A DNA stretch of 60,963 nucleotides from Clostridia bacterium (GTDB lineage Bacteria > Bacillota > Clostridia > Oscillospirales > CAG-272): contig JAFTUH010000024.1 of NCBI GenBank assembly GCA_017466375.1, positions 1 to 60,963 on the forward strand, read 5' to 3'. The position numbers and the translations under genes were made by a program. The notes under the pieces are model-generated. The model did no database searches. It had not been told where the DNA came from and worked only from the letters and a program-made list of their open reading frames with translations. This document shows positions 1-60,963 of this stretch, in pieces. The first letter of the stretch is position 1. Each line of letters begins with the position of its first letter.

Positions 1-782
1 GTGACATCGAACAGTCCCTCTGTAAACGGACCGAATCGGTCAAACAGCGCGAGCGCGGACAAAAGCTTCGGGAACGTACCCGCAAACAGCGACGAATTGA
101 TCAGATACACCACTACCGTACCGCAAATCAACACCGCGCCGAATGCCGCAGACACCGTCACGTTTTTCGTCAGTGCGTACAAAATCAGCGCAAGCAGCGC
201 ACCCAGAATACCGAACGCAAACAGCGACGCCTCAGCGGTTGCAGAAATCAAGGTGCTGAGTCCGCTCATCAGATACATGAGAATGAACGCGCCGAACGTC
301 ATAACTGCCGCGATCACCTGGCTCTCCGTAAGCGAGGAGAGGAACAATCCGATCGCAAGAAGCGCGGCACCAAGCAAAAAGAACGCGAGCAGACCGCCGT
401 ACGCAGATGCGAAATTCACCGTGCCGTAGGAGGACAGAATCAGCGGATACAGGCACATGATCCCGCAAGGACTCGCGAGCACGGTAAGCAGCGCGAAATA
501 CTTCGCCAGGACAACGGAGGACAGCTTCATGGGCAAGGAGTACAGAAGCTGACTTGTCCGTGCATGAATATCCTCGGACAGCGACCGCATCGAAAGAATG
601 GGAATCATCAGAAGCAGAATAAACAGTACGCCTGAGAGGGAGTACTCAAAGTTCGGGTACGCCACCATCAGGTTATTGACCGCCATATAGATGCCGACCA
701 TCAGAAGCAGCACGGCGATAAACAGCACGCCTGTCATGCCGCAGAAATAGCTTTTCAATTCACGTTTATAAATCGCAAACAT
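1..782 (-). CDS. ABC-2 type transporter permease, 3' end outside window
   Basis: Reading the minus strand from the ATG at 782 gives a hydrophobic protein beginning MFAIYKRELKSYF, followed by at least six membrane segments. This is the usual start of GldF/NatB-like ABC-2 permeases, in which a cytoplasmic N-terminal helix precedes TM1. The gene runs off the left edge, so the C-terminus is missing. It starts 7 nt after the stop of the ATP-binding gene upstream on the same strand, so the two form an operon and almost certainly one exporter. The substrate cannot be read from sequence. The open frame at 1-429 on the other strand is its shadow. Confidence 0.8.
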   Translation of the reverse strand, partial: MFAIYKRELKSYFCGMTGVLFIAVLLLMVGIYMAVNNLMVAYPNFEYSLSGVLFILLLMIPILSMRSLSEDIHARTSQLLYSLPMKLSSVVLAKYFALLTVLASPCGIMCLYPLILSSYGTVNFASAYGGLLAFFLLGAALLAIGLFLSSLTESQVIAAVMTFGAFILMYLMSGLSTLISATAEASLFAFGILGALLALILYALTKNVTVSAAFGAVLICGTVVVYLINSSLFAGTFPKLLSALALFDRFGPFTEGLFDV

Positions 783-789
783 GGCGTCC

Positions 790-1911
790 TCACTCTCTGC
801 CGCCAAACAGCGGCTTGTACTCATCGGCGGACTGCTTTTTCTTTTTCTCTTTTTTCTCCTGCGGCGTATAGTACGGAGAATCCGCATCGGTATCATCCGT
901 ACCCTCGGCTGCCTCTTCGGTATCACCGACGTCCTCGGTCTCCTTGGCGGTCTCCTGCGCATCCGCCTCACCGTCCGCCAGCGGCTCAGCCGTCAGGCGA
1001 AGGAAGACGTCCTCGAGATTTACATCGTTCGTGTTCATCTCCACGATCGGGAGATCTGCCTTGGCAAACAGACGGAATATATACTCGCGCAGATCTACGT
1101 CCGCCGCCGTCTCCACCTGCACGCGCACGCATCCGCCGAGACCGTACGCCGCCTGCACACCGATCACGTCCGTCAGGGACGAAAGCGTCTGCTGGACTGC
1201 GGGGAGCTCGCCGCGCACGTCAAAGGTGATCATGCGGTGTCCGTCCGCAGAGGCAGTAAGATTCGCAACCGTATCGCTCGCGACGATCTCGCCGTGCGCG
1301 ATGATGATGAGGTAATCGCAGACCGCGCTGATCTCCGAGAGAATATGGCTGGAGAGAATGACCGTATGGTTCTCACCAAGTTCACGGATCAGCTGACGGA
1401 TCTCAATGATCTGCAAAGGATCGAGACCGACGGTCGGCTCGTCCAGAATGATGATCTTCGGATCGCCGAGGATCGCCTGCGCGATGCCGACCCGCTGCCG
1501 GTATCCCTTAGAAAGATTGCGGATCAGACGGTGCCGTACGCCGTCGAGTGCCGTTTTCGCAATCACCCGCTCGACTTCCCGCTCCAATTCCGCGTAAGGA
1601 ATGCCCTTCGCCTCCGCAACAAAGCAAAGATACTCCTCCGGCGTCATATCCGTATAAAGCGGCGGCAGCTCCGGCAAATAGCCGATACAGCGCTTCGCCT
1701 CTACCGGATCCTCGTAAATGTCGTAGCCGCCCACCAGGATCTCGCCCGACGTTGCCGCCAGACAGCCGGTGATCATGTTCATCGTCGTCGATTTGCCGGC
1801 GCCGTTCGGCCCGAGAAATCCGTAGATATGCCCCTCCTCAACGGTGAAGCTGATGTTTTTCACTGCAGTGATGCTGCCGTATTTTTTCGTTACGTTTCTG
1901 ACCTCTATCAA
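790..1911 (-). CDS. ABC transporter ATP-binding protein (ABC-2 exporter)
   Basis: About 373 aa. It has a Walker A (GPNGAGKST), an LSKGYRQRVG signature and a Walker B (IILDEPTVGLDP), so it is a CcmA/NatA/GldA-type ATPase energising the permease at 1-782. The last ~60 residues form an acidic, then lysine-rich low-complexity tail not needed for the fold. Start choice: the frame extends to a TTG at 1926, but GGAGGA lies just after that codon and 8 nt before a TTG at 1911. Starting there gives the family-typical MIEVRNVTKKYG. The role is supported by family motifs; the substrate is unknown. Confidence 0.88.
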   Translation of the reverse strand: MIEVRNVTKKYGSITAVKNISFTVEEGHIYGFLGPNGAGKSTTMNMITGCLAATSGEILVGGYDIYEDPVEAKRCIGYLPELPPLYTDMTPEEYLCFVAEAKGIPYAELEREVERVIAKTALDGVRHRLIRNLSKGYRQRVGIAQAILGDPKIIILDEPTVGLDPLQIIEIRQLIRELGENHTVILSSHILSEISAVCDYLIIIAHGEIVASDTVANLTASADGHRMITFDVRGELPAVQQTLSSLTDVIGVQAAYGLGGCVRVQVETAADVDLREYIFRLFAKADLPIVEMNTNDVNLEDVFLRLTAEPLADGEADAQETAKETEDVGDTEEAAEGTDDTDADSPYYTPQEKKEKKKKQSADEYKPLFGGRE

Positions 1912-1960
1912 ATCTGCTTCCTCCAAAACCGTGATTGGGTGAAAAACCCATTACCGTTTT

Positions 1961-1989
1961 ATTATAGCACAAAAATCTGAAATTGTCTT
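1961..1989 (-). promoter_or_regulatory. Sigma-A promoter for the ABC exporter operon
   Basis: On the minus strand AAGACA (1989-1984) and TATAAT (1966-1961) are separated by 17 nt, upstream of the ATP-binding gene. A small hairpin TGGGT/ACCCA follows in the leader. Confidence 0.55.
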
Positions 1990-2132
1990 GAACTTTTCCG
2001 CAATTCTGTCTGATATGCGTGTGATTTTTTTCACAAGACCGTCACAAAACGGATACAGAGGCAGAAAATGCACCGAATCCGCACAAAAATTGCGACAAAA
2101 TATGAACAAATACTAAAAAATACGCCTGCCGC

Positions 2133-2161
2133 TTGCAAAACGGTCAAAAATCCGTTATAAT
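2133..2161 (+). promoter_or_regulatory. Sigma-A promoter for the mreB-like gene
   Basis: TTGCAA (2133-2138), a 17-nt spacer and a perfect TATAAT (2156-2161) lie about 60 nt before the start codon. The ~285-bp gap between the two divergent genes otherwise shows only AT-rich sequence. Confidence 0.6.
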
Positions 2162-2220
2162 AATTATGTATTGATGTTTGAAACACTACTGAGTTTTTAT
2201 GGAAGCGGTGATTGATTCAA

Positions 2221-3249
2221 ATGTGGATGAATAAGGATATAGGTATCGACCTCGGCACGGCTACGGTGCTTGTCTACGTCAAGGGCAAGGGCATCGTCGT
2301 CTCCGAGCCGTCCGTTGTTGCCATTGATACGAATACGGATCGCATTCTGAAGGTCGGACGCGAGGCACAGCAGATGCTCGGACGAACGCCGGGCAATATC
2401 ACCGCCATCCGTCCGCTCCGTGACGGCGTCATCAGCCAGTACGACGTCACGCTCCGGATGCTCCAGCACTTTATCAGAAAGGCGTGCGGATCGGTGCTGT
2501 TCAAGCCGCGCGTCATCATCTGTGTACCGAGTGGTATCACGGAGGTAGAGGAGCGCGCTGTCGTTGATGCAGCCACGCAGGCAGGCGCACGGCGTACATA
2601 TCTGATCGAGGAGCCGGTCGCGGCTGCTATCGGTGCGGGAATCGATATCTCCATGCCGAACGGAAATATGGTCGTTGACATCGGCGGCGGCACGACGGAT
2701 ATTGCCGTCATCTCTCTCGGCGGTGTCGTTGTATCCGAATCGATCAAGGTCGCGGGCGACAAATTTGACGAGGCGATCATCCGCTACGTCCGACGCAAGC
2801 ACAACGTGCTGATCGGTGAGCGTACCGCGGAGCAGATCAAAATGAAGGTCGGCGGCGCATGGCAGAGAGAGGAGCCGCGCGTGATTGAGGTGAAGGGACG
2901 CTGTCTCGTGCAGGGACTCCCCCGCGTCGTGCGCATCAGCTCCACGGAGATGCCCGATGCACTTGAAGAGCCAATCACGGCGATTATTGAGTCCGTCTGC
3001 TCCGTCATTGAGCGCACACCGCCGGAGCTGATCGGTGATATTCTGTACAACGGCATCGTAATGACGGGCGGCGGCAGTCTGCTCTACGGTCTCGACCGCC
3101 TGATCACGAACGTCACGGGCATCAAAGCGCGCGTGGCGGATAAGCCTGTCGCATGCGTGGCCATCGGCACGGGCAAATCGCTCGACCACATCTCCGTCAT
3201 CCCCGAAGGCGCGATCAATATCTCCCGCCAGCGTCAGCAGAAGCTGTGA
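2221..3249 (+). CDS. mreB: MreB/Mbl-family actin-like rod-shape protein
   Basis: About 342 aa. The actin/Hsp70 fold is visible as phosphate loop 1 (GIDLGTATVLVYVKGKG), phosphate loop 2 (VVDIGGGTTDIAVISLGG) and the adenosine motif (VMTGGGSLLYGLD). The length matches MreB/Mbl. These proteins form membrane-bound filaments that direct lateral cell-wall synthesis. It stands alone, without mreC, mreD or rodA, as Mbl-type copies often do, so mbl is an equally good name. Starts at TTG 2212, ATG 2221 and ATG 2227 are all possible; 2221 best fits the GGTGAT element 8 nt upstream. Confidence 0.9.
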   Translation: MWMNKDIGIDLGTATVLVYVKGKGIVVSEPSVVAIDTNTDRILKVGREAQQMLGRTPGNITAIRPLRDGVISQYDVTLRMLQHFIRKACGSVLFKPRVIICVPSGITEVEERAVVDAATQAGARRTYLIEEPVAAAIGAGIDISMPNGNMVVDIGGGTTDIAVISLGGVVVSESIKVAGDKFDEAIIRYVRRKHNVLIGERTAEQIKMKVGGAWQREEPRVIEVKGRCLVQGLPRVVRISSTEMPDALEEPITAIIESVCSVIERTPPELIGDILYNGIVMTGGGSLLYGLDRLITNVTGIKARVADKPVACVAIGTGKSLDHISVIPEGAINISRQRQQKL

Positions 3250-3283
3250 TTTTAGACAAACGCAGAAAGACAAAACCTGCATC

Positions 3284-3318
3284 AAAAAACCGTCTTGGAC
3301 AACCAAGGCGGTTTTAAT
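3284..3318. terminator. Rho-independent terminator, probably bidirectional
   Basis: AAAACCG and CGGTTTT arms enclose an inner CTTGG/CCAAG stem, with A- and T-rich flanks. It sits between the mreB-like gene and the convergent GNAT gene and can serve both. Confidence 0.7.
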
Positions 3319-3327
3319 TTGTAGGAT

Positions 3328-3801
3328 TTATTTCATACGCATCTGCAGCTCTGTACCGAACGGGAGCGTCTTTGTCTCCCCGGTAAACTCAAAGCCGAAT
3401 CTTTTGTAAAAACGGATCGCCGTATCATTCCCGTCAAGCACCCACAAGACAGCTTCTTTCTTATCGGAGAATTGCAAGACGGTCTGTTTCATCAACTCGT
3501 ACCCCAATTTTTGTCCGTGGTATTCTTTCAGCAGATAGAGCGCGATAATTTCGTTTGCACCCGGCACATCTTTGCTTTCTCCAAAGCAGGAAAAGCCGAC
3601 GACTTTCCCGTTTACTTTTATCACAAACGTATTTTGCGGCCATCTGTGTGCCATTTGAACGCATTTCTCCAAAGTGATGTTTTTGAGATATTCGTCCGGC
3701 ATCAGACCTTGGTAGGTCTCGTGCCAGCATTTCCAATGCACGTATCCTTTTTCATCCATTTCCGTTTCCGTGCGCAGCGGACATATTTCATAAGCAGACA
3801 T
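3328..3801 (-). CDS. GNAT-family N-acetyltransferase
   Basis: About 157 aa starting MSAYEICPLR, chosen because AGGGAG lies 9 nt before this ATG; an upstream in-frame start lacks an SD. The GNAT core is visible as the motif A region around LLKEYHGQKLGYELMKQ (acetyl-CoA pyrophosphate loop, degenerate Q/R-x-x-G-x-G/A) and a C-terminal NDTAIRFYKRFGFEFTGE segment. The substrate is unknown. It lies 39 nt downstream of the Orn/Lys/Arg decarboxylase on the same strand, so acetylation of a polyamine is conceivable, but that is inference from proximity only. Confidence 0.8.
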   Translation of the reverse strand: MSAYEICPLRTETEMDEKGYVHWKCWHETYQGLMPDEYLKNITLEKCVQMAHRWPQNTFVIKVNGKVVGFSCFGESKDVPGANEIIALYLLKEYHGQKLGYELMKQTVLQFSDKKEAVLWVLDGNDTAIRFYKRFGFEFTGETKTLPFGTELQMRMK

Positions 3802-3840
3802 TTCAGGACTCCCTGTCAGCATTTTAGGCATCTGTATAAC

Positions 3841-5277
3841 TCAAGTCATAACCGCGATCCGCTCCGGCAGTGCTCCACGCGTACCGTACAGACGGATTCT
3901 CTCACCTGCCGCACGGATATAGCGTACGCACGCTTCCGTAATCTCCTCACCCGGGATGAGAAGCGGAATCCCCGGCGGATACGCCCAAACGTATTCTGCC
4001 GACGTGCGCCCGACTGCCTCGGCGATCGGCACGGATTCCCACGCGGATGCGAGTGCATCCTCCGAATCAAGAACAAGTGGCGGCACGGGTACGCCCGGCA
4101 GGATCTCGGACGCGGATTCCGCATGGATTTCGGCATCAATGGCGCAGAGCGCATCGGCAAGCGCAGTGAGGGAGTCTTTCGTATCGCCCGCACCCGTCAT
4201 ACAGAGAACACCGTCCGCCGTGACCATCTCCGGTTCGATCCCGCGCGCACGAAGGTCGGCGGCAAGGGTGGCTCCATCCGCGGACGTTCCGCGTGCAGAG
4301 ACGTAAATCTTGCTGCGATCGTAGGCGAACACTGCCGCATCGCTCCCTTCGGCAGCCGCGCCGTGGTAGGGGATTTTTAGATGGCGCAAGCCGTGCGTCA
4401 GCGAATCAAAATATGCAAGCGCCTCTGCCCAACCGGCGAGGAGCGCGCCGTTTTCGGCAATCGCACGGACGCATCCGTCAATGGAAGCGAGGAGCAGATA
4501 CGAGGGACTGCTCGTTTCAAACACGGACAGCTGATGCGCAAGCCGATCGGCATCGACGCGCGATCCGCAAACGTGCAGAATCGCCGTCTGCGTGAGGGAC
4601 GGAAGCGTTTTATGCACGCTCTGCACGACGAGATCCGCGCCGGCTTTGACCGCACCGCCCAAAAAATGCGCGGAAAAATCGAGATGCGCACCGTGCGCCT
4701 CATCGACAAGGAGCGGCACACCGGCATTGTGCGCGATCTCCGCAACGGCGGCGATATCCGAAATCACGCCCTCATAGGTGGGCGAGGTAAGAATCACAAG
4801 CTTCACATCGGGATGCGCCCGCAGCGCCTCTGCCACGTCCGACGGAGGAATCGAGCCAAAAAAGCCCGCATCCGTGATCGGCGGCAGGAGAAAGATCGGC
4901 TTCAGTCCGCACAGCTCGACAGCATGGTACACCGATTTGTGCGCGGCGCGCGTCATGAGGACGGTATCCCCCCGCCTCGTGAGCGCACGGATGCCGGCAA
5001 GGATACCGCCGCTTGCACCGTTTACGAGGAAGTACGACCGATCCGCCCCCCAAAGAGAAGCGGCACGCGCCATCGAATCCGCAAGGATTCCCTCCGCGCC
5101 GTGGAGATTGTCAAAACCGTCGATTTCCGTAATATCCTCTTTGAGAGAAAGCGACTGCAGATGCGGCGCACAGTCCGCATTCCGTTTGTGTCCGGGCATA
5201 TGCATCGGCAGGCGACCGCGCTCCCCGTTCTCCCGCAGAAGTGCCGCGATATCCGGCACGTCTTTTTTCGTATCCAT
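3841..5277 (-). CDS. Orn/Lys/Arg decarboxylase family PLP enzyme
   Basis: 478 aa, typical of the short YaaO/SpeA-like decarboxylases of Bacillota. Seen: the N-terminal MHMPGHKRN motif, a nucleotide-like PLP phosphate site (NGASGG), the aspartate contacting the pyridine nitrogen (LVDEAHGAH), and the Schiff-base lysine in SVHKTLPSLTQ. The family decarboxylates arginine, lysine or ornithine to polyamine precursors; which one cannot be decided here. It is the first gene of a likely two-gene minus-strand unit with the GNAT gene. Its upstream region is shared divergently with the cytidylate-kinase-like gene. Confidence 0.85.
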   Translation of the reverse strand: MDTKKDVPDIAALLRENGERGRLPMHMPGHKRNADCAPHLQSLSLKEDITEIDGFDNLHGAEGILADSMARAASLWGADRSYFLVNGASGGILAGIRALTRRGDTVLMTRAAHKSVYHAVELCGLKPIFLLPPITDAGFFGSIPPSDVAEALRAHPDVKLVILTSPTYEGVISDIAAVAEIAHNAGVPLLVDEAHGAHLDFSAHFLGGAVKAGADLVVQSVHKTLPSLTQTAILHVCGSRVDADRLAHQLSVFETSSPSYLLLASIDGCVRAIAENGALLAGWAEALAYFDSLTHGLRHLKIPYHGAAAEGSDAAVFAYDRSKIYVSARGTSADGATLAADLRARGIEPEMVTADGVLCMTGAGDTKDSLTALADALCAIDAEIHAESASEILPGVPVPPLVLDSEDALASAWESVPIAEAVGRTSAEYVWAYPPGIPLLIPGEEITEACVRYIRAAGERIRLYGTRGALPERIAVMT

Positions 5278-5344
5278 TCTTTTCTCCTTTCTCCCGTAAT
5301 TGGAAACAAAAAACTATATCTGCATAAAAATGACAAAATTCCTC

Positions 5345-5373
5345 TTTACAAGTGCGGCTTTTTAGTGTATAAT
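5345..5373 (+). promoter_or_regulatory. Sigma-A promoter for the cytidylate-kinase-like gene
   Basis: TTTACA (5345-5350), a 17-nt spacer and TATAAT (5368-5373) lie about 50 nt before the TTG start at 5421. Confidence 0.6.
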
Positions 5374-5420
5374 ATATACATACAAATCAATCAGACCCAG
5401 TCTGTAATCGGAGGTTGCCA

Positions 5421-6038
5421 TTGAAAAAGATCATCACCATCGCCCGTCAGTACGGGAGCAACGGCCACAGAGTCGGCCACAAACTCGCAGAAATGCTCGG
5501 CATCAAGTGTTATGACCGCGAGCTGACCATTATGGCAGCCGAACGAAGCGGCATGAATCCCGATGCGCTCTCCAACGTGGACGAAAAGGCGGCAAGCAGC
5601 CTTCTTTACACCCTCGTCGCCGGCTCCAATATGTATCACGGCTCCATCGATCAGTTCAATATGCCGATCAACGACAAGCTGTTCCGTATGCAGTCGGAAA
5701 TCATCCACGAGCTCGCCGAGACGGAATCGTGCATTATCGTCGGGCGCTGTGCCGATTATATACTTGCCGATCACAAGCCGTGCATCAACGTTTTCATATA
5801 CGCCGATTTCGATCACCGTGTCAAGACGGTCTGTGAGCGTCAGGGTGTGAGCGAAGGAGAGGCACGCGATCTGATCGTGAAAAACGACAAGCGCCGTGCC
5901 AACTACTACAACTACTACTCCGGTCAGAAGTGGGGCAAGCTCGAAAATTACGATCTCGCCGTATCGACCGATATAATCGGTATCGACGGTGCCGCGAAGC
6001 TGATCGCGGACTACGCCGCCATCGCCTGCGGCGAATGA
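5421..6038 (+). CDS. Cytidylate kinase-like family protein
   Basis: About 205 aa beginning MKKIITIARQYGSNGHRVG, a loose P-loop of the Cmk2 (cytidylate kinase-like) family of Bacillota. The TTG at 5421 is chosen because GGAGG ends 6 nt before it; the earlier TTG at 5415 abuts the SD. A later IVGRCADYIL segment and the KNDKRRANYYNYYSG helix with basic and aromatic residues are family hallmarks. True CMP kinase activity is not established for this family, so the substrate is left open. It stands alone and is followed by a strong terminator. Confidence 0.85.
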   Translation: MKKIITIARQYGSNGHRVGHKLAEMLGIKCYDRELTIMAAERSGMNPDALSNVDEKAASSLLYTLVAGSNMYHGSIDQFNMPINDKLFRMQSEIIHELAETESCIIVGRCADYILADHKPCINVFIYADFDHRVKTVCERQGVSEGEARDLIVKNDKRRANYYNYYSGQKWGKLENYDLAVSTDIIGIDGAAKLIADYAAIACGE

Positions 6039-6044
6039 ATTTAG

Positions 6045-6081
6045 CAAAAAACGGACGCGAGGATGCGTCCGTTATTTTTTT
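6045..6081. terminator. Bidirectional terminator
   Basis: Perfect ACGGACGC/GCGTCCGT hairpin (6051-6072) with an A-tract before and a T-tract after. It lies between convergent genes and overlaps the stop codon of the glycosyltransferase. Confidence 0.85.
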
Positions 6082-6827
6082 GTCAGTTTATAAATCCACG
6101 TACCGAAATAAAATTTCGGCAGACGCATCATGCGCCCGATCCGACGGGGCTCCTTGAGCAGTCGGTAAAACCACTCCAGCCCGAGACGGATAAAGAGCTT
6201 CGGCGCACGCTTGACGGTACCTGCGTACACATCCAGCGAGCCGCCCAGCCCAAGAAACACACGCACCGACGGCATCCGATCGCGGTTTTCAACGATCCAT
6301 TTCTCCTGTGCGGGCGCCCCGAGGCAAACGAAGAGGACCTGCGCCCCCGATTCGTTCACGGCACGGACAACCTCGTCCGTCTCCGCACCCGTTTTGGCAA
6401 AATAACCGTCCCGCGTACCGACGACGTTCAGCCCCGCGTACTCTCCGCAAAGCCGCTCTGCCGCCGTCTCCGCAACGCCCGGTTTTCCGCCGAGCAGATA
6501 GACAGGCACGCCGTCCTGTGCCGAAAAATCCAGCACACAGCGTCCGAGATCCACACCGGCAACCTTCCCCTTGAGAGGCGTGCCGAGAATCCGCGCAGCC
6601 TTGACCACGCCGATTCCGTCAGGAATCACAAGAGACGCCGCATTGATAACGCCGTACAGTGCCGGCTCATCGATGCATGCCTGCACGATCTCGGAATTGG
6701 GGGTAAAGACAGTTTCCCGCCTTCCCTCTCTCACAGACGTGCGGAGCCGCTCCGACGCCTCCTCAAGCGTTACATTATCAAAATATACGCCGCGGACGAA
6801 AATCCGCGGTGCAGTATATCCGGACAT
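6072..6827 (-). CDS. WecG/TagA/CpsF family glycosyltransferase
   Basis: 251 aa, full length for the GT26 family, which transfers ManNAc or a related sugar onto a lipid-linked acceptor in wall teichoic acid or exopolysaccharide synthesis. Seen: the TPNSEIV motif, the IPDGIGVVKAARILG loop with the catalytic-region Asp, and LLGGKPGVAE (nucleotide-sugar side). The C-terminal ~35 residues (FIRLGLEWFYRLLKEPRRIGR) are the membrane-association appendage with amphipathic and basic character. It starts 1 nt past the ACP stop with a weak SD, so translational coupling is likely. Acceptor and sugar are not known. Confidence 0.9.
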   Translation of the reverse strand: MSGYTAPRIFVRGVYFDNVTLEEASERLRTSVREGRRETVFTPNSEIVQACIDEPALYGVINAASLVIPDGIGVVKAARILGTPLKGKVAGVDLGRCVLDFSAQDGVPVYLLGGKPGVAETAAERLCGEYAGLNVVGTRDGYFAKTGAETDEVVRAVNESGAQVLFVCLGAPAQEKWIVENRDRMPSVRVFLGLGGSLDVYAGTVKRAPKLFIRLGLEWFYRLLKEPRRIGRMMRLPKFYFGTWIYKLTKK

Positions 6828-6828
6828 T

Positions 6829-7059
6829 TTACGCGTCCGCTTTTGCGTTCAAAAATTCTACGATATCGCCGACCGTTACCAGCTTATGGGTGTCATCGTC
6901 GGAGATCTCCACCTCAAACTTCTCTTCACAAAGATACATGAGGTCGGCAAGCTCAATCGAATTGATACCAAGATCGTTTACAAGCTCTGCATCGAGCGTA
7001 ATATCATCGGGATTGACGGAAAGCTCTTCAACGAGCAGATTCTTTACTCTGTCAAACAT
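6829..7059 (-). CDS. acpP: Acyl carrier protein
   Basis: 76 aa, acidic and four-helical by pattern. The phosphopantetheine serine is in DLGINSIEL. The usual DSL triplet of AcpP is NSI here, so this may be a specialised carrier rather than the housekeeping fatty-acid ACP. It has its own near-perfect promoter and is co-transcribed with the GT26 glycosyltransferase. No other fatty-acid genes are adjacent, which also argues for a dedicated role. Confidence 0.85.
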   Translation of the reverse strand: MFDRVKNLLVEELSVNPDDITLDAELVNDLGINSIELADLMYLCEEKFEVEISDDDTHKLVTVGDIVEFLNAKADA

Positions 7060-7151
7060 ATGCGTTACTCCTTTTCTTTTTTTGCCGTATCGGCATCATA
7101 ATGATAAAAAACTTACTTTCGGAAGCAAAAGCCTCCAAAACTGACAGTATT

Positions 7152-7180
7152 ATTATAAAATGTTCTCCTGTATTTGTCAA
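7152..7180 (-). promoter_or_regulatory. Consensus sigma-A promoter for acp-GT26
   Basis: On the minus strand a perfect TTGACA (7180-7175), a 17-nt spacer and a perfect TATAAT (7157-7152). Confidence 0.8.
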
Positions 7181-7218
7181 GGACTTTTTTTATTCCCCAT
7201 ATCTCCGTAAAGCAAGCC

Positions 7219-7247
7219 TTGCATTTCAGAGCAGATTCCTGTATAAT
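7219..7247 (+). promoter_or_regulatory. Sigma-A promoter for the 7.3-8.7 kb genes
   Basis: TTGCAT (7219-7224), a 17-nt spacer and TATAAT (7242-7247), about 30 nt before the ATG at 7280. Confidence 0.65.
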
Positions 7248-7279
7248 AAAAGCAAAGCAACAATCGAAAGGATACGACC

Positions 7280-7918
7280 ATGGCGGAGATGAAAACAAGC
7301 AAAGCAAAACGCAAAAAAAGGATGCTCACGGCGATCGGGATTCTCACCCTGCTCGGTATACTGAGCGCCGTACTGCTCAGCCATCCCGAATGGTTTGTCT
7401 ACAAATCGGGATCTGACAAACCGACCTCCATGTACTCCGACAACCTCGTGAGCCACCTGTTCTACCCGTCCGATTACGAGCTGGACGTGGACGCAAACGA
7501 GGACTATCAGGCGATGGATCGCTACATTCATATTCGCCGCGGCGGTGAAGAATTCGCGATCACGGATGAAAATTACGCCGGATGGGGCGAGGATATCGAC
7601 TTATTCCACCGCTATTTCACCGCGGCGATCTACGCCGACGTGGAAACGTATAATTCCCTGTTTACCGAGAATTATTACAAAACGGAAGACCCGCGCGAAT
7701 TTTTCGCCCCGCAGATGATCTACGGCATCACGCTCGAGAAGCTCGCCGAAAACGACGACGGCACGTACGTATACGATGTGACGTACGCGATCTACCGAAA
7801 CGACGGCACGTTCCGCAACGACATCGGCAGTGACGCGTACAAAACGCTGATCTTCACGCTTGCTCCCGAGGGAGGAGAACTCAAAATCGACGCGATCGAT
7901 TACTACAGACAGGGGTGA
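7280..7918 (+). CDS. Membrane-anchored extracytoplasmic protein, unknown function
   Basis: 212 aa, not recognised. A basic N-terminus (about residues 4-14, KTSKAKRKKR) is followed by one hydrophobic segment (residues 16-34) and a soluble, acidic, tyrosine-rich domain. This suits a type II anchored surface protein. The C-terminal half (DVTYAIYRNDGTFRNDIGSDAYKTLIFTL) looks like an NTF2-like or SH3-like beta sheet, but that is only an impression. The next gene, a lipoprotein, follows within 5 nt, so the two are one operon. Confidence 0.75.
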   Translation: MAEMKTSKAKRKKRMLTAIGILTLLGILSAVLLSHPEWFVYKSGSDKPTSMYSDNLVSHLFYPSDYELDVDANEDYQAMDRYIHIRRGGEEFAITDENYAGWGEDIDLFHRYFTAAIYADVETYNSLFTENYYKTEDPREFFAPQMIYGITLEKLAENDDGTYVYDVTYAIYRNDGTFRNDIGSDAYKTLIFTLAPEGGELKIDAIDYYRQG

Positions 7919-7923
7919 ATAGT

Positions 7924-8739
7924 ATGAAAAAACGAATCCGAATTGCCGTTTTGCTTGTGCTGACTCTTGCTGTGCTTTGTTCCTGCAAGGCTGAGGAGAC
8001 AACGCTGAAGGTCAAATCGATCGATTACGACGGGCTGACGGAGTTGACCGCCGCCGAACCGGATGAAGAAATGATCAAAAACTGGTCCTTGATTAGTCAG
8101 AATCCGTACGTGGACTATATATGTTATCTGACGGTAAGCGGGGAGAGTCTGGTGGTTTCTAACTTTCATGATTCTCCGAATACATTCATGACACACAGAA
8201 CCACAAACGGATATTTTTTAGGTGTTGATGTAGGAGAATTTGACGGCTGGGTTAAGTACTTTCCGTATTACAGTGCAGTCGCGCCTGAGATTGTAGGGTC
8301 GTCACGAGATGTTGTCAACGAAAACTGCCGCGGTTTTGTAGAGGACTGGAGCAGAAATGTTTACCTGTTCACGTGGGATTATGCGGGGCTTTACTCTCCC
8401 GGCTCGGGAGTTATATATGAACTTCGTTTGCCGAGTTTGGATGGGGAGTGGGAATGGAAGCAAGTGGCAGAAGCTGCAGGGAAGCCTCTGTTTTTTGAAT
8501 ATGATAGGGAGAATAAAATCATCTACGTTGTCTCTTCAATGGAACTTGTCGCTTTCTCTTTGGAGGATTACTCCGTCACTACTTTATCCGATCTGAGCCT
8601 TTGGGGCGCGGCAACGTCCATGGTTAGAATAGATAACAAACTGTACATAGGTATGGCGATGGGTATATACGAATACGATCTCACTACCACCGAGACGAAA
8701 TGGTATCCCATGGATTATCCAAAATACGTCCATAATTAA
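7924..8739 (+). CDS. Putative lipoprotein, unknown function
   Basis: About 271 aa beginning MKKRIRIAVLLVLTLAVLC. The signal peptide ends in a lipobox (VLCSC, Cys20 as the likely lipidated residue), so the protein is predicted to be exported and anchored. The mature part has repeated YDGL, WDYAGLYSPGSG and YEYDLTTTETKWYPM segments suggesting a beta-propeller-like repeat, but I do not recognise a family. Base composition after about codon 60 is visibly lower in GC, with codons rare in neighbouring genes (TTG, TTA, AGA), which may mark recent acquisition. It overlaps the operon promoter logic of the gene before it. Confidence 0.7.
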   Translation: MKKRIRIAVLLVLTLAVLCSCKAEETTLKVKSIDYDGLTELTAAEPDEEMIKNWSLISQNPYVDYICYLTVSGESLVVSNFHDSPNTFMTHRTTNGYFLGVDVGEFDGWVKYFPYYSAVAPEIVGSSRDVVNENCRGFVEDWSRNVYLFTWDYAGLYSPGSGVIYELRLPSLDGEWEWKQVAEAAGKPLFFEYDRENKIIYVVSSMELVAFSLEDYSVTTLSDLSLWGAATSMVRIDNKLYIGMAMGIYEYDLTTTETKWYPMDYPKYVHN

Positions 8740-8755
8740 AATCTGCAACAAATAT

Positions 8756-8990
8756 ACGTATAGCCGCCCAGCCAAGGAAATGGGCGTGGGTGAATTTGCA
8801 CACAGGGCAAAGAGGGACACAGTTTCATCTATTCGTCGGAGGTTGCGGAGCAACCTCGCGCAGACGGTCAGCCAAGGTCTCGGTTGGGTTTACGCTATAC
8901 CGTCTGAACTCGGCAGTTTGAGATGGTTCTTCCCACTCCCTTTCTCATGCGAAACCACTATATGTGACTCGCTCTTTGCATACCCTGCCC
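8756..8990 (+). other. Structured intergenic segment, unassigned
   Basis: This ~300-bp gap has no convincing reading frame but is rich in foldable elements. These are CGCCCA/TGGGCG with a 10-nt loop (from 8764), GAGGTTGC/GCAACCTC closed by a 3-nt loop (8841-8859), and AGACGGT/ACCGTCT enclosing a smaller CCAA/TTGG stem (8864-8908). It may be a non-coding RNA or a remnant of a structured mobile RNA. It does not match the conserved cores of RNase P, tmRNA, SRP RNA or the riboswitches I know. Strand and ends are uncertain. Confidence 0.3.
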
Positions 8991-9051
8991 CCCGTTGGTA
9001 TATACTACCGATGGGCGCGTACGCCGCGCTACATCCGTACGGGAGGCTTTC

Positions 9052-9333
9052 ATGCAAATCGCCGCGCTTGATCTGATGCCGCTTTTGTGGGGACTTTGCG
9101 TCCTTCTTTCTGCTGCTCTGTTTTTCTACGGGGAGCGTGCCGCACCCTCCCGCACTGTCCCTGCCGCCATAGCCGCGCTGGTTCTGTATTTTTTCGACTA
9201 TCCGCCGCGCTTTCAGGTGATCGTGTTCCTTGTGCTCTACGTGATCTCTGCCGCCGTGTACGCCGCTCTTGCATATCTCAGACGGATGATCGGCAGACGA
9301 AAGCAAAACGAAGAAACGATCTCCGTACCGTGA
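9052..9333 (+). CDS. Small membrane protein, unknown function
   Basis: 93 aa starting MQIAALDLMPLLWG, chosen because GGGAGG lies 7 nt before this ATG. Three hydrophobic stretches (about residues 7-25, 33-48 and 50-72) are followed by a short basic cytoplasmic tail (RRMIGRRKQNEE). No family recognised. It sits between the structured segment and the Ile T-box promoter, whose TTGACA begins 36 nt after its stop. Confidence 0.6.
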   Translation: MQIAALDLMPLLWGLCVLLSAALFFYGERAAPSRTVPAAIAALVLYFFDYPPRFQVIVFLVLYVISAAVYAALAYLRRMIGRRKQNEETISVP

Positions 9334-9369
9334 GCGTCAAAAAAATCGAAAAAATTTTTCTGAAAGGTA

Positions 9370-9398
9370 TTGACAAGCGTTTTTTCGAGTGGTATAAT
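9370..9398 (+). promoter_or_regulatory. Consensus promoter of the Ile T-box operon
   Basis: Perfect TTGACA (9370-9375), a 17-nt spacer and TATAAT (9393-9398), placing the transcript start near 9405, just before T-box stem I. Confidence 0.8.
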
Positions 9399-9404
9399 CC
9401 AAAT

Positions 9405-9680
9405 AACAACCGAATAACAGGCTGTGACGAAGACGGCGGAAAAGTACTCCCCACAGAGAGTCGGTGGCTGGTGAAAACCGACGGTGCGCTTTTCAGATGC
9501 CCATCCCTTCCGAGCCGGAAGCCCGAAAGCGAAAGCAAGTAGACGCTTCCCGTGCATGCTACGTCAGTGCATAGGACTTGTTTGAGTCCGAGAGAGGCAC
9601 CGTTTGGTGCAATTTGAGTGGTACCGCGGGTATTGTTATCACACCCGTCTCAAAGAAATTTGAGACGGGTTTATTTTATT
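9405..9680 (+). promoter_or_regulatory. T-box leader, predicted tRNA-Ile (ATC specifier)
   Basis: Stem I opens GGCT/AGCC (9420-9423 with 9513-9516) and carries the kink-turn GTGAC...CGAGC, the AGAGAG bulge and the GGTG distal loop. The T-box core GTGGTACCGCGGG lies at 9618-9630, and the competing terminator ACCCGTCTCAAA/TTTGAGACGGGT at 9643-9670 ends in a T-rich tract. The 4-bp helix GAAG (9429-9432) with CTTC (9507-9510) places the specifier at 9503-9505, ATC, isoleucine. One doubt: the base after the specifier is C, where a purine is usual. TGGT in the antiterminator fits a discriminator A, as in tRNA-Ile. Uncharged tRNA should allow read-through into the synthetase gene. Confidence 0.9.
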
Positions 9681-9711
9681 TTCCGGATAAAGCCGGAAAA
9701 CGGAGGTAAGT

Positions 9712-11979
9712 ATGCAAACATCTGCCATGAACAAACTGAGCGAAGTCGGTGCACGTATCCGAGAGATGCGTGAGATTGCGGGATTCTCGATTGCCGATAT
9801 GGCGGCAAAGACGGAAATTACCGAGGCGGACTATCTCCGGTACGAAAACGGAGAGCTTGACTTCCCGTACACGTTTCTGCACAAGTGCGCGCTTGCGCTG
9901 GATATCGAAATCACCGAGATTCTGGAAGGTCAGAGTGCGAATCTTTCCTCCTATACGGTAACGAGAAAGGGGCACGGATCCCGTGCCGCGAAGGAAGACG
10001 GCATCGAGATCTCCGACCTCGCGCCGATGTTCCGCGACAAGCTCGCCGAGCCGTACTACGTAAAATACGAGTATTCCGAAGCCCTTCAGAGCAAGCCGAT
10101 CCACTGCACGAAGCACGCCGGACAGGAGTTCGACCTCGTCCTCAAAGGAAAGCTGCGCGTACAGGTCGGCAGTCACGTTGAGGAGCTCTGTGAAGGTGAC
10201 TCCATCTACTACAACTCCTCCGTCCCGCACGGTATGATCGCCGTGGACGGTGCGGACTGTGAATTCGTCGCCGTCGTTATGGCAGGCGAGGACAGTAAGG
10301 AGAACGTCATCCACCAGGGCTACATCGCCGCACCGAAGGCAGAAAAGCTCGTCATCGAGGAGTTCATCAAAACGACGGAGGACAAAAACGGTCTGCTCAC
10401 GAAGATTGACTTCGAGAACGAGGACAAATTCAACTTCGCCTTTGACGTGGTGGACGCGCTCGGCCGCAAGAAGCCGGATGAGCTCGCCATGATCCACCTC
10501 GACAAGAACATGACGGAGCGCCGCTTCACGTTTGCCGATATCAAGCGTGCGTCCTCGCAGTGCGCGAACTACTTCAAATCGCTCGGCATCAAGCGCGGCG
10601 ACCGCGTGATGATCGTTCTGAAGCGTCACTACCAGTTCTGGTTTGCGATCCTCGGTCTGCACAAGCTCGGCGCGATCGCAATCCCCGCAACGAATCAGCT
10701 CCACGAGCACGATTTCACCTACCGCTTTGACGCTGCAGGTGTGTCCGCCATCCTCTGCACCGCAGACGGTGACACCGCCGCTGAGGTAGACAAGGCCGCC
10801 GCACAGTGTCCCACCGTCACGACGAAGATCCTCGTCGGCGGACAGCGTGAGGGCTGGCACGATTTCGATGCGGAGTATTCCCTGTTCACAGGTAAATTCG
10901 AGCGCACGGACGATGCCCCCTGCGGCGACGATTCCATGCTGATGTTCTTCACCTCCGGCACGACCGGATATCCGAAAATCGCCGAGCACAGCTACAAGTA
11001 TCCGCTCGGTCACTTCATCACCGCACGCTACTGGCACAACATCCAGCCGGGCGGTCTGCATCTGACGATCTCCGACACCGGCTGGGGTAAGGCACTCTGG
11101 GGCAAGCTGTACGGGCAGTGGATGTGCGAAGCCGCTGTCTTCACCTACGATTTCGACCGCTTCAACGCAGCGGAGATCCTGCCGCTGTTCGCGAAATACA
11201 ACATCTCCACGTTCTGCGCGCCGCCGACCATGTACCGCATGCTGATCAAGGAGGACATCTCCAAATACGATCTCTCCTCCATCCGCTATGCGACCACGGC
11301 AGGCGAGGCACTCAATCCCGAGGTATTCAAGCAGTTCCAGCAGCAAACCGGTCTTTGCATCATGGAAGGCTTCGGTCAGACGGAGACGACTTTGTCTATC
11401 GCAAATCTCGTCGGCAGTGCTTCGAAGATCGGCTCCATGGGCAAGCCCACACCGCTGTATGATATCGATCTCGTGGACGCCGACGGCAATCCCGTCAAGG
11501 ACGGCGAAAACGGCGAGATCGTCATCCGTACGAAGGAGGGCGAGCTCCCCGTCGGTCTGTTCAAGGGATACTACCGCGAACCCGAGAAGACCGCCGAGGT
11601 CTGGCACGACGGCATGTACCACACCCGCGATCTCGCATGGAGAGACGAGGACGGCTACCTCTGGTACGTCGGTCGTGCGGATGACGTCATCAAATCCTCC
11701 GGCTACCGCATCGGACCGTTCGAGATCGAGTCTGTCATCATGGAGCTGCCCTACGTTCTCGAATGCGGTGTCTCCGCTGCTCCCGATGAGGTCCGCGGTC
11801 AGGTCGTCAAGGCGAGCATCGTTCTGACGAAGGGCACCGTCCCCTCCGACGAGCTCAAAAAGGAGATCCAGGAGTACGTCAAGAAGCAGACCGCACCGTA
11901 CAAGTACCCGCGTATCGTTGTCTTCCGCGATGAGTTGCCGAAGACGATCAGCGGCAAAATCCAGAGAAACAAACTCTGA
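9712..11979 (+). CDS. XRE-cupin-acyl-CoA synthetase fusion (Ile T-box)
   Basis: 755 aa with three domains. An XRE helix-turn-helix is at about residues 6-66 (RIREMREIAGFSIADMA through the recognition helix ADYLRYENG). A cupin_2 barrel is at about 130-190 (HAGQEFDLVLKGKL and GDSIYYNSSVPHGM). An AMP-forming acyl-CoA synthetase fills about 215-755, with P-loop TSGTTGYPK near 412, A5 motif GFGQTETT, A8 region DDVIKSSGYRIG and catalytic lysine in TISGKIQRNKL at the C-terminus. The synthetase part is closest in feel to medium/short branched acyl (MACS-like) enzymes. From the Ile T-box I infer 2-methylbutyrate as substrate. Whether the HTH still binds DNA is unknown. Confidence 0.9.
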   Translation: MQTSAMNKLSEVGARIREMREIAGFSIADMAAKTEITEADYLRYENGELDFPYTFLHKCALALDIEITEILEGQSANLSSYTVTRKGHGSRAAKEDGIEISDLAPMFRDKLAEPYYVKYEYSEALQSKPIHCTKHAGQEFDLVLKGKLRVQVGSHVEELCEGDSIYYNSSVPHGMIAVDGADCEFVAVVMAGEDSKENVIHQGYIAAPKAEKLVIEEFIKTTEDKNGLLTKIDFENEDKFNFAFDVVDALGRKKPDELAMIHLDKNMTERRFTFADIKRASSQCANYFKSLGIKRGDRVMIVLKRHYQFWFAILGLHKLGAIAIPATNQLHEHDFTYRFDAAGVSAILCTADGDTAAEVDKAAAQCPTVTTKILVGGQREGWHDFDAEYSLFTGKFERTDDAPCGDDSMLMFFTSGTTGYPKIAEHSYKYPLGHFITARYWHNIQPGGLHLTISDTGWGKALWGKLYGQWMCEAAVFTYDFDRFNAAEILPLFAKYNISTFCAPPTMYRMLIKEDISKYDLSSIRYATTAGEALNPEVFKQFQQQTGLCIMEGFGQTETTLSIANLVGSASKIGSMGKPTPLYDIDLVDADGNPVKDGENGEIVIRTKEGELPVGLFKGYYREPEKTAEVWHDGMYHTRDLAWRDEDGYLWYVGRADDVIKSSGYRIGPFEIESVIMELPYVLECGVSAAPDEVRGQVVKASIVLTKGTVPSDELKKEIQEYVKKQTAPYKYPRIVVFRDELPKTISGKIQRNKL

Positions 11980-12031
11980 TAAAATCTGACAAAAATTCAC
12001 GCTTTATTCATACCAAGTCCTCTCTCCACCG

Positions 12032-12060
12032 TTGATTTATACGCGCGTATATGATATACT
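12032..12060 (+). promoter_or_regulatory. Promoter with a perfect palindrome in its spacer
   Basis: TTGATT (12032-12037), a 17-nt spacer and TATACT (12055-12060). The spacer holds TATACGCGCGTATA (12038-12051), a 14-nt perfect inverted repeat, the ideal place for a repressor to block RNA polymerase. It precedes the FtsX-LolD-type ABC transporter. Confidence 0.6.
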
Positions 12061-12104
12061 ACCTATATAATATACCGAGATTGTGAAAACGGAGGTGAGA
12101 GGAC

Positions 12105-13727
12105 TTGAAAATTTCGATGTGGTATGCACTGCGCGATGTGCGCAGCCGACCGAAACAGTTTATCTCCCTCGCCACGGTCAGTGCCGCGATTCTGACTGTG
12201 ATGATCCTCGCCGTTTTGTGGGAGGGTGCGCTCTGGCGTGAGGATGTCATGCCCGAAAAGGAGCACAACTACCACTTCTATTTCTACAATCTGTCCGACG
12301 AGGACAAAGCGTACATTCGATCACAGCCGTGGGTTCTGACAACGTACGACGCGTACAGCGAACTCGAATCCGTCAAAGGCACCGCGCATGAAAACACATT
12401 TCGCGTACGCGTGACATGGGAAAACAACGCGAAGTCGGCGACGTATGCCAGAGAGCTTTTTCTCAAGCGCGGCATTATCGAGAATGAGCCGTATGACAAG
12501 CAGTACGAGCGTGAATACAATTCCAATTACGAAGCGCTCCGCATCGCGTGGAATGATGCCGACGTGAAAAACGGCATGCCGATCGAAACGATGGCGAGAA
12601 ATCTTACGATCACGTTCATGCTGGATAAGTACATCCTCAACAATGACTACACGATGAAAACGCTCAACGGCTATACGATGCAGCCGACGTTTCTGCTCCG
12701 CACGTTTCTGCTCATGCTCTTTCTCTGTGCGGCGATTCTGATACTCACGCTCGAAACGTACCGCGCGAATTTCCGCGAATACGGTACGCTCCGCGCACTC
12801 GGCTTCAAAAACGGACAGCTTCTTCTCGTGAATCTCTGCCGCACCCTGCTCGTCAGTGCCGCGGCGATCCCCGTATCCGCTCTGTTTACGTTCGTCATCG
12901 TCCGGGTGTATTATCTCATTACCGCGCCGTTCCGCACGAGCGTCGGCAGCGTCTATTTCACGATCGACGAAACTGTTCCCGTCGCTGCGCTGTTTCTCCT
13001 TGCGATCTGCCTGACGGCTGCCTCGCTGCTCGCATCGGTGATCGTTTTCGCCATGCACAAATCGAAGACGACAATGTCCTATCTGCGCGGCGAGGATACG
13101 TTCGCCGTATCGTTCGTCTCCAAAACATCGCCGCGGTTTGAAAACGCCGCCGGTGTTCTCGGATACTGCCGACTGTACGCCGTCCGCGCCCGTGCGATGC
13201 TTTCCCGCTACACGGTCATCACCGCCATTATGATGCCGCTGCCGATGTTCTACCTCGTCGTCGGTGTTTCCATGCTTGGAAAGGATGACTCGGCGGCAAG
13301 TCAAATCAGCGCGATCTATACCGCATTTCAATCTGTCGCGGTGTTCGTCACAACCTTGTGCGTCACGCACGCCGCCTCCCGTATGTTCGCGTCATCCCGC
13401 TCGGCAGAGCTTGGTGTGATCCGCGCCATCGGCGGCAGTAAATCAACTGTGCGCAGTGTGACGTACCCGATCGCCGCTTTGCAGTTCGGCGCGGTGCTCG
13501 TCCTCGCACTTTTAATTAACGGTGTTATTACCGACGCGTTCGCTACCAACATAGCCGTAGCCTCCCGTGAAAATGCGAAAACGATTGCCGAATTGCTTGC
13601 CTCGGGGCTTTTAGGGGTTATCAGCGCGGTATGCTTCGTTCTCCCGTCCGCATTCAGCGGACTGATCTCGTTCCTCATCGGATTCTTCCGGCGTCCCATT
13701 ATCGCCGCGATCCGTGAGGTGGAATGA
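12105..13727 (+). CDS. ABC transporter permease, FtsX/MacB-like
   Basis: 540 aa from a TTG start, chosen for the AGAGGAC element just upstream and a good N-terminus (MKISMWYALRDVRSRPKQF). Membrane segments are seen at about 20-42, 195-215, 248-272, 290-315, 365-385, 405-420, 455-475 and 500-530. A ~150-residue extracytoplasmic loop follows TM1, and two FtsX-type three-helix cores carry TLRALGFKNGQ and GVIRAIGGSKSTV coupling helices. It pairs with the ATPase downstream. The family exports or resists peptides, or moves lipids or lipoproteins; the substrate is unknown. It interrupts the BCAA cluster with its own promoter and shows no T-box. Confidence 0.88.
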   Translation: MKISMWYALRDVRSRPKQFISLATVSAAILTVMILAVLWEGALWREDVMPEKEHNYHFYFYNLSDEDKAYIRSQPWVLTTYDAYSELESVKGTAHENTFRVRVTWENNAKSATYARELFLKRGIIENEPYDKQYEREYNSNYEALRIAWNDADVKNGMPIETMARNLTITFMLDKYILNNDYTMKTLNGYTMQPTFLLRTFLLMLFLCAAILILTLETYRANFREYGTLRALGFKNGQLLLVNLCRTLLVSAAAIPVSALFTFVIVRVYYLITAPFRTSVGSVYFTIDETVPVAALFLLAICLTAASLLASVIVFAMHKSKTTMSYLRGEDTFAVSFVSKTSPRFENAAGVLGYCRLYAVRARAMLSRYTVITAIMMPLPMFYLVVGVSMLGKDDSAASQISAIYTAFQSVAVFVTTLCVTHAASRMFASSRSAELGVIRAIGGSKSTVRSVTYPIAALQFGAVLVLALLINGVITDAFATNIAVASRENAKTIAELLASGLLGVISAVCFVLPSAFSGLISFLIGFFRRPIIAAIREVE

Positions 13728-13746
13728 TGCCTGAGAGGATAACGGT

Positions 13747-14457
13747 ATGAGAAAACATCGCAGTACGGAAAAAATCGACATTCCCGCAGACGACGTGCTC
13801 GTGTGCCGCGCGCTCACGAAATCGTATTTTCAAGGGGAGACGCACATCAAAGCGGTCAACGACTGCTATCTCACGGTGAAAAAAGGCGAATTCGCCGCGA
13901 TCATCGGCGAGAGCGGCTCGGGCAAATCGACCCTGCTTCATATGCTCGCCGGACTGGATGAGCCGTCGAGCGGCAAAGTATACCTTGCGGGCAAGGATCT
14001 GTTTGACATGCCCGACAGAGAGCTGTCCGATTTCCGCAGCCAGAAGATCGGCTTCATCTTTCAGTCATTCCATCTTCTGCCAGTCCTGACAGCGAAGGAG
14101 AACATCCTGCTCGCACAGAAAATCGCGGGGGCCTCACACTATCCGCGCTATCTTGACGAGCTTGCGAAAATGCTGAAAATCGATGACCGTCTCCACCATC
14201 TGCCGAGCGAAATGTCCGGCGGTCAGCAGCAAAGAGTCGCCGTGGCACGCGCGCTCATCAACCGCCCTGCCATTCTGTTTGCCGATGAGCCGACGGGCAA
14301 CCTCGACGAGGAATCCTCCGAGGAACTGATCCGCTTGCTTCTGGAGACACGAGCGGAGCTGTCCCAGACGCTCGTGATGGTCACGCACGACAAGCGGATT
14401 GCCGAGCGTGCAGACCGCATCTTTACGATGAAAAACGGCGTTTTGCGGGAAATGTGA
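13747..14457 (+). CDS. ABC transporter ATP-binding protein, LolD/MacB type
   Basis: 236 aa. Walker A GESGSGKST, Q-loop IFQSFHLLP, signature MSGGQQQRVAVARAL, Walker B ILFADEPTGNLDEES and the H-loop VMVTHDKR are all intact. It begins 19 nt after the permease stop, so the two make one transporter. No RNA terminator is obvious after it; the Val T-box promoter follows 42 nt later. Confidence 0.93.
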   Translation: MRKHRSTEKIDIPADDVLVCRALTKSYFQGETHIKAVNDCYLTVKKGEFAAIIGESGSGKSTLLHMLAGLDEPSSGKVYLAGKDLFDMPDRELSDFRSQKIGFIFQSFHLLPVLTAKENILLAQKIAGASHYPRYLDELAKMLKIDDRLHHLPSEMSGGQQQRVAVARALINRPAILFADEPTGNLDEESSEELIRLLLETRAELSQTLVMVTHDKRIAERADRIFTMKNGVLREM

Positions 14458-14498
14458 GAAAATATCTCCCCTTTTGTATGAAAATTCGCGGATTTCTC

Positions 14499-14527
14499 TT
14501 GACAGAAACCGTCTGATATGGTATAAT
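14499..14527 (+). promoter_or_regulatory. Consensus promoter of the Val T-box operon
   Basis: Perfect TTGACA (14499-14504), a 17-nt spacer and perfect TATAAT (14522-14527), the same geometry as the Ile and Leu leaders. Confidence 0.8.
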
Positions 14528-14532
14528 CCTTG

Positions 14533-14804
14533 AGTAAAAGCGATGACGAAGAGGATCGGAAGATCCGTTTGCGCAGAGAAGTGGCGGTCGGTGCAAGCCA
14601 TGGCAGACGGCTTTCGTATTTGTAGCTTCTGAGCCGGGAAGAAGAAAGCCGTAGGCAAGTAGAACTTCCCCGTAACTGCCGCGTAAAGGCATAGGGCTTG
14701 TCAGAGTCCGAGAGTGGCGTCCATCGGGCGCAATTTGAGTGGTACCGCGGGTGAATCGATTTTTCGCTCGTCTCAAGGATCAACATCTTTGGGACGAGTT
14801 TTTT
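14533..14804 (+). promoter_or_regulatory. T-box leader, predicted tRNA-Val (GTA specifier)
   Basis: Stem I has the kink-turn GATGAC (14542-14547) opposite TGAGC, a CAGAGA bulge and the distal GGTGCAA loop. The T-box core GTGGTACCGCGGG lies around 14738-14751. The terminator CTCGTC/GACGAG (14767-14798) ends in TTTTTT. Helix GAAG (14548-14551) with CTTC (14626-14629) puts the specifier at 14622-14624, GTA, valine, followed by the expected purine G. TGGT pairs with discriminator A. It controls the longest transcript of the cluster, through the Vor complex to the aminotransferase. Confidence 0.93.
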
Positions 14805-14829
14805 GTTTCGTCCCGCATGAGGAGGTCAA

Positions 14830-17127
14830 ATGGAAAACTCAATCAAAGGGCTGGATCTGAAAATTCTGGAAATGGCGGGACGTATCCGCGCACTCCGCGA
14901 GATTGAAGGTCTCACCACCGCCGAGATGGCAAAAAAGGCCGACGTTTCCGAGGCGGAGTACATTGCCTGCGAAAACGGACAGAGCGATCTTACCTTCGCG
15001 TTCATCTACCGCTGTGCGATCGCGTTTGACGTAGACGTCACCGATATTATCGAGGGTAAGAGCCCGACGCTGGCGGGATACACCGTCACCAGACGAGGTG
15101 CCGGACAGAGAATCGAAGAGGCGCACGGCATGACGTACTACAATCTCGCCTCTACGTTCAAAAACCGTATCGCGGAGCCGCTGTACGTCCGCATGGACTA
15201 TTCCGAAGACGCACTCCGCAAAGATATCGAAACGACAACGCATGACGGTCAGGAGTGCGATATCGTCATCGAAGGCACGCTCAAAATTCAGATCGGCTCG
15301 CACACGGAGATTCTCCACGCGGGCGACTCGATCTACTACGACTCGTCGATCCCGCACGGCATGATCGCCATCGACGGGCATGACTGCCTCTTCTACGCCA
15401 TCGTTCTGAATCCGACCGGCGCGGAAATTGAGGAGTTTGCCATCTCCGCCAAGGCACCCGAAAAGCCGAAGCGCGTGGACGAACAGAGCGCGGAGCGTAT
15501 CTATAACAAATTCGTGGACGTTGTCGAGGACGAAAAAGGCACGCCTACCTCCATCACGTTCAAAAACACCGAAAACTTCAACTTTGCATTCGATATCGTG
15601 GACGCGCTGGCAGAGACGAAGCCGGATAAAACCGCAATGTACTACCTCTCGGGCGACAAGACATTCGAGCATCGCTACACGTTCAAAGAGATGGCGAGAG
15701 AGAGCGCCCGCTGTGCGAACTATTTCAAATCGCTCGGCATCAAGAAGGGCGACTGCGTCATGCTCATTCTGAAGCGGCATTACCAGTTCTGGTTTGCCAT
15801 GCTCGGTCTGAACAAGCTCGGCGCGATCGCGATCCCGGCACCGAATCAGCTGCTCGCGCACGATCTCGAGTACCGCCTGCAGGTGGCGGATATCGCCGCT
15901 GTCGTCTGCACCGCGGACGGCGGTGTGGCGGCGGAGGTCGATCTCGCGGCACAGAAAGCCCCCTCTCTCAAAAATAAGATCCTCGTCGGCGGAAGCCGCA
16001 AGGGATGGCGCAATTTCAATGAGGAATCCGCCATGTACAGCAGCCACTACGACCGCACCGATGACGCGCCCGGCGGAGACGATCCGCTGCTCGCGTTCTT
16101 CACCTCCGGTACGACGGGATATCCGAAGATGGCTGTTCACAATCACAAATACCCGCTCGGTCACTTCCATACCGCGAAGTACTGGCACTGCGTGAATCCC
16201 GAGGGACTCCACTTCACCATCTCCGATACGGGCTGGGCGAAGGCAATGTGGGGTAAGCTCTACGGACAGTGGCTGTGCGAGGGTGCGACGTTCGTGTACG
16301 ATTTCGACCGCTTCGATGCGGCGCAGATCCTGCCACTGTTTGAGCAGTACAACATCACGACGTTCTGCGCACCGCCGACCATGTACCGCATGCTCATCAA
16401 AGAGGATCTGACGAAGTACAACTATTCCTCCCTCGAGCACGCGTCCACTGCGGGCGAGGCGCTCAACCCCGAGGTATTCAAGCAGTTTGAGTCCGCCACG
16501 GGTCTGCAGATCATGGAGGGCTTCGGTCAGACGGAAACGACGTGCCTGCTCGGCAATCTTGTCGGTACGGGACATAAGATCGGCTCCATGGGCAAGCCCT
16601 GCCCGATCTACGATATCCACCTGCTTGACGCGGACGGAAACGACGTCGGCGACGGTGAAACAGGCGAGATCTGTATCAAAACGGCAGACGGCGCACCGTG
16701 CGGTCTGTTCACGGGCTACTTCAAGGACGAAGAAAAAACCGCCGACGTATGGCACGACGGCTACTATCACACGTGCGATCTCGCATGGCGTGATGAGGAC
16801 GGATTCTACTGGTACGTCAGCCGTATCGACGACGTTATCAAATCCTCCGGCTACCGCATCGGTCCGTTTGAAATCGAGTCCGTCATCATGGAACTTCCGT
16901 ACGTCCTTGAATGCGGTGTTTCCGCGGCTCCCGATGAAGTGCGCGGTCAGGTAGTCAAGGCGAGCATCGTGCTCACCAAGGGTACCGTCGGCACGGATGA
17001 ACTGAAGAAAGAAATCCAGAACTACGTCAAGAAGCACACCGCGCCGTACAAGTATCCGCGCATCGTTGAGTTCCGCGAGGAACTTCCGAAGACGACCAGC
17101 GGTAAGATCATCAGAAGCAAGCTGTAA
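14830..17127 (+). CDS. XRE-cupin-acyl-CoA synthetase fusion (Val T-box)
   Basis: 765 aa, a paralogue of the protein at 9712 with the same order. XRE helix-turn-helix is at about 14-72, cupin at about 135-195 (HDGQECDIVIEGTL, GDSIYYDSSIPHGM), and AMP-forming acyl-CoA synthetase at about 225-765 with TSGTTGYPK near 424, GFGQTETT, DDVIKSSGYRIG and the catalytic lysine in TTSGKIIRSKL. GGAGG lies 6 nt before the ATG. A 54-residue stretch in the C-terminal subdomain is identical to the paralogue, although the rest has diverged. From its Val leader and the Vor genes behind it I infer isobutyrate as substrate. Confidence 0.9.
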   Translation: MENSIKGLDLKILEMAGRIRALREIEGLTTAEMAKKADVSEAEYIACENGQSDLTFAFIYRCAIAFDVDVTDIIEGKSPTLAGYTVTRRGAGQRIEEAHGMTYYNLASTFKNRIAEPLYVRMDYSEDALRKDIETTTHDGQECDIVIEGTLKIQIGSHTEILHAGDSIYYDSSIPHGMIAIDGHDCLFYAIVLNPTGAEIEEFAISAKAPEKPKRVDEQSAERIYNKFVDVVEDEKGTPTSITFKNTENFNFAFDIVDALAETKPDKTAMYYLSGDKTFEHRYTFKEMARESARCANYFKSLGIKKGDCVMLILKRHYQFWFAMLGLNKLGAIAIPAPNQLLAHDLEYRLQVADIAAVVCTADGGVAAEVDLAAQKAPSLKNKILVGGSRKGWRNFNEESAMYSSHYDRTDDAPGGDDPLLAFFTSGTTGYPKMAVHNHKYPLGHFHTAKYWHCVNPEGLHFTISDTGWAKAMWGKLYGQWLCEGATFVYDFDRFDAAQILPLFEQYNITTFCAPPTMYRMLIKEDLTKYNYSSLEHASTAGEALNPEVFKQFESATGLQIMEGFGQTETTCLLGNLVGTGHKIGSMGKPCPIYDIHLLDADGNDVGDGETGEICIKTADGAPCGLFTGYFKDEEKTADVWHDGYYHTCDLAWRDEDGFYWYVSRIDDVIKSSGYRIGPFEIESVIMELPYVLECGVSAAPDEVRGQVVKASIVLTKGTVGTDELKKEIQNYVKKHTAPYKYPRIVEFREELPKTTSGKIIRSKL

Positions 17128-17138
17128 TCGAGGAAAAT

Positions 17139-17807
17139 ATGGAATACAAACGCATTACCCTGTTCGCCGGGCATTACGGCTCGGGCAAAACGAACATCGC
17201 CGTGAATTACGCGATTGAGATGCGCAAGGCGGGGCGCCCCGTCCGCATTGCTGACCTCGACATCGTAAACCCGTACTTCCGCACGAAGGACAGCGCCGAC
17301 AGACTCGCCGAGGCAGGAATCGAGCTGATCTCCTCCGCCTATGCGAACTCAAATGTAGATATTCCCGCACTGCCTGCGCAGATGTACGCACTCACCGATG
17401 ACAAATCGTTTCATGCAGTGATGGACATCGGCGGCGATGACCGCGGCGCACTCGCGCTGGGACGGTACGCCCCCGCCATCCTTGCCGAAGGCGATTTTGA
17501 GATGCTGTTCGTCGCGAATATGTACCGTCCGCTGACACGGACGCCTGCCGAGGCACTCGAGGTCATGCGCGAGGTCGAGGATGCCGGCGGCATCCCGTTC
17601 ACGGCGATCGTGAACAACTCCAACATCGGCGCGGAAACGAAGCCGGAGGATATTCTGGCATCCGTATCCTACGCCGAGGAACTCTCGCGTCTTTCCGGAC
17701 TGCCCGTCAAAATGACAGCGGTCCGCGAGGATCTCATGGATGCGCTTTCGGGCAAGATCGAAAATCTTTTCCCGCTGACGCTCCAGAAAAAATACGCTTG
17801 GAACTGA
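17139..17807 (+). CDS. P-loop ATPase of the MinD/ParA-like class
   Basis: 222 aa. The Walker A is GHYGSGKTN, without the early signature lysine of true ParA/MinD. ADLDIVNPYF fits the A' region and MDIGGDDRGALALG the Walker B/switch region. It sits 11 nt after the second synthetase and 39 nt before the ferredoxin subunit, inside the Val operon. Loaders of iron-sulphur or other cofactors of this fold (NifH/MinD superfamily) would fit such a place, but no CxxC metal motif is present, so this remains a guess. Function unknown. Confidence 0.8.
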   Translation: MEYKRITLFAGHYGSGKTNIAVNYAIEMRKAGRPVRIADLDIVNPYFRTKDSADRLAEAGIELISSAYANSNVDIPALPAQMYALTDDKSFHAVMDIGGDDRGALALGRYAPAILAEGDFEMLFVANMYRPLTRTPAEALEVMREVEDAGGIPFTAIVNNSNIGAETKPEDILASVSYAEELSRLSGLPVKMTAVREDLMDALSGKIENLFPLTLQKKYAWN

Positions 17808-17846
17808 CGAAAGTCAGATATTCATACACGATAAGGAGGAAAACAA

Positions 17847-18053
17847 ATGGCAAAGCTGACATTCAAAACGGATCTCTGTAAGGGATGCGGACTGTGCGTA
17901 AGCGCCTGCCCGAAGAAGCTTCTTGTCATCGCCAAGGACAAGATCAACCAAAAAGGATACCATCCGGCTGAGATGACCGATGCTGACAAGTGCATCGCGT
18001 GCGCGTTCTGCGCCACCATGTGCCCGGACTGCATTATCACGATCGAGAAATAA
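17847..18053 (+). CDS. vorD: 2-oxoacid:ferredoxin oxidoreductase, ferredoxin (delta) subunit
   Basis: 68 aa with two 4Fe-4S motifs, CKGCGLCVSACP and CIACAFCATMCP, so it is a 2[4Fe-4S] ferredoxin that passes electrons between the TPP site and soluble ferredoxin. A very strong AAGGAGGAAAACAA precedes the ATG. It is the first of four consecutive Vor/Kor subunit genes (order D, B, A, C). Confidence 0.93.
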   Translation: MAKLTFKTDLCKGCGLCVSACPKKLLVIAKDKINQKGYHPAEMTDADKCIACAFCATMCPDCIITIEK

Positions 18054-18075
18054 TACCGATTTTCACGAAAGGAGT

Positions 18076-18129
18076 ATGTTCGCGCCACACGCGAACCGTA
18101 AGAAACCATGGCAGAAAAAGTACTTATGA
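18076..18129 (+). CDS. Possible 17-codon leader ORF overlapping the vorB start
   Basis: The only good SD before vorB (AAAGGAG, 18068-18074) lies 2 nt before an ATG that opens a 17-codon frame out of phase with vorB. Its stop TGA (18127-18129) overlaps an in-frame vorB ATG at 18126. A GTTCGCG/CGCGAAC hairpin (18078-18096) lies inside. It may be a coupling device or simply a spacer. Weakly supported as a translated peptide. Confidence 0.35.
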   Translation: MFAPHANRKKPWQKKYL

Positions 18130-19168
18130 AAGGTAACGAAGCCATCGCGGAAGCCGCTATTCTTGCCGGATGCCGCCATTACTTCGGTTATCCCATCACA
18201 CCGCAGACGGAAGTCGCCGCTTACATGGCAAAGCGTATGCCGAAGATCGGCGGTACGTTTTTGCAGGCGGAGAGTGAAGTCGCCGCTATCAACATGGTCA
18301 TGGGCGTTGCCGCAACCGGCAAGCGCACGATGACCTCTTCCTCCAGCCCCGGAATCTCTCTGAAGAGCGAGGGACTCTCCTACATCGCTGGATGCGATCT
18401 CCCGACGCTCGTTGTCAACGTCGAGCGCGGCGGTCCCGGTCTCGGCGGCATTCAGCCGTCCCAGTCCGACTATTTCCAGGCGACGCGCGGCGGCGGTCAC
18501 GGTGATTTCCACATGATCGTTCTCGCGCCCGCTTCCGTTCAGGAAATGGCGGATCTCACCATCCACGGATTTGATCTCGCGGACAAATACCGCATGACGA
18601 GCATGATCCTTGCAGACGGTACGATGGGTCAGATGATGGAGCCCGTATCCCTGGAGGCGCCCGAGGTACATACGTACGATAAATCCTGGGCTGTCACGGG
18701 CACGAACTGCGAGAGAGAGCACAACATCGTCAACTCCCTCTACCTCGTTCCCGAGGCTTTGGAGAAGACGAACTTCGAGCGCTACGAGCGCTACCGCATG
18801 ATCGAGGAAAACGAGGTCATGTACGAGGAGTTCATGATGGACGACGCCGAGATCTGCATCGCCGCTTTCGGTGTTGCCGCCCGCGTCTCCAAAAACGCCG
18901 TCCTCGCCGCAAGAGCGGAGGGCATCAAGGTCGGCATGATCCGTCCGATCACGCTGTGGCCGTTCCCGAAGGCTGTATTCGCAAAGGCTGCCGAGCATGT
19001 ACACACGTTCATCTCCGTGGAGCTCTCCATGGGTCAGATGATCGAGGACGTACAGCTCGCTACGAAATGCACCCGTCCCGTCCTGCTCTGCAACCGCGCA
19101 GGCGGCATGATCCCCTCTCCTGAAGAGGTCCTCGCAAAAATCAAAGAAGTAGCAGGAGGTATGAGCAA

Positions 19169-19172
<4 letters not shown>
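18108..19172 (+). CDS. vorB: 2-oxoacid:ferredoxin oxidoreductase alpha subunit (VorB)
   Basis: 354 aa beginning MAEKVLMKGNEAIAEAAI, the conserved VorB N-terminus, which supports this start despite a poor SD. The pyrimidine-binding domain shows GYPITPQTEVAAYM and the catalytic-side QAESEVAAINMVMGVAATG; domain II follows from about residue 230. With VorA it forms the TPP active site that interconverts branched 2-oxoacids plus CoA with acyl-CoA, CO2 and reduced ferredoxin. 2-oxoglutarate or another 2-oxoacid cannot be excluded by sequence alone, but the neighbouring BCAA aminotransferase and T-boxes favour branched substrates. Confidence 0.92.
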
Positions 19173-19917
<745 letters not shown>

Positions 19918-19921
<4 letters not shown>

Positions 19922-20454
19922 CGACGCAGATTCTGATTGCAGGATTCGGCGGACAGGGCGTTCTGTTCTCCGGTAAATTCCTTGCTTACAAAGCTATGAT
20001 GGAGAATAAAGAGGTCAGCTGGCTTCCCTCCTACGGTCCCGAAATGCGCGGCGGTACGGCGAACTGTAGCGTCATCGTTTCCGATACGCCCGTTGGCTCT
20101 CCGATCGTGGATAAGCCGGACGTGCTGATCGCCATGAACCTCCCTTCCCTCGACAAATACGAGGATGCGGTCGTTCCCGGCGGCATCATCATCGTGGATT
20201 CCACGCTGATCGCACGCAAGGTGAAGCGCACTGATGTAAAGGTTTACTACATCCCGGCGACGCAGATGGCGTCTGACGAAGGCATCACCACGCTTGCGAA
20301 CATGATCATACTCGGTCAGCTCATCCGCGTCTGCGATGCGGTATCCGATGAAAATCTGGAAGCATCTCTGAAGAAGGTTGTCTCTGCCCGCCGCGCGGAT
20401 ATGCTTGATCTGAACAAAAAGGCCATCGAGCTCGGCGTAAACTACGTCGGCTGA
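19918..20454 (+). CDS. vorC: 2-oxoacid:ferredoxin oxidoreductase gamma subunit (VorC)
   Basis: 178 aa beginning MTTQILIAGFGGQGVLFSGK, with the family motif GFGGQGV and the EMRGGTANCSVIVSD segment that contacts the alpha subunit. With D, B and A it completes a four-subunit enzyme. The start is fixed by the 4-nt overlap with vorA. Confidence 0.92.
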
Positions 20455-20490
20455 TCCCCGAATCTATTTTCAAACGAAAGGATTCTACCC

Positions 20491-21555
20491 ATGCTTGATA
20501 TCAAAATCACGAAAACCGCGAATCCCGCCGCAAAGCCGGATTCGTCCAAGCTCGGCTTCGGCCGCCACTTCACCGATCACATGTTCATGATGGACTACAG
20601 CCGCACGGAAGGCTGGCATGACGCCCGCATCGTTCCGTTTGCGAATCTGTCGCTCCATCCCGCCGCTACCGTATTCCACTACGGCGCGGAGATTTTCGAG
20701 GGACTGAAGGCATACCGCCGTCCCGACGGCGGCGTGCAGATGTTCCGTCCGATCGAGAACATCCGCCGTATGAACAACTCCGCTGAGAGACTGCGCCTGC
20801 CGCAGCTCGACGAGGAGGAGGCACTGCAGATTCTCGACACGTTCGTTCGCCTCGAGGAGAGCTGGGTTCCGTCCGAGCCGGGTACGTCTCTGTATCTGCG
20901 TCCGTTCCTGTTCGGTAACGACGAGCACCTCGGCGTACACTCCATTGACAACGCACGCTTCGTGCTGATCGCTTCCCCCGTCGGCAGCTACTATGCCGAG
21001 GGCATCAACCCCGTCCGCATCATGATCGAGGCAGACGATGTACGCGCCGTCCGCGGCGGTACGGGTTACGCCAAGTGCGGCGGTAACTATGCCGCATCCA
21101 ACCGCGCAGGCGAGAACGCCGAGAAACTCGGCTTCTCCCAGGTACTGTGGCTGGACGGTGTGGAGCGCAAGTACATCGAGGAAGTCGGCGCGATGAACGT
21201 CATGTTCCGCTTTGGCGACGAGATCGCAACGCCCATGCTGACCGGCTCGATTTTGCCCGGTATCACGAGAAAGTCCTGCATTGAGCTTCTGAAGGCTGAG
21301 GGCTGGACGGTCAATGAGCGTCTCATCAGCATCGATGAGCTGGGCGAGGCTCTGAAGAACGGCACGCTTACCGAGGCATGGGGCTGCGGTACCGCGGCTG
21401 TTGTCTCTCCGATCGGCGAGCTCTTCTACAAGGGCGAGAGCTTCAAAATCGGCGAGGGCAAGATCGGCGAGGTCACGCAGAAGCTGTACGACACGCTGAC
21501 CGCTATCCAGTGGGGTAAGGTTGAGGATACCCACGGCTGGATCCGCAAAATTTAA
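20491..21555 (+). CDS. ilvE: Branched-chain amino acid aminotransferase
   Basis: 354 aa, a fold-type IV PLP enzyme of the longer BCAT (BCAT1/IlvE II) subgroup. Seen: FHYGAEIFEGLKAYR, YLRPFLFGND, the PLP lysine in GTGYAKCGGNYAAS, EVGAMNVMFRF, and TGSILPGITRKSCIEL with the phosphate-binding GCGTAAVVSPIGE. It converts 2-oxoisovalerate, 2-oxo-3-methylvalerate and 2-oxoisocaproate to Val, Ile and Leu with glutamate. It is the last gene of the Val transcript, 36 nt after vorC, and is closed by a strong terminator. Confidence 0.95.
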   Translation: MLDIKITKTANPAAKPDSSKLGFGRHFTDHMFMMDYSRTEGWHDARIVPFANLSLHPAATVFHYGAEIFEGLKAYRRPDGGVQMFRPIENIRRMNNSAERLRLPQLDEEEALQILDTFVRLEESWVPSEPGTSLYLRPFLFGNDEHLGVHSIDNARFVLIASPVGSYYAEGINPVRIMIEADDVRAVRGGTGYAKCGGNYAASNRAGENAEKLGFSQVLWLDGVERKYIEEVGAMNVMFRFGDEIATPMLTGSILPGITRKSCIELLKAEGWTVNERLISIDELGEALKNGTLTEAWGCGTAAVVSPIGELFYKGESFKIGEGKIGEVTQKLYDTLTAIQWGKVEDTHGWIRKI

Positions 21556-21561
21556 TCATCC

Positions 21562-21600
21562 GGGGCGCGAAAGTTTTTTGAGAAATTTTCGCGCCCCTCT
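21562..21600 (+). terminator. Terminator after ilvE
   Basis: GGGGCGCGAAA/TTTTCGCGCCCC long hairpin followed by a short T-rich stretch that runs into the Leu T-box promoter. Confidence 0.7.
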
Positions 21601-21628
21601 TGACATCACGGGAAGAGTTTGCTATAAT
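21600..21628 (+). promoter_or_regulatory. Consensus promoter of the Leu T-box operon
   Basis: Perfect TTGACA (21600-21605), a 17-nt spacer and perfect TATAAT (21623-21628). Confidence 0.8.
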
Positions 21629-21634
21629 ATAAAA

Positions 21635-21905
21635 TCATATAAAAAATGCGATGACGGAATTACGTTCCGATGAAGCGGCACAGAGAGTCGGCGGTTGGTG
21701 TGAGCCGATGTGCGGAGTCGGTGTACGGTCTCGTTCCCGAGCAGAGTTTCCGAAAGCGAAAGCCGTAAGAAACTACGGACGCCCCGTTACCATGGCTAAG
21801 AACTTGCCTGAGTTCTGAATGAGTGATTCCCTCCCCGGGAGTAAATAGGGTGGTACCACGGATTTTATTCGTCCCTGAGATTTCTGTCTCGGGGACTTTT
21901 TTTGT
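21635..21905 (+). promoter_or_regulatory. T-box leader, predicted tRNA-Leu (CTC specifier)
   Basis: Stem I shows GATGAC (21650-21655) opposite CGAGC, the CAGAGAG bulge and the GGTTGGTG distal loop. The T-box core AGGGTGGTACCACGG lies at 21847-21861. The terminator GTCCCTGAGA/TCTCGGGGAC (21871-21896) ends in a T-tract. Helix GGAA (21656-21659) with TTCC (21734-21737) sets the specifier at 21730-21732, CTC, leucine, followed by purine G. TGGT fits discriminator A. It controls the LeuA-like gene and the TIM-barrel synthetase fusion. Confidence 0.93.
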
Positions 21906-21948
21906 CAGGCATACAAAATCACAACTTATACCGAAAGGAACAAACCTC

Positions 21949-23349
21949 ATGAAAACCATTACTGTTTCCGACATGACTATGGCGATCGGCACTGCCGAAA
22001 CCGCGCTCACCTTCCGCGAAAAGACGGAGATCGCCCGCTGCCTTGACAAAATGTGTGTTGACATCATCGAATTTGCACCGATCGAAAACGAAAAAACGGA
22101 TAGCCTCCTCATCCGTACCGTCGCACCTCTAATGAAAAACAGCGTCATCTCTCTGCGCACCGGCTATGATGAAGCATCCGTTGATACCGCGTGGGCAGCC
22201 CTCTCTTCCGCAAAGAAGGCACGGCTGTCTGTCGCGTTCCCGGTTGCCGCCGCACAGATGGAGTTCGTCTGCAAGATGAAGCCGAAGGCTGTCCTTGCCG
22301 CGATCCCCGCGATGATCGCAAAGGCGAAAACCTGTACCGCTGATATCGAATTTTGCGCCGTGGACGCCACGAGAGCGGAGTATCCCTTCCTCATCTCCGC
22401 GATCGAAGCTGCCGTAGCTGCCGGTGCCTCCACCGTTACCGTGTGCGACACCGCTTCCCTCTTCACACCCGAGGAGATGGCGGATTTCGTCAAAAAGATC
22501 CGTGCTATCCCCGCGATGGCAAACGTGCGTCTCGGCGTCGAGTGCACGAACGGTCTCGGCATGGCGCTTGCCTGTGCCGTCGCCGCCGTAAATGCCGGTG
22601 CGGATGAAATCAAATGTGCCGCCGGCAACGGTGTTCTGCCGAGCGAAGCGCAGATCACCGCATTCATGAAGAGCCGCGGCGATACATTCGGCGTTGCCAC
22701 CGCGCTGAACACGGCAGAAATCACCCGCATCACCTCGCAGATCGAGTGGATCCGCAGCGGCAAGAAAGCAGAACAGCCTGCCGCTAAGGTCACCTCCCAG
22801 AGCGCGCCCGACACGATCGCGCTGGACAAAAACGCAAATATCGCCGTTGTAGCAGACGCTGTCCGTTCCCTCGGCTACGATCTGTCCGAGGAGGACACCG
22901 CCAAGGTATATGAGGCGTTCGCACGAATCGCCGCCAAAAAGCCGGTCGGCACGAAGGATCTCGAAGCGATCATTGCGACAAGTGCTCTGCAGGTGCCGCC
23001 GACGTATAAGCTCGTCAGCTACGTTGTCAACAACGGCAACATCATCTCCTCCACCGCGCAGATCGTGCTTGAGAAGGCCGGCCGTGAGATCTCCGGCGTG
23101 TGCATCGGCGACGGTCCGATTGATGCTTCCTTCCTCGCCATCGAGCAGATCATCGGCCACCACTACGAACTGGATGAATTCCGCATCCAGGCAGTCACCG
23201 AGGGACGTGAGGCAATGGGCTCCGCGCTCATCAAGCTCCGCGCAAACGGCAAGCTCTACTCAGGCAACGGTATCTCCACCGACATCATCGGCGCAAGTAT
23301 TGCGGCATATCTGAATGCACTGAATAAGATCGTGTACGAAGAAGCGTAA
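21949..23349 (+). CDS. 2-isopropylmalate synthase-like protein with lost catalytic residues
   Basis: About 466 aa. It aligns by eye along the LeuA TIM barrel (REKTEIARCLDKMCVDIIE; DATRAEYPFL; DTASLFTPEE) and keeps a C-terminal LeuA dimer/allosteric domain (about residues 345-460, with STAQIVLEKAG and GSALIKLRANGKLYSGNG). The catalytic DTTLRDG motif is DMTMAIG here (Arg and metal-ligand Asp replaced by Ala12 and Ile13). The metal HxHND is ECTNG (Glu198, Thr200), and the NGIGERAGN loop is lost. It is therefore unlikely to condense acetyl-CoA. Under a Leu T-box, a leucine-binding regulatory or partner role is possible. The SD AAAGGA supports this start. Confidence 0.85.
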   Translation: MKTITVSDMTMAIGTAETALTFREKTEIARCLDKMCVDIIEFAPIENEKTDSLLIRTVAPLMKNSVISLRTGYDEASVDTAWAALSSAKKARLSVAFPVAAAQMEFVCKMKPKAVLAAIPAMIAKAKTCTADIEFCAVDATRAEYPFLISAIEAAVAAGASTVTVCDTASLFTPEEMADFVKKIRAIPAMANVRLGVECTNGLGMALACAVAAVNAGADEIKCAAGNGVLPSEAQITAFMKSRGDTFGVATALNTAEITRITSQIEWIRSGKKAEQPAAKVTSQSAPDTIALDKNANIAVVADAVRSLGYDLSEEDTAKVYEAFARIAAKKPVGTKDLEAIIATSALQVPPTYKLVSYVVNNGNIISSTAQIVLEKAGREISGVCIGDGPIDASFLAIEQIIGHHYELDEFRIQAVTEGREAMGSALIKLRANGKLYSGNGISTDIIGASIAAYLNALNKIVYEEA

Positions 23350-23363
23350 GAGAGGTCACGCAC

Positions 23364-25886
23364 ATGAAACTGTCATTTTCCACCAAGGGCTGGCACGGCA
23401 GATCGTTTGACGATTTCTGCCGCATCGCGGAGGATCTCCGTTTCGCCGGCATTGAGCTGCACAACATCACCAAATCCGCCTTTACCGAAAACGGCGGTCC
23501 GTTCAGTAAGGGCAATGCGCCCGCAACGATCCGCGAGCTGATCAACCGCCAGCTCACGCTCCCCTGTATTGATTCCGTCTGTGACATCGCCGATGAGACG
23601 AAAACGGAGGAAAACTGCGCGGAGATCGCCGGCTGTATCGAAGCCGCGCGTAATCTGCGCATTCCGTTCGTGCGCGTTCATGCGTATGAGCATACCGCAG
23701 GCGCCTCCGTTGATCAGGCGATGGCATGCCTCACGCGTGCACTTGCAATCGCCGAGGAGAAGAACATCACGCTGCTTGTCGAGACGGTCGGTATTTTCGC
23801 CGACACGAAGAAGCTGCGCGATGCGCTCAATCATTTTGCCTCCGATCATCTCGCCGCGCTGTGGGATATCCACTCCACGTACCGCGTCGGCGGCGAAACG
23901 CCCGACAAGACGATCGAAAACCTTGGGGCGTACGTTCAGCACGTCCATCTGAAGGATTCTGTCGATATGGACGGCAAGGTCGAATACCGCCTTATCGGCG
24001 AGGGGGATCTGCCGCTTGATGAACTCATGATGGCGCTCCGCTCCGTCAACTACGACGGATTCCTCTCCCTTGTGTGGGATCCCGCATGGATGCCCGAAAT
24101 CGACGATATGGAGATCATTTTCTCCCACTTCGTCAGCACGATGAGCCGCTACGCGGACACATCCCGCGCGGAGACAGTTTACTACGAAAACCGCACAGGT
24201 ACTGGCAAATTCCTTTGGAAAAAGGATGCACTGATTGAAAAGACCTTCTCGCAGGTGCTGGACAGCATGGCGGAGGAATTCCCCGATCAGCTCGCGTTCA
24301 AATACACGACGCTCGACTACACGCGCACCTATGCCGAGTTCCGCGATGATGTGGACACGTTCGCACGCGCCCTGATCGCGCTGGGCGTTAAAGCAGGTTC
24401 CCACGTCGCTGTATGGGCAACAAATCTGCCGCAGTGGTATATCGCGTTTTGGGCAACAACGAAGATCGGCGCCGTTCTTGTCACTGTCAACACGGCGTAC
24501 AAGATCCATGAACTGGAGTATCTGCTCCGTCAGTCCGACACGCACACGCTCGTGATGATCGAAAACTACCGCGACTCCAACTATAAGGAGATCGTGGCGG
24601 AACTCTGCCCCGAACTTGCCGAAACGAAATCGGGCAAGCCTCTGCACGCACACCGTCTGCCGTTCCTCCGTAACGTCGTGACCGTCGGCTTCTCGATGCC
24701 CGGTGCCATGACGTGGGACGAAGCCGTCGCGCGTTCCCGTGAGGTCCCCGTCGAGGAAGTCTACCGCCGCGCCGCGATGGTCAGCGTCCACGACGTCTGC
24801 AACATGCAGTACACCTCCGGCACGACCGGATTCCCGAAGGGCGTTATGCTGACGCATTACAACATCGTCAACAACGGAAAATGCATCGGCGACCGCATGG
24901 ATCTCTCCACGGCGGACCGCATGATGATCCAGGTACCGATGTTCCACTGCTTCGGCATGGTGCTTGCCATGACCGCCACGATGACGCACGGCGGTACGCT
25001 GTACCCGATCCCGTACTTCTCGCCGAAGCCGTCTCTTGCGTGCATCAATCAGGAACACATCACCGCATTCCACGGCGTGCCGACGATGTTCATCGCACTG
25101 CTCGAGCATGAGGACTTCCCGAAAACGGACTTCTCCTACATGCGCACGGGTATTATGGCAGGCAGTCCCTGCCCGATCTCCGTCATGCAGGACGTGGTCA
25201 ACAAGATGAACATGAAGGAGATCACGATCGTGTACGGACAGACGGAGGCATCCCCCGGATGCACGATGAGTTCCACGGACGATCCGCTGGAAGTCCGCGT
25301 CGGCACGGTCGGACGCGCGCTGCCAGAGATCGAATGCAAGATCGTCGATCCCGAGACGGGAGAAGAACTCCCCGTCGGGCAGACAGGCGAATTCGTCGCC
25401 CGCGGCTACAACATCATGAAGGGCTACTACAAGATGCCCAAGGCAACGGCGTCCGCCATCGATAAGGACGGCTGGCTCCACACGGGCGACCTCGCGGCAA
25501 AAACCGAAGACGGCAACTACCGCATCACGGGACGTCTGAAGGACATGATTATCCGCGGCGGTGAGAACATCTACCCGAAGGAGATCGAGGAGTTCATCTA
25601 CACCCATCCGAAGGTCAAGGATGTACAGGTCATCGGCGTACCGGATGAGCAGTACGGCGAGGAGATCATGGCGTGCATCATTCTGAAGGACGGCGAAACG
25701 ATGACGGAGGATGAGATGAAGATCTACATCCGCGATCACATGGCGCGCCACAAGGTACCGCGCTACATCGATTTCGTGGACGGATTCCCGATGAACGCCG
25801 CCGGCAAGATCCAGAAGTTCAAGATGCGCGAGGAAGCGGTCAAGAAGCTGAATCTGCAGAAAGCCGCGAATATCGTCACGGCGTAA
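23364..25886 (+). CDS. TIM-barrel (AP-endonuclease 2/IolE-like)-acyl-CoA synthetase fusion
   Basis: 840 aa. Residues 1 to about 270 form a xylose-isomerase-like TIM barrel (LVETVGIFADT, LWDIHSTYRVGGET, QHVHLKDS). The last metal-ligand Glu of that family appears as VWDP, so metal binding may be altered. Residues about 300-835 are a FadD/AcsF-like AMP-forming acyl-CoA synthetase with YTSGTTGFPKGVMLTH near 483, YGQTEASPG, LHTGDLA, GRLKDMIIRGGENIYP and the catalytic lysine in NAAGKIQKFKM. It lacks the HTH-cupin part of the other two synthetases. Located 14 nt after the LeuA-like gene under the Leu T-box, so isovalerate is the inferred substrate. The role of the barrel is unknown. Confidence 0.88.
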   Translation: MKLSFSTKGWHGRSFDDFCRIAEDLRFAGIELHNITKSAFTENGGPFSKGNAPATIRELINRQLTLPCIDSVCDIADETKTEENCAEIAGCIEAARNLRIPFVRVHAYEHTAGASVDQAMACLTRALAIAEEKNITLLVETVGIFADTKKLRDALNHFASDHLAALWDIHSTYRVGGETPDKTIENLGAYVQHVHLKDSVDMDGKVEYRLIGEGDLPLDELMMALRSVNYDGFLSLVWDPAWMPEIDDMEIIFSHFVSTMSRYADTSRAETVYYENRTGTGKFLWKKDALIEKTFSQVLDSMAEEFPDQLAFKYTTLDYTRTYAEFRDDVDTFARALIALGVKAGSHVAVWATNLPQWYIAFWATTKIGAVLVTVNTAYKIHELEYLLRQSDTHTLVMIENYRDSNYKEIVAELCPELAETKSGKPLHAHRLPFLRNVVTVGFSMPGAMTWDEAVARSREVPVEEVYRRAAMVSVHDVCNMQYTSGTTGFPKGVMLTHYNIVNNGKCIGDRMDLSTADRMMIQVPMFHCFGMVLAMTATMTHGGTLYPIPYFSPKPSLACINQEHITAFHGVPTMFIALLEHEDFPKTDFSYMRTGIMAGSPCPISVMQDVVNKMNMKEITIVYGQTEASPGCTMSSTDDPLEVRVGTVGRALPEIECKIVDPETGEELPVGQTGEFVARGYNIMKGYYKMPKATASAIDKDGWLHTGDLAAKTEDGNYRITGRLKDMIIRGGENIYPKEIEEFIYTHPKVKDVQVIGVPDEQYGEEIMACIILKDGETMTEDEMKIYIRDHMARHKVPRYIDFVDGFPMNAAGKIQKFKMREEAVKKLNLQKAANIVTA

Positions 25887-25897
25887 GATAAATAAAA

Positions 25898-25928
25898 ACG
25901 GTCGCAGAAAAGTCTGTGACCGTTTTTT
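25898..25928. terminator. Terminator ending the BCAA cluster
   Basis: ACGGTCGCAGA/TCTGTGACCGT hairpin with a T6 tract. It also faces the convergent XRE gene. Confidence 0.85.
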
Positions 25929-25944
25929 CTATTGGAGAAAATTC

Positions 25945-27030
25945 TTATTTCAGTTTTCCCAAAATCGCTTTGAATTGGGCGGTATCCCTGATCGGATCAA
26001 ATACCTTTTCTCCCAACCAAGTATCGCGAAGGATTTCGCACAGCGTACGGGAATCGGCGGTATCGAAATCTGTTTTTTTGTGTATCTTTTCTCCCAGTAA
26101 CAGCGACTCCGTTTTTATCTCATCGGGACGGTTGTCAAACGCAATCGCCATGTCGGCAGAGATATTCAGCTGCTCTATAGCCTCATCACTGCGGCCTGAT
26201 TTCATACAGTATTCCGCTCTGTGAAAAGCCATTCTTGCCTTGTGCCAACTGAAGTCAGGTATGTCGCCGTCATAAACAAGACGATCCAAAGCATCCATTT
26301 TGTCGATTACTTCTATAGCCTCCTCGGCAGAAACCAGATGCAGCAAACGGTAAAGCGCGTGCGACAAAATTCCGTATGCGCTGCTGATATACCTCCGTGT
26401 GTGCGGCAGTTTCTCCTCCTCGGACAGCGCCCACCAGATGACCCCTTCTCTGCAATTGTATATGGACGGCAGTGTTTCGCAAATGGTGCGTCCGATCGTC
26501 TTTCTCCCCATTTCGCAGTGATGGAAAGCCAGCCGTTCGATTGCCTCAAAGCGAATTTCCGCATCGGGGCAGTACTTGATAATACGCTCGCCGAGAGCGA
26601 CGATCTCCGCATCGTATTTCTCCATATTTTCCTTCCAGTTTGGGATATTTCCGGTATCGTCACCTGCCACAAACAGAGCATACATCAGCTTGTTCAAAAG
26701 CGCATAATTGTTTGGAAACTCCGCAACGCCTGCCCGCGCAATCTGAATGCATTCGTCAATCTTTCCCACACTGATCGCCGCCTGAAAATCTTTCAGATAC
26801 CGATCGACGGCTTCCTTTTCTGCGGCTTCGTCCACGCCCATAAGCTTATCCGTGGATATCCCGAAAAAAGCGGCGATGGTTGGAATCAGCTCAATGTCGG
26901 GATAGCAGGTATTATTCTCCCATCGCGAAACGGATTGACAGGATACGCCGAGAACTTCAGAAAATTCCTCCTGCGTGATCTCTCTTTCCTTTCGCAATCT
27001 CTTGATTGTGTCTCCGATATTCAGTTTCAT
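25945..27030 (-). CDS. XRE-family regulator with C-terminal helical repeats
   Basis: 361 aa. The N-terminal helix-turn-helix is at residues 5-60 (IGDTIKRLRKEREITQEEFSEVLGVSCQSVSRWEN). The rest is alpha-helical and TPR-like (GKIDECIQIARAGVAEFPNNYALLNKLMYALF, AIEQLNISADMA). This architecture is common in clostridial gut bacteria and resembles peptide- or protein-sensing regulators. Its target is unknown. Two architectural paralogues lie at 58934 and 60277. The GAGGG SD supports the start. Its promoter holds a palindrome suited to autoregulation. Confidence 0.88.
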   Translation of the reverse strand: MKLNIGDTIKRLRKEREITQEEFSEVLGVSCQSVSRWENNTCYPDIELIPTIAAFFGISTDKLMGVDEAAEKEAVDRYLKDFQAAISVGKIDECIQIARAGVAEFPNNYALLNKLMYALFVAGDDTGNIPNWKENMEKYDAEIVALGERIIKYCPDAEIRFEAIERLAFHHCEMGRKTIGRTICETLPSIYNCREGVIWWALSEEEKLPHTRRYISSAYGILSHALYRLLHLVSAEEAIEVIDKMDALDRLVYDGDIPDFSWHKARMAFHRAEYCMKSGRSDEAIEQLNISADMAIAFDNRPDEIKTESLLLGEKIHKKTDFDTADSRTLCEILRDTWLGEKVFDPIRDTAQFKAILGKLK

Positions 27031-27080
27031 AATGAATCCCTCTTATTTCAAAATGGAAAGCCGCGCGTCTTTCTGACTAT

Positions 27081-27109
27081 ATTGTACTATGCCGGCATAT
27101 AAGATGCAA
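27081..27109 (-). promoter_or_regulatory. Promoter with palindromic operator candidate for the XRE gene
   Basis: On the minus strand TTGCAT (27109-27104), a 17-nt spacer and TACAAT (27086-27081). The spacer contains the perfect inverted repeat TATGCCGGCATA (27088-27099). Confidence 0.55.
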
Positions 27110-27124
27110 TATCACGTTCAGAGA

Positions 27125-27176
27125 GTTTTTTTCACCATCAAAGTGAAAAAGCGCATCCGCTTTATCGCAGATGCGC
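27125..27176 (-). terminator. Tandem terminator after the esterase gene
   Basis: On the minus strand GCGCATC/GATGCGC with a 12-nt loop (27151-27176) is followed by TTTTT. A second TTTTTCAC/GTGAAAAA hairpin (27125-27150) follows. Confidence 0.7.
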
Positions 27177-27190
27177 CAAGTCATTTTATC

Positions 27191-28003
27191 TTACATTTTC
27201 CTCGTCCACGCGATGGCCTCGTCCAGCCACTCGTACAGATCGGCATACGGCATCACTTGCCCCTGCGAAACCTCCTCGTTGGCAAGAGAGAATCCGTGCG
27301 GGCCCTTGTGGAAGATGTGCGCCGCAAACGGAACCTTCGCCGCCGCCATCGCATTCATAAACAGAAGTGCATTCTGCACCGGCACGGCGGGATCGGTAAA
27401 CGCATGGCAAATGTACGCGGGAACCGTTTTTTCATCGACGCGGTACTCCAGCGAATACGCGCGATTTTGTTCCTCCGTCGGTGTCTCCGTGCCGAGCAAA
27501 TTGTTAAACGAGCCGCGATGCGCAAACTCGCCCGAGGTGATGACCGGATAGCACAGAATCATGCCGTTCGGGCGGTTGGCACCGTAGGGCATATCATCGC
27601 TTGCCTTGGCAAAATCCTCATGCCACATCGTACCGATCGAGGCGGCAAGATGACCGCCGGCAGAAAAGCCAATGACGAACACCTTCTCGGGATCAATATT
27701 GTACTTCTCTGCATTCTCGCGGACGTGCACGATCGCACGGGAAAGCTCGACCAGCGGACGCGGGAAAACAGCCTCCTCCTTGCACGAATAATGCAGAATG
27801 AAGCAGTTAAAGCCCTTGGCGAAGAACTCCTTGGCAACCGGCTCGGCCTCGCGGTCAGACTGCCAGTTGTATCCGCCGCCGGGGCAGATCACAATCGCTG
27901 GACGCGGCGGCATATTGAGCTCACGGCACTCGTAGGAGATGTACGTAGTCAAGGTAACTTTCTCGCCCTCATCGGGACGGAGCAGAATTTTTTCGGTAGT
28001 CAT
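27191..28003 (-). CDS. Alpha/beta hydrolase, acetyl-esterase-like
   Basis: About 270 aa from MTTEKILLRP, chosen because GAAAGGAAG lies 6-8 nt upstream. Seen: the oxyanion-hole CPGGGYNW, the nucleophile elbow GFSAGGH with the catalytic serine, the acid region around FTDPAVPVQNALLF and the final histidine in KGPHGFSLAN. This fits the Axe2/BD-FAE-like group of carbohydrate or xylan acetyl esterases of gut anaerobes. No signal peptide, so cytoplasmic. The substrate is inferred from the family only. Confidence 0.88.
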   Translation of the reverse strand: MTTEKILLRPDEGEKVTLTTYISYECRELNMPPRPAIVICPGGGYNWQSDREAEPVAKEFFAKGFNCFILHYSCKEEAVFPRPLVELSRAIVHVRENAEKYNIDPEKVFVIGFSAGGHLAASIGTMWHEDFAKASDDMPYGANRPNGMILCYPVITSGEFAHRGSFNNLLGTETPTEEQNRAYSLEYRVDEKTVPAYICHAFTDPAVPVQNALLFMNAMAAAKVPFAAHIFHKGPHGFSLANEEVSQGQVMPYADLYEWLDEAIAWTRKM

Positions 28004-28062
28004 GGTTGCTTCCTTTCGGTTGTCCGATTTTTTTATCATTATAGCACCGTCCGCGCTCTTTT

Positions 28063-28791
28063 TCAAGTGTTTTCAAGCGAAATTGTGAAAATTCCGCCAT
28101 AGTCCGCGAGCGTGTCCGGTCCAAGGGAGAGCGTACCGATTCCGTGCGCGTTGAGCGCTGTGCGAATCAAAGTGCCGTCGGGGTGCCTGTCGATATTTCC
28201 GAAGAAAACCGCCGTACGGGCACAGTATCCTGCCGCCCCGCCTATAAAGCCGTAATCGTATCCCGGCAGGCGGATTCCGCCCGGTGTCAGCCGCACGACA
28301 GCGGCGCCGTCCGCCTCCAAAGCAGAGGCAATCGACGGATCCGCCGTCAAGACAACATCCTCACAGGAGAGCGCCGAGCATCCTGCGTATCCCTGCCGCA
28401 CGGGACGGAGCAAAACGCCCTGCTCTCGCGCGGCATCGGTCACCTCGCCGTCCAGCGAATCCGTACGCGCATACAGCTGACCGCCGTGCTGAAACACGTT
28501 ATACGCGACATCCTGCGGATACGGAGAGCGCAGTACCGTTTTGCCCATCCGCACGGGAGCATGGGAGGCGATCTTTGCAATCTCCCGCGGTGCATGCGCA
28601 GCATACGCCTCGCTCACAATGACCGTTCCCCCCACTCGCGCAAGCAGCGTATCGGGATGGGACGCGATCCGCCCGTCCAACAGCGGAAACGGCGGCAGGA
28701 TCAGAACATCGGCAAAATACCGCGCAAGCGCATCGGCAAAATGCAAAGCGCCCGCCCCGATCACGGCGATATAATCTGACAAGCCGGACAT
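28063..28791 (-). CDS. DUF6873-like (GME-fold) protein
   Basis: About 242 aa from MSGLSDYIAVIGAGA, fixed by AAGGAGG 7 nt upstream. It resembles a conserved clostridial family annotated as DUF6873 with a guanidino-modifying-enzyme fold: LPPFPLLDGRIASHPDTLL, NVFQHGGQLYARTDS, and a late GGAAGYCARTAVFFGNID segment with HPDG. The family name is from memory and its reaction is, to my knowledge, not established. The esterase start lies 59 nt downstream, so the two may share a transcript. Confidence 0.65.
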   Translation of the reverse strand: MSGLSDYIAVIGAGALHFADALARYFADVLILPPFPLLDGRIASHPDTLLARVGGTVIVSEAYAAHAPREIAKIASHAPVRMGKTVLRSPYPQDVAYNVFQHGGQLYARTDSLDGEVTDAAREQGVLLRPVRQGYAGCSALSCEDVVLTADPSIASALEADGAAVVRLTPGGIRLPGYDYGFIGGAAGYCARTAVFFGNIDRHPDGTLIRTALNAHGIGTLSLGPDTLADYGGIFTISLENT

Positions 28792-28826
28792 ACGAGCCCT
28801 CCTTTCAAAAGACGTACAAAAAGCAA

Positions 28827-28853
28827 AAAACCCCACCGTCGGTGGGATTTTGA
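28827..28853 (-). terminator. Terminator after rpmB
   Basis: CCCACCG/CGGTGGG hairpin; on the minus strand it is followed by a T6 tract. Confidence 0.8.
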
Positions 28854-28885
28854 CGCTCACGGATAACCGTGTTCTGTGCGGATAA

Positions 28886-29071
28886 TTAAGCGCGGGTTAC
28901 CTTGCCGGAACGCAGGCAACGGGAGCATACGGCTACCGTCTTGTGCTGGCCACCAACAACGACCTTTACTTTTCTGATGTTCGGCTTCCACATTCTGTTC
29001 GTAGAACGGTGAGAGTGGGAAACCTGAGCGCCGAATACAACGCCTTTTCCGCAAATGCTGCACTTAGCCAT
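28886..29071 (-). CDS. rpmB: 50S ribosomal protein L28
   Basis: 61 aa starting MAKCSICGKGVVFGAQVSHS, the canonical bacterial L28 start. It has two CxxC pairs (CSIC and CSRC), the zinc-binding (C+) form of the protein. It contributes to large-subunit assembly at the 23S rRNA core. Monocistronic, with its own terminator. Confidence 0.96.
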   Translation of the reverse strand: MAKCSICGKGVVFGAQVSHSHRSTNRMWKPNIRKVKVVVGGQHKTVAVCSRCLRSGKVTRA

Positions 29072-29177
29072 TTCCGAATACCTCCGTATATATTTCATGA
29101 TTGCAGTCAATCAAAATCAGCGAGATTTATTATACCATAAGAGAGAGCAAAAAGCAAGCCTTTTTTCAATTTTTGTT

Positions 29178-30350
29178 TTATTTTCTGAGAGTTTTTACGA
29201 AAGATTCCATACATTCCAGTGCTTTTTCGATGTGTTCTATGGAATATGCATAAGAAATCCGGGCAAATCCTTCGCCGCACGCCCCGAAAGCACTGCCGGG
29301 AACGATAGCGACGTTGTACTCCTCAAGGAGTCGGGAGCAGAATTCCTCGCTTGTCAGACCGAATCCCGACACGTCGGGGAAGACGTAAAACGCTCCCTCC
29401 GGCTCAAAGCAAGGCAGACCGATCTCCCGGAGCCCCTTCGTGAGAAAGCGGCGTCGGCGGTTGTACTCCTCGCGCATCATGGCAACGTCGTCGTCGCCGT
29501 TTTTCATCGCCTCAATCGCGGCAAACTGTGCCGTCGTCGGTGCGCACATGATCGCGTACTGATGGAGCTTCAGCATTTGCCTGCACAGCGGTGCCGGTGC
29601 ACAGAGATAGCCCAGCCGCCAGCCCGTCATGGCGAACGCCTTGGAAAATCCGCTGACGAGCACCGTTCGCTCGGCAAGACCGGGTACAGCGGCGCACGAG
29701 CAGTGCTCCCGACCGTATGTCAGTTCGGCGTAAATTTCATCGGACATGACGAGAATGTTCGTCCCTTTGAGTACTTCCGCAATCGCATCGAGATCCTCCC
29801 GCGTCATAATCGCGCCGGTCGGATTGTTCGGATACGGAAGCACGAGCATCTTCGTTTTCGGCGTAATCGCGGCACGAAGCTCCTCGGGCGTAAGGCGGAA
29901 GAGATTCTCCGCTTTCGTATTGATAATCACAGGTGTGCCGCCTGCCAGTTTTGCCAGCGGCTCATAGCAGACAAACGCAGGCTGGGGAATGATGACCTCA
30001 TCCCCGGGGGATAAAAGCGCACGGAACGCGATATCGATCGCCTCACTGCCGCCGACTGTGACAACGACTTCTTTTGCGGGATCGTAGTGCGCATCAAAGC
30101 GGCGCGCCAGATACGCGGCGATCTCCTCACGGAGCTTCACAAGACCGCTGTTGGCGGTGTAGTATGTCTTGCCGCCCTCCAGACTTTCAATCCCTGCGAC
30201 ACGGATGTGCCATGGTGTGACAAAATCCGGCTCGCCGATGGTTAGGGAGATCACGTCCTTTTTCTCCCCGACGAGGTCAAAAAATTTCCGGATTCCCGAC
30301 GGCTTCACGTCACGGATATGCGCGGGAATCAGAGACTCATAATCCATCAT
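29178..30350 (-). CDS. Class I/II pyridoxal-phosphate aminotransferase
   Basis: 390 aa, fold-type I, of the AspC/PatA group. Seen: SLTIGEPDFVTP, TANSGLVKLREEI, GGSEAIDIAFRAL (PLP phosphate site), PNNPTGAIMT, SDEIYAELTYG, and the Schiff-base lysine in SGFSKAFAMTGWRLGY. The amino donor and acceptor cannot be told from sequence. The ATG overlaps the stop of the Lrp-family gene (ATGA), so the two are translationally coupled and the regulator probably senses a substrate or product of this enzyme. Confidence 0.9.
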   Translation of the reverse strand: MMDYESLIPAHIRDVKPSGIRKFFDLVGEKKDVISLTIGEPDFVTPWHIRVAGIESLEGGKTYYTANSGLVKLREEIAAYLARRFDAHYDPAKEVVVTVGGSEAIDIAFRALLSPGDEVIIPQPAFVCYEPLAKLAGGTPVIINTKAENLFRLTPEELRAAITPKTKMLVLPYPNNPTGAIMTREDLDAIAEVLKGTNILVMSDEIYAELTYGREHCSCAAVPGLAERTVLVSGFSKAFAMTGWRLGYLCAPAPLCRQMLKLHQYAIMCAPTTAQFAAIEAMKNGDDDVAMMREEYNRRRRFLTKGLREIGLPCFEPEGAFYVFPDVSGFGLTSEEFCSRLLEEYNVAIVPGSAFGACGEGFARISYAYSIEHIEKALECMESFVKTLRK

Positions 30351-30826
30351 CCGATATACTGCCCTCTCTCATCCACAGGCTCCGCGCCGTAGAACACGCC
30401 TTTATCCTTATACTTGCGGAGGACGAAATGCGTCGCAGTCGAGATCACGTCCTCGATCGGTGCCAGCTTCATTGCGACGAAATACGCGACCTCCTTCATC
30501 GTTTTCCCCTCAATCAGCACAGCAAGATCAAAGCCGCCCGACATGAGATAGAGGCTCTCGACCTCGGGATAGTTGCAGATTTTCTCCGCCACGCGTTCAA
30601 AACCGCGGTCTCTCTGCGGCGTGATCTTGACCTCGATCAGTGCGGTAACACTCTCGCGATCCGTTCTGTCCCAGTCGATGATCGCCTTATAACCGAGAAT
30701 GACGCGATCTTTTTCGTATTTCTCGATCATCTCACGGATGTCGCCCTCGTCCTTATCGAGAAGCATGGCGAGCTGCCTATCCGTCAGCCGGCAGTTGTTC
30801 TCGATCGTTTTCAGAAATTCATTCAT
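30347..30826 (-). CDS. Lrp/AsnC family transcriptional regulator
   Basis: 159 aa from MNEFLKTIENN, with AGGAG 6 nt upstream; the longer frame lacks an SD and a coherent sequence. The N-terminal winged helix-turn-helix is at about residues 8-55 (LTDRQLAMLLDKDEGDIREMIEKYEKDRVI), where the recognition helix is less basic than in E. coli Lrp. A RAM/AsnC ligand domain spans about 70-145 (YPEVESLYLMSGGFDLAVLIEG). It likely responds to an amino acid and controls the coupled aminotransferase. Confidence 0.9.
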   Translation of the reverse strand: MNEFLKTIENNCRLTDRQLAMLLDKDEGDIREMIEKYEKDRVILGYKAIIDWDRTDRESVTALIEVKITPQRDRGFERVAEKICNYPEVESLYLMSGGFDLAVLIEGKTMKEVAYFVAMKLAPIEDVISTATHFVLRKYKDKGVFYGAEPVDERGQYIG

Positions 30827-30839
30827 AGGATTCTCCTGT

Positions 30840-32468
30840 TTACTGTTTATTTTTCTCAATCTTTGTAAGGATCTTGTCAAACGACAGACCGTACTTCTCC
30901 GCAATGTCGCGCGCGTAGCTCTTGCCGTCCGGCTTGGCGCGGCGCACCTTGAACGAGCGCGTACCCGCATCGATCGCGGCCACCATGTTGTCAATCTTCA
31001 CGCCGCCCTTCGGCACGCAGTCCGCATTGATCCGATCGACCGATGCGGCGAGATCGTGCAAATGCGTGGAGAATATGCAGCGGCACTTCGCCATGCTGAA
31101 TCCGGCGAGCACCTCGCTCGCGATGTAGGATGCCTCATACGATCCCGTGGAAGACAGCGACTCATCGAGCAGGACAAGCCCGTACTCCGTCAGCGTATCG
31201 AAAATGGCGTCCAGACGGGCACACTCCTCACCGAGACGTCCCTTGTCAATCGTGTCCTCCGATCCCGTCGGGAAATGCGTATAGATCGCATCCACCGGAC
31301 TGACAACGGCACGGCGGGCAGGCACGAGAAGTCCGAGCTGTGCCAGCACGAACGCGATGCCGACACCGCACGTCGTGACCGATTTACCGCCGCGGTTCGG
31401 GCCGGTGATAACGAAGATCATGCCGTTTTCATCAAACGTGAAATCGTTCGGGATGACCTCACCGTCGATTTTGAGCGCGACGACGGGATTGTGCAAATCC
31501 TCCACCGTAAACGCCTTCTCCCCCATCGGACGGATCTCGGGGCGGCACAGCGGCACGCCCTTTTCGGAAAGGCGCGTCATGAGCTCCGCCGCTTTGACGA
31601 CAAACTCGATCTCGGGCATCATGCGGATGAGAAAATCGGTATTTTCAAGGACGTACATCTGCACGATCTTCTTCCACGAACGCACGGACGTACGAAACAC
31701 GTCATTGATCGCAGTGTTGAACGCATTGGAGAGCGCCATCTGCTGATTCTCGCTCTGATTCTTGCGGAACGGCACGAGAGAGGAGATACAGGTATGCTCA
31801 TCCTGTTTGAAATCGAGGCGGAGGATCTTGTCCAAAATCTCACCCGATTTGAACGGCTCGTTATTGATGGAGAGAACGCCCGCGTACTCGGGACGGAGCT
31901 GGGCATCGAGATTGACGCCGACGGTGATGCTCCTGATTTCACGGACGCGCTTCGTCAGGTCGTTCAGTTTTGCATTCAGATCCTTATAATACTCGCTCTC
32001 CGTAAGATACGCGATCCTCTCCGCAAGTGCGGTAAACGCGCGGCTCTGCAGTTTTTCCTTGAGGGGGAGCAATCCTTTTTTCAGATGCTCCATCAGCGAA
32101 GTATACAGTTCCACCTCCGTGATGCTGTACAGATACGACTCTGTATCTCCGCCGCCCTCGCCGCCCATACGGCGAAGCTCCGTAATATCGTTCAGAAGCG
32201 GCAGCATTTTGAGAAGCGTCTGCGCAAGCTCCGGATTCGCCGTCATATCGGCAAACGTCTCCTGGCGGTAGCGGATCGTCTCGGCATCACTCGTGAAAAA
32301 CGAGCCGATATCACAGCTTTTCAGATCGATCAGGCAGTAAAGCTCCAGCTGCTCCGCCGTCCCCTCGGAAAGGCGTGCGCCGCCCTGCCCGACAGATGCC
32401 TTTCTAAGGCTCTCCTCGCTTGGATAAAGAAGGCTGATATCAGCCATCATATTCGTTGTCTCGGACAT
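30840..32468 (-). CDS. MutS-family ATPase lacking mismatch-recognition domains
   Basis: About 542 aa from MSETTNMM (GAGGTGA 5-6 nt upstream). The helical core/lever region (about 60-300) is followed by a MutS ATPase: Walker A TGPNRGGKSVTTCG, LVPARRAVVSPVDAIYTHFPTGSEDTIDKG, Walker B GLVLLDESLSSTGSYEA and STHLHDLA. Domain I with the Phe-x-Glu mismatch wedge is missing, and no Smr endonuclease tail is seen, so it is neither MutS1 nor MutS2. It belongs to the short MutS-related group whose job is poorly defined. It lies 13 nt before the Lrp gene. Confidence 0.85.
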   Translation of the reverse strand: MSETTNMMADISLLYPSEESLRKASVGQGGARLSEGTAEQLELYCLIDLKSCDIGSFFTSDAETIRYRQETFADMTANPELAQTLLKMLPLLNDITELRRMGGEGGGDTESYLYSITEVELYTSLMEHLKKGLLPLKEKLQSRAFTALAERIAYLTESEYYKDLNAKLNDLTKRVREIRSITVGVNLDAQLRPEYAGVLSINNEPFKSGEILDKILRLDFKQDEHTCISSLVPFRKNQSENQQMALSNAFNTAINDVFRTSVRSWKKIVQMYVLENTDFLIRMMPEIEFVVKAAELMTRLSEKGVPLCRPEIRPMGEKAFTVEDLHNPVVALKIDGEVIPNDFTFDENGMIFVITGPNRGGKSVTTCGVGIAFVLAQLGLLVPARRAVVSPVDAIYTHFPTGSEDTIDKGRLGEECARLDAIFDTLTEYGLVLLDESLSSTGSYEASYIASEVLAGFSMAKCRCIFSTHLHDLAASVDRINADCVPKGGVKIDNMVAAIDAGTRSFKVRRAKPDGKSYARDIAEKYGLSFDKILTKIEKNKQ

Positions 32469-32484
32469 TGTATTCACCTCGTAA

Positions 32485-33306
32485 TCAGTTCACTTGGGGA
32501 ATCGGAATTTCGCGGGGACCGCCTGCCGCGGGGATCAGGATTTTGTCAAATCCCGCCGCGCGGAGATGAGTATATCCCTCCGCAATCATGATGCCGATAT
32601 CGGACGCCTTGTGCGCATCCGTACCGCACGTGACACGCCTGCCACCGCAATCGTACCACAGCTTCAGAAGGTGATCCTCCCACGCCCACGGCTCCTCGCC
32701 CGTGCGGATCGCTTTCATGTTGAGTTCCAGCGCGGCACCGCTGGCAAGCATCGCATCAAACAGCGCACGGAAATCTTTTTCGAACAGATCGAGATCCAGC
32801 GTGCGTCCGCTTCTTGCCATATACCGAAGCGGATACAGCGCATGCGCGATCGTATGTATGCCGTCAAAGGACGCCGTCTCCGTCAGCTGTGCCAGCGAAC
32901 GGCGGAAGAGCGAGTGCATCTGTGCGTCGGGCATTCCTTCGAATCGCATGAAATAGAAATCGGGCACGCCCGCAAGATTATGGCACGAACCGATGACGAA
33001 ATCGAATCGGTTTTCGTCGAGGAACGCTCTCGCCTCGCTTGGGCGGAGCGACGGCTGACCGAGCTCGACACCGCGGATGATCTCCACCCTGCCCGCGTAC
33101 GCCTCCGCCGCAGTTTCGACAGCACGGCGTGCTCCGTCGGCATCGTAAGGGGGATACAGCCCGTCCAGAATACAGTCGATATCGACATGATCTGTCACGG
33201 CAAAGGCGGACACGCCGTTTTTCTCCGCCGCGGCACACATCTCCGTCGGTGTATTCTGCCCGTCGAAGGAATAGATACTGTGCGTGTGGCTGTCTGTCAG
33301 AAGCAT
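32485..33306 (-). CDS. PHP-domain phosphoesterase, HisJ-like
   Basis: 273 aa from MLLTDSHTHSIYSFDGQ, with GGGGAG upstream. PHP metal ligands are visible: DSHTHS, TDHVD, the Glu in GVELGQ, GSCHNL, TIAHA, and CGTDAHK near the C-terminus. The family includes histidinol-phosphate phosphatase, but no his genes are near, so the substrate is open. The start of the MutS-like gene follows its stop by 16 nt, so it is the first gene of a four-gene minus-strand operon. Confidence 0.88.
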   Translation of the reverse strand: MLLTDSHTHSIYSFDGQNTPTEMCAAAEKNGVSAFAVTDHVDIDCILDGLYPPYDADGARRAVETAAEAYAGRVEIIRGVELGQPSLRPSEARAFLDENRFDFVIGSCHNLAGVPDFYFMRFEGMPDAQMHSLFRRSLAQLTETASFDGIHTIAHALYPLRYMARSGRTLDLDLFEKDFRALFDAMLASGAALELNMKAIRTGEEPWAWEDHLLKLWYDCGGRRVTCGTDAHKASDIGIMIAEGYTHLRAAGFDKILIPAAGGPREIPIPQVN

Positions 33307-33529
33307 ATTCTCTCCCCTTTCATCATCCCAATATACAAAGACAAGTATACCACATTTTCCCCGATTTGAAAAGGACTTTTTCGAATCTTTCATAAAGACG
33401 TCACAATTCGCGGCGGCATTTTCAAAATCCGTTTTGTTTTTGCGTAATCTTTCCCTCTCGGGGACGGAAAATTCTGCCGATTTTGCATCCTGTTCAAAAA
33501 ATCCTCTTTATTTCGTCATGCACATGCGG

Positions 33530-33535
33530 TATAAT
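33530..33535 (+). promoter_or_regulatory. -10 box for the HsdR-like gene
   Basis: Perfect TATAAT 32 nt before the ATG; the -35 region (TTTATT at 17 nt) is weak, so an activator may be needed. The ~260-bp gap upstream otherwise shows no gene. Confidence 0.45.
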
Positions 33536-33566
33536 AGGTACAGACATGTATATGGGAGGCACTCGT

Positions 33567-36332
33567 ATGACCAATTTTGATTTTCTCCGTTCTGAGAAGC
33601 GGTTTGCTTCGTTTGCGGGTGCTGCTGCCGCCGCGGAAAAGATCTATCCGATCGACACCGCCGCCTGTGCGGTAAACGTGCGCCGTGCCATGGAGCTCAC
33701 CGTAAAATGGATGTACGATACAGACAAGCGGCTGACCGAACCGAAGCGTACCTCCCTTGCCGCTTTGCTCGATACGCCGTCCTTCCGCGCCACGGTGGAC
33801 AAAGAACTTGCGGCCAAGCTGGAATTTATCCGCCGCGTCGGAAACAATGCCGCCCATCATCCCGCTTCTGTGACGAAGGCGCAGGCTGCACTCGCTCTCA
33901 GGCATCTGTTTGATTTTGCAAATTTTGCGGCGAAACGGTACGGTGCGCACACGTCCCCGTATCCGTATGACGAGACACTGCTCTGTGCCGAGGAGGAAAT
34001 CGTAACGGAGGCGTTGGACAGCGAGCGCATCGCGGAGATCATCCGTGAGAACCGCACGCTCAAGCGTATGCTCCGTGCGCAAACGGCAGAAGAACCGACA
34101 GACACCGAATCCGCATCGTCTGCGCCTTTGAACGAGGCAGAGACACGCCGACTCTATATTGAGACCGATCTCGCCTATGCGGGATGGCGGATAGGCATAG
34201 ACTGTCTGTGCGAGTACCGCATCGACAATCTCGCGGGCGGCAGCGGTGTCGGCTATGCGGATTACGTCCTTTTTGACGGAAAGGTGCCGCTCGCCGTGGT
34301 CGAAGCGCAAGCAGCGGGAGACGATCCCGCCATCGGACGGCAGCAGGCAAAGCTGTATGCCGATGCGCTTGAAAAAAAGCACGGAACGCGACCGATCCTC
34401 TTTCTGACAAGCGGAACGGACACGCGCATCTGGCGGGACAGCTGTGAAACGGAACGCAAGGTCGCGGGCATCTTTTCCAAAGCGGATCTGCTTCGGCTGA
34501 AACGCCTGTGCGAGGTGCGCAAAAACGCGCGTCTTCCCGAGACAGATCTGACGGACAGACCGTATCAGAAAGAAGCGGTCGAAGCAGTGCTCCGCATTTT
34601 CTGTAAGGAGAAGAAGCGGACCGCCTCCCTCTCGATGGCACCTGCGACAGGCAAAACGCGCGTAGCGATCGCCATTGCCGACGCGCTGCATAAAGCAGGT
34701 GTCGTACAAAACGTCCTCTACCTCACCGAGAGCGATCTGCTCGTACAGCAGACGCTGCGCGAATGTGAAGAGATCCCCTCCCTGCGCTGTGCTTCTCTGT
34801 CAAGCGGTAAAAATATCGTCCGCTGTGATTTTCTGGCGGCAACGTACGAGGCTGTGCTCGCCGACGCAGATGATCTGTATGACGGGGACGGTGCGCATCT
34901 GTTCACGCCCGGTCATTTCGATCTGATTCTCTGTGATGAGGCAGACGGGCGCATCATGGACAAATACCGTAACATTTTTGAGACGTTTGACGCGCGCACG
35001 CTGTTTCTCACCTCCACCCCCGCCGGGGAAGATGCCGCGTTCTCCTATACGTACGCGCAGGCGATTGCCGACGGATATATCGCCCCGATGCGTGCGTATG
35101 CATGCCGGCTCGACTCCCTCGAAAACGGCATTGCCGCAGACAGGCTTGATGCCGCACAGCGGAAAGACTTCGATACTTCCTTCCGCCGGGTGGGACTGCG
35201 CCCGCCTCAGAAGATTGCGGCTGAGGATATGCTGACAAAATACTATAACGAGGGCACAGTACGGCTGATGCTTGAAACGCTGTGCCGCAAGGGTGTGACA
35301 AAAAATTCCCTGCCCGAAAAAACGATCATCTTCACGGAGAGTCACTTCCAATCGGAAATGATCTATGAACTGTTTTCCGCGCTGTACCCCGATGCACCGC
35401 CGCATTTTTGCCGTGTAATCGATCTTTCCACCAATTACACCGATTCTTTGATAACGGATTTTGCAAAGGCAAACAGCCTACCTGAGATCGCCCTCTCACA
35501 CGATCTCCTCTTTGACGGAGTGGATGTTCCCTCCGTCCGCAATCTCGTGTTCTTCACGAAAGCCGCCTCCCGTTCGCAGTTCTGGCGGATGCTCGGACGC
35601 GGTATGCGCCTCTGCGAAGGAAAATCAGATTTCTTCGTTTTGGATCTGTGCGGCAATTTTGAGACATACGGCAACACCCCGAGCGATCCTCGCCGGATCC
35701 CGAAATCGGATACGGAGAGCATTTTTGCCCTGCGCGTCCGTCTTGCCGCAGAATTGCAATCGCTGCAGTACGCAAACAGCTGTGAGCAGCTTCGCAAGGA
35801 TACGGTGCGTGAGATCACCGCACGTCTGCGTACTGTAAAGCGGGACAGCTTTGCCGCACGCCGTCATGCGCAGGCGCTGGATCACTACGCCAAAGCCGCC
35901 GCGCTCACCGTACTGACGGAGGCGGATGTGCAAAAGCTATGCACTGATCTCGCACCGCTCCTGCCGCCCGATAAAGACAGCCCTGCCGTCCGCGCACTGG
36001 ATCGGCGTATGCTTACACTGATGCTCGCACGCACGCAGAACCGCACGGACGGGGAGATCACACAAACGCTCGATTCTCTCCGCGAAGACGCGCTCACACT
36101 TGCCAAGCGTGCATCCCATAAGAAAATCACCCAGCAGAAAAAACTGCTCAACCGCATCATCCACAACGGATATCTTGAAAATGCATCACTTTTGGAGTTG
36201 GAGGAGGCACGGCGCGCACTGCGCACGATTGTACGTTTTTTGCCGACGAATGACACGCCCGTACGCCTGAACGTACCTGATCGCCTGCTTTCTCTTGCGC
36301 CGATTGAGCTGTCCGAAAACGTCACACCGTAA
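33567..36332 (+). CDS. Orphan HsdR-like DEAD-box helicase with DUF4145-like N-terminus
   Basis: 921 aa from MTNFDFLRSEKRF (GGGAGG 7 nt upstream). A DUF4145-like domain spans about residues 5-120 (AVNVRRAMELTVKWMYDTD, FIRRVGNNAAHH). A coiled region follows, then an HSDR_N-like nuclease domain at about 190-315 with GYADYVLFDGKVPLAVVEAQA, i.e. the D...ExQ variant of the PD-ExK site. The SF2 motor starts near 335: motif I MAPATGKTR (357), motif II DEAD (457) where HsdR usually has DEAH, motif III TSTPA, and late LGRGMRLC. No methylase or specificity gene is adjacent. It may be a solitary defence nuclease or a type I-like relic. Confidence 0.85.
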   Translation: MTNFDFLRSEKRFASFAGAAAAAEKIYPIDTAACAVNVRRAMELTVKWMYDTDKRLTEPKRTSLAALLDTPSFRATVDKELAAKLEFIRRVGNNAAHHPASVTKAQAALALRHLFDFANFAAKRYGAHTSPYPYDETLLCAEEEIVTEALDSERIAEIIRENRTLKRMLRAQTAEEPTDTESASSAPLNEAETRRLYIETDLAYAGWRIGIDCLCEYRIDNLAGGSGVGYADYVLFDGKVPLAVVEAQAAGDDPAIGRQQAKLYADALEKKHGTRPILFLTSGTDTRIWRDSCETERKVAGIFSKADLLRLKRLCEVRKNARLPETDLTDRPYQKEAVEAVLRIFCKEKKRTASLSMAPATGKTRVAIAIADALHKAGVVQNVLYLTESDLLVQQTLRECEEIPSLRCASLSSGKNIVRCDFLAATYEAVLADADDLYDGDGAHLFTPGHFDLILCDEADGRIMDKYRNIFETFDARTLFLTSTPAGEDAAFSYTYAQAIADGYIAPMRAYACRLDSLENGIAADRLDAAQRKDFDTSFRRVGLRPPQKIAAEDMLTKYYNEGTVRLMLETLCRKGVTKNSLPEKTIIFTESHFQSEMIYELFSALYPDAPPHFCRVIDLSTNYTDSLITDFAKANSLPEIALSHDLLFDGVDVPSVRNLVFFTKAASRSQFWRMLGRGMRLCEGKSDFFVLDLCGNFETYGNTPSDPRRIPKSDTESIFALRVRLAAELQSLQYANSCEQLRKDTVREITARLRTVKRDSFAARRHAQALDHYAKAAALTVLTEADVQKLCTDLAPLLPPDKDSPAVRALDRRMLTLMLARTQNRTDGEITQTLDSLREDALTLAKRASHKKITQQKKLLNRIIHNGYLENASLLELEEARRALRTIVRFLPTNDTPVRLNVPDRLLSLAPIELSENVTP

Positions 36333-36350
36333 GCAAAGAAAGGATCGCGT

Positions 36351-37073
36351 ATGAAAAAGCCCCGACAAAAGCTCCCCACGAAGCCGATCACGCTCGCGTA
36401 CTGGTTTACGCTCGTGAGCTTCATTTTGCCGATCGTGTACCTCATTGTGCGGATCATTTTCGGCAGCTCCACCGAGATGTACGAGACCTCGCACCGCACC
36501 GACGCGGATTACGTCCTCATGATCGTGCAGTGTCTCTTGGGCATCGTCGTTCTGCACGTGCCAGGATTCCTCTCCCGCCGGTTCAAATTCGACGTGCCGA
36601 ATATGATGTACATTCTCTATATTCTGTTCCTCTACTGCGCGATTTTCCTCGGCGAGGTGCGGAATTTCTACCACGCCATCCCCCACTGGGACACGATTCT
36701 GCACGGCTTCAGCAGTGTGATGACGGGACTGTTCGGCTTCATGGTCGTCTCCATCCTCAATGAAAGCAAAAAGGCGACCATCCACCTCTCTCCCCTGTTT
36801 GTCGCGCTGTTCGCGTTCTGCTTCTCCATGACGATCGGCACGCTGTGGGAGGTGTACGAATTCCTCTTTGACGGTATGCTCGGGATGAATATGCAGAAAT
36901 TCCTTCTCGAGGACGGCACGGCACTGATCGGCCGCGACGCGCTCGCCGACACGATGGAGGACATCCTCGTGGACGGCGCAGGTGCGCTGATCGCTTCCCT
37001 GTGCGGATATCTCTCGCTGAAACAGAAGCGCGGTTGGTTTCATTCGTATCTCCGCGAGGAGAACGACGCTTGA
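36351..37073 (+). CDS. DUF2238/YjdF-like integral membrane protein
   Basis: 240 aa with six hydrophobic segments (about 17-38, 57-76, 84-101, 121-140, 146-164 and 205-222). The family-typical WDTILHGFSSVMTG and GTLWEVYEFLFDGMLG motifs are present, plus a conserved ADTMEDILVDGAGAL loop. These acidic and histidine residues in the membrane suggest metal or ion contact, but function is unknown. It begins 18 nt after the HsdR-like gene on the same strand. Confidence 0.8.
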   Translation: MKKPRQKLPTKPITLAYWFTLVSFILPIVYLIVRIIFGSSTEMYETSHRTDADYVLMIVQCLLGIVVLHVPGFLSRRFKFDVPNMMYILYILFLYCAIFLGEVRNFYHAIPHWDTILHGFSSVMTGLFGFMVVSILNESKKATIHLSPLFVALFAFCFSMTIGTLWEVYEFLFDGMLGMNMQKFLLEDGTALIGRDALADTMEDILVDGAGALIASLCGYLSLKQKRGWFHSYLREENDA

Positions 37074-37084
37074 CTCTCAAAAAA

Positions 37085-37155
37085 TTTAGAATATTTCTAA
37101 AAAACTATTGACAAACGATTTTTTTCGTGTATAATATATTTAGAACGATTCTAAA
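37085..37155 (+). promoter_or_regulatory. perR promoter flanked by two identical-arm PerR boxes
   Basis: TTTAGAA-TAT-TTCTAAA (37085-37101) lies just before the -35 TTGACA (37108-37113). After a 16-nt spacer comes TATAAT (37130-37135), then TTTAGAA-CGA-TTCTAAA (37139-37155) near +1. Both 17-mers have the same 7-bp arms and their centres are 54 bp apart. This matches the Per box type (TTAGAAT..ATTCTAA) and suggests strong autorepression. Confidence 0.85.
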
Positions 37156-37177
37156 GCAGAAACGGAGAAGAGCGACA

Positions 37178-37549
37178 ATGACAAAACAACGCGCCCTTAT
37201 CCTGCAGATCGTTCGGTCAGCGGAAGGTCATCTGACTGCCGAGGATATTTTTCGGGAAGCAAAGAAGGAGCTGCCGGGCATCGCGCTCGCAACGGTATAC
37301 AACAGCCTGAATTATCTCTGTGAAAACGGCATGATTGAAAAAATCTGCATCAAGGGGCAGACGGACCGATACGATAAAATGTTTGTGAGGCACGATCACC
37401 GTCTGTGCGACCGATGCGGCGCTATCAGCGATGTTATCATCGAAGGTCTGCATGAATACATTGAAAAGCAGGGCGATGCGAACATCCTGTCCTACGATTT
37501 AACCGTCCACTCCCTTTGTCCCAAATGCCGCGCTGCGGCAAAACAATAA
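37178..37549 (+). CDS. perR: Fur-family peroxide regulator PerR
   Basis: 123 aa from MTKQRALILQIVRSAEGH (GGAG upstream). Winged helix-turn-helix at about 1-75 (TAEDIFREAKKELPGIALATVYNSLNYL), then the regulatory metal residues HDH (about 67-69) and structural zinc cysteines CDRCG and CPKC. The perfect double Per box before it and the rubrerythrin gene after it favour PerR over Fur or Zur. It senses peroxide by metal-catalysed oxidation in the known family members. Confidence 0.9.
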   Translation: MTKQRALILQIVRSAEGHLTAEDIFREAKKELPGIALATVYNSLNYLCENGMIEKICIKGQTDRYDKMFVRHDHRLCDRCGAISDVIIEGLHEYIEKQGDANILSYDLTVHSLCPKCRAAAKQ

Positions 37550-37579
37550 ATATTTTATAATTACATAAGGAGAAACATT

Positions 37580-38113
37580 ATGGAACTCAAAGGATCCAAG
37601 ACCGAAAAAAATCTGCAGGCGGCTTTCGCCGGTGAATCCCAGGCAAGAAACAAGTACACCTATTTCGCATCCGTAGCAAAGAAGGAAGGCTATGAGCAGA
37701 TCGCCGCTCTGTTTGAGCAGACTGCCAACAACGAGAAAGAGCACGCTAAGATGTGGTTCAAGGAGCTCGGCGAGCTGGGTGACACCGCTGCGAATCTGAA
37801 GGCTGCCGCTGAAGGCGAGAACTACGAGTGGACCGACATGTATGCTACCTTCGCTAAGGAAGCAGAGGAAGAGGGCTTCACCGCCATCGCCGCAAAATTC
37901 CGTCTCGTTGCAAAGATCGAGAAGTCACACGAGGAGCGCTACCTCGCCCTTCTGAACAACGTCGAGATGCAGAAGGTATTTGAAAAGGCTGAGGAGACGA
38001 TGTGGGAATGCCGTAACTGCGGTCACCTCGTCATCGGCAAGAAGGCTCCCCAGATGTGCCCCGTTTGCGCACATCCGCAGAGCTACTTCGAGGTTCGCAA
38101 AGAGAACTACTGA
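37580..38113 (+). CDS. rbr: Rubrerythrin
   Basis: 177 aa. The N-terminal four-helix diiron domain shows [28 protein letters not shown] and [13 protein letters not shown], supplying the Glu and His ligands. The C-terminal rubredoxin domain has CRNCG and CPVCAHP for the Fe(SCys)4 centre. It reduces hydrogen peroxide to water with electrons from NAD(P)H via redox partners. It lies 30 nt after perR, so the peroxide sensor and the peroxidase share a transcript. Confidence 0.96.
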
Positions 38114-38125
38114 TAAAATAAACGA

Positions 38126-38156
38126 AACGCCATCCGATTTGGGATGGCGTTTTTTC
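38126..38156 (+). terminator. Terminator after rubrerythrin
   Basis: AACGCCATCC/GGGATGGCGTT hairpin followed by TTTTT. Confidence 0.85.
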
Positions 38157-38177
38157 TTATGCAAAACGGGTGGATGT

Positions 38178-38388
38178 TTGTAGGGCGGGGGGTTACTCCC
38201 GCCGCATTGCTGACGACCGTATTTGTAGGGGCGGATTCTATATCCGCCCGATTTTCGGGAGCATATGGAATGCTCCCCTACGGCATCCTCTCTTGCCGAA
38301 ATAAAACGGGCTGTCGGGGGCGACAGCCCCTACAAAAAATATGCGCTTTCCCGTAGGAGACGGCGGGAGCAAGCCCCCGCCCTACGGT
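38178..38388. repeat. Tandem palindromic GTAGGGGCGG-type intergenic repeats
   Basis: About five short GC-rich units, each a hairpin bounded by TAGGG or CCCTA: around 38179, 38224, 38255-38283, 38308-38333 and 38352-38387. Examples of arms are GGGGCGGAT/ATCCGCCC and GGGAGCAT/ATGCTCCC. They look like REP/MITE-type elements common in clostridial gut genomes. No coding frame is plausible. Confidence 0.7.
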
Positions 38389-38397
38389 ATACGACAA

Positions 38398-38428
38398 ACG
38401 GCACCCGAAATTCGGATGCCGTTTTTTA
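38398..38428. terminator. Terminator-like hairpin after the repeat island
   Basis: ACGGCA(C)CCGAA/TTCGG(A)TGCCGT with a T6 tract on the plus strand; it may be the displaced original terminator or protect the convergent gene. Confidence 0.6.
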
Positions 38429-38463
38429 TGTAGGACCGTTTCGGTGTGGGCAGTCCTTACAGA

Positions 38464-39006
38464 TCAAAGTCCGAGCAGCTGTGCCTTTTTCGCGTCGAAT
38501 TCTTCCTGCGTGATGACGCCGCTGTCAAGGAGATCCTTGTATTTCTTGAGCTGATCCGCACTGTCGCTCTGCTGAACAACGGTCGGGGCGGCGGCAGTTT
38601 GCTTCGCCTGCTGACGCTCGATCAGGAGATTGTTCAAGACCTCATAGATAGCATCGGCGTTTTTAAGCAAATGAAAACTGATTTTGCCCGACGAGGTGGC
38701 AACCGTAATACCTTGACCGAAGTTGGTGCTTGCAATAGCAGAAATCGAGTCAACAGGCAAATCCACACGCTTGCCCCTTATTCTTCCATATATCCGTTTA
38801 TCCGTGACAGTTAACTCATAGCCGGTAAATAAGAGAAGCAACACACCGCCTAAAACAGCAATAAGCAGTAGCATCAGCGCCAAAAGCCTCGTCATTCTTC
38901 CCAATAAAAACAAAGGCATCCCCACAATACTTCCGATAATGAACATTATTAAGAAAACTTTCTTTCCACCGTACCGTTCACTTTTGATTAAAACCTTTTC
39001 GTCCAT
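38464..39006 (-). CDS. Membrane protein with PH-like and SHOCT domains
   Basis: 180 aa from MDEKVLIKSERYGGKK (AAGGAG 7 nt upstream). Two hydrophobic segments (about 17-36 and 42-62) precede a bacterial PH-like (bPH_2/YcxB-like) region (ELTVTDKRIYGRIRGKRVDLPVDSISAI). The C-terminal ~30 residues form a SHOCT motif (LKKYKDLLDSGVITQEEFDAKKAQLL), a small helical pair that usually mediates oligomerisation. Function unknown. Isolated gene flanked by repeat islands. Confidence 0.8.
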   Translation of the reverse strand: MDEKVLIKSERYGGKKVFLIMFIIGSIVGMPLFLLGRMTRLLALMLLLIAVLGGVLLLLFTGYELTVTDKRIYGRIRGKRVDLPVDSISAIASTNFGQGITVATSSGKISFHLLKNADAIYEVLNNLLIERQQAKQTAAAPTVVQQSDSADQLKKYKDLLDSGVITQEEFDAKKAQLLGL

Positions 39007-39365
39007 TTTCAAACTCCTTTTGTTTGTGTTGTCGGGACGGCGGGAGTGCCGCTTCCCAAAAATAAAAAAGTGCGCCAACCGAAGCCGACGCACCGAAAAA
39101 CGCCTGCCCCAATTGTCGCCAAACAAAATTCATTCCTCCCACAGGGGCACGGAAAAAACAGGCATGCGTTTTTACCTGAAAATAAAAACACTGCCCCCTA
39201 GTAGGAAGATGATATTGAATTTTGTTTGGCAATTTTTATTATAACACACAAATTTCCGCTTGTAAATATTTTTCACAAAAAAAGCACGGAACGCTTTCAC
39301 GTTCCGTGCTTCTCTATTCCATTTTTTCGATTCAAGCGGACATCTCCGCATACGCCCCGGATTCA

Positions 39366-39503
39366 TAGGCTCCCTCCGGGAGGGAGCTCCCGACAAAGTC
39401 GGGTGAGGGAGAATGCGTCACCATAAACGCAGCTCAAACGCCAACATATGCAGGCTCCTTCCACCACTTCGTGGTCCCCCTCCCTCTCTGAGGGAGGCTT
39501 TTG
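39366..39503. repeat. Second palindromic repeat island
   Basis: Contains CTCCCTCCGGGAGGGAG (39371-39387), TCCCGACAAAGTCGGG, CCACCACTTCGTGGTCC and CTCCCTCTCTGAGGGAGG. This family recurs with arms based on GGAGG/CCTCC and differs from the one at 38.2 kb. The ~360 bp between the SHOCT gene and typA hold nothing else. Confidence 0.65.
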
Positions 39504-39509
39504 GACAAC

Positions 39510-41339
39510 TCAGTTTCCTTTTTTCGCTCTTGCTTCCGCTTTGAGACGAAGCTCGGTGTTGAGGATCTTCTTGCGGAGGCGGATGCTCTTCGGCGTAACC
39601 TCGATGAGTTCATCATCCGCGATGTATTCGATCGCCTGCTCCAGAGAGAGCACCTTCGGCGGCGTGAGAATGAGTGCCTCATCCGCGCCCTTGGATCGGA
39701 TGGAGGTGAGGTGCTTCTTCTTGCACACGTTGAGCGCGATATCCTCCTGCTTCGGACATTCGCCGACGATCATGCCCTCGTACACGGGCGTCTGCACGCC
39801 GATGAACATCGTACCGCGATCCTGCGAGTTGAACAGACCGTAAGACGTTGCCTCGCCGTCCTCGGATGCGATCAGAGAGCCGGTAAAGCGCGTGGTGACC
39901 TCGCCCTTGTACGGCTGATAGCCGTCGAACAGCGTATTGATAACGCCCTCGCCCTTCGTATCGGTCATGAACTCACTGCGGTAGCCGAACAGACAGCGCG
40001 ATGGGATCGAATACTCGATTCTCGTGCGGGAGCCGACCTTGCCCATCTCAAGAAGTTCGCCCTTGCGTGCGCCGAGTTTCTGCATAACGCTGCCGACCGC
40101 ATCGTCCGGCACGTCGATCGATACCTTCTCCATCGGCTCGCAGAGCACGCCGTCGATCTCCTTATACAGAACGTGCGGCATAGAGCAGCAGAGCTCGTAA
40201 TTCTCGCGGCGCATCGTCTCAATGAGGATGGACAGATGCATCTCGCCGCGTCCTGCAACCTTGAACGAATCGGTCGTATCGCCGTCGCTTACGCGCAGAG
40301 ATACGTCCTTGAGCGTCTCCTTGTAGAGGCGGTCGCGGATCTGACGGGAAGTAACAAACTTACCCTCCTTACCGGCAAACGGGCTGTCGTTGACGGAGAA
40401 TGTCATCTCCATCGTCGGCTCGGATACCTTGACAAACTCAAGCGGTTCGGGATTGCTCGGCGCAGTCACCGTATCGCCGATCGAAATATCGGCGGCACCG
40501 GAGAAGCAGACGATATCGCCCATCTTTGCGCTTTCGACCGAGGCGCGGTCCAGTCCTGCAAACTGGTAGACAGAGACGATCTTTGCGCGCTTTTTGATGC
40601 TCGGATCGTGGTAGTTGCAGATGGTGACCTCCTGATTCTGCTTGATTGTACCGCGCTCGATGCGTCCGATACCGATACGTCCGACGTAATCGTTATAGTC
40701 GATCGAGGAGACAAGAAGCTGGAGATCGCCCTCCGCGTCGCCCTCGGGCGCGGGGATATATTCAAGAATCGTGTCGAGCAGCGGACGGAGATCCGTACCC
40801 TCCTCATCGGGAGAGAGAGATGCCGTGCCCGTTCTGCCGCAGCAGAAGAGCATCGGAGAATCGAGCTGCTCGTCCGTTGCGTTGAGATCCAGAAGAAGCT
40901 CGAGCGTTTCGTCGATAACCTCATGGATACGTGCATCGGGACGGTCGATCTTATTGACGACGACAATGATGCGGTGATTCAGCTCCATCGCTCTCTGGAG
41001 GACGAAGCGCGTCTGCGGCATCGGTCCCTCAGCGGCATCGACAAGCAAGATAACGCCGTTGACCATCTTCAGAATACGCTCGACCTCACCGCCGAAGTCG
41101 GCGTGTCCGGGCGTATCGACGATGTTGATCTTGACACCGTTATACTGGATAGCAGTATTTTTGGCAAGGATCGTGATGCCGCGCTCCTTCTCGATCGCGC
41201 CGGAGTCCATGGCGCGCTCCACACCCGCCTGATTTTCATGATATGCACCGCCCTGCTTGAGCATGCCGTCAACCAGCGTCGTCTTGCCGTGGTCAACGTG
41301 GGCGATGATCGCTACATTTCTTAAATCTTCTCTGATCAC
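39510..41339 (-). CDS. typA: Translational GTPase TypA/BipA
   Basis: 609 aa. G1 [10 protein letters not shown]2 ERGITI, G3 [13 protein letters not shown]4 NKIDR and G5 are all intact, followed by the EF-G-like domains and the BipA C-terminal domain ([27 protein letters not shown]). It associates with the ribosome and aids 50S assembly and stress adaptation. Monocistronic. Confidence 0.96.
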
Positions 41340-41448
41340 ACTCGTATACCGTTCCTTTTATTCATTCCAAATATATAGTATACCACAAAAATCTGCATTT
41401 GAAAACAGTCTTTTGACATTTTCTGCAAATTCGGCACTTACATCAAAA

Positions 41449-41474
41449 AAATCCCGTCCGAGAACGGGATTTTG
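41449..41474 (-). terminator. Terminator after the helicase gene
   Basis: CCCGT/ACGGG hairpin extended by AAAAT/ATTTT pairs; on the minus strand it ends in a T7 tract. Confidence 0.75.
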
Positions 41475-41486
41475 TTCAGTTTCCGC

Positions 41487-43901
41487 TTATTCCCACTGCG
41501 ACCAGAATTTTTCGAGAATCGCCGAGAGCGAATAGGCATCGCCCGTGTACTGCATCCGGTGCCAGTGCGGCGGAAAGAGTGCGCGGATGCCCGGATCGGC
41601 GTAGCGGTCATCGATCAGCACGACGACGCCGCGATCCCCCTCACTGCGGATAACGCGCCCCGCCGCCTGCAGGATCTTATTGATCGCAGGGTACGTATAC
41701 GCGTACTCACGCCCGTTTTCGCGCGTGCGGTCGTAGTATTCGGTGAGGATATTGAGTTCGCTTGAAAGCCCCGGCAAGCCGAGTCCGACGATAACGGAGC
41801 CGATCAGCTTCTCACCGCGGAGATCGATTCCCTCAGAGAAAATGCCTCCGAGCACGCAGAACGCGACCAAGCTCTCGCCCCGTGCCTCCGCCCGCGCAAA
41901 CGCTCGCAGAAAGCGTTCTCTCTCACCCAGCGACATCCCCGGCTTCTGCGCGATCGTACTGCCGCCGGGGGAGAGGCGCAGATACTGCTTGCACACCGCC
42001 GCCATATAAGCATACGACGGGAAATAAATGATGTAGTTGCCCTCGCGGCTCTCCGTGACGGTCACGATCAGCTCCGCGATATCGGCGGCGGACATTTTAC
42101 GCGAGGAGAAGCGCGTGCTGACGGAATCAACCGTAACGAGGCAGAGATTATCCGTCTCATACGGCGAGGGGAGCTCCAGCCGCACGGCATCCGCCATACC
42201 GCACACATCGGCGTAATACTCCATCGGGGAGAGCGTTGCGGAGAAAAGTGCCGCGGACACGCCTTTGGAAAGCGCCGCATCCAGCATCGCCGAAGGATCC
42301 AGGCACATGAGACGGCAAACGGTCTCCCCGTCCGCGGTCTCGGCGTAGAAAGCAAACCGATCATCCGCCCACGAAAGCGCATCCGTCATATCGCGCAAAG
42401 CGGCGCGCATATCGCCGAAGATCGGCATCGCGTTCTCAAAATCCTTACGGATGTAATCATCGCAAACGGCACGAAGGCGCGCAACCGCATCCGCCACGAA
42501 CGGCGGTGCCGTTTTCTCCAGAATACAACCGCGCAAAGCGCCGTCGCCGTCCGACATCTCGGCATCCTTCATGCACAGCGCATCGATCCCGTCGAACATC
42601 GCTCGTACGCAGTCATCTGCGTCCTTCAGTGCGCGGTCATCAGGCAGAGCCGCCTCGGCCGCTTCGGCGTATTTTTCGAAAGCCGACCTTGACAGCACGG
42701 CGGAGTACATCTCCCTCGCGCGGTCGGGCAGGTTATGCGCCTCATCGATGAGGAACACATATCGCTCCGCACGTCCCTCCTCCTCGGAGAAATACCGACG
42801 GAGCATGACGCGGCTGTCGAACAGGTATCCGTAATCGCACACGATCATCTCGCAGTACTCGCTCAGATCAAGCGACAGTTCGTACGGGCAGAGATGATAC
42901 GCCTCGGCGGTCTTTTCGATATCCGCCGTATCGTACACGCGCGATTCGGCGAGCAGCTTCAAAAGCGCGGCGTCGCGCCGCTCCTCATAGGAGACTCCTT
43001 CAAAAAATCCGCTGTGCGAGCAAAGGCGGCAATTGGTCAGGACTTCCCGATCCTGCCGTCTGACAGGACAGGCGCGCTCCTTTGCCGTCAGGCGGATACA
43101 GCGGAGATCCCCCGCCTGTTTGCCGAGCGTGCGCACCGCATCCAGCGCGGCGTTGCCCGTGACCGTCTTTGCCGTGAAATAGAACACGCGATCCGCCACC
43201 GACGCGCCAACCGCCTTGAGCGCAGGATAGACGGCGGACATTGTTTTGCCGATTCCCGTCGGCGCGCTGACGAGCAGGCGTCTGTGCGTACGGATACAGC
43301 GAAACGTCTCTTCGATAAAATCGCGCTGCCCCTCACGCACGGTACGGTAGGGGAATTTCAGCTTGCCGATTGCGTCGCGACCGCTTGTCTGCCGCGCCCC
43401 TTCGATCTCGATAAACGGGCACGCGCGGGAGAACATCTGCTCAAAAATCCTTGCAAGCACCGCGCGGGCAAACCGGCTTTCGTACACGGCGCGCTCGCCC
43501 GTCTTTTCCCGGATGAAAGTAAGACGCACCGTAACATCCTCGTGGGACTCGCTCTCAGCGATTAGATACGCGTTGATAATCGCCTCCGCCGCCAGCACGG
43601 GATCGTCCAGAAGATGAACGGCAGAAAGCGCACGGCGGATACGTTTCTGCTTTTCGACAACGACCGAGCCGCCATGCAGAAAAACGGCATCCGCCTCCCC
43701 CTCGATACGGCAGGAGAACGCCCCGACAGGCACATCGACCGCGCAGTACACGTTCGCACGGACGTCCGTCTCCTCCCCGTCATCGAGAACGGGCACAAAG
43801 CCGAGACGAGACGCGTCGCCGTTCTTATTGCGCGCAAACGACGCCACAGCACGCGCCGTGACGTACAGCATACCCGTATTTCTGTCCGCGATAAGCTGCA
43901 T
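41487..43901 (-). CDS. XPD/DinG-like iron-sulphur helicase
   Basis: 804 aa from MQLIADRNTGMLYV (GGGAGG 7 nt upstream). An N-terminal PD-ExK-like region (about 1-170) precedes an SF2 motor: motif I SAPTGIGKTMS, motif II DEAHN, and late QAAGRVIRSEGDRG. Cysteines in RACPVRR, NCRLC and LCPYE match the 4Fe-4S domain of XPD/DinG 5'-3' DNA helicases. Proteins of this layout (sometimes called CasDinG-like or Rad3-like) act in DNA repair or defence. No neighbour points to a specific pathway. Confidence 0.88.
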   Translation of the reverse strand: MQLIADRNTGMLYVTARAVASFARNKNGDASRLGFVPVLDDGEETDVRANVYCAVDVPVGAFSCRIEGEADAVFLHGGSVVVEKQKRIRRALSAVHLLDDPVLAAEAIINAYLIAESESHEDVTVRLTFIREKTGERAVYESRFARAVLARIFEQMFSRACPFIEIEGARQTSGRDAIGKLKFPYRTVREGQRDFIEETFRCIRTHRRLLVSAPTGIGKTMSAVYPALKAVGASVADRVFYFTAKTVTGNAALDAVRTLGKQAGDLRCIRLTAKERACPVRRQDREVLTNCRLCSHSGFFEGVSYEERRDAALLKLLAESRVYDTADIEKTAEAYHLCPYELSLDLSEYCEMIVCDYGYLFDSRVMLRRYFSEEEGRAERYVFLIDEAHNLPDRAREMYSAVLSRSAFEKYAEAAEAALPDDRALKDADDCVRAMFDGIDALCMKDAEMSDGDGALRGCILEKTAPPFVADAVARLRAVCDDYIRKDFENAMPIFGDMRAALRDMTDALSWADDRFAFYAETADGETVCRLMCLDPSAMLDAALSKGVSAALFSATLSPMEYYADVCGMADAVRLELPSPYETDNLCLVTVDSVSTRFSSRKMSAADIAELIVTVTESREGNYIIYFPSYAYMAAVCKQYLRLSPGGSTIAQKPGMSLGERERFLRAFARAEARGESLVAFCVLGGIFSEGIDLRGEKLIGSVIVGLGLPGLSSELNILTEYYDRTRENGREYAYTYPAINKILQAAGRVIRSEGDRGVVVLIDDRYADPGIRALFPPHWHRMQYTGDAYSLSAILEKFWSQWE

Positions 43902-44004
43902 ACGCTTCCCTCCCCGTAAATTGCCGACTCGCGCATAATATGCGGAAAACGGCACGTTTTTTGTGATAAATTCTCTCTCTGTCCCCTATGAACATTTTCC
44001 CCCG

Positions 44005-44034
44005 TTGACATAAAATATGTACAGGTGGTATAAT
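44005..44034 (+). promoter_or_regulatory. Promoter for the zinc-ribbon gene
   Basis: Perfect TTGACA (44005-44010), an 18-nt spacer and TATAAT (44029-44034). Confidence 0.7.
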
Positions 44035-44079
44035 AAAAGCAGAGCTTTCCGAATACACATAGGAGATAGGATTCCCGAT

Positions 44080-44718
44080 ATGATACTGAACCAGAAACAA
44101 ACAACCGTCGCCTACCGCTGTCCGCACTGCGGCTGTGCTGTCATGAGCCTCGTCGGTGCGTTCGCGCTGAGCGCCGATATGATCCGTCTGAAATGCCCGT
44201 GCGGAGGGTCTGACCTGACCGCCGTGATGAACAAGGAGAAAAAGGTACGCCTCTCCATCCCGTGCTATCTCTGTCCGTCGCCGCACACCGTGACCGTATC
44301 TTCACAGATGTTCTTCGATACCCAACTGAGCACATTCCCCTGCCCGTACTCGGGCATGCCCATCTGCTTTGTCGGGCGGCAGGAGAACGTGCAGGCGGCC
44401 TTAAACGAGGCGGAGGCGGAGCTTCGCGAGCTGCTCGGTGAGACGGAGTTCTCCTCCCTTGCCGCTGCCCGCACTTCCCGCAATGCGTTTACCGATCCGC
44501 AGATCATGGATATTGTGATGTACGTCATCCACGATCTTCAGGCGGAGGGCGAGATCACCTGTCTGTGCCCCGACCGCCACGGCGACTATCTTGTGGAAAT
44601 TCTCGACGACTGCGTGCGGATCACGTGCAAGAACTGCCGCGCGTCCAAGGATATCCCCACGGACAGCCTTGCCGATGCGAATGCCTTTCTCCACTGCACA
44701 CATATCGATCTCGAATAA
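44080..44718 (+). CDS. Zinc-ribbon protein, unknown function
   Basis: 212 aa from MILNQKQTTVAYRC. It contains four Cys clusters (CPHCGC, CPCGG, CYLC and CLCPDRHGDY...CKNC) that look like two zinc ribbons flanking a helical middle (ENVQAALNEAEAELRELL). No family recognised. AGGAG lies somewhat far (14 nt) upstream of the ATG; a closer GATAGG may help. Confidence 0.75.
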   Translation: MILNQKQTTVAYRCPHCGCAVMSLVGAFALSADMIRLKCPCGGSDLTAVMNKEKKVRLSIPCYLCPSPHTVTVSSQMFFDTQLSTFPCPYSGMPICFVGRQENVQAALNEAEAELRELLGETEFSSLAAARTSRNAFTDPQIMDIVMYVIHDLQAEGEITCLCPDRHGDYLVEILDDCVRITCKNCRASKDIPTDSLADANAFLHCTHIDLE

Positions 44719-44824
44719 TTTTGTAGCGCGCACAGCTCCCCCGTCATACAATAGTAGCAGAGAGGCAAAAAACCTCTCTGTACGGCACATACGCCGATAT
44801 TTTGACAGAAAAGGAACTGTGAAT

Positions 44825-44959
44825 ATGAGCTGCTTCTGCGAACTGTTTGAAAACGAGACCCTTTGGCTGATCATCCTCACCCTGCTTGTTCTGACGCTCG
44901 TCTGCGGCAACGGCTGCGGCACGACTTATCCCGTGAACAACGGCTGCGGCTGTCACTGA
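44825..44959 (+). CDS. 44-residue cysteine-rich membrane peptide
   Basis: MSCFCELFENETLWLIILTL and onward: a 16-residue hydrophobic segment (about 14-29) with Cys at both ends and a CGNGCG...NNGCGCH tail. It has an SD (GGAAC) and is followed by its own strong terminator. It recalls the tiny YjcZ/sporulation-coat membrane peptides, but I cannot assign it. Confidence 0.6.
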   Translation: MSCFCELFENETLWLIILTLLVLTLVCGNGCGTTYPVNNGCGCH

Positions 44960-44973
44960 TCGCTAAGGAATAC

Positions 44974-45005
44974 GGGGGAACGCCTTATGGCGTTCCCCTT
45001 TTTCT
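44974..45005. terminator. Bidirectional terminator
   Basis: GGGGAACGCC/GGCGTTCCCC hairpin with a TTAT loop and T-tract, between the small peptide gene and the convergent dnaI-like gene. Confidence 0.88.
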
Positions 45006-45012
45006 TTTCGTA

Positions 45013-45981
45013 TTATCTCTCCGCTTTCAGTTTCTGCGCGCGGATATCTCTGCCGCCGAAGAGCAGCGGGCGGAATTCGCCGAACAGACGGCTCGTGATG
45101 CGGTCCGCATACCGGGCGCGCAGCTCCGCACTCGTCAGATTCGTATTGATGATCGTCGAACGTCCGGCATTCACACGCGTATTGATCAGATTATACAGGC
45201 ACGACACCGTAAACTGGTTCGTCATCTCCGTTCCGAGATCGTCGATAATCAGAAGATCGCTTGAGAAGTAGCGCTCCTCCTCTGCCGCGTCCGTCTCACT
45301 TCTGCCGAAACGGCTCGCCTCAAATACGGAGAACATCCCCTGCGCGGTATCGTACACAACGTCAAATCCGCCGTCGATCACTGCACGCGCCACAGCGGTA
45401 GACAGATGCGTTTTCCCCAGTCCCGTACCGCCGATAAGCAGATAACTCTCCGAGCGGCGAGCAGCAAATCCGTATGCGAACGAGTACAGCGTCTCAAAGT
45501 TTACGCGCATGCTCTCACGCTCCGCTCCCGTGTAGTAATCCAAACGGAAGGTATCAAAGCTCTGCTTCTCCATAAGCGCGGCAATACCGGAGCTTTCGTA
45601 TCCGGCGCGGATCAGCTCCTGCCGCATGCACGCGCACATTTCCGTACCGACGAAGCCCGTATCGCCGCATCGGTCACAGCGGAAATGCAGATCCGTATAA
45701 TCGGCGCTGTAGCCTGCCGCTGTCAGTATTTCGGCACGGCGGGCGCGCAGTGCATCGTGCTCTTTTCGCATGTTTGCGAGAGCCCCCTCGATGTCACCGC
45801 CTTTGAGTGCCGCATCCATCACACGAAGCCCGATCGAGGAAATCTCCCGATCCATGAAGCGGAGCTCGGGAAGCTTTTCGTACACTTCCTGCTTGCGGCG
45901 CTCGCTTTCCGCTAAGACAGAATGCCGACGCTCAATGAATTCCGCACGGATGCGGCTCACGTTTTCACGGCTGAATGCCAT
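45013..45981 (-). CDS. dnaI: DnaC/DnaI-type replicative helicase loader
   Basis: 322 aa from MAFSRENVSRIRAEF (GGAGG 5 nt upstream). An N-terminal helical part holds a zinc site FRCDRCGDTGFVG...CACM, as in DnaI, and the AAA+ domain shows Walker A GGTGLGKTHL, Walker B LLIIDDLGTE and sensor I NTNL. It loads the replicative helicase during initiation or restart. Its ATG lies 10 nt after the dnaD stop, so they form the primosome operon. Confidence 0.92.
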   Translation of the reverse strand: MAFSRENVSRIRAEFIERRHSVLAESERRKQEVYEKLPELRFMDREISSIGLRVMDAALKGGDIEGALANMRKEHDALRARRAEILTAAGYSADYTDLHFRCDRCGDTGFVGTEMCACMRQELIRAGYESSGIAALMEKQSFDTFRLDYYTGAERESMRVNFETLYSFAYGFAARRSESYLLIGGTGLGKTHLSTAVARAVIDGGFDVVYDTAQGMFSVFEASRFGRSETDAAEEERYFSSDLLIIDDLGTEMTNQFTVSCLYNLINTRVNAGRSTIINTNLTSAELRARYADRITSRLFGEFRPLLFGGRDIRAQKLKAER

Positions 45982-45991
45982 ATGCTCCTCC

Positions 45992-47005
45992 TTACGGATC
46001 CGTTGGATCCTTGGTCGTTTTCGATGATTTTCCGTAGGAACGGTCCAGTGCCGCCTCAAAGAAATCATCCGTATCAAAGCTGGAATTGGTTGTCTGCTGG
46101 GCAGATGCCGGGCGTCGTGCCGCCTCAAACCGTTCCACATCCTCCGGTGTGCGGATTCCCTCCGCGTTCCACCGTTCCAGCACCGCATTCGTATACGGAA
46201 CGGACGGCTCCTTCGTGCGTGTGACCGCGATCTCATATGCAAGCTCGATCACCGCAAGAGGCATATGCCACTCCGCCGTCCAGCGGAAGAACGCTTCCTT
46301 CTCCTTTTTGACAAGCGCGCGCTTGCCAAAGCCAAACATTTCTCTGAGTGCCACTTCCATATCCGCCGCCTCATCGACCTGCTTCAGATGCGCCTCAAGC
46401 TGATCGTACGTCAGAATCCCCTCGTCGTGATACGAGATCGCTGTCTTTTCTATGTAGCGAAGAGAGCGCTTTCCTCGCTTGGCAGAATGCGCGCACAAAA
46501 GCAGAACGTACTCGGGATCGAGCGACAGATAGTCCAGCAGACCGATGATCGTCTCGACCTCCGAGGTATTGAACATTTTCCCCATCTCCTGCTGGCAGCA
46601 CTCGATCAGTCCCGATACGCCGGGATTCTTTTTGAGGAATCGCGCGGTCTCCGACGTATTGTAGTGCGGAAGCTGTGCGGCACCCTCGAGATACGCACCG
46701 CCCTCTTTCGTCTTTGACTTCACCTTTTGCGGAGTCTCCTCTTTCTGTGCGGCAGGCTTGACGTCCTCCACGCTGAGAACGCCTGCCTTCTGCCAATACA
46801 GCAGTGCCTCCTCAATCTGTGCGCGGGTTGCGCCCGTTTTCTCGGAGAGCGTGAGATAGGAAGTCTCGCTCTCCTCCATCAGTGCCAGAAGGATCGACAG
46901 CTGTTCGCGCGTAGCCTCGCGGAGCACGTTGCCCTTGCGGGGAACCGGAACGACCGCCACGCGGGATCCGTACATCGGTTTTACTTTTATATTCGTCACA
47001 TGCAT
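45992..47005 (-). CDS. dnaD: DnaD-domain primosomal protein
   Basis: 337 aa. A DDBH1-like winged-helix N-terminus (about 30-80, LTLSEKTGATRAQIEEALLYW) is followed by two DnaD (DDBH2) domains, with YLSLDPEYVLLLCAHSAKRG, AVIELAYEIAV and a C-terminal YTNAVLERWNAEGI. It remodels origin DNA and recruits the helicase loader. The conserved YxxxxxxxW motif near the end is present. Confidence 0.92.
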   Translation of the reverse strand: MHVTNIKVKPMYGSRVAVVPVPRKGNVLREATREQLSILLALMEESETSYLTLSEKTGATRAQIEEALLYWQKAGVLSVEDVKPAAQKEETPQKVKSKTKEGGAYLEGAAQLPHYNTSETARFLKKNPGVSGLIECCQQEMGKMFNTSEVETIIGLLDYLSLDPEYVLLLCAHSAKRGKRSLRYIEKTAISYHDEGILTYDQLEAHLKQVDEAADMEVALREMFGFGKRALVKKEKEAFFRWTAEWHMPLAVIELAYEIAVTRTKEPSVPYTNAVLERWNAEGIRTPEDVERFEAARRPASAQQTTNSSFDTDDFFEAALDRSYGKSSKTTKDPTDP

Positions 47006-47078
47006 AACTTTATTCCTGCATTTTTATAATTTATTCATCCGTTTTTGGACAAAGAGAGCTGCAAAATCGGTGCTAATT

Positions 47079-47183
47079 GTTATTTCCACAAGGGGTACGC
47101 TTTCAAAAAAGGCTTGATTCTGTGCGAGTTTTCCACAGAAAATCGGTAAGTTTTCAACAAGTTGTGGAAAACTCTGTGGAAAT
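47079..47183. promoter_or_regulatory. Cluster of DnaA-box-like TTTCCACA motifs
   Basis: ATTTCCACA (47082-47090) and TTTTCCACA (47129-47137) on the plus strand; TGTGGAAAA (47163-47171) and TGTGGAAAT (47175-47183) on the other. A fifth near match, TTTTCAACA, is at 47151. They differ from TTATNCACA at one or two positions. They sit in the 233-bp gap before dnaD-dnaI, where they could link the operon to DnaA. Confidence 0.5.
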
Positions 47184-47238
47184 TAGGCGTTTGTACAGCC
47201 AAAAACGTATTTTTTGCAATCGTAAAACAAAACTTATT

Positions 47239-48294
47239 TTAGACAAACGCCGCGTTTTCGTCGGATGCATACGCATTCAGCGATGAATCGGCAAAATTAC
47301 CCGCAAGCGCCTCAAAATACGCCTGCGCACCGATCATGGCAGCATTGTCCCCACACAAAGAAAGCGGCGGCACAGTCAGTCGGATACCAAGCTCCTCAGC
47401 CGTTTTGGAAACGCCGGCACGGAGGTGTGAATTGGCGGCGACACCGCCTGCAAGGACCAACTCACGGATCCCGTACTGCTCTGCGGCACGGCGGAGCTTC
47501 TGGCAGACGCCATCGACCACAACCCGCGTAAATGATGCGGCGATTCCCTCGCGCACATCCTCGGGCAGCGGCGCGTGCTCATCGCCCAGTTTCTGCCGGA
47601 TTGTGTGGATCTGATTAATCACAGCCGTCTTCAGACCGCTGAAGGAATAGTCCAGCGTATCATCGGGAACGGCAGGAGACGGGAACGAAAACATCTCTCC
47701 TCGCCCGTTTGCAAAGCCCTGCGCGGCAAGCTTATCCATCGCGGCACCGCCCGGATACGGCAGTCCCATGACGCGCCCGACCTTATCGAACGCCTCACCG
47801 GCTGCGTCATCCCTTGTGCCGCCGATCTCATAAAAGGAGGTAGGCGTGCGCACGTCATACAGCGACGTATGTCCGCCGGAGACGATCAGCGCGCAGAAGG
47901 GCGCGTGCAGTTCCGGATTGACCAGGTAAGCCGCCGCCGCGTGCCCTTTGATATGATTGACAGGCACCAGCGGTTTATTGTGCGCCAATGCAAGCCCCTT
48001 CGCAAAGCTGACACCGACGAGCAGAGAGCCGATCAGTCCCGGCGCATACGTAACACCGATGACATCGATATCTGCCATCGTGACGGAAGCCTCGCTGAGC
48101 GCCGAGGTCACAACGCTATTGATCGACTCAATATGCGCACGGCTTGCGATTTCGGGCACAACGCCGCCGTACAGTGCGTGTATATCCACCTGCGACGCGA
48201 CCACGGAGGAACGAACGGCACGCACGCCGTCATCCATCTCAAGAACGGCCGCCGCCGTCTCGTCGCACGAACTTTCAATAGCCAGAATCCGCAT
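47239..48294 (-). CDS. tsaD: tRNA N6-adenosine threonylcarbamoyltransferase
   Basis: 351 aa. ESSCDETAAAVLE opens the ASKHA fold, HIKGHAAAA carries the iron-binding histidines, and SGGHTSLY, GAAMDKLA and the late GGVAANSHLR are family motifs. It places the threonylcarbamoyl group on A37 of ANN-decoding tRNAs. tsaB and tsaE are absent from the window; rimI lies directly upstream. Confidence 0.96.
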   Translation of the reverse strand: MRILAIESSCDETAAAVLEMDDGVRAVRSSVVASQVDIHALYGGVVPEIASRAHIESINSVVTSALSEASVTMADIDVIGVTYAPGLIGSLLVGVSFAKGLALAHNKPLVPVNHIKGHAAAAYLVNPELHAPFCALIVSGGHTSLYDVRTPTSFYEIGGTRDDAAGEAFDKVGRVMGLPYPGGAAMDKLAAQGFANGRGEMFSFPSPAVPDDTLDYSFSGLKTAVINQIHTIRQKLGDEHAPLPEDVREGIAASFTRVVVDGVCQKLRRAAEQYGIRELVLAGGVAANSHLRAGVSKTAEELGIRLTVPPLSLCGDNAAMIGAQAYFEALAGNFADSSLNAYASDENAAFV

Positions 48295-48303
48295 GGGATC
48301 TCC

Positions 48304-48774
48304 TCATTCTTCCACTGATTTATCTGACACCGCACCGAGTGAGTGCGTCATCAGCACCGCGTCTTCACGCGGATTTTTGTAATAATTCTTCCGTACGCCG
48401 CACATGGTGAAGCCGAGCGCGGTATACAAAGCGGAGGCCGGCGCATTGGACGCACGCACCTCCAGAAAAATCGACTCTGCCCCCTGTGCCTGTGCATCGG
48501 CGAGCACCGCCTGCATGAGCGCACGGGCAATCCCCTGCCGACGGAATGCAGGCGAAACCGCCACATCGATCACATCCGCCTGATCCGCGGCGATACTGTA
48601 CCCGCCGAAGCCGACGAGAACGCCATCCGCCGTCGCGGCGAAAAAGCGATTGCACTCCCGCGTAAAGCAGGCGCGCAGTGAGGTCTCTCCGCCGCCCGGG
48701 AATACGGCGAGCGAGAGCGCGATCGCCGCAGGCACATCCTGCATCGACAGCGGCGCGACCGTTACGCCGTTCAC
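48304..48774 (-). CDS. rimI: Ribosomal protein S18-alanine N-acetyltransferase
   Basis: 156 aa GNAT. Motif A VAVSPAFRRQGIARALMQA, and the RimI-typical LEVRASNAPASALYTALGF and VRKNYYKNPREDAVLM tail. Acetylates the N-terminus of S18 in the known enzymes. It ends 9 nt before tsaD and its ATG overlaps the lipoprotein stop by 4 nt. Confidence 0.9.
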   Translation of the reverse strand: MNGVTVAPLSMQDVPAAIALSLAVFPGGGETSLRACFTRECNRFFAATADGVLVGFGGYSIAADQADVIDVAVSPAFRRQGIARALMQAVLADAQAQGAESIFLEVRASNAPASALYTALGFTMCGVRKNYYKNPREDAVLMTHSLGAVSDKSVEE

Positions 48775-49400
48775 GATTCTCCCTCGTGAACGATCTCCGT
48801 CAGAAGATCGCCGAGCGCGGTATATTTGCGCGTATTGCGGTTGTACAGATACGCGCCGTCCTCATACTCCTCGTATTCGAGGTTGATATAGATCATCGGC
48901 CACGCGGGGGAGGAAAATTTCATATCATACGAGAGCAAGAGATCGCCCATCGGCTCCTCTGCCGCCTCGCCGTTTTCCGTAAGCTCCACAATCGATGCGA
49001 TCAGCGACGCATCCTCAATCGTAAACTCCACGTACGTTCTCTCCTCACTCACGCAGGCGTAGATTCGCTCCGCGCCGAAATTCGAGAGTGTGGGCAGCGT
49101 GATCGTATCGCTGTAAAACACGGTGGTAGCCGTATCGGCGTACTCCTCCGTCAGCCAAAGCGTGGGAGAGGCACCGGAAATCTCATACATAGTGATATTG
49201 CCCCGTTCGTAGTAGGCATACGCCTCCCCGACACTTGTCGGCTCATAGGAAACGGGCGCGGGGATGTAGGACAGCTTTTTTGAGGCGTTCACAAATTTTC
49301 CGTCCTCATATTTCAGGCGGATCAGCCCGTCACCCGTACAGGCAGCGAGCAGAAGACACACCAGAAGAAGCGCCGCAAGACGCAGAATGGATGTACGCAT
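48771..49400 (-). CDS. Putative lipoprotein, unknown function
   Basis: 209 aa from MRTSILRLAALLLVCLLLAAC; the lipobox LLAAC marks the lipidated cysteine (about residue 21). GAGAGGTG upstream supports this ATG over the nearby GTG. The mature domain is acidic, with many Tyr and Thr (YADTATTVFYSDTITL). No family recognised. It is coupled to rimI by ATGA-type overlap. Confidence 0.75.
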   Translation of the reverse strand: MRTSILRLAALLLVCLLLAACTGDGLIRLKYEDGKFVNASKKLSYIPAPVSYEPTSVGEAYAYYERGNITMYEISGASPTLWLTEEYADTATTVFYSDTITLPTLSNFGAERIYACVSEERTYVEFTIEDASLIASIVELTENGEAAEEPMGDLLLSYDMKFSSPAWPMIYINLEYEEYEDGAYLYNRNTRKYTALGDLLTEIVHEGES

Positions 49401-49409
49401 GGGCACCTC

Positions 49410-49898
49410 TCAATAGCCGAGTGCGCCGGTGAGACTGTCGTCGTTCGCGATCCAGTCCTCTACGCGGTACACGGTGAAATTCTCCTTATCCTCACGGACG
49501 ATGACCGTTTCGATGCCGGCATTGATGACCATCCGTTTGCACATCGCACAGCAGCACGTGCCGCCGGACACCTCATGCGTCCGCGGATCGACACAGCAGA
49601 GGTACAAAGTCGCGCCAAGCATCCGCTCACGGGGAGCCGCAATGATAGCGTTCGCCTCCGAATGAACGGAGCGGCACAGCTCGTACCGTTCTCCGCGCGG
49701 GATTTTCAGCTCCTCGCGCATGCAGTAACCGAGATCCGTGCAGTTTTTTCTGCCGCGGGGGGCACCGTTATATCCTGTGGAAACAATGGTATCGTCCTTT
49801 ACAATGATCGCACCGTACGCGCGGCGCAGGCAGGTGCTTCTCTCCGCTACCGTCTGCGCAATATCGAGATAGTAATTCGTTTTGGATACTCTTTCCAT
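49410..49898 (-). CDS. dCMP/cytidine deaminase family protein
   Basis: 162 aa from MERVSKTNYYLDIAQ (GGAGG 6 nt upstream). The zinc site is HSEANAI (His and catalytic Glu) plus CCCAMC where PCxxC is usual, so the proline is replaced. GAIIVKDDTIVSTGYNGAPRG is the ComEB/dCMP deaminase start. It converts dCMP to dUMP for thymidylate synthesis if canonical. The longer upstream frame has no SD. Confidence 0.9.
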   Translation of the reverse strand: MERVSKTNYYLDIAQTVAERSTCLRRAYGAIIVKDDTIVSTGYNGAPRGRKNCTDLGYCMREELKIPRGERYELCRSVHSEANAIIAAPRERMLGATLYLCCVDPRTHEVSGGTCCCAMCKRMVINAGIETVIVREDKENFTVYRVEDWIANDDSLTGALGY

Positions 49899-50076
49899 AC
49901 GATCCTCCGAACTGTTAGATTCAATAGGCGGAATTCGCCATTTTCCCCTATAGTATATTGTACCAAGAACTCGCCCCGATTGCAAGAGGTTCTTATGACT
50001 TTTCCAAATTTCCGCCGCGCATACCGATGGAGATCCGCTCATAAAATGGCATAACGTCAAAAAGGAGAGGATCCAC

Positions 50077-51627
50077 GTGCGCTCTGTCAAAGTGTTTTTT
50101 GCGAATGCTGTTCTGCTTGCCTCAGCCAACGTCATACTCCGGCTGATCTCCGTAGCGTTCAACGCCTACGTTTCGGAAAAAGTCGGCGCGGAGGGGATGG
50201 GACTTTTCACGCTCGTAATGAGCGTATACGGACTTGCCGTCACGGTGGCGACGTCGGGCGTGCATCTTGCCGCGGTCCGTCTGACGGCAGAGGCGGAGGT
50301 AAGCGGCATCTCCCGGCGAACCGTCGTGCGCGGATGCGTTCTGTACAGCCTGCTGTTCGGCATTTTTTCGGGAGTTACGCTGTTTGCCCTCTCCGCTCCG
50401 ATCGGGACGTATCTGCTCGGGGATGCCCGCACGGTGCCGTCCCTGCGCGTTCTTGCCATAAGCCTGCCTGCAATTTCCCTTTCGACAGCTTTGGCAGGAT
50501 ACTTCACGGGCGTACGCCGCGTATACAAAAACGTGATCGTTTCCGTAAGCGAGCAGTTTGTGAAAATCGCGCTCTGCTCCGCTTTGCTTCTGCTGATCGC
50601 GCCGGCAGGGGTGGAGTACGCCTGCCTTGCCGTGGTTGGCGGATCGGCAATTGCGGAGGGGACTTCCTTCCTCTGCTCGCTCGTGCTCTATCTCACCGAC
50701 AGCGGACGGCGCGGCGGAATCAGAAAAGCCGAAGCCTCCCCCTTTCGCCGTACGGCGTCGATTGCCTTTCCCGTTGCCGTCGGCAGCTACGCAAGGCAGG
50801 GACTGCTCACGGCAGAGCACCTTGCGATCCCGTGGGGACTGAAACGAAGCGGTGCGTCCGCCTCTGCCGCCCTTGCTTCCTACGGCGTTCTGCACGGGAT
50901 GGTCTTCCCACTGATTCTGTTTCCCTCTGCGGTACTCGGCGCGTTTTCGGGGCTGCTTGTACCGGAATTCACCGAAGCGCACGAACGCAGCGACACGGCA
51001 CACATAAAGCGGATGGCGGAAAAAGTGCTGCGCACTTCTCTGCTCTTCTCTCTCGGGGTGTCGGGAATTTTTCTCAGCTTCGCCCACGAGATTGGGACAG
51101 GTATGTATCCGGGTACGGATGCGGGTACGTTTCTCTCCCTGCTGGCACCGCTGATCCCCGTTATGTATCTTGACTCCTCTGTGGACGCGATGCTGAAGGG
51201 GCTCGGCGAACAGCTCCACTGCATGAAAATCAACATGGCGGATTCCGCCGTCAGCCTTGCTCTGGTGTTTCTCCTTCTCCCCCGATTCGGGATCATGGGA
51301 TACGTTGCCGTTCTGTACATATGCGAGCTGATGAACGCCGCTCTCAGCATCAGCCGTCTGCTTGAGGTGACCGGTCTGCACTTCCGGATCGGGCGATGGA
51401 TCGTCAAGCCGATCGTCAACGTGATTCTCGCGACCTCGGTCGTGCGTCTTCTCTCCGCTTACGGTGCCGTTCCGCTGATCGGCACAGGAGGCTCCGCATG
51501 GGCGCGCATTGCCGCCGTAACAGTTTTGTATGCGCTTCTCACCGCCGTGACCGGTGCGCTAACGGGGCTCATTCCGAAAAAACGTGTAAACAATTCTGAA
51601 ATAATTCGTCCTGCCTCTTGTGATTAG
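50077..51627 (+). CDS. SpoVB/MurJ-like flippase of the MOP superfamily
   Basis: 516 aa with about 14 membrane helices, from a GTG with AAGGAGAGG 6-7 nt upstream. VLLASANVILRLISVAFNAYVSEKVGAEGMG and LSTALAGYFTGVRRVYKN are typical of the SpoVB branch (spore cortex) of lipid-II/oligosaccharide flippases. A charged cytoplasmic loop lies near residue 215 (DSGRRGGIRKAEASPFRR). No other sporulation gene is in the window, so a vegetative polysaccharide role is also possible. Confidence 0.88.
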   Translation: MRSVKVFFANAVLLASANVILRLISVAFNAYVSEKVGAEGMGLFTLVMSVYGLAVTVATSGVHLAAVRLTAEAEVSGISRRTVVRGCVLYSLLFGIFSGVTLFALSAPIGTYLLGDARTVPSLRVLAISLPAISLSTALAGYFTGVRRVYKNVIVSVSEQFVKIALCSALLLLIAPAGVEYACLAVVGGSAIAEGTSFLCSLVLYLTDSGRRGGIRKAEASPFRRTASIAFPVAVGSYARQGLLTAEHLAIPWGLKRSGASASAALASYGVLHGMVFPLILFPSAVLGAFSGLLVPEFTEAHERSDTAHIKRMAEKVLRTSLLFSLGVSGIFLSFAHEIGTGMYPGTDAGTFLSLLAPLIPVMYLDSSVDAMLKGLGEQLHCMKINMADSAVSLALVFLLLPRFGIMGYVAVLYICELMNAALSISRLLEVTGLHFRIGRWIVKPIVNVILATSVVRLLSAYGAVPLIGTGGSAWARIAAVTVLYALLTAVTGALTGLIPKKRVNNSEIIRPASCD

Positions 51628-51676
51628 CTCCGTTTGTGGTATAATATAGATACCAAATCAAAAAGGAGGCAGTTTT

Positions 51677-51985
51677 ATGCCGGTTATTACAATCACAAAA
51701 GAAAACTATGACGCAGAAGTGCTCGCATCCGACAAAACGGTGCTTCTCGATTTCTGGGCAAGCTGGTGCGGTCCGTGCCGTATGCTCTCCCCCACTGTGG
51801 ATGCCATCGCTGAGGAGCGTCCCGACATCAAAGTAGGCAAGGTAAACGTGGATGAGCAGAACGAGCTCGCCGCGCAGTTCGGCATCATGAGCATTCCGAC
51901 GCTCGTAGTCATCAAAAACGGACAGATCGTCACACAGTCCGCAGGCGTACAGCCGAAAGAATCCATTCTGGCGATGCTCGACTGA
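51677..51985 (+). CDS. trxA: Thioredoxin
   Basis: 102 aa with the active site WCGPC, the preceding FWASW, and cis-Pro in MSIPTLVVIKNG. It has its own promoter-like TATAAT ahead and a strong SD (AAAGGAGG). Reduces protein disulphides in the cytoplasm, driven by thioredoxin reductase. Confidence 0.96.
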   Translation: MPVITITKENYDAEVLASDKTVLLDFWASWCGPCRMLSPTVDAIAEERPDIKVGKVNVDEQNELAAQFGIMSIPTLVVIKNGQIVTQSAGVQPKESILAMLD

Positions 51986-51992
51986 ACAAACG

Positions 51993-52024
51993 AAAACAGC
52001 ACCGAAAATCGGTGCTGTTTTTTT
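51993..52024. terminator. Bidirectional terminator
   Basis: AACAGCACCG/CGGTGCTGTT hairpin with a T-tract, between trxA and the convergent fusion gene. Confidence 0.88.
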
Positions 52025-53630
52025 ACAGATCCACCCACTGCCCGATGCGGAGCAATGCGGTATTTTTCAGCCGATCCGTGACGAGTGCGGCGTTCACGTC
52101 CGTCCATATATCCCGTATCGCGCGGCGAACATCGCACAGATGCGAAAGAAAAACCCGCTCTGCGCCGAAGCTTTCGACGAACGCGCAGAATTTCTCCGCA
52201 CACGGATTGTCATGCACATTCAATCCCTGCGCCCGTCCAAGCCAAAGATGCGCAATGAGTGCTTTCGTATGAGGAAAAGTCGCGTGCGCTTTTTCATACG
52301 TGCGCACATCGGTCGGAAATACGGTGTATGCACCGTCATACTCGATCGCAAAGCCGTACTCCGGAACGCCGCCTAGGCTGCCGTCCGCATGAATCTCACT
52401 GTGCGCACTGGCAAACACATGCAATATCATGCTGCCGATCCTGTATGATGCCCCGTCATGGGTTACGATGACGTTTTCCCTTTCACACGAGAGAAAATCG
52501 GGCAGATACAAGGGCACGTCCGCGCAAAGCTCGGCGATCAGCCCCCGATCAAAATGATCCTCATGCGTATGGGTGACGATAACCGCGTCGCACGTGCCGA
52601 GAAGATCGAGCAGTGCTTGCCTGCCCTCCGCGCCGACAGGAAGCCCCCACAAGCTCGGATCGACCGCGATGCGCGTCTCTCCCATTTTAACCAAATAAGC
52701 CGCTGTACCGATCACGCCGAAGCCGCACACGAATTTCTCCGCCGCCAGACGTACGGATTCCACGTGCGAAACGTAATTCTCCGAAAAGTCCGCCGCGGCG
52801 CGCAGCTTTGCCGCAGTCTGATGCACGGCTGTTTTCAGAATGGACACAGATGAAACAATCGACTCACGAATATCAAAACGATCCATATAACGTCCCGGCA
52901 AAAGCTCCAGCATAAGTACGCCGTCATATCCGCAGCGCATAAGTCCCGTAAGATTCTCCTCAAGCAGCACCTCTCCGCCGTCAAGCGGAAAATGCGTAGC
53001 GCCACTGCTGACAGCATGGATGTGTGTATGCCCGATGAGCGGAAAAACCGCCCCATCAAACGGATCACCATCCGCCCCCTTCGCCTGCACATTGAACAGT
53101 TGATGTCCGAAATCGAAGCACATACGGAGGTACGGACTGCCGATTTGCCGCACCGTATCCGCGACACTGCGGCAGAGCCAGTGCGGGTACCGACCCTTTC
53201 TGTCACACTGATTCTCCAGCATAAGCGTGACGGGATACCCCTCCGCTTCTGCCTTCGCACAAACGGCACGCAGAAGCCGTTCGCTCTCTGTCGGATCTTT
53301 TAGGGGATGCACGGTAACCGTGTAACTCTCCTGCAATCCCGAAGCGAACAGCGGAAGATATGGCTTCCAAAACGCCCCCGCATCCGTCACGCCGTCCATC
53401 GATCCGTGCACGGTCAGAAAAAGTTTGTACTCCGCGCACCGACGGCACGCAACAAGGAGTTCATCCCCATCCGTTTGGGAGGAAACCGTTGCGAGCTCGA
53501 CTGAATCCAGATTCGCGGCATAATAGGCGAGCAGTCCGTCCGTACCGCCAAACGCATCACAAATCGCGCGGGAAATCTCGCTCATCTCTCCCGCAAGAAT
53601 GTCATACGGGAGCTTGATTCCGTATTTCAT
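52023..53630 (-). CDS. TIM-barrel (xylose-isomerase-like)-metallo-beta-lactamase fusion
   Basis: 535 aa from MKYGIKLPYDI. Residues 1 to about 275 form a sugar-epimerase-type TIM barrel with metal-ligand candidates LMLENQ (Glu), RMCFDFGHQ (Asp, His), HTHIH (His) and MLELLPGR (Glu). Residues about 300-535 form a metallo-beta-lactamase (UlaG/YycJ-like) domain with HTHEDHFDRG at 354-363 and later DVRTYE and LSHLCD. Such a fusion is not standard. Both halves bind metals and act on sugars or sugar phosphates in other proteins. It is the last gene of a minus-strand operon. Confidence 0.85.
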   Translation of the reverse strand: MKYGIKLPYDILAGEMSEISRAICDAFGGTDGLLAYYAANLDSVELATVSSQTDGDELLVACRRCAEYKLFLTVHGSMDGVTDAGAFWKPYLPLFASGLQESYTVTVHPLKDPTESERLLRAVCAKAEAEGYPVTLMLENQCDRKGRYPHWLCRSVADTVRQIGSPYLRMCFDFGHQLFNVQAKGADGDPFDGAVFPLIGHTHIHAVSSGATHFPLDGGEVLLEENLTGLMRCGYDGVLMLELLPGRYMDRFDIRESIVSSVSILKTAVHQTAAKLRAAADFSENYVSHVESVRLAAEKFVCGFGVIGTAAYLVKMGETRIAVDPSLWGLPVGAEGRQALLDLLGTCDAVIVTHTHEDHFDRGLIAELCADVPLYLPDFLSCERENVIVTHDGASYRIGSMILHVFASAHSEIHADGSLGGVPEYGFAIEYDGAYTVFPTDVRTYEKAHATFPHTKALIAHLWLGRAQGLNVHDNPCAEKFCAFVESFGAERVFLSHLCDVRRAIRDIWTDVNAALVTDRLKNTALLRIGQWVDL

Positions 53631-53631
53631 G

Positions 53632-54444
53632 TCACCCTCTTGCTTTCCCAATCATACGGAGCAGATTACCACCGAACGCTTTTGCAAGCGCGTCCTCACC
53701 CAATCCCATCTCCTCGATACACTCGCGCATCGCCGTCATCGCCTCTTTGATAAGCGCGGGAGAATTATACGGGAAATCGAGTCCGAACACGCACCGATCG
53801 ATGCCGAGCATCCAGATCAGCTCCTTGACGTTTTCCTTACCGAGATACCAAAATTTGTTCATATCGCGATCAAACACGCTTGTCAGCCCCGCGTACACGC
53901 GCTTCTCTCTGTCATTTGTCATAACGGCAAGCGCTTCCTTGAAAAACGAATAGCCGCCAACGTGCTCCATGCAGATTTTCAACGCGGGAAAACGGTACAC
54001 AATCTCATCATACAAAAGCGTATTATAATCAGAAATGCGGTGATGATGCACACCCGTATGGAATGAGATCGGCAGCCCGTGCTTTTCCGCGACCTTGTAC
54101 ACCTCGCACGCACGGTCGCCGTCGATTTTGAATCTCTGATACGCAGGATGCAGCTTGATCCCCACAAGGCCGAGTTCCGCGATCTCTTCCGTCTGCTCGG
54201 CAAGATTGTCTTTTTCAAAATCGATCGTACCGAAGCCAAGCAGTCGGTCCTCGTTTTTGATCTGCTCGTACAGCCAGCGGTTCGGATTCGCCGCCCCACC
54301 GTGAAAGTATCCCATAAACGGCGCAAAGCAGACTGCTTTATCGATGCCGCACTCGTCCATAACGTTCTTCAGTGCGTCTACCGTACCGTCCTTACGGGAT
54401 TCCGGTTCAAACACGTGTGCGTGATGCGCTATAATTTCTATCAT
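53632..54444 (-). CDS. Metal-dependent amidohydrolase (ACMSD-like)
   Basis: 270 aa. The barrel keeps HHAHVF (replacing HxH at the start), KLHPAYQRF, SFHTGVHHHR, MEHVGGYS and GLDFPYNS, i.e. the metal and catalytic His/Asp set of the amidohydrolase_2 family. Substrate unknown. It overlaps the zinc-ribbon gene by 4 nt (stop/start) and is followed by the fusion gene after 1 nt, so the operon is tightly coupled. Confidence 0.88.
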   Translation of the reverse strand: MIEIIAHHAHVFEPESRKDGTVDALKNVMDECGIDKAVCFAPFMGYFHGGAANPNRWLYEQIKNEDRLLGFGTIDFEKDNLAEQTEEIAELGLVGIKLHPAYQRFKIDGDRACEVYKVAEKHGLPISFHTGVHHHRISDYNTLLYDEIVYRFPALKICMEHVGGYSFFKEALAVMTNDREKRVYAGLTSVFDRDMNKFWYLGKENVKELIWMLGIDRCVFGLDFPYNSPALIKEAMTAMRECIEEMGLGEDALAKAFGGNLLRMIGKARG

Positions 54445-54740
54445 TTTTCTTCATAGTAATCGTATTTGCAGATCGGGCATTTCGGATAGTCGAAGTCATG
54501 CACCGCGCCGCATTTCGGACACGTTTTCTGCGGAAGAGCATCCTCCTCCACGACACCGTTCTCCGTTGCAAAAAATTCCAGCTTCATACACGTCGGGCAG
54601 ATATAGATCTCGACAGGCAGTGCGCCCGCAACGAGATTCGGCAAGTCCCCGAGAATCCAGCCCGTTTTGCCGAACTGGATGTGCGTCTTCTTCATAAACT
54701 GCATCGGAACGCCGCAGCGCAGACAGTTGATCTCTTTCAT
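54441..54740 (-). CDS. Small zinc-ribbon protein
   Basis: 99 aa from MKEINCLRCGVPMQFM (GGAGGAG upstream). Four pairs, CLRC, CPTC, CPKC and CPIC, indicate two zinc ribbons. The gap includes LGDLPNLVAGALPVEIYICP. It resembles nucleic-acid-binding or redox zinc ribbons without a named function. Confidence 0.75.
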   Translation of the reverse strand: MKEINCLRCGVPMQFMKKTHIQFGKTGWILGDLPNLVAGALPVEIYICPTCMKLEFFATENGVVEEDALPQKTCPKCGAVHDFDYPKCPICKYDYYEEK

Positions 54741-54759
54741 ATGATTCTCCTCCATCGTA

Positions 54760-55884
54760 TTAAGTACGGTTCAGCAGTGTCTCCGCCACCCGGAGTGCGA
54801 TCTCAAGACCTTTGACCATCGACGCTTTATCCACCCATTCCTCACGGGTGTGCACGCCGTAATACTCGTTCACGCCGATGCAAAGCGCCGGCACGCCCTT
54901 GGACAGCGGAATATTGCAATCGGTAGATGCGCTGATGCATCGGACACGCTCGCCCGTGACCGATTCGATTACCGGAATGACGATATCCTTCAGCCGTGCA
55001 ATCGCGTCCGCATCAACGTCGCCGCACGGACGGTCGCCGACCTGTTTTACGGAGATTTTCACCCCGTCCGCCTCCGCTTCACGGAAGATTTCAAAGAAGC
55101 GCTCCCGCATAAAAGCAAGGCAGTCCTTGTCGTCCGAACGGTATTCGCAGAGCATTTTCGCGCTCTGGGCGATCGTATTGACGGACGTGCCGCCCGTGAC
55201 CGTGCCGACGTTGTACGTCGTCCGTGCGCCCTCTTTGACGGGGACTTGGATTTCATACATCCGTGCGATGACGGACGAAAGCACCGCGATCGCATTCGGC
55301 AGTCCGAACGCCTGAAACGAATGTCCGCCCTCCGTGCTGATTTCCACCTCGTAGCGGTGCGAGCCGACACAGCGATCATTGACGACGTTCAATCGGCTGT
55401 CAAAGGAGAGAAACGCGGAAATTCTCCCGTCATAATCGGCAAAAAGCTGCTTTGTTCCCTTGAGATTTCCGAGCCCCTCCTCCGCGGAATTACACACGAA
55501 CAAGAATCCGCCCGCAGGCTTGATTTTGTTCTGTATGCAGTACTTCGCGAGCAGCAAAAGGACAACGAGGCTCGCCGTATCGTCCGCACACCCGGGACAG
55601 TGGACTCGCTCTCCGTCATCGAAATACGGCATCGGCTCCGTGTCGGGAAAGACCGTATCCGTATGCGCCGCGAACACCGTGATATTCCGACTGCCCTCGC
55701 AATTGAGCGGGAAGATCACGTTCTCGGCGTCATCAATGTACACGCCCTCGGCGCCTGCCGTCTCAAGCCACGCTTTGCACCATGCCGCTCTTTCGTGCTC
55801 AAAATGCGACGGCGCGGGGATCATGCACAGCTCCTTCAGCATTTCATACATCGTTTGTGTGTTCTCAAGGATAAACGTTTCCAT
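54760..55884 (-). CDS. M20-family metallopeptidase
   Basis: 374 aa from METFILENTQTMYEM. Metal ligands appear as FAAHTDTVFPD, CPGCADDTAS, NSAEEGLGNLKG and the late GVHTREEWV. A dimerisation domain in the middle includes GGTSVNTIA. Closest in layout to peptidase T / CPDG2-type exopeptidases. The true specificity is unknown. First gene of the minus operon (peptidase, zinc ribbon, amidohydrolase, TIM-MBL). Confidence 0.88.
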   Translation of the reverse strand: METFILENTQTMYEMLKELCMIPAPSHFEHERAAWCKAWLETAGAEGVYIDDAENVIFPLNCEGSRNITVFAAHTDTVFPDTEPMPYFDDGERVHCPGCADDTASLVVLLLLAKYCIQNKIKPAGGFLFVCNSAEEGLGNLKGTKQLFADYDGRISAFLSFDSRLNVVNDRCVGSHRYEVEISTEGGHSFQAFGLPNAIAVLSSVIARMYEIQVPVKEGARTTYNVGTVTGGTSVNTIAQSAKMLCEYRSDDKDCLAFMRERFFEIFREAEADGVKISVKQVGDRPCGDVDADAIARLKDIVIPVIESVTGERVRCISASTDCNIPLSKGVPALCIGVNEYYGVHTREEWVDKASMVKGLEIALRVAETLLNRT

Positions 55885-55988
55885 GCAGTCTTTCCTTCCA
55901 TATATTATCTGACCCATTATAGCACGGGCGGCTTTTCGTGTCAAGGTATATCCGAGGTGTTTCCGATTTGTAAAAATTTGCGAAAGCC

Positions 55989-56017
55989 TTGACAAAAGGG
56001 AGAAAGTGGTATACCAT
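55989..56017 (+). promoter_or_regulatory. Promoter before the yybP-ykoY riboswitch
   Basis: Perfect TTGACA (55989-55994); the -10 is probably TACCAT within TATACCAT (56010-56017), giving a 17-nt spacer. Confidence 0.6.
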
Positions 56018-56023
56018 ATAAGG

Positions 56024-56150
56024 GTAAAAGGGAGTAGCTGGGCGCAAAAGCGTCTCCGACGGTCGCCATCACGGCATTTTGCTCGGTCGTCGGTACTGGA
56101 ATGAGGAAGCAAGACTTTTGCAATCGGCAGGATTGCAGAGGTCTTTTTTT
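56024..56150 (+). promoter_or_regulatory. yybP-ykoY (Mn2+-sensing) riboswitch with terminator
   Basis: GGGAGTAGCTG (56030-56040) and the downstream ACTGGAATGAGGAAGC segment match the conserved core of the yybP-ykoY class, which binds Mn2+. It runs into the intrinsic terminator AAGACTTTTGCAATC/GATTGCAGAGGTCTT with a T-tract (56111-56150). Metal binding should favour antitermination and expression of the ATPase. Confidence 0.85.
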
Positions 56151-56204
56151 ATCCGGTCGGTTCTTCCCGAAATTGATGGCATTATGCCGAAAAGGAGCAA
56201 CGAA

Positions 56205-58889
56205 ATGAAGGTTTACCTGAGTGACACGGCGGAAGCACTCCGCTCGGTGGATGCGTCCGAGGACGGTCTCTCCGCCAAGGAAGCGGCCGCACGGCTGGAG
56301 AAAAATGGCAAAAACAAGCTCGCGGAGGGCAAGAAGGAATCTCTGCTCCACCGCTTCTTCAAGCAGCTGGCGGAGCCGATGACGATCATTCTTCTCGTCG
56401 CGGCGGCAGTCTCTGCAGGCGTGGAGATTTTCAACGGTCTCACGCACGGATTTGAATTTCCCGCCGACGTCGTCATCATCCTCGCAGTCGTCATCATCAA
56501 TGCGATTCTCGGCGTCCTCCAGGAAAGCAAGGCGGAAAAGGCAATCGAGGCTTTGCAGGAGATGTCCAAGGCGCAAAGCAAGGTTATCCGCGACGGCAAG
56601 CAGATATCCGTCCCGAGTGAGGAGCTCGTCGTCGGCGATATCATCGTGCTCGAGGCGGGCGATGCGGTGCCGGCGGACGCACGCATCATCGAATGTGCCT
56701 CTCTGAAAATCGAGGAGGCGGCGCTGACGGGCGAATCCGTTCCCGTGGACAAAACGGTAGATACGCTTCACGCAGGCGCGAACGGCGACGTGGCACTCGG
56801 CGACCGCAAAAACATGGTATTCATGGGCTCGACCGTCGTATACGGCCGCGGCAAAGCAGTGGTTACCGCCACCGGCATGGACACCGAAATGGGCAAGATC
56901 GCCGATGCACTCGCACAGGCGGAGGAAGGCAAGACGCCCTTGCAAATCAAGCTCGCCGGTCTTTCCAAGATTCTCACATATCTCGTCATCGGCATCTGCG
57001 TCATCATCTTCGGCGTACAGCTGATCCGCGACGGCGTCGGATTTAATACGGTGCTGAACTCGTTTATGATCGCGATCTCCCTTGCCGTTGCCGCCATCCC
57101 CGAGGGACTGGCAACGGTCGTGACGATCGTTCTCTCCATCGGCGTTACGAATATGTCCAAGCGCAGTGCCATCATCCGCAAGCTGACCGCGGTCGAAACG
57201 CTCGGCTGCACGCAGATCATCTGCTCGGACAAAACCGGCACGCTCACACAGAACAAGATGACCGTTGTCGATCACTACGGCGAGGACGAAGCCCTGCTGG
57301 CAACGGCGATGTCTCTGTGCTCCGATGCGGAATTTGATACGGAGGCAGGCACAGCAGTCGGCGAGCCGACGGAGTGCGCGCTTGTCAATTATGCCGAGGT
57401 GCTCGGACTGTCCAAGAATACGCAGAAGAACGCGTACGTCCGCATCGGCGAGGTTCCGTTCGATTCGGGCAGAAAGATGATGTCCACCGTCCACCGCACG
57501 GGCGACGGTGCGCTCGTACAGTTCACGAAGGGTGCGCCCGATGAGCTTCTCAAGCGATGCACACACGCGCTGATCGGCGGCGAGATCGTTTCCATGACGG
57601 ACGAGATCCGCTCCAGTATTCTCAAAGCGAACAAGGATATGGCTGACAAGGCGCTCCGCGTTCTTGCCGCGGCAAAGAAGACACTCACCGCCGAGCCCGC
57701 CGAGTACACGCCCGACGCACTGGAAACGGATCTCTGCTTTGTCGGTCTGGTCGGCATGATCGACCCTGTCCGTCCCGAGGTGAAGGACGCCATCGACGAG
57801 TGCCGTTCCGCAGGCATCCGCCCGATCATGATCACCGGTGACCACAAGGATACCGCCGTTGCGATCGCCATGCAGCTCGGCATTCTCGAAAGTGCGGAGC
57901 AGGCAATCACGGGCGCGGAGCTGAACGAGATCTCCGATGAGGAGTTTGAGACGGCGGTGGAGAAATACCGCGTCTACGCCCGTGTGCAGCCGGAGCACAA
58001 GACAAGAATCGTCAACGCATGGCGCAAAAAAGGCATGGTCACCGCGATGACGGGCGACGGTGTCAACGACGCGCCGTCGATCAAAAATGCGGATATCGGC
58101 GTCGGCATGGGCATCACCGGCACGGATGTCACGAAGAACGTCGCGGACATGATCCTCGCGGATGACAACTTTGCAACGATCGTCTCCGCCGTCGGCGAGG
58201 GACGCCGCATCTACGACAACATCCGCAAGGCGATCCAGTTTTTGCTCGCCTCCAACCTCTCCGAGGTGCTCTCGATCTTCACGGCGACCCTGCTCGGATT
58301 CACGATTTTCAAGCCGGTGCATCTCTTGTGGATCAACCTGATCACGGACTGCTTCCCTGCCCTCGCGCTCGGTATGGAGAAACCAGAGGCAAACGTCATG
58401 GAACGCATGCCGCGTGATTCCAAGGAAGGAATCTTCGCCGGCGGTCTCGGCTTTGCCGTGGCATACCAGGGCGTGCTCGTCACCGTCATCACGATTGTAT
58501 CGTATCTGATCGGCCGCTACTGGCTCGCTGTGCATTATCACGCCGATGCGATCGCGGCAGGCAGTTATTCCGCCGAAATGCTCGGCTCGAGTATGGCATT
58601 CCTCACGCTTTCCATGTGCGAGATCTTCCACGCATTCAACATGCGCTCCCTCCATGGCTCCATCTTCACGATGAAGACGCAGAACATGTGGCTCTGGGGC
58701 GCGGGAATTCTCTCCTTCCTTCTGACAACCGTTGTCGTTGAGGTGGATTTCCTCTGCAAGGCGTTTGAACTGGCACATCTCAGCCTGATGGAATACGGCA
58801 TTGCCATGGGACTGGCGATCACGATTATCCCGATCGTGGAGATTGTGAAGATCTTCCACCGCCTGGCGGATAGGAAAAAGGATAGATAA
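56205..58889 (+). CDS. P2A-type cation-transporting ATPase (Ca2+/Mn2+)
   Basis: 894 aa (AAAGGAG before the ATG). Phosphorylation site CSDKTGTLTQNKM with Asp342; the A-domain TGES; ITGDHKDTA and MTGDGVNDAPS in the P domain; TM4 AIPEGLATVV with the ion-binding Glu; TM6 NLSEVLS and LLWINLITDCFPALALGMEKP. This is the Ca2+-ATPase branch. The Mn2+ riboswitch above it argues for Mn2+ export as the job in this cell. Monocistronic. Confidence 0.92.
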   Translation: MKVYLSDTAEALRSVDASEDGLSAKEAAARLEKNGKNKLAEGKKESLLHRFFKQLAEPMTIILLVAAAVSAGVEIFNGLTHGFEFPADVVIILAVVIINAILGVLQESKAEKAIEALQEMSKAQSKVIRDGKQISVPSEELVVGDIIVLEAGDAVPADARIIECASLKIEEAALTGESVPVDKTVDTLHAGANGDVALGDRKNMVFMGSTVVYGRGKAVVTATGMDTEMGKIADALAQAEEGKTPLQIKLAGLSKILTYLVIGICVIIFGVQLIRDGVGFNTVLNSFMIAISLAVAAIPEGLATVVTIVLSIGVTNMSKRSAIIRKLTAVETLGCTQIICSDKTGTLTQNKMTVVDHYGEDEALLATAMSLCSDAEFDTEAGTAVGEPTECALVNYAEVLGLSKNTQKNAYVRIGEVPFDSGRKMMSTVHRTGDGALVQFTKGAPDELLKRCTHALIGGEIVSMTDEIRSSILKANKDMADKALRVLAAAKKTLTAEPAEYTPDALETDLCFVGLVGMIDPVRPEVKDAIDECRSAGIRPIMITGDHKDTAVAIAMQLGILESAEQAITGAELNEISDEEFETAVEKYRVYARVQPEHKTRIVNAWRKKGMVTAMTGDGVNDAPSIKNADIGVGMGITGTDVTKNVADMILADDNFATIVSAVGEGRRIYDNIRKAIQFLLASNLSEVLSIFTATLLGFTIFKPVHLLWINLITDCFPALALGMEKPEANVMERMPRDSKEGIFAGGLGFAVAYQGVLVTVITIVSYLIGRYWLAVHYHADAIAAGSYSAEMLGSSMAFLTLSMCEIFHAFNMRSLHGSIFTMKTQNMWLWGAGILSFLLTTVVVEVDFLCKAFELAHLSLMEYGIAMGLAITIIPIVEIVKIFHRLADRKKDR

Positions 58890-58900
58890 GGAATATATAA

Positions 58901-58932
58901 AAGGCACTCCGAATGGAGTGCCTGCTTGTTTT
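58901..58932. terminator. Terminator after the ATPase gene
   Basis: AGGCACTCC/GGAGTGCCT hairpin with TTGTTTTATT tail; also faces the convergent XRE gene. Confidence 0.75.
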
Positions 58933-58933
58933 A

Positions 58934-59998
58934 TTATGCTTTCGCCAAGCAAATCAGCCGTTCTTTGAGCCGAAGATAGCGTGGTGAATCCTTGATGGGC
59001 GCAAACAAATCCTCGTGGTTCGTGAGATATCTGAGTTGAGTTTGCGCAAACGTTTCCTCGCTGATGCTGGCGAAATCCTCCCGATTACTCTTCACCTTGT
59101 TTACAAGCAAGGACGTGTGCGCAAGTGACGTAAAATTTTGGAAGCACTCGATATGCGTGAGCATTTGTTCCAGTTCGTCCAGCGCTCGATCATGTTCTCC
59201 CATTTTCATGCTTTCCATAGACATAAAGAAGCACACTCTTGCCAGCCGCTCCTCCCAAAAGCCAAAATCGCCGTCCGGGAAGATCATACAAAAAACCTCA
59301 CACAGGTTTTTCCACGCTGTATGCTTTTGTTCATGTGTGTAGCCGGATTCCTTGCATTTCAGCAAATAACCCATGTAAAGATACATCTCATCGCAAAGCT
59401 TCCAAAAGTAGTTTTGGCAGTGTTCGACAAGCGGATCTCCTTCCAGAACGTGCACCCGCAAATCGCGCCCAGGCGGCATCATTTCTGCATACTGCATGGC
59501 TTTCTTTTTGTCTCCCTTGTGCAGATACGATAAGCACAAGGCGCAGATCGCCCCTGTTTTATGCTCGATATCAGAGGAGTCCAAAAGCTGCTCCCCAAGC
59601 GAAGTGATTTCATCAAAGCATTCATCAATATACGCGTTCTGCAGCACACACAGCAAATAAAAGCGCACGGTTTCATCATTGGGATATTTCTTTTGCATAC
59701 CTCGACACAGTTCCAGTCGCTCCGCGTTCTTGCCTTTGCTGTGCAACTCGTGATACCGTCGGGTGAAATCATCCAACTCTGCCTTTTTCCTGCTTTTTGC
59801 GATGTCAATTTCCAAAAGAACATCCGCGCTGACTTCAAAAACATTCGCAAGCACGGGGATGTGCGAAATATCGGGCGCGGTTTTGTCACACTCCCACTGC
59901 GAAACCGCATTGGTGGAAACGCCCAGATATTCCGCAAGCGCCTCCTGTGTCATCTTTCTGTCATGGCGAAGCTTTTTTATTACCGTTCCTACAGACAT
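58934..59998 (-). CDS. XRE-family regulator with helical repeat domain
   Basis: 354 aa, helix-turn-helix at about 4-58 (VIKKLRHDRKMTQEALAEYLGVSTNAVSQWECDKT), the rest TPR-like helices (KNAERLELCRGMQKKYPNDETVRFYLL). Same layout as the proteins at 25945 and 60277. The SD AAGGAG supports this start. A palindrome (60022-60035) lies downstream of its -10 and may be its own operator. Confidence 0.88.
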   Translation of the reverse strand: MSVGTVIKKLRHDRKMTQEALAEYLGVSTNAVSQWECDKTAPDISHIPVLANVFEVSADVLLEIDIAKSRKKAELDDFTRRYHELHSKGKNAERLELCRGMQKKYPNDETVRFYLLCVLQNAYIDECFDEITSLGEQLLDSSDIEHKTGAICALCLSYLHKGDKKKAMQYAEMMPPGRDLRVHVLEGDPLVEHCQNYFWKLCDEMYLYMGYLLKCKESGYTHEQKHTAWKNLCEVFCMIFPDGDFGFWEERLARVCFFMSMESMKMGEHDRALDELEQMLTHIECFQNFTSLAHTSLLVNKVKSNREDFASISEETFAQTQLRYLTNHEDLFAPIKDSPRYLRLKERLICLAKA

Positions 59999-60021
59999 AT
60001 CATACTCTCCTTTTTGTTTAT

Positions 60022-60048
60022 CAAAAGCGCTTTTGTATTTTTATTATA
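60022..60048 (-). promoter_or_regulatory. Palindromic operator candidate and -10 box of the XRE gene
   Basis: On the minus strand TATAAT (60048-60043) precedes the perfect inverted repeat CAAAAGCGCTTTTG (60035-60022), which covers the start of transcription. Confidence 0.5.
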
Positions 60049-60151
60049 CATTCGATTCCTTTACGTGAACACCAAGCATTTCGTCACTCGAAACGAAGCG
60101 GTGCTTTATTTTATCATGTACGATTTGATAAATCAAGGAGAGGATTTCGAT

Positions 60152-60238
60152 ATGTCCGTGGGGGGGGATCGGTCTCGAGAGAGAGAAAGCATCGCCCACG
60201 CGCGAGGTGGAGCAAAAAACAATTTGATTATCATATAA
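60152..60238 (+). other. Short frame with good SD and an 8-G run
   Basis: AAGGAGAGG precedes an ATG (60152) that opens a 28-codon frame beginning MSVGGDRSR, with eight consecutive G at 60160-60167. Adding or losing a G switches the frame to another short reading. No family recognised; may be a remnant or a phase-variable leader. The stretch 60000-60270 has no other gene. Confidence 0.25.
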
Positions 60239-60276
60239 ACATTCTATGAAATCATTGATAATTACAAAACACTCAT

Positions 60277-60894
60277 TTAGTTGCCAAGAAGAATATTTCG
60301 AATATTGTCATTGATTTCAGACTCGTCCAGTCCCTTTTGAATTAGCGGTTTAATGACTTCGCGGCTTTCTCTTGTATGCGGAAGTTCAGACGCAAGTGCA
60401 TTTGCCTTGTCCGTTTTCCCACACTTCAAATATAAAAAGCAAAGCGTAGCACGCATTGTTGCTTTTTGTTTCTCGTTGATAGACAGAGGTAAACCTCGCT
60501 CTATTAACTCGATCGCTTCTTCTGATTTATTCTGCAAGGCTAAAACACCTGCAAGGCCCAAAATCATTCCGGGCTTGTTGGGATATATCAGTAAAGCGTC
60601 TCGATATACCTTTTCCGCTGAAACGTAATCGCCGTTATGCTGAAAATCGGATGCTTTTTTGTGAATATTATAGCGCGTTTCTTGCGCTCGTATCGTATCC
60701 ATACCGATAAGCAGATCTATACTTGTTTCAAATATGTTTGCCAATGCGGGCAGAAATGTTATATCCGGATAACATTCACCGCGTTCCCATTTAGAAATTC
60801 TTTGAGGAGTTATCCCCAAAAATACGGCAACATCCGCTTGTGTAAGATTTTTCATAATGCGATATTTCTTTAGATTCTCTGACAAATAAAACAT
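60277..60894 (-). CDS. XRE-family regulator with TPR-like domain
   Basis: 205 aa from MFYLSENLKKYRIMKN (AAGGAG 6 nt upstream). Helix-turn-helix at about 5-60 (LTQADVAVFLGITPQRISKWERGECYPD) and TPR-like repeats at about 80-190 (GDYVSAEKVYRDALLIYPNKPGMILGLAGVLAL). A shorter relative of the two XRE proteins at 25945 and 58934. Target unknown. The remaining bases to the window end are its AT-rich promoter region. Confidence 0.85.
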   Translation of the reverse strand: MFYLSENLKKYRIMKNLTQADVAVFLGITPQRISKWERGECYPDITFLPALANIFETSIDLLIGMDTIRAQETRYNIHKKASDFQHNGDYVSAEKVYRDALLIYPNKPGMILGLAGVLALQNKSEEAIELIERGLPLSINEKQKATMRATLCFLYLKCGKTDKANALASELPHTRESREVIKPLIQKGLDESEINDNIRNILLGN

Positions 60895-60963
60895 CTGTTC
60901 TCCTTTGCTGCCTTGTAAGTCGCTTCGCAGCACTATTATTATCTCATAGAAACATTTTTGTTA

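Follow-up and report, generated by a model that had tools for sequence, protein, structure and literature searches.

Between positions 9370 and 25886 of the window, by which we mean the whole 60,963-nt stretch of contig JAFTUH010000024.1 from a Clostridia bacterium of the CAG-272 lineage, lie three T-box-headed operons, all on the (+) strand and each with an acyl-CoA synthetase gene. Very probably they serve starvation-induced salvage, in which each branched-chain amino acid (BCAA) would be rebuilt from its own branched short-chain acid, with the tRNA calling the matching synthetase; the substrates, the direction of flux and the induction are those that we infer. T-boxes switch genes on when an amino acid is short, and rumen anaerobes form BCAAs from isobutyrate, isovalerate and 2-methylbutyrate by reductive carboxylation of the CoA esters. 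The overall conversion proposed here is the same, and these operons add candidate genes and, for each acid, a regulator. With their predicted matching synthetases the operons likely allow these amino acids to be rebuilt from fermentation acids; the search of this genome turned up no complete standard pathway.

Judging from T-box biology, each of the three tRNAs (Ile, Val, Leu) would, when uncharged, release the leader that carries its codon, and the Ile, Val and Leu operons would supply the synthetases predicted for 2-methylbutyrate, isobutyrate and isovalerate, respectively. A common ferredoxin-dependent Vor would then convert the acyl-CoA to the 2-oxo acid by reductive carboxylation, IlvE would aminate this product to the BCAA, and in the Leu arm a leucine-binding LeuA homologue without catalytic residues may hold back isovalerate activation. 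We give slightly less than an even chance to the fuller picture of a tRNA-addressed salvage regulon, in which specifier and acyl-pocket residue are passed on together, a dead LeuA guards the leucine arm by sensing leucine as a stand-alone protein, and two synthetases act as their own transcription factors through their HTH-cupin halves.

Architecture of the three operons

The Ile-box operon begins with a sigma-70-type promoter (9370..9398; TTGACA-17-TATAAT, 12/12 consensus), followed by a T-box leader (9415..9655; RF00230, 81.0 bits, E = 1.7e-16) with specifier ATC at 9503-9505 and C as the next base, and by an intrinsic terminator (9643..9670). The promoters of the Val-box (14499..14527) and Leu-box (21600..21628) operons also match the consensus at 12/12 positions. 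The Val leader (14534..14778; 74.9 bits, E = 6.2e-15) carries GTA at 14622-14624, followed by G, with its terminator at 14766..14799, and the Leu leader (21642..21879; 105.7 bits, E = 7e-23) carries CTC at 21730-21732, likewise followed by G, with its terminator at 21871..21896; all three terminators were located by terminator scan and folding. The leaders align over RF00230 model positions 1-219, and each has a T-box core, a stem I with the kink-turn-side helix and a readable specifier; only the Leu box exceeds the RF00230 gathering score of 93, the Ile and Val boxes being under it. Specifiers were placed beside the 4-bp helix abutting the kink-turn, using the RF00230 alignment and a script. 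The initial annotation had read ATC, GTA and CTC and had suggested such an alignment, which gave the same codons.

In each leader the terminator overlaps the antiterminator and the promoter lies upstream. The three leader terminators are the top three listed in the window, with folding energies of -19.9, -21.4 and -19.7 kcal/mol (Ile, Val and Leu), and 0/200 shuffles were as good. The genome contains a tRNA-Val(TAC) with discriminator A, which fits the Val specifier, and a tRNA-Leu(GAG), which fits the Leu specifier; no tRNA-Ile(GAT) turned up in the incomplete assembly. The C that follows the Ile specifier takes the place of the usual purine, and the relatives' Ile boxes have C or A there, often C. 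Six other T-boxes in the genome served as a control: in four the specifier and the gene behind the box call for the same amino acid (Val-ValS, Trp-TrpB, Phe-PheS and Met-O-acetylhomoserine sulfhydrylase), and the remaining two comprise a Thr box before a sodium/solute symporter-like protein and a Cys box before an ORF without a family match. Covariance matches to CsrC and anti-hemB, which score far under the respective gathering thresholds and stop on or overlap hairpins resembling terminators, were dismissed as chance.

The first gene behind the Ile box (P0001, 9712..11979) encodes an HTH-cupin-AMP-forming acyl-CoA synthetase, likely acting on 2-methylbutyrate (Pfam HTH_19, Cupin_2 and AMP-binding; structural relative 3etc; Gly459). 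It is followed by an FtsX-like permease (12105..13727), which is probably outside the pathway and among the compared stretches occurs only here and in G001, and by an ABC transporter ATPase (13747..14457), its likely partner by family match and neighbourhood. Behind the Val box lies a second HTH-cupin synthetase (P0002, 14830..17127), likely for isobutyrate (same Pfam domains; 3etc; Ala470), then a P-loop ATPase-like protein with weak ParA/CbiA matches only (17139..17807), which is kept beside Vor in relatives. Next come the ferredoxin-like subunit VorD (17847..18053; Fer4, two stretches), the 2-oxoisovalerate:ferredoxin oxidoreductase subunit VorB (18108..19172; NF005507, 535.1 bits, above the cut-off of 399), the thiamine diphosphate subunit VorA (19169..19921; TPP_enzyme_C, short of the curated NCBIfam cut-offs for beta subunits), the gamma subunit VorC (19918..20454; POR domain) and the BCAA aminotransferase IlvE (20491..21555; TIGR01123, 385.3 bits, above the cut-off of 250). 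These family matches bear out the VorDBAC and aminotransferase genes that had been annotated behind the second T-box. A synthetase had also been placed behind each box, and at the Ile and Val boxes it follows directly; behind the Leu box a LeuA-like gene (P0004, 21949..23349) comes first and the synthetase (P0003, 23364..25886) second. The initial annotation had overlooked the LeuA of inactive appearance, the fusion of HTH-cupin parts to two synthetases and the pieces of ilvD.

Specifier and acyl pocket in related loci

We compared specifiers with downstream genes in 121 loci, dropping two duplicate boxes and keeping near-copies. All of the readable boxes before the gene classes considered here (166/166, one of them re-read by eye) agree with the class; five boxes before these classes were unreadable, and 13 stood before no classed gene. 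The Ile class of HTH-cupin synthetases is preceded by ATC in 60/60 readable boxes (59 by script and one by eye, the script reading GCG in L087 having been dropped in favour of ATC), and its paralogue, the Val class, by GTN in 74/74. LeuA-like genes follow CTN in 28/28 readable boxes, and the TIM-barrel synthetase, where it stands directly behind the box, follows CTC in 4/4. Copies lacking a T-box by script number 10/86 in the Val class, 9/67 in the Ile class and 9/38 among LeuA-like genes, and in L092, L121 and L124 cmscan likewise detected no T-box ahead of the synthetases. The pairing of each T-box with a matching synthetase gene, claimed earlier for this stretch, is thus kept across the 121 loci of this other-genome search. 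Most of the points on which the salvage reading given with it could be tested spoke for it.

P0001 and P0002 are both HTH-cupin-synthetase fusions, P0003 belonging to another subfamily. In a single alignment column, Gly is found in 59/59 Ile-box enzymes versus Ala in 74/74 Val-box enzymes (34 and 39 groups, respectively, at 80% identity), and it is the only column of the catalytic part without any residue common to both classes. It aligns with Val310 of E. coli acetyl-CoA synthetase (Acs), which lines the acyl pocket according to PMC8511477. That the pocket residue tracks the specifier so strictly is consistent with the earlier proposal that each synthetase is matched to its own acid, the substrates being predicted from sequence. 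Among 24 enzymes without a readable box, Ala occurs in 14/14 of the Val class and Gly in 9/10 of the Ile class; the HTH-cupin synthetase of G010 that is closest to the Ile class carries Ala, with no box located before it. Ala at the pocket is no proof of a Val role, since all six HTH-less synthetases examined have it (6/6), two of them under Val boxes and the other four without a box that could be located.

The closest solved relative is 3etc (660.8 bits to P0001 and 605.6 bits to P0002), which we take to be the medium-chain acyl-CoA synthetase Macs (MacsMa) of the archaeon Methanosarcina acetivorans; it has Gly at the pocket column, as in the Ile-box enzyme, and its match spans the synthetase part only, leaving out HTH and cupin. 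PMC10455477 describes MacsMa as favouring 2-methylbutyrate. In NCBIfam the best match of P0001 and P0002 is MbcS (NF047394; 419.1 and 434.6 bits), both standing at half the family cut-off of 850, which is not reached; the two may function as MbcS does without counting as family members. According to PMC10026030, MbcS of Staphylococcus aureus uses 2-methylbutyrate and isobutyrate, and isovalerate poorly, and it supplies branched fatty acids, thus feeding lipids. Its poor use of isovalerate fits a distinct enzyme behind the Leu box and, because it takes both alpha-branched acids, the Gly/Ala switch may only tune preference.

A simple history of two clades for the Ile and Val enzymes was rejected, as the labels interleave on the synthetase-domain tree, with 12 (Val) and 8 (Ile) label changes versus shuffled means of 54.5 and 48.4. 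The interleaving perhaps results from exchange between paralogues: from P0002 position 651, P0001 and P0002 share 92, 88 and 80% identity per 50-residue block, compared with about 40% in the N-terminal parts.

The Leu operon and de novo pathway genes

P0004 has the fold and regulatory domain of the 2-isopropylmalate synthase LeuA without its catalytic and metal-binding residues. It yields 261.4 bits against TIGR00973 (2-isopropylmalate synthase), not reaching the cut-off of 598.7, and 106.9 bits against the LeuA regulatory domain PF08502 (LeuA_dimer, leucine-binding), above the cut-off of 24.9. Its ERAG stretch is deleted and, in the LeuA-like family (n = 39), both metal-binding His residues are kept in 0 members, the catalytic Arg in 3 and the metal-binding Asp in 4. 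An AlphaFold2 model of P0004 (mean pLDDT 86, pTM 0.58) retrieved LeuA matches in Foldseek, including the leucine-bound 3fig. P0004 is likely a pseudoenzyme sensor, and our best guess is that it senses leucine and restrains isovalerate activation. The adjacent P0003 is a fusion of a TIM barrel (AP_endonuc_2) and an acyl-CoA synthetase, with 714 bits against the PRK12583 fatty acid CoA ligase model (NF009233), whose cut-off of 832 is not reached; its domains and its exclusion of LeuB suggest isovalerate as the likely substrate.

In genomes with the TIM-barrel synthetase, LeuB above cut-off is present in 2/22, versus 12/17 without it (P = 1.2e-4), and in 2/18 versus 12/17 when one genome per genus is counted (P = 5e-4), three genomes with a barrel-less synthetase copy being counted as without; the two tend to exclude each other. 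IlvC is found in 0/9 genomes with the HTH-cupin Val synthetase versus 16/30 without (P = 0.005) and, per genus, in 0/5 versus 16/30 (P = 0.049), the link becoming weak per genus at >=90% completeness, that is, in genomes at least 90% complete (0/4 versus 16/28, P = 0.10). Loss of IlvC shows no clear link to the Ile module (IlvC in 6/22 genomes that have the module versus 10/17 that lack it; P = 0.06, or P = 0.18 when counted by genus), and a tie of this module to loss of citramalate synthase was tested and discarded (P = 0.48). Six genomes lack both IlvC and all three modules, so that IlvC absence alone does not imply salvage. In the present genome, IlvC and acetolactate synthase were not found, LeuB is limited to a weak match of 32.9 bits (cut-off 353.2), and ilvD occurs in pieces only; as the genome is 91% complete, a missing gene may sit in an assembly gap.

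Alternative readings and known T-box regulons

Salvage could be the right reading and the synthetases could still be promiscuous for all branched acids, the three boxes merely summing demand for Vor-IlvE. The acceptance of both 2-methylbutyrate and isobutyrate by MbcS (PMC10026030) would agree with this, as would the genomes in which only the Ile-box enzyme stands before Vor (L049, L054, L079), but we regard it as unlikely in view of the strict match of specifier and class, the equally strict Gly/Ala split at the acyl pocket, and the Leu-box operons with another synthetase subfamily, which selectively excludes LeuB. It is improbable that the acyl-CoAs, as with MbcS, prime branched-chain fatty acid synthesis instead of serving amino acids: although MbcS, a feeder of branched fatty acids (PMC10026030), ranks first in NCBIfam for both HTH-cupin synthetases, the amino-acid-specific T-boxes, the linked Vor and IlvE, the separate Leu enzyme and the missing de novo genes speak for amino acids. 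The two uses can coexist.

Vor enzymes are best known as oxidative and the reaction is reversible, so the operons might serve BCAA degradation, with IlvE and Vor oxidising and the synthetases running backwards to yield ATP. This we consider very improbable, as T-boxes activate under amino acid shortage, AMP-forming synthetases use up ATP and seldom conserve it, and central enzymes of de novo BCAA synthesis did not turn up in the genome. There is similarly scant likelihood of P0004 being a working 2-isopropylmalate synthase in an operon that forms leucine from 2-oxoisovalerate. Retention of the LeuA fold and of its regulatory domain (AlphaFold2, Foldseek) would agree with this, as would the T-boxes recorded before true leuA in Geobacter (PMC2700814); against it stand the loss of catalytic and metal-binding residues across 39 family members, the ERAG deletion, scores far under the LeuA cut-offs and the lack of any LeuB above cut-off in the genome.

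Known BCAA T-box regulons comprise ileS, valS, leuS and transporters (PMC2494555); a Leu T-box answering to tRNA-Leu(GAG) before leuA is predicted in Geobacter (PMC2494555 and PMC2700814). Leader architecture and specifier logic are the same here, but the genes under control are instead those of acyl-CoA synthetases, Vor and the LeuA that looks inactive. The terms 'acyl-CoA', 'AMP-binding' and 'ferredoxin oxidoreductase' are absent from the main text of the PMC2494555 survey. Among the matches listed for the open-access literature, no paper joins T-boxes with branched-acid synthetases, which does not prove absence from print.

The operons provide a testable gene set for branched-acid use, consisting of three synthetases, one Vor and one aminotransferase, with the T-box labelling each synthetase's amino acid, and the LeuA homologue, inactive by its residues, may represent a new type of leucine sensor. 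If the pairing of specifier and pocket holds true, a regulatory RNA would report enzyme specificity, and a substrate could be read from a riboswitch. The role of branched-chain volatile fatty acids as growth factors in the rumen is long established, and the isoacid needs of gut microbes would, if salvage operates as proposed, become predictable from sequence, with practical weight for ruminant feeding. Most close relatives of the bacterium are gut Clostridia, many coming from ruminants, with a ruminant host in the title of 38 of the 80 named relatives.

Three leaders and the operons behind them

The Ile, Val and Leu specifiers assigned to the three leaders in the initial annotation were borne out by Rfam, with the whole T-box model aligned in each case, on the forward strand: ATC (Ile) at 9415-9655, GTA (Val) at 14534-14778 and CTC (Leu) at 21642-21879. 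The Ile and Val boxes score below the Rfam gathering threshold, with E-values of 1.7e-16 and 6.2e-15, respectively. A promoter scan of the window placed a 12/12 promoter upstream of each T-box, and downstream of each lies one of the region's three top-listed terminators. As a control, the specifier rule was run on the genome's remaining six T-boxes, where it gave the correct amino acid before ValS, TrpB, PheS and O-acetylhomoserine sulfhydrylase; of the last two, one reads Thr and precedes a symporter-like gene, and the other reads Cys and precedes an ORF without a family match. The latter box (TGC; G000:C32:9173-9379, locus L009) is followed by an ORF of 113 residues with no NCBIfam match. 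The genome contains tRNA-Leu(GAG) as well as a tRNA-Val(TAC) whose discriminator base is A; tRNA-Ile(GAT) was not found among its 42 tRNA matches, and assembly gaps may be the cause.

The initial annotation had placed an acyl-CoA synthetase after each T-box, which holds for the Ile box, where an HTH-cupin-acyl-CoA synthetase is the first gene, and for the Val box, where a second such enzyme is followed in order by a P-loop protein, VorD, VorB, VorA, VorC and IlvE, so that the predicted VorDBAC and aminotransferase module is also in place. For the Leu box it needs a correction: a previously unmentioned LeuA-like gene comes first and the synthetase, a TIM-barrel fusion, second. For Geobacter, PMC2700814 and PMC2494555 already record Leu T-boxes upstream of leuA. 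The P-loop protein (17139-17807) keeps its position beside VorDBAC in relatives, and may assist the oxidoreductase as an accessory factor. An FtsX-like permease and an ABC ATPase (12105-14457) separate the Ile and Val operons; the pair also adjoins these operons in one compared genome, G001, but was found at this position in none of the remaining stretches compared. The Ile and Val synthetases carry their HTH and cupin domains within the same polypeptide (9712-10300 and 14830-15450); in the relatives' loci L053, L062 and L071, a stand-alone HTH-cupin gene adjoins an HTH-less synthetase. Locus L071 also carries a tandem pair of TPP riboswitches (633-892).

Specifier and gene class among relatives

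We surveyed 121 loci: the window itself, a further 40 stretches, of which 39 belong to relatives and the last to this genome, and 80 named loci. The named loci are the top-ranked 80 among at least 586 and come mostly from Clostridia-type assemblies, with ruminant in 38 of the 80 titles and horse in one. A pattern search found 186 T-box cores, each of which was read for its specifier; two duplicate boxes were removed and near-copies were retained in the specifier counts. Each gene was classed by the window protein that it matched best in BLAST, independently of the specifier. With the search thus extended to other genomes, as the initial annotation had suggested, specifier and class match in all readable boxes: the Ile class has 60 (59 read as ATC by script, and one script reading of GCG corrected by eye to ATC), the Val class 74 (65 GTA, 8 GTC, 1 GTG) and the LeuA-like class 28 (22 CTC, 6 CTG), and the four TIM-barrel synthetases immediately behind a box all have CTC. 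Five boxes before the studied classes gave no reading, and 13 precede no classed gene, including two GTA boxes before HTH-less synthetases (L048, L073). Further Val-reading (GTC) boxes precede unclassed genes on the minus strand of L047 (core near 4752) and of L080.

Given enough upstream sequence, a box was found by script for 76/86 Val-class, 58/67 Ile-class and 29/38 LeuA-like copies, which are lower bounds, since cmscan detects boxes missed by the script (L048, 4242-4501). The script found no T-box before the directly adjoining Ile and Val synthetases of L092, L121, L124 and L127, nor did cmscan in the first three. Overall, the T-box/synthetase arrangement is real, conserved and orderly, and is a variant assembled from known parts; none of the papers listed by searches of an open-access library was seen to join a T-box with a matched synthetase and its pocket residue.

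A pocket residue that follows the specifier

Comparison of 59 Ile-box with 74 Val-box enzymes, excluding 24 without a readable box, yielded six alignment columns with no residue in common, five of them outside the catalytic part, in N-terminal, HTH or linker regions; one, within the HTH (position 47 of the Val-box enzyme), presumably adjoins the recognition helix. The single fully separating catalytic column has Gly in 59/59 Ile-box and Ala in 74/74 Val-box enzymes, and among the excluded 24 it has Ala in 14/14 of the Val class and Gly in 9/10 of the Ile class. The 133 enzymes are related and do not represent independent events, forming 34 (Ile) and 39 (Val) groups at 80% identity; their labels interleave on the synthetase tree, yet the pocket residue tracks the label. 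The C-terminal parts of the window's two enzymes (11500-11979 and 16648-17127) are much more similar than the remainder, which suggests that the paralogues have exchanged sequence; at the pocket position the two enzymes remain distinct.

In the alignment, the Gly/Ala column corresponds to Val310 of acetyl-CoA synthetase, a residue described in PMC8511477 as lying within 4 Å of the acyl group and as altering substrate choice when changed. Pocket positions 311, 386 and 414 do not differ between the two sets. Isobutyrate has one carbon fewer than 2-methylbutyrate, and the additional methyl group lining the pocket of Val-box enzymes would suit this smaller acid. Among solved structures the closest relative is 3etc, which we take to be MacsMa; it has Gly at this column. 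For MacsMa, 2-methylbutyrate is given as the preferred substrate (PMC10455477). The argument is slightly weakened by the HTH-less synthetases, as all six looked at have Ala, including four for which no box was found.

De novo pathway, direction and the leucine arm

IlvC and acetolactate synthase have no match in the window's genome (91% complete), the LeuB match scores just 32.9 bits (cut-off 353.2), and IlvD is represented only by two pieces in one short stretch (G000:C38:59037-59499; L059, about 5038-5500). These pieces match 98 and 61 profile positions, lie in different reading frames and lack the segment between them, which points to loss of the de novo pathway. Among the compared genomes, IlvC occurs in 0/9 with the HTH-cupin Val synthetase vs 16/30 others (P 0.005), or 0/5 vs 16/30 with one genome per genus (P 0.049). 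The Ile module has no firm link to IlvC absence among the 39 compared genomes, six of which lack both IlvC and all three modules.

AMP-forming acyl activation consumes ATP, the Vor reaction can run in either direction given reduced ferredoxin, and T-boxes respond to a shortage of their amino acid; with de novo genes missing as well, synthesis is favored over breakdown as the predicted direction. It is probable that each branched-chain amino acid is salvaged from its own acid under predicted tRNA-specific control.

On the leucine side, the TIM-barrel synthetase, whose top NCBIfam hit is NF009233 (714 bits, under the cut-off of 832), belongs, by sequence, to a different subfamily from the HTH-cupin enzymes, which agrees with the poor use of isovalerate by MbcS noted in PMC10026030. 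A complete or almost complete copy occurs in 22/39 genomes; three others carry a barrel-less copy and were counted as lacking the enzyme. LeuB exceeds its cut-off in 2/22 genomes with this enzyme vs 12/17 others (P 1.2e-4), or 2/18 vs 12/17 with one genome per genus (P 5e-4); G006, G011 and G037 have IlvC and the TIM-barrel synthetase, with LeuB not above the cut-off. The predicted structure of the LeuA-like protein (pLDDT 86, pTM 0.58) shows a LeuA fold, and the LeuA regulatory domain is likewise retained; both metal-binding histidines are present in 0/39 members, the catalytic Arg in 3/39 and the metal-binding Asp in 4/39, and one might guess that the protein serves as a sensor.
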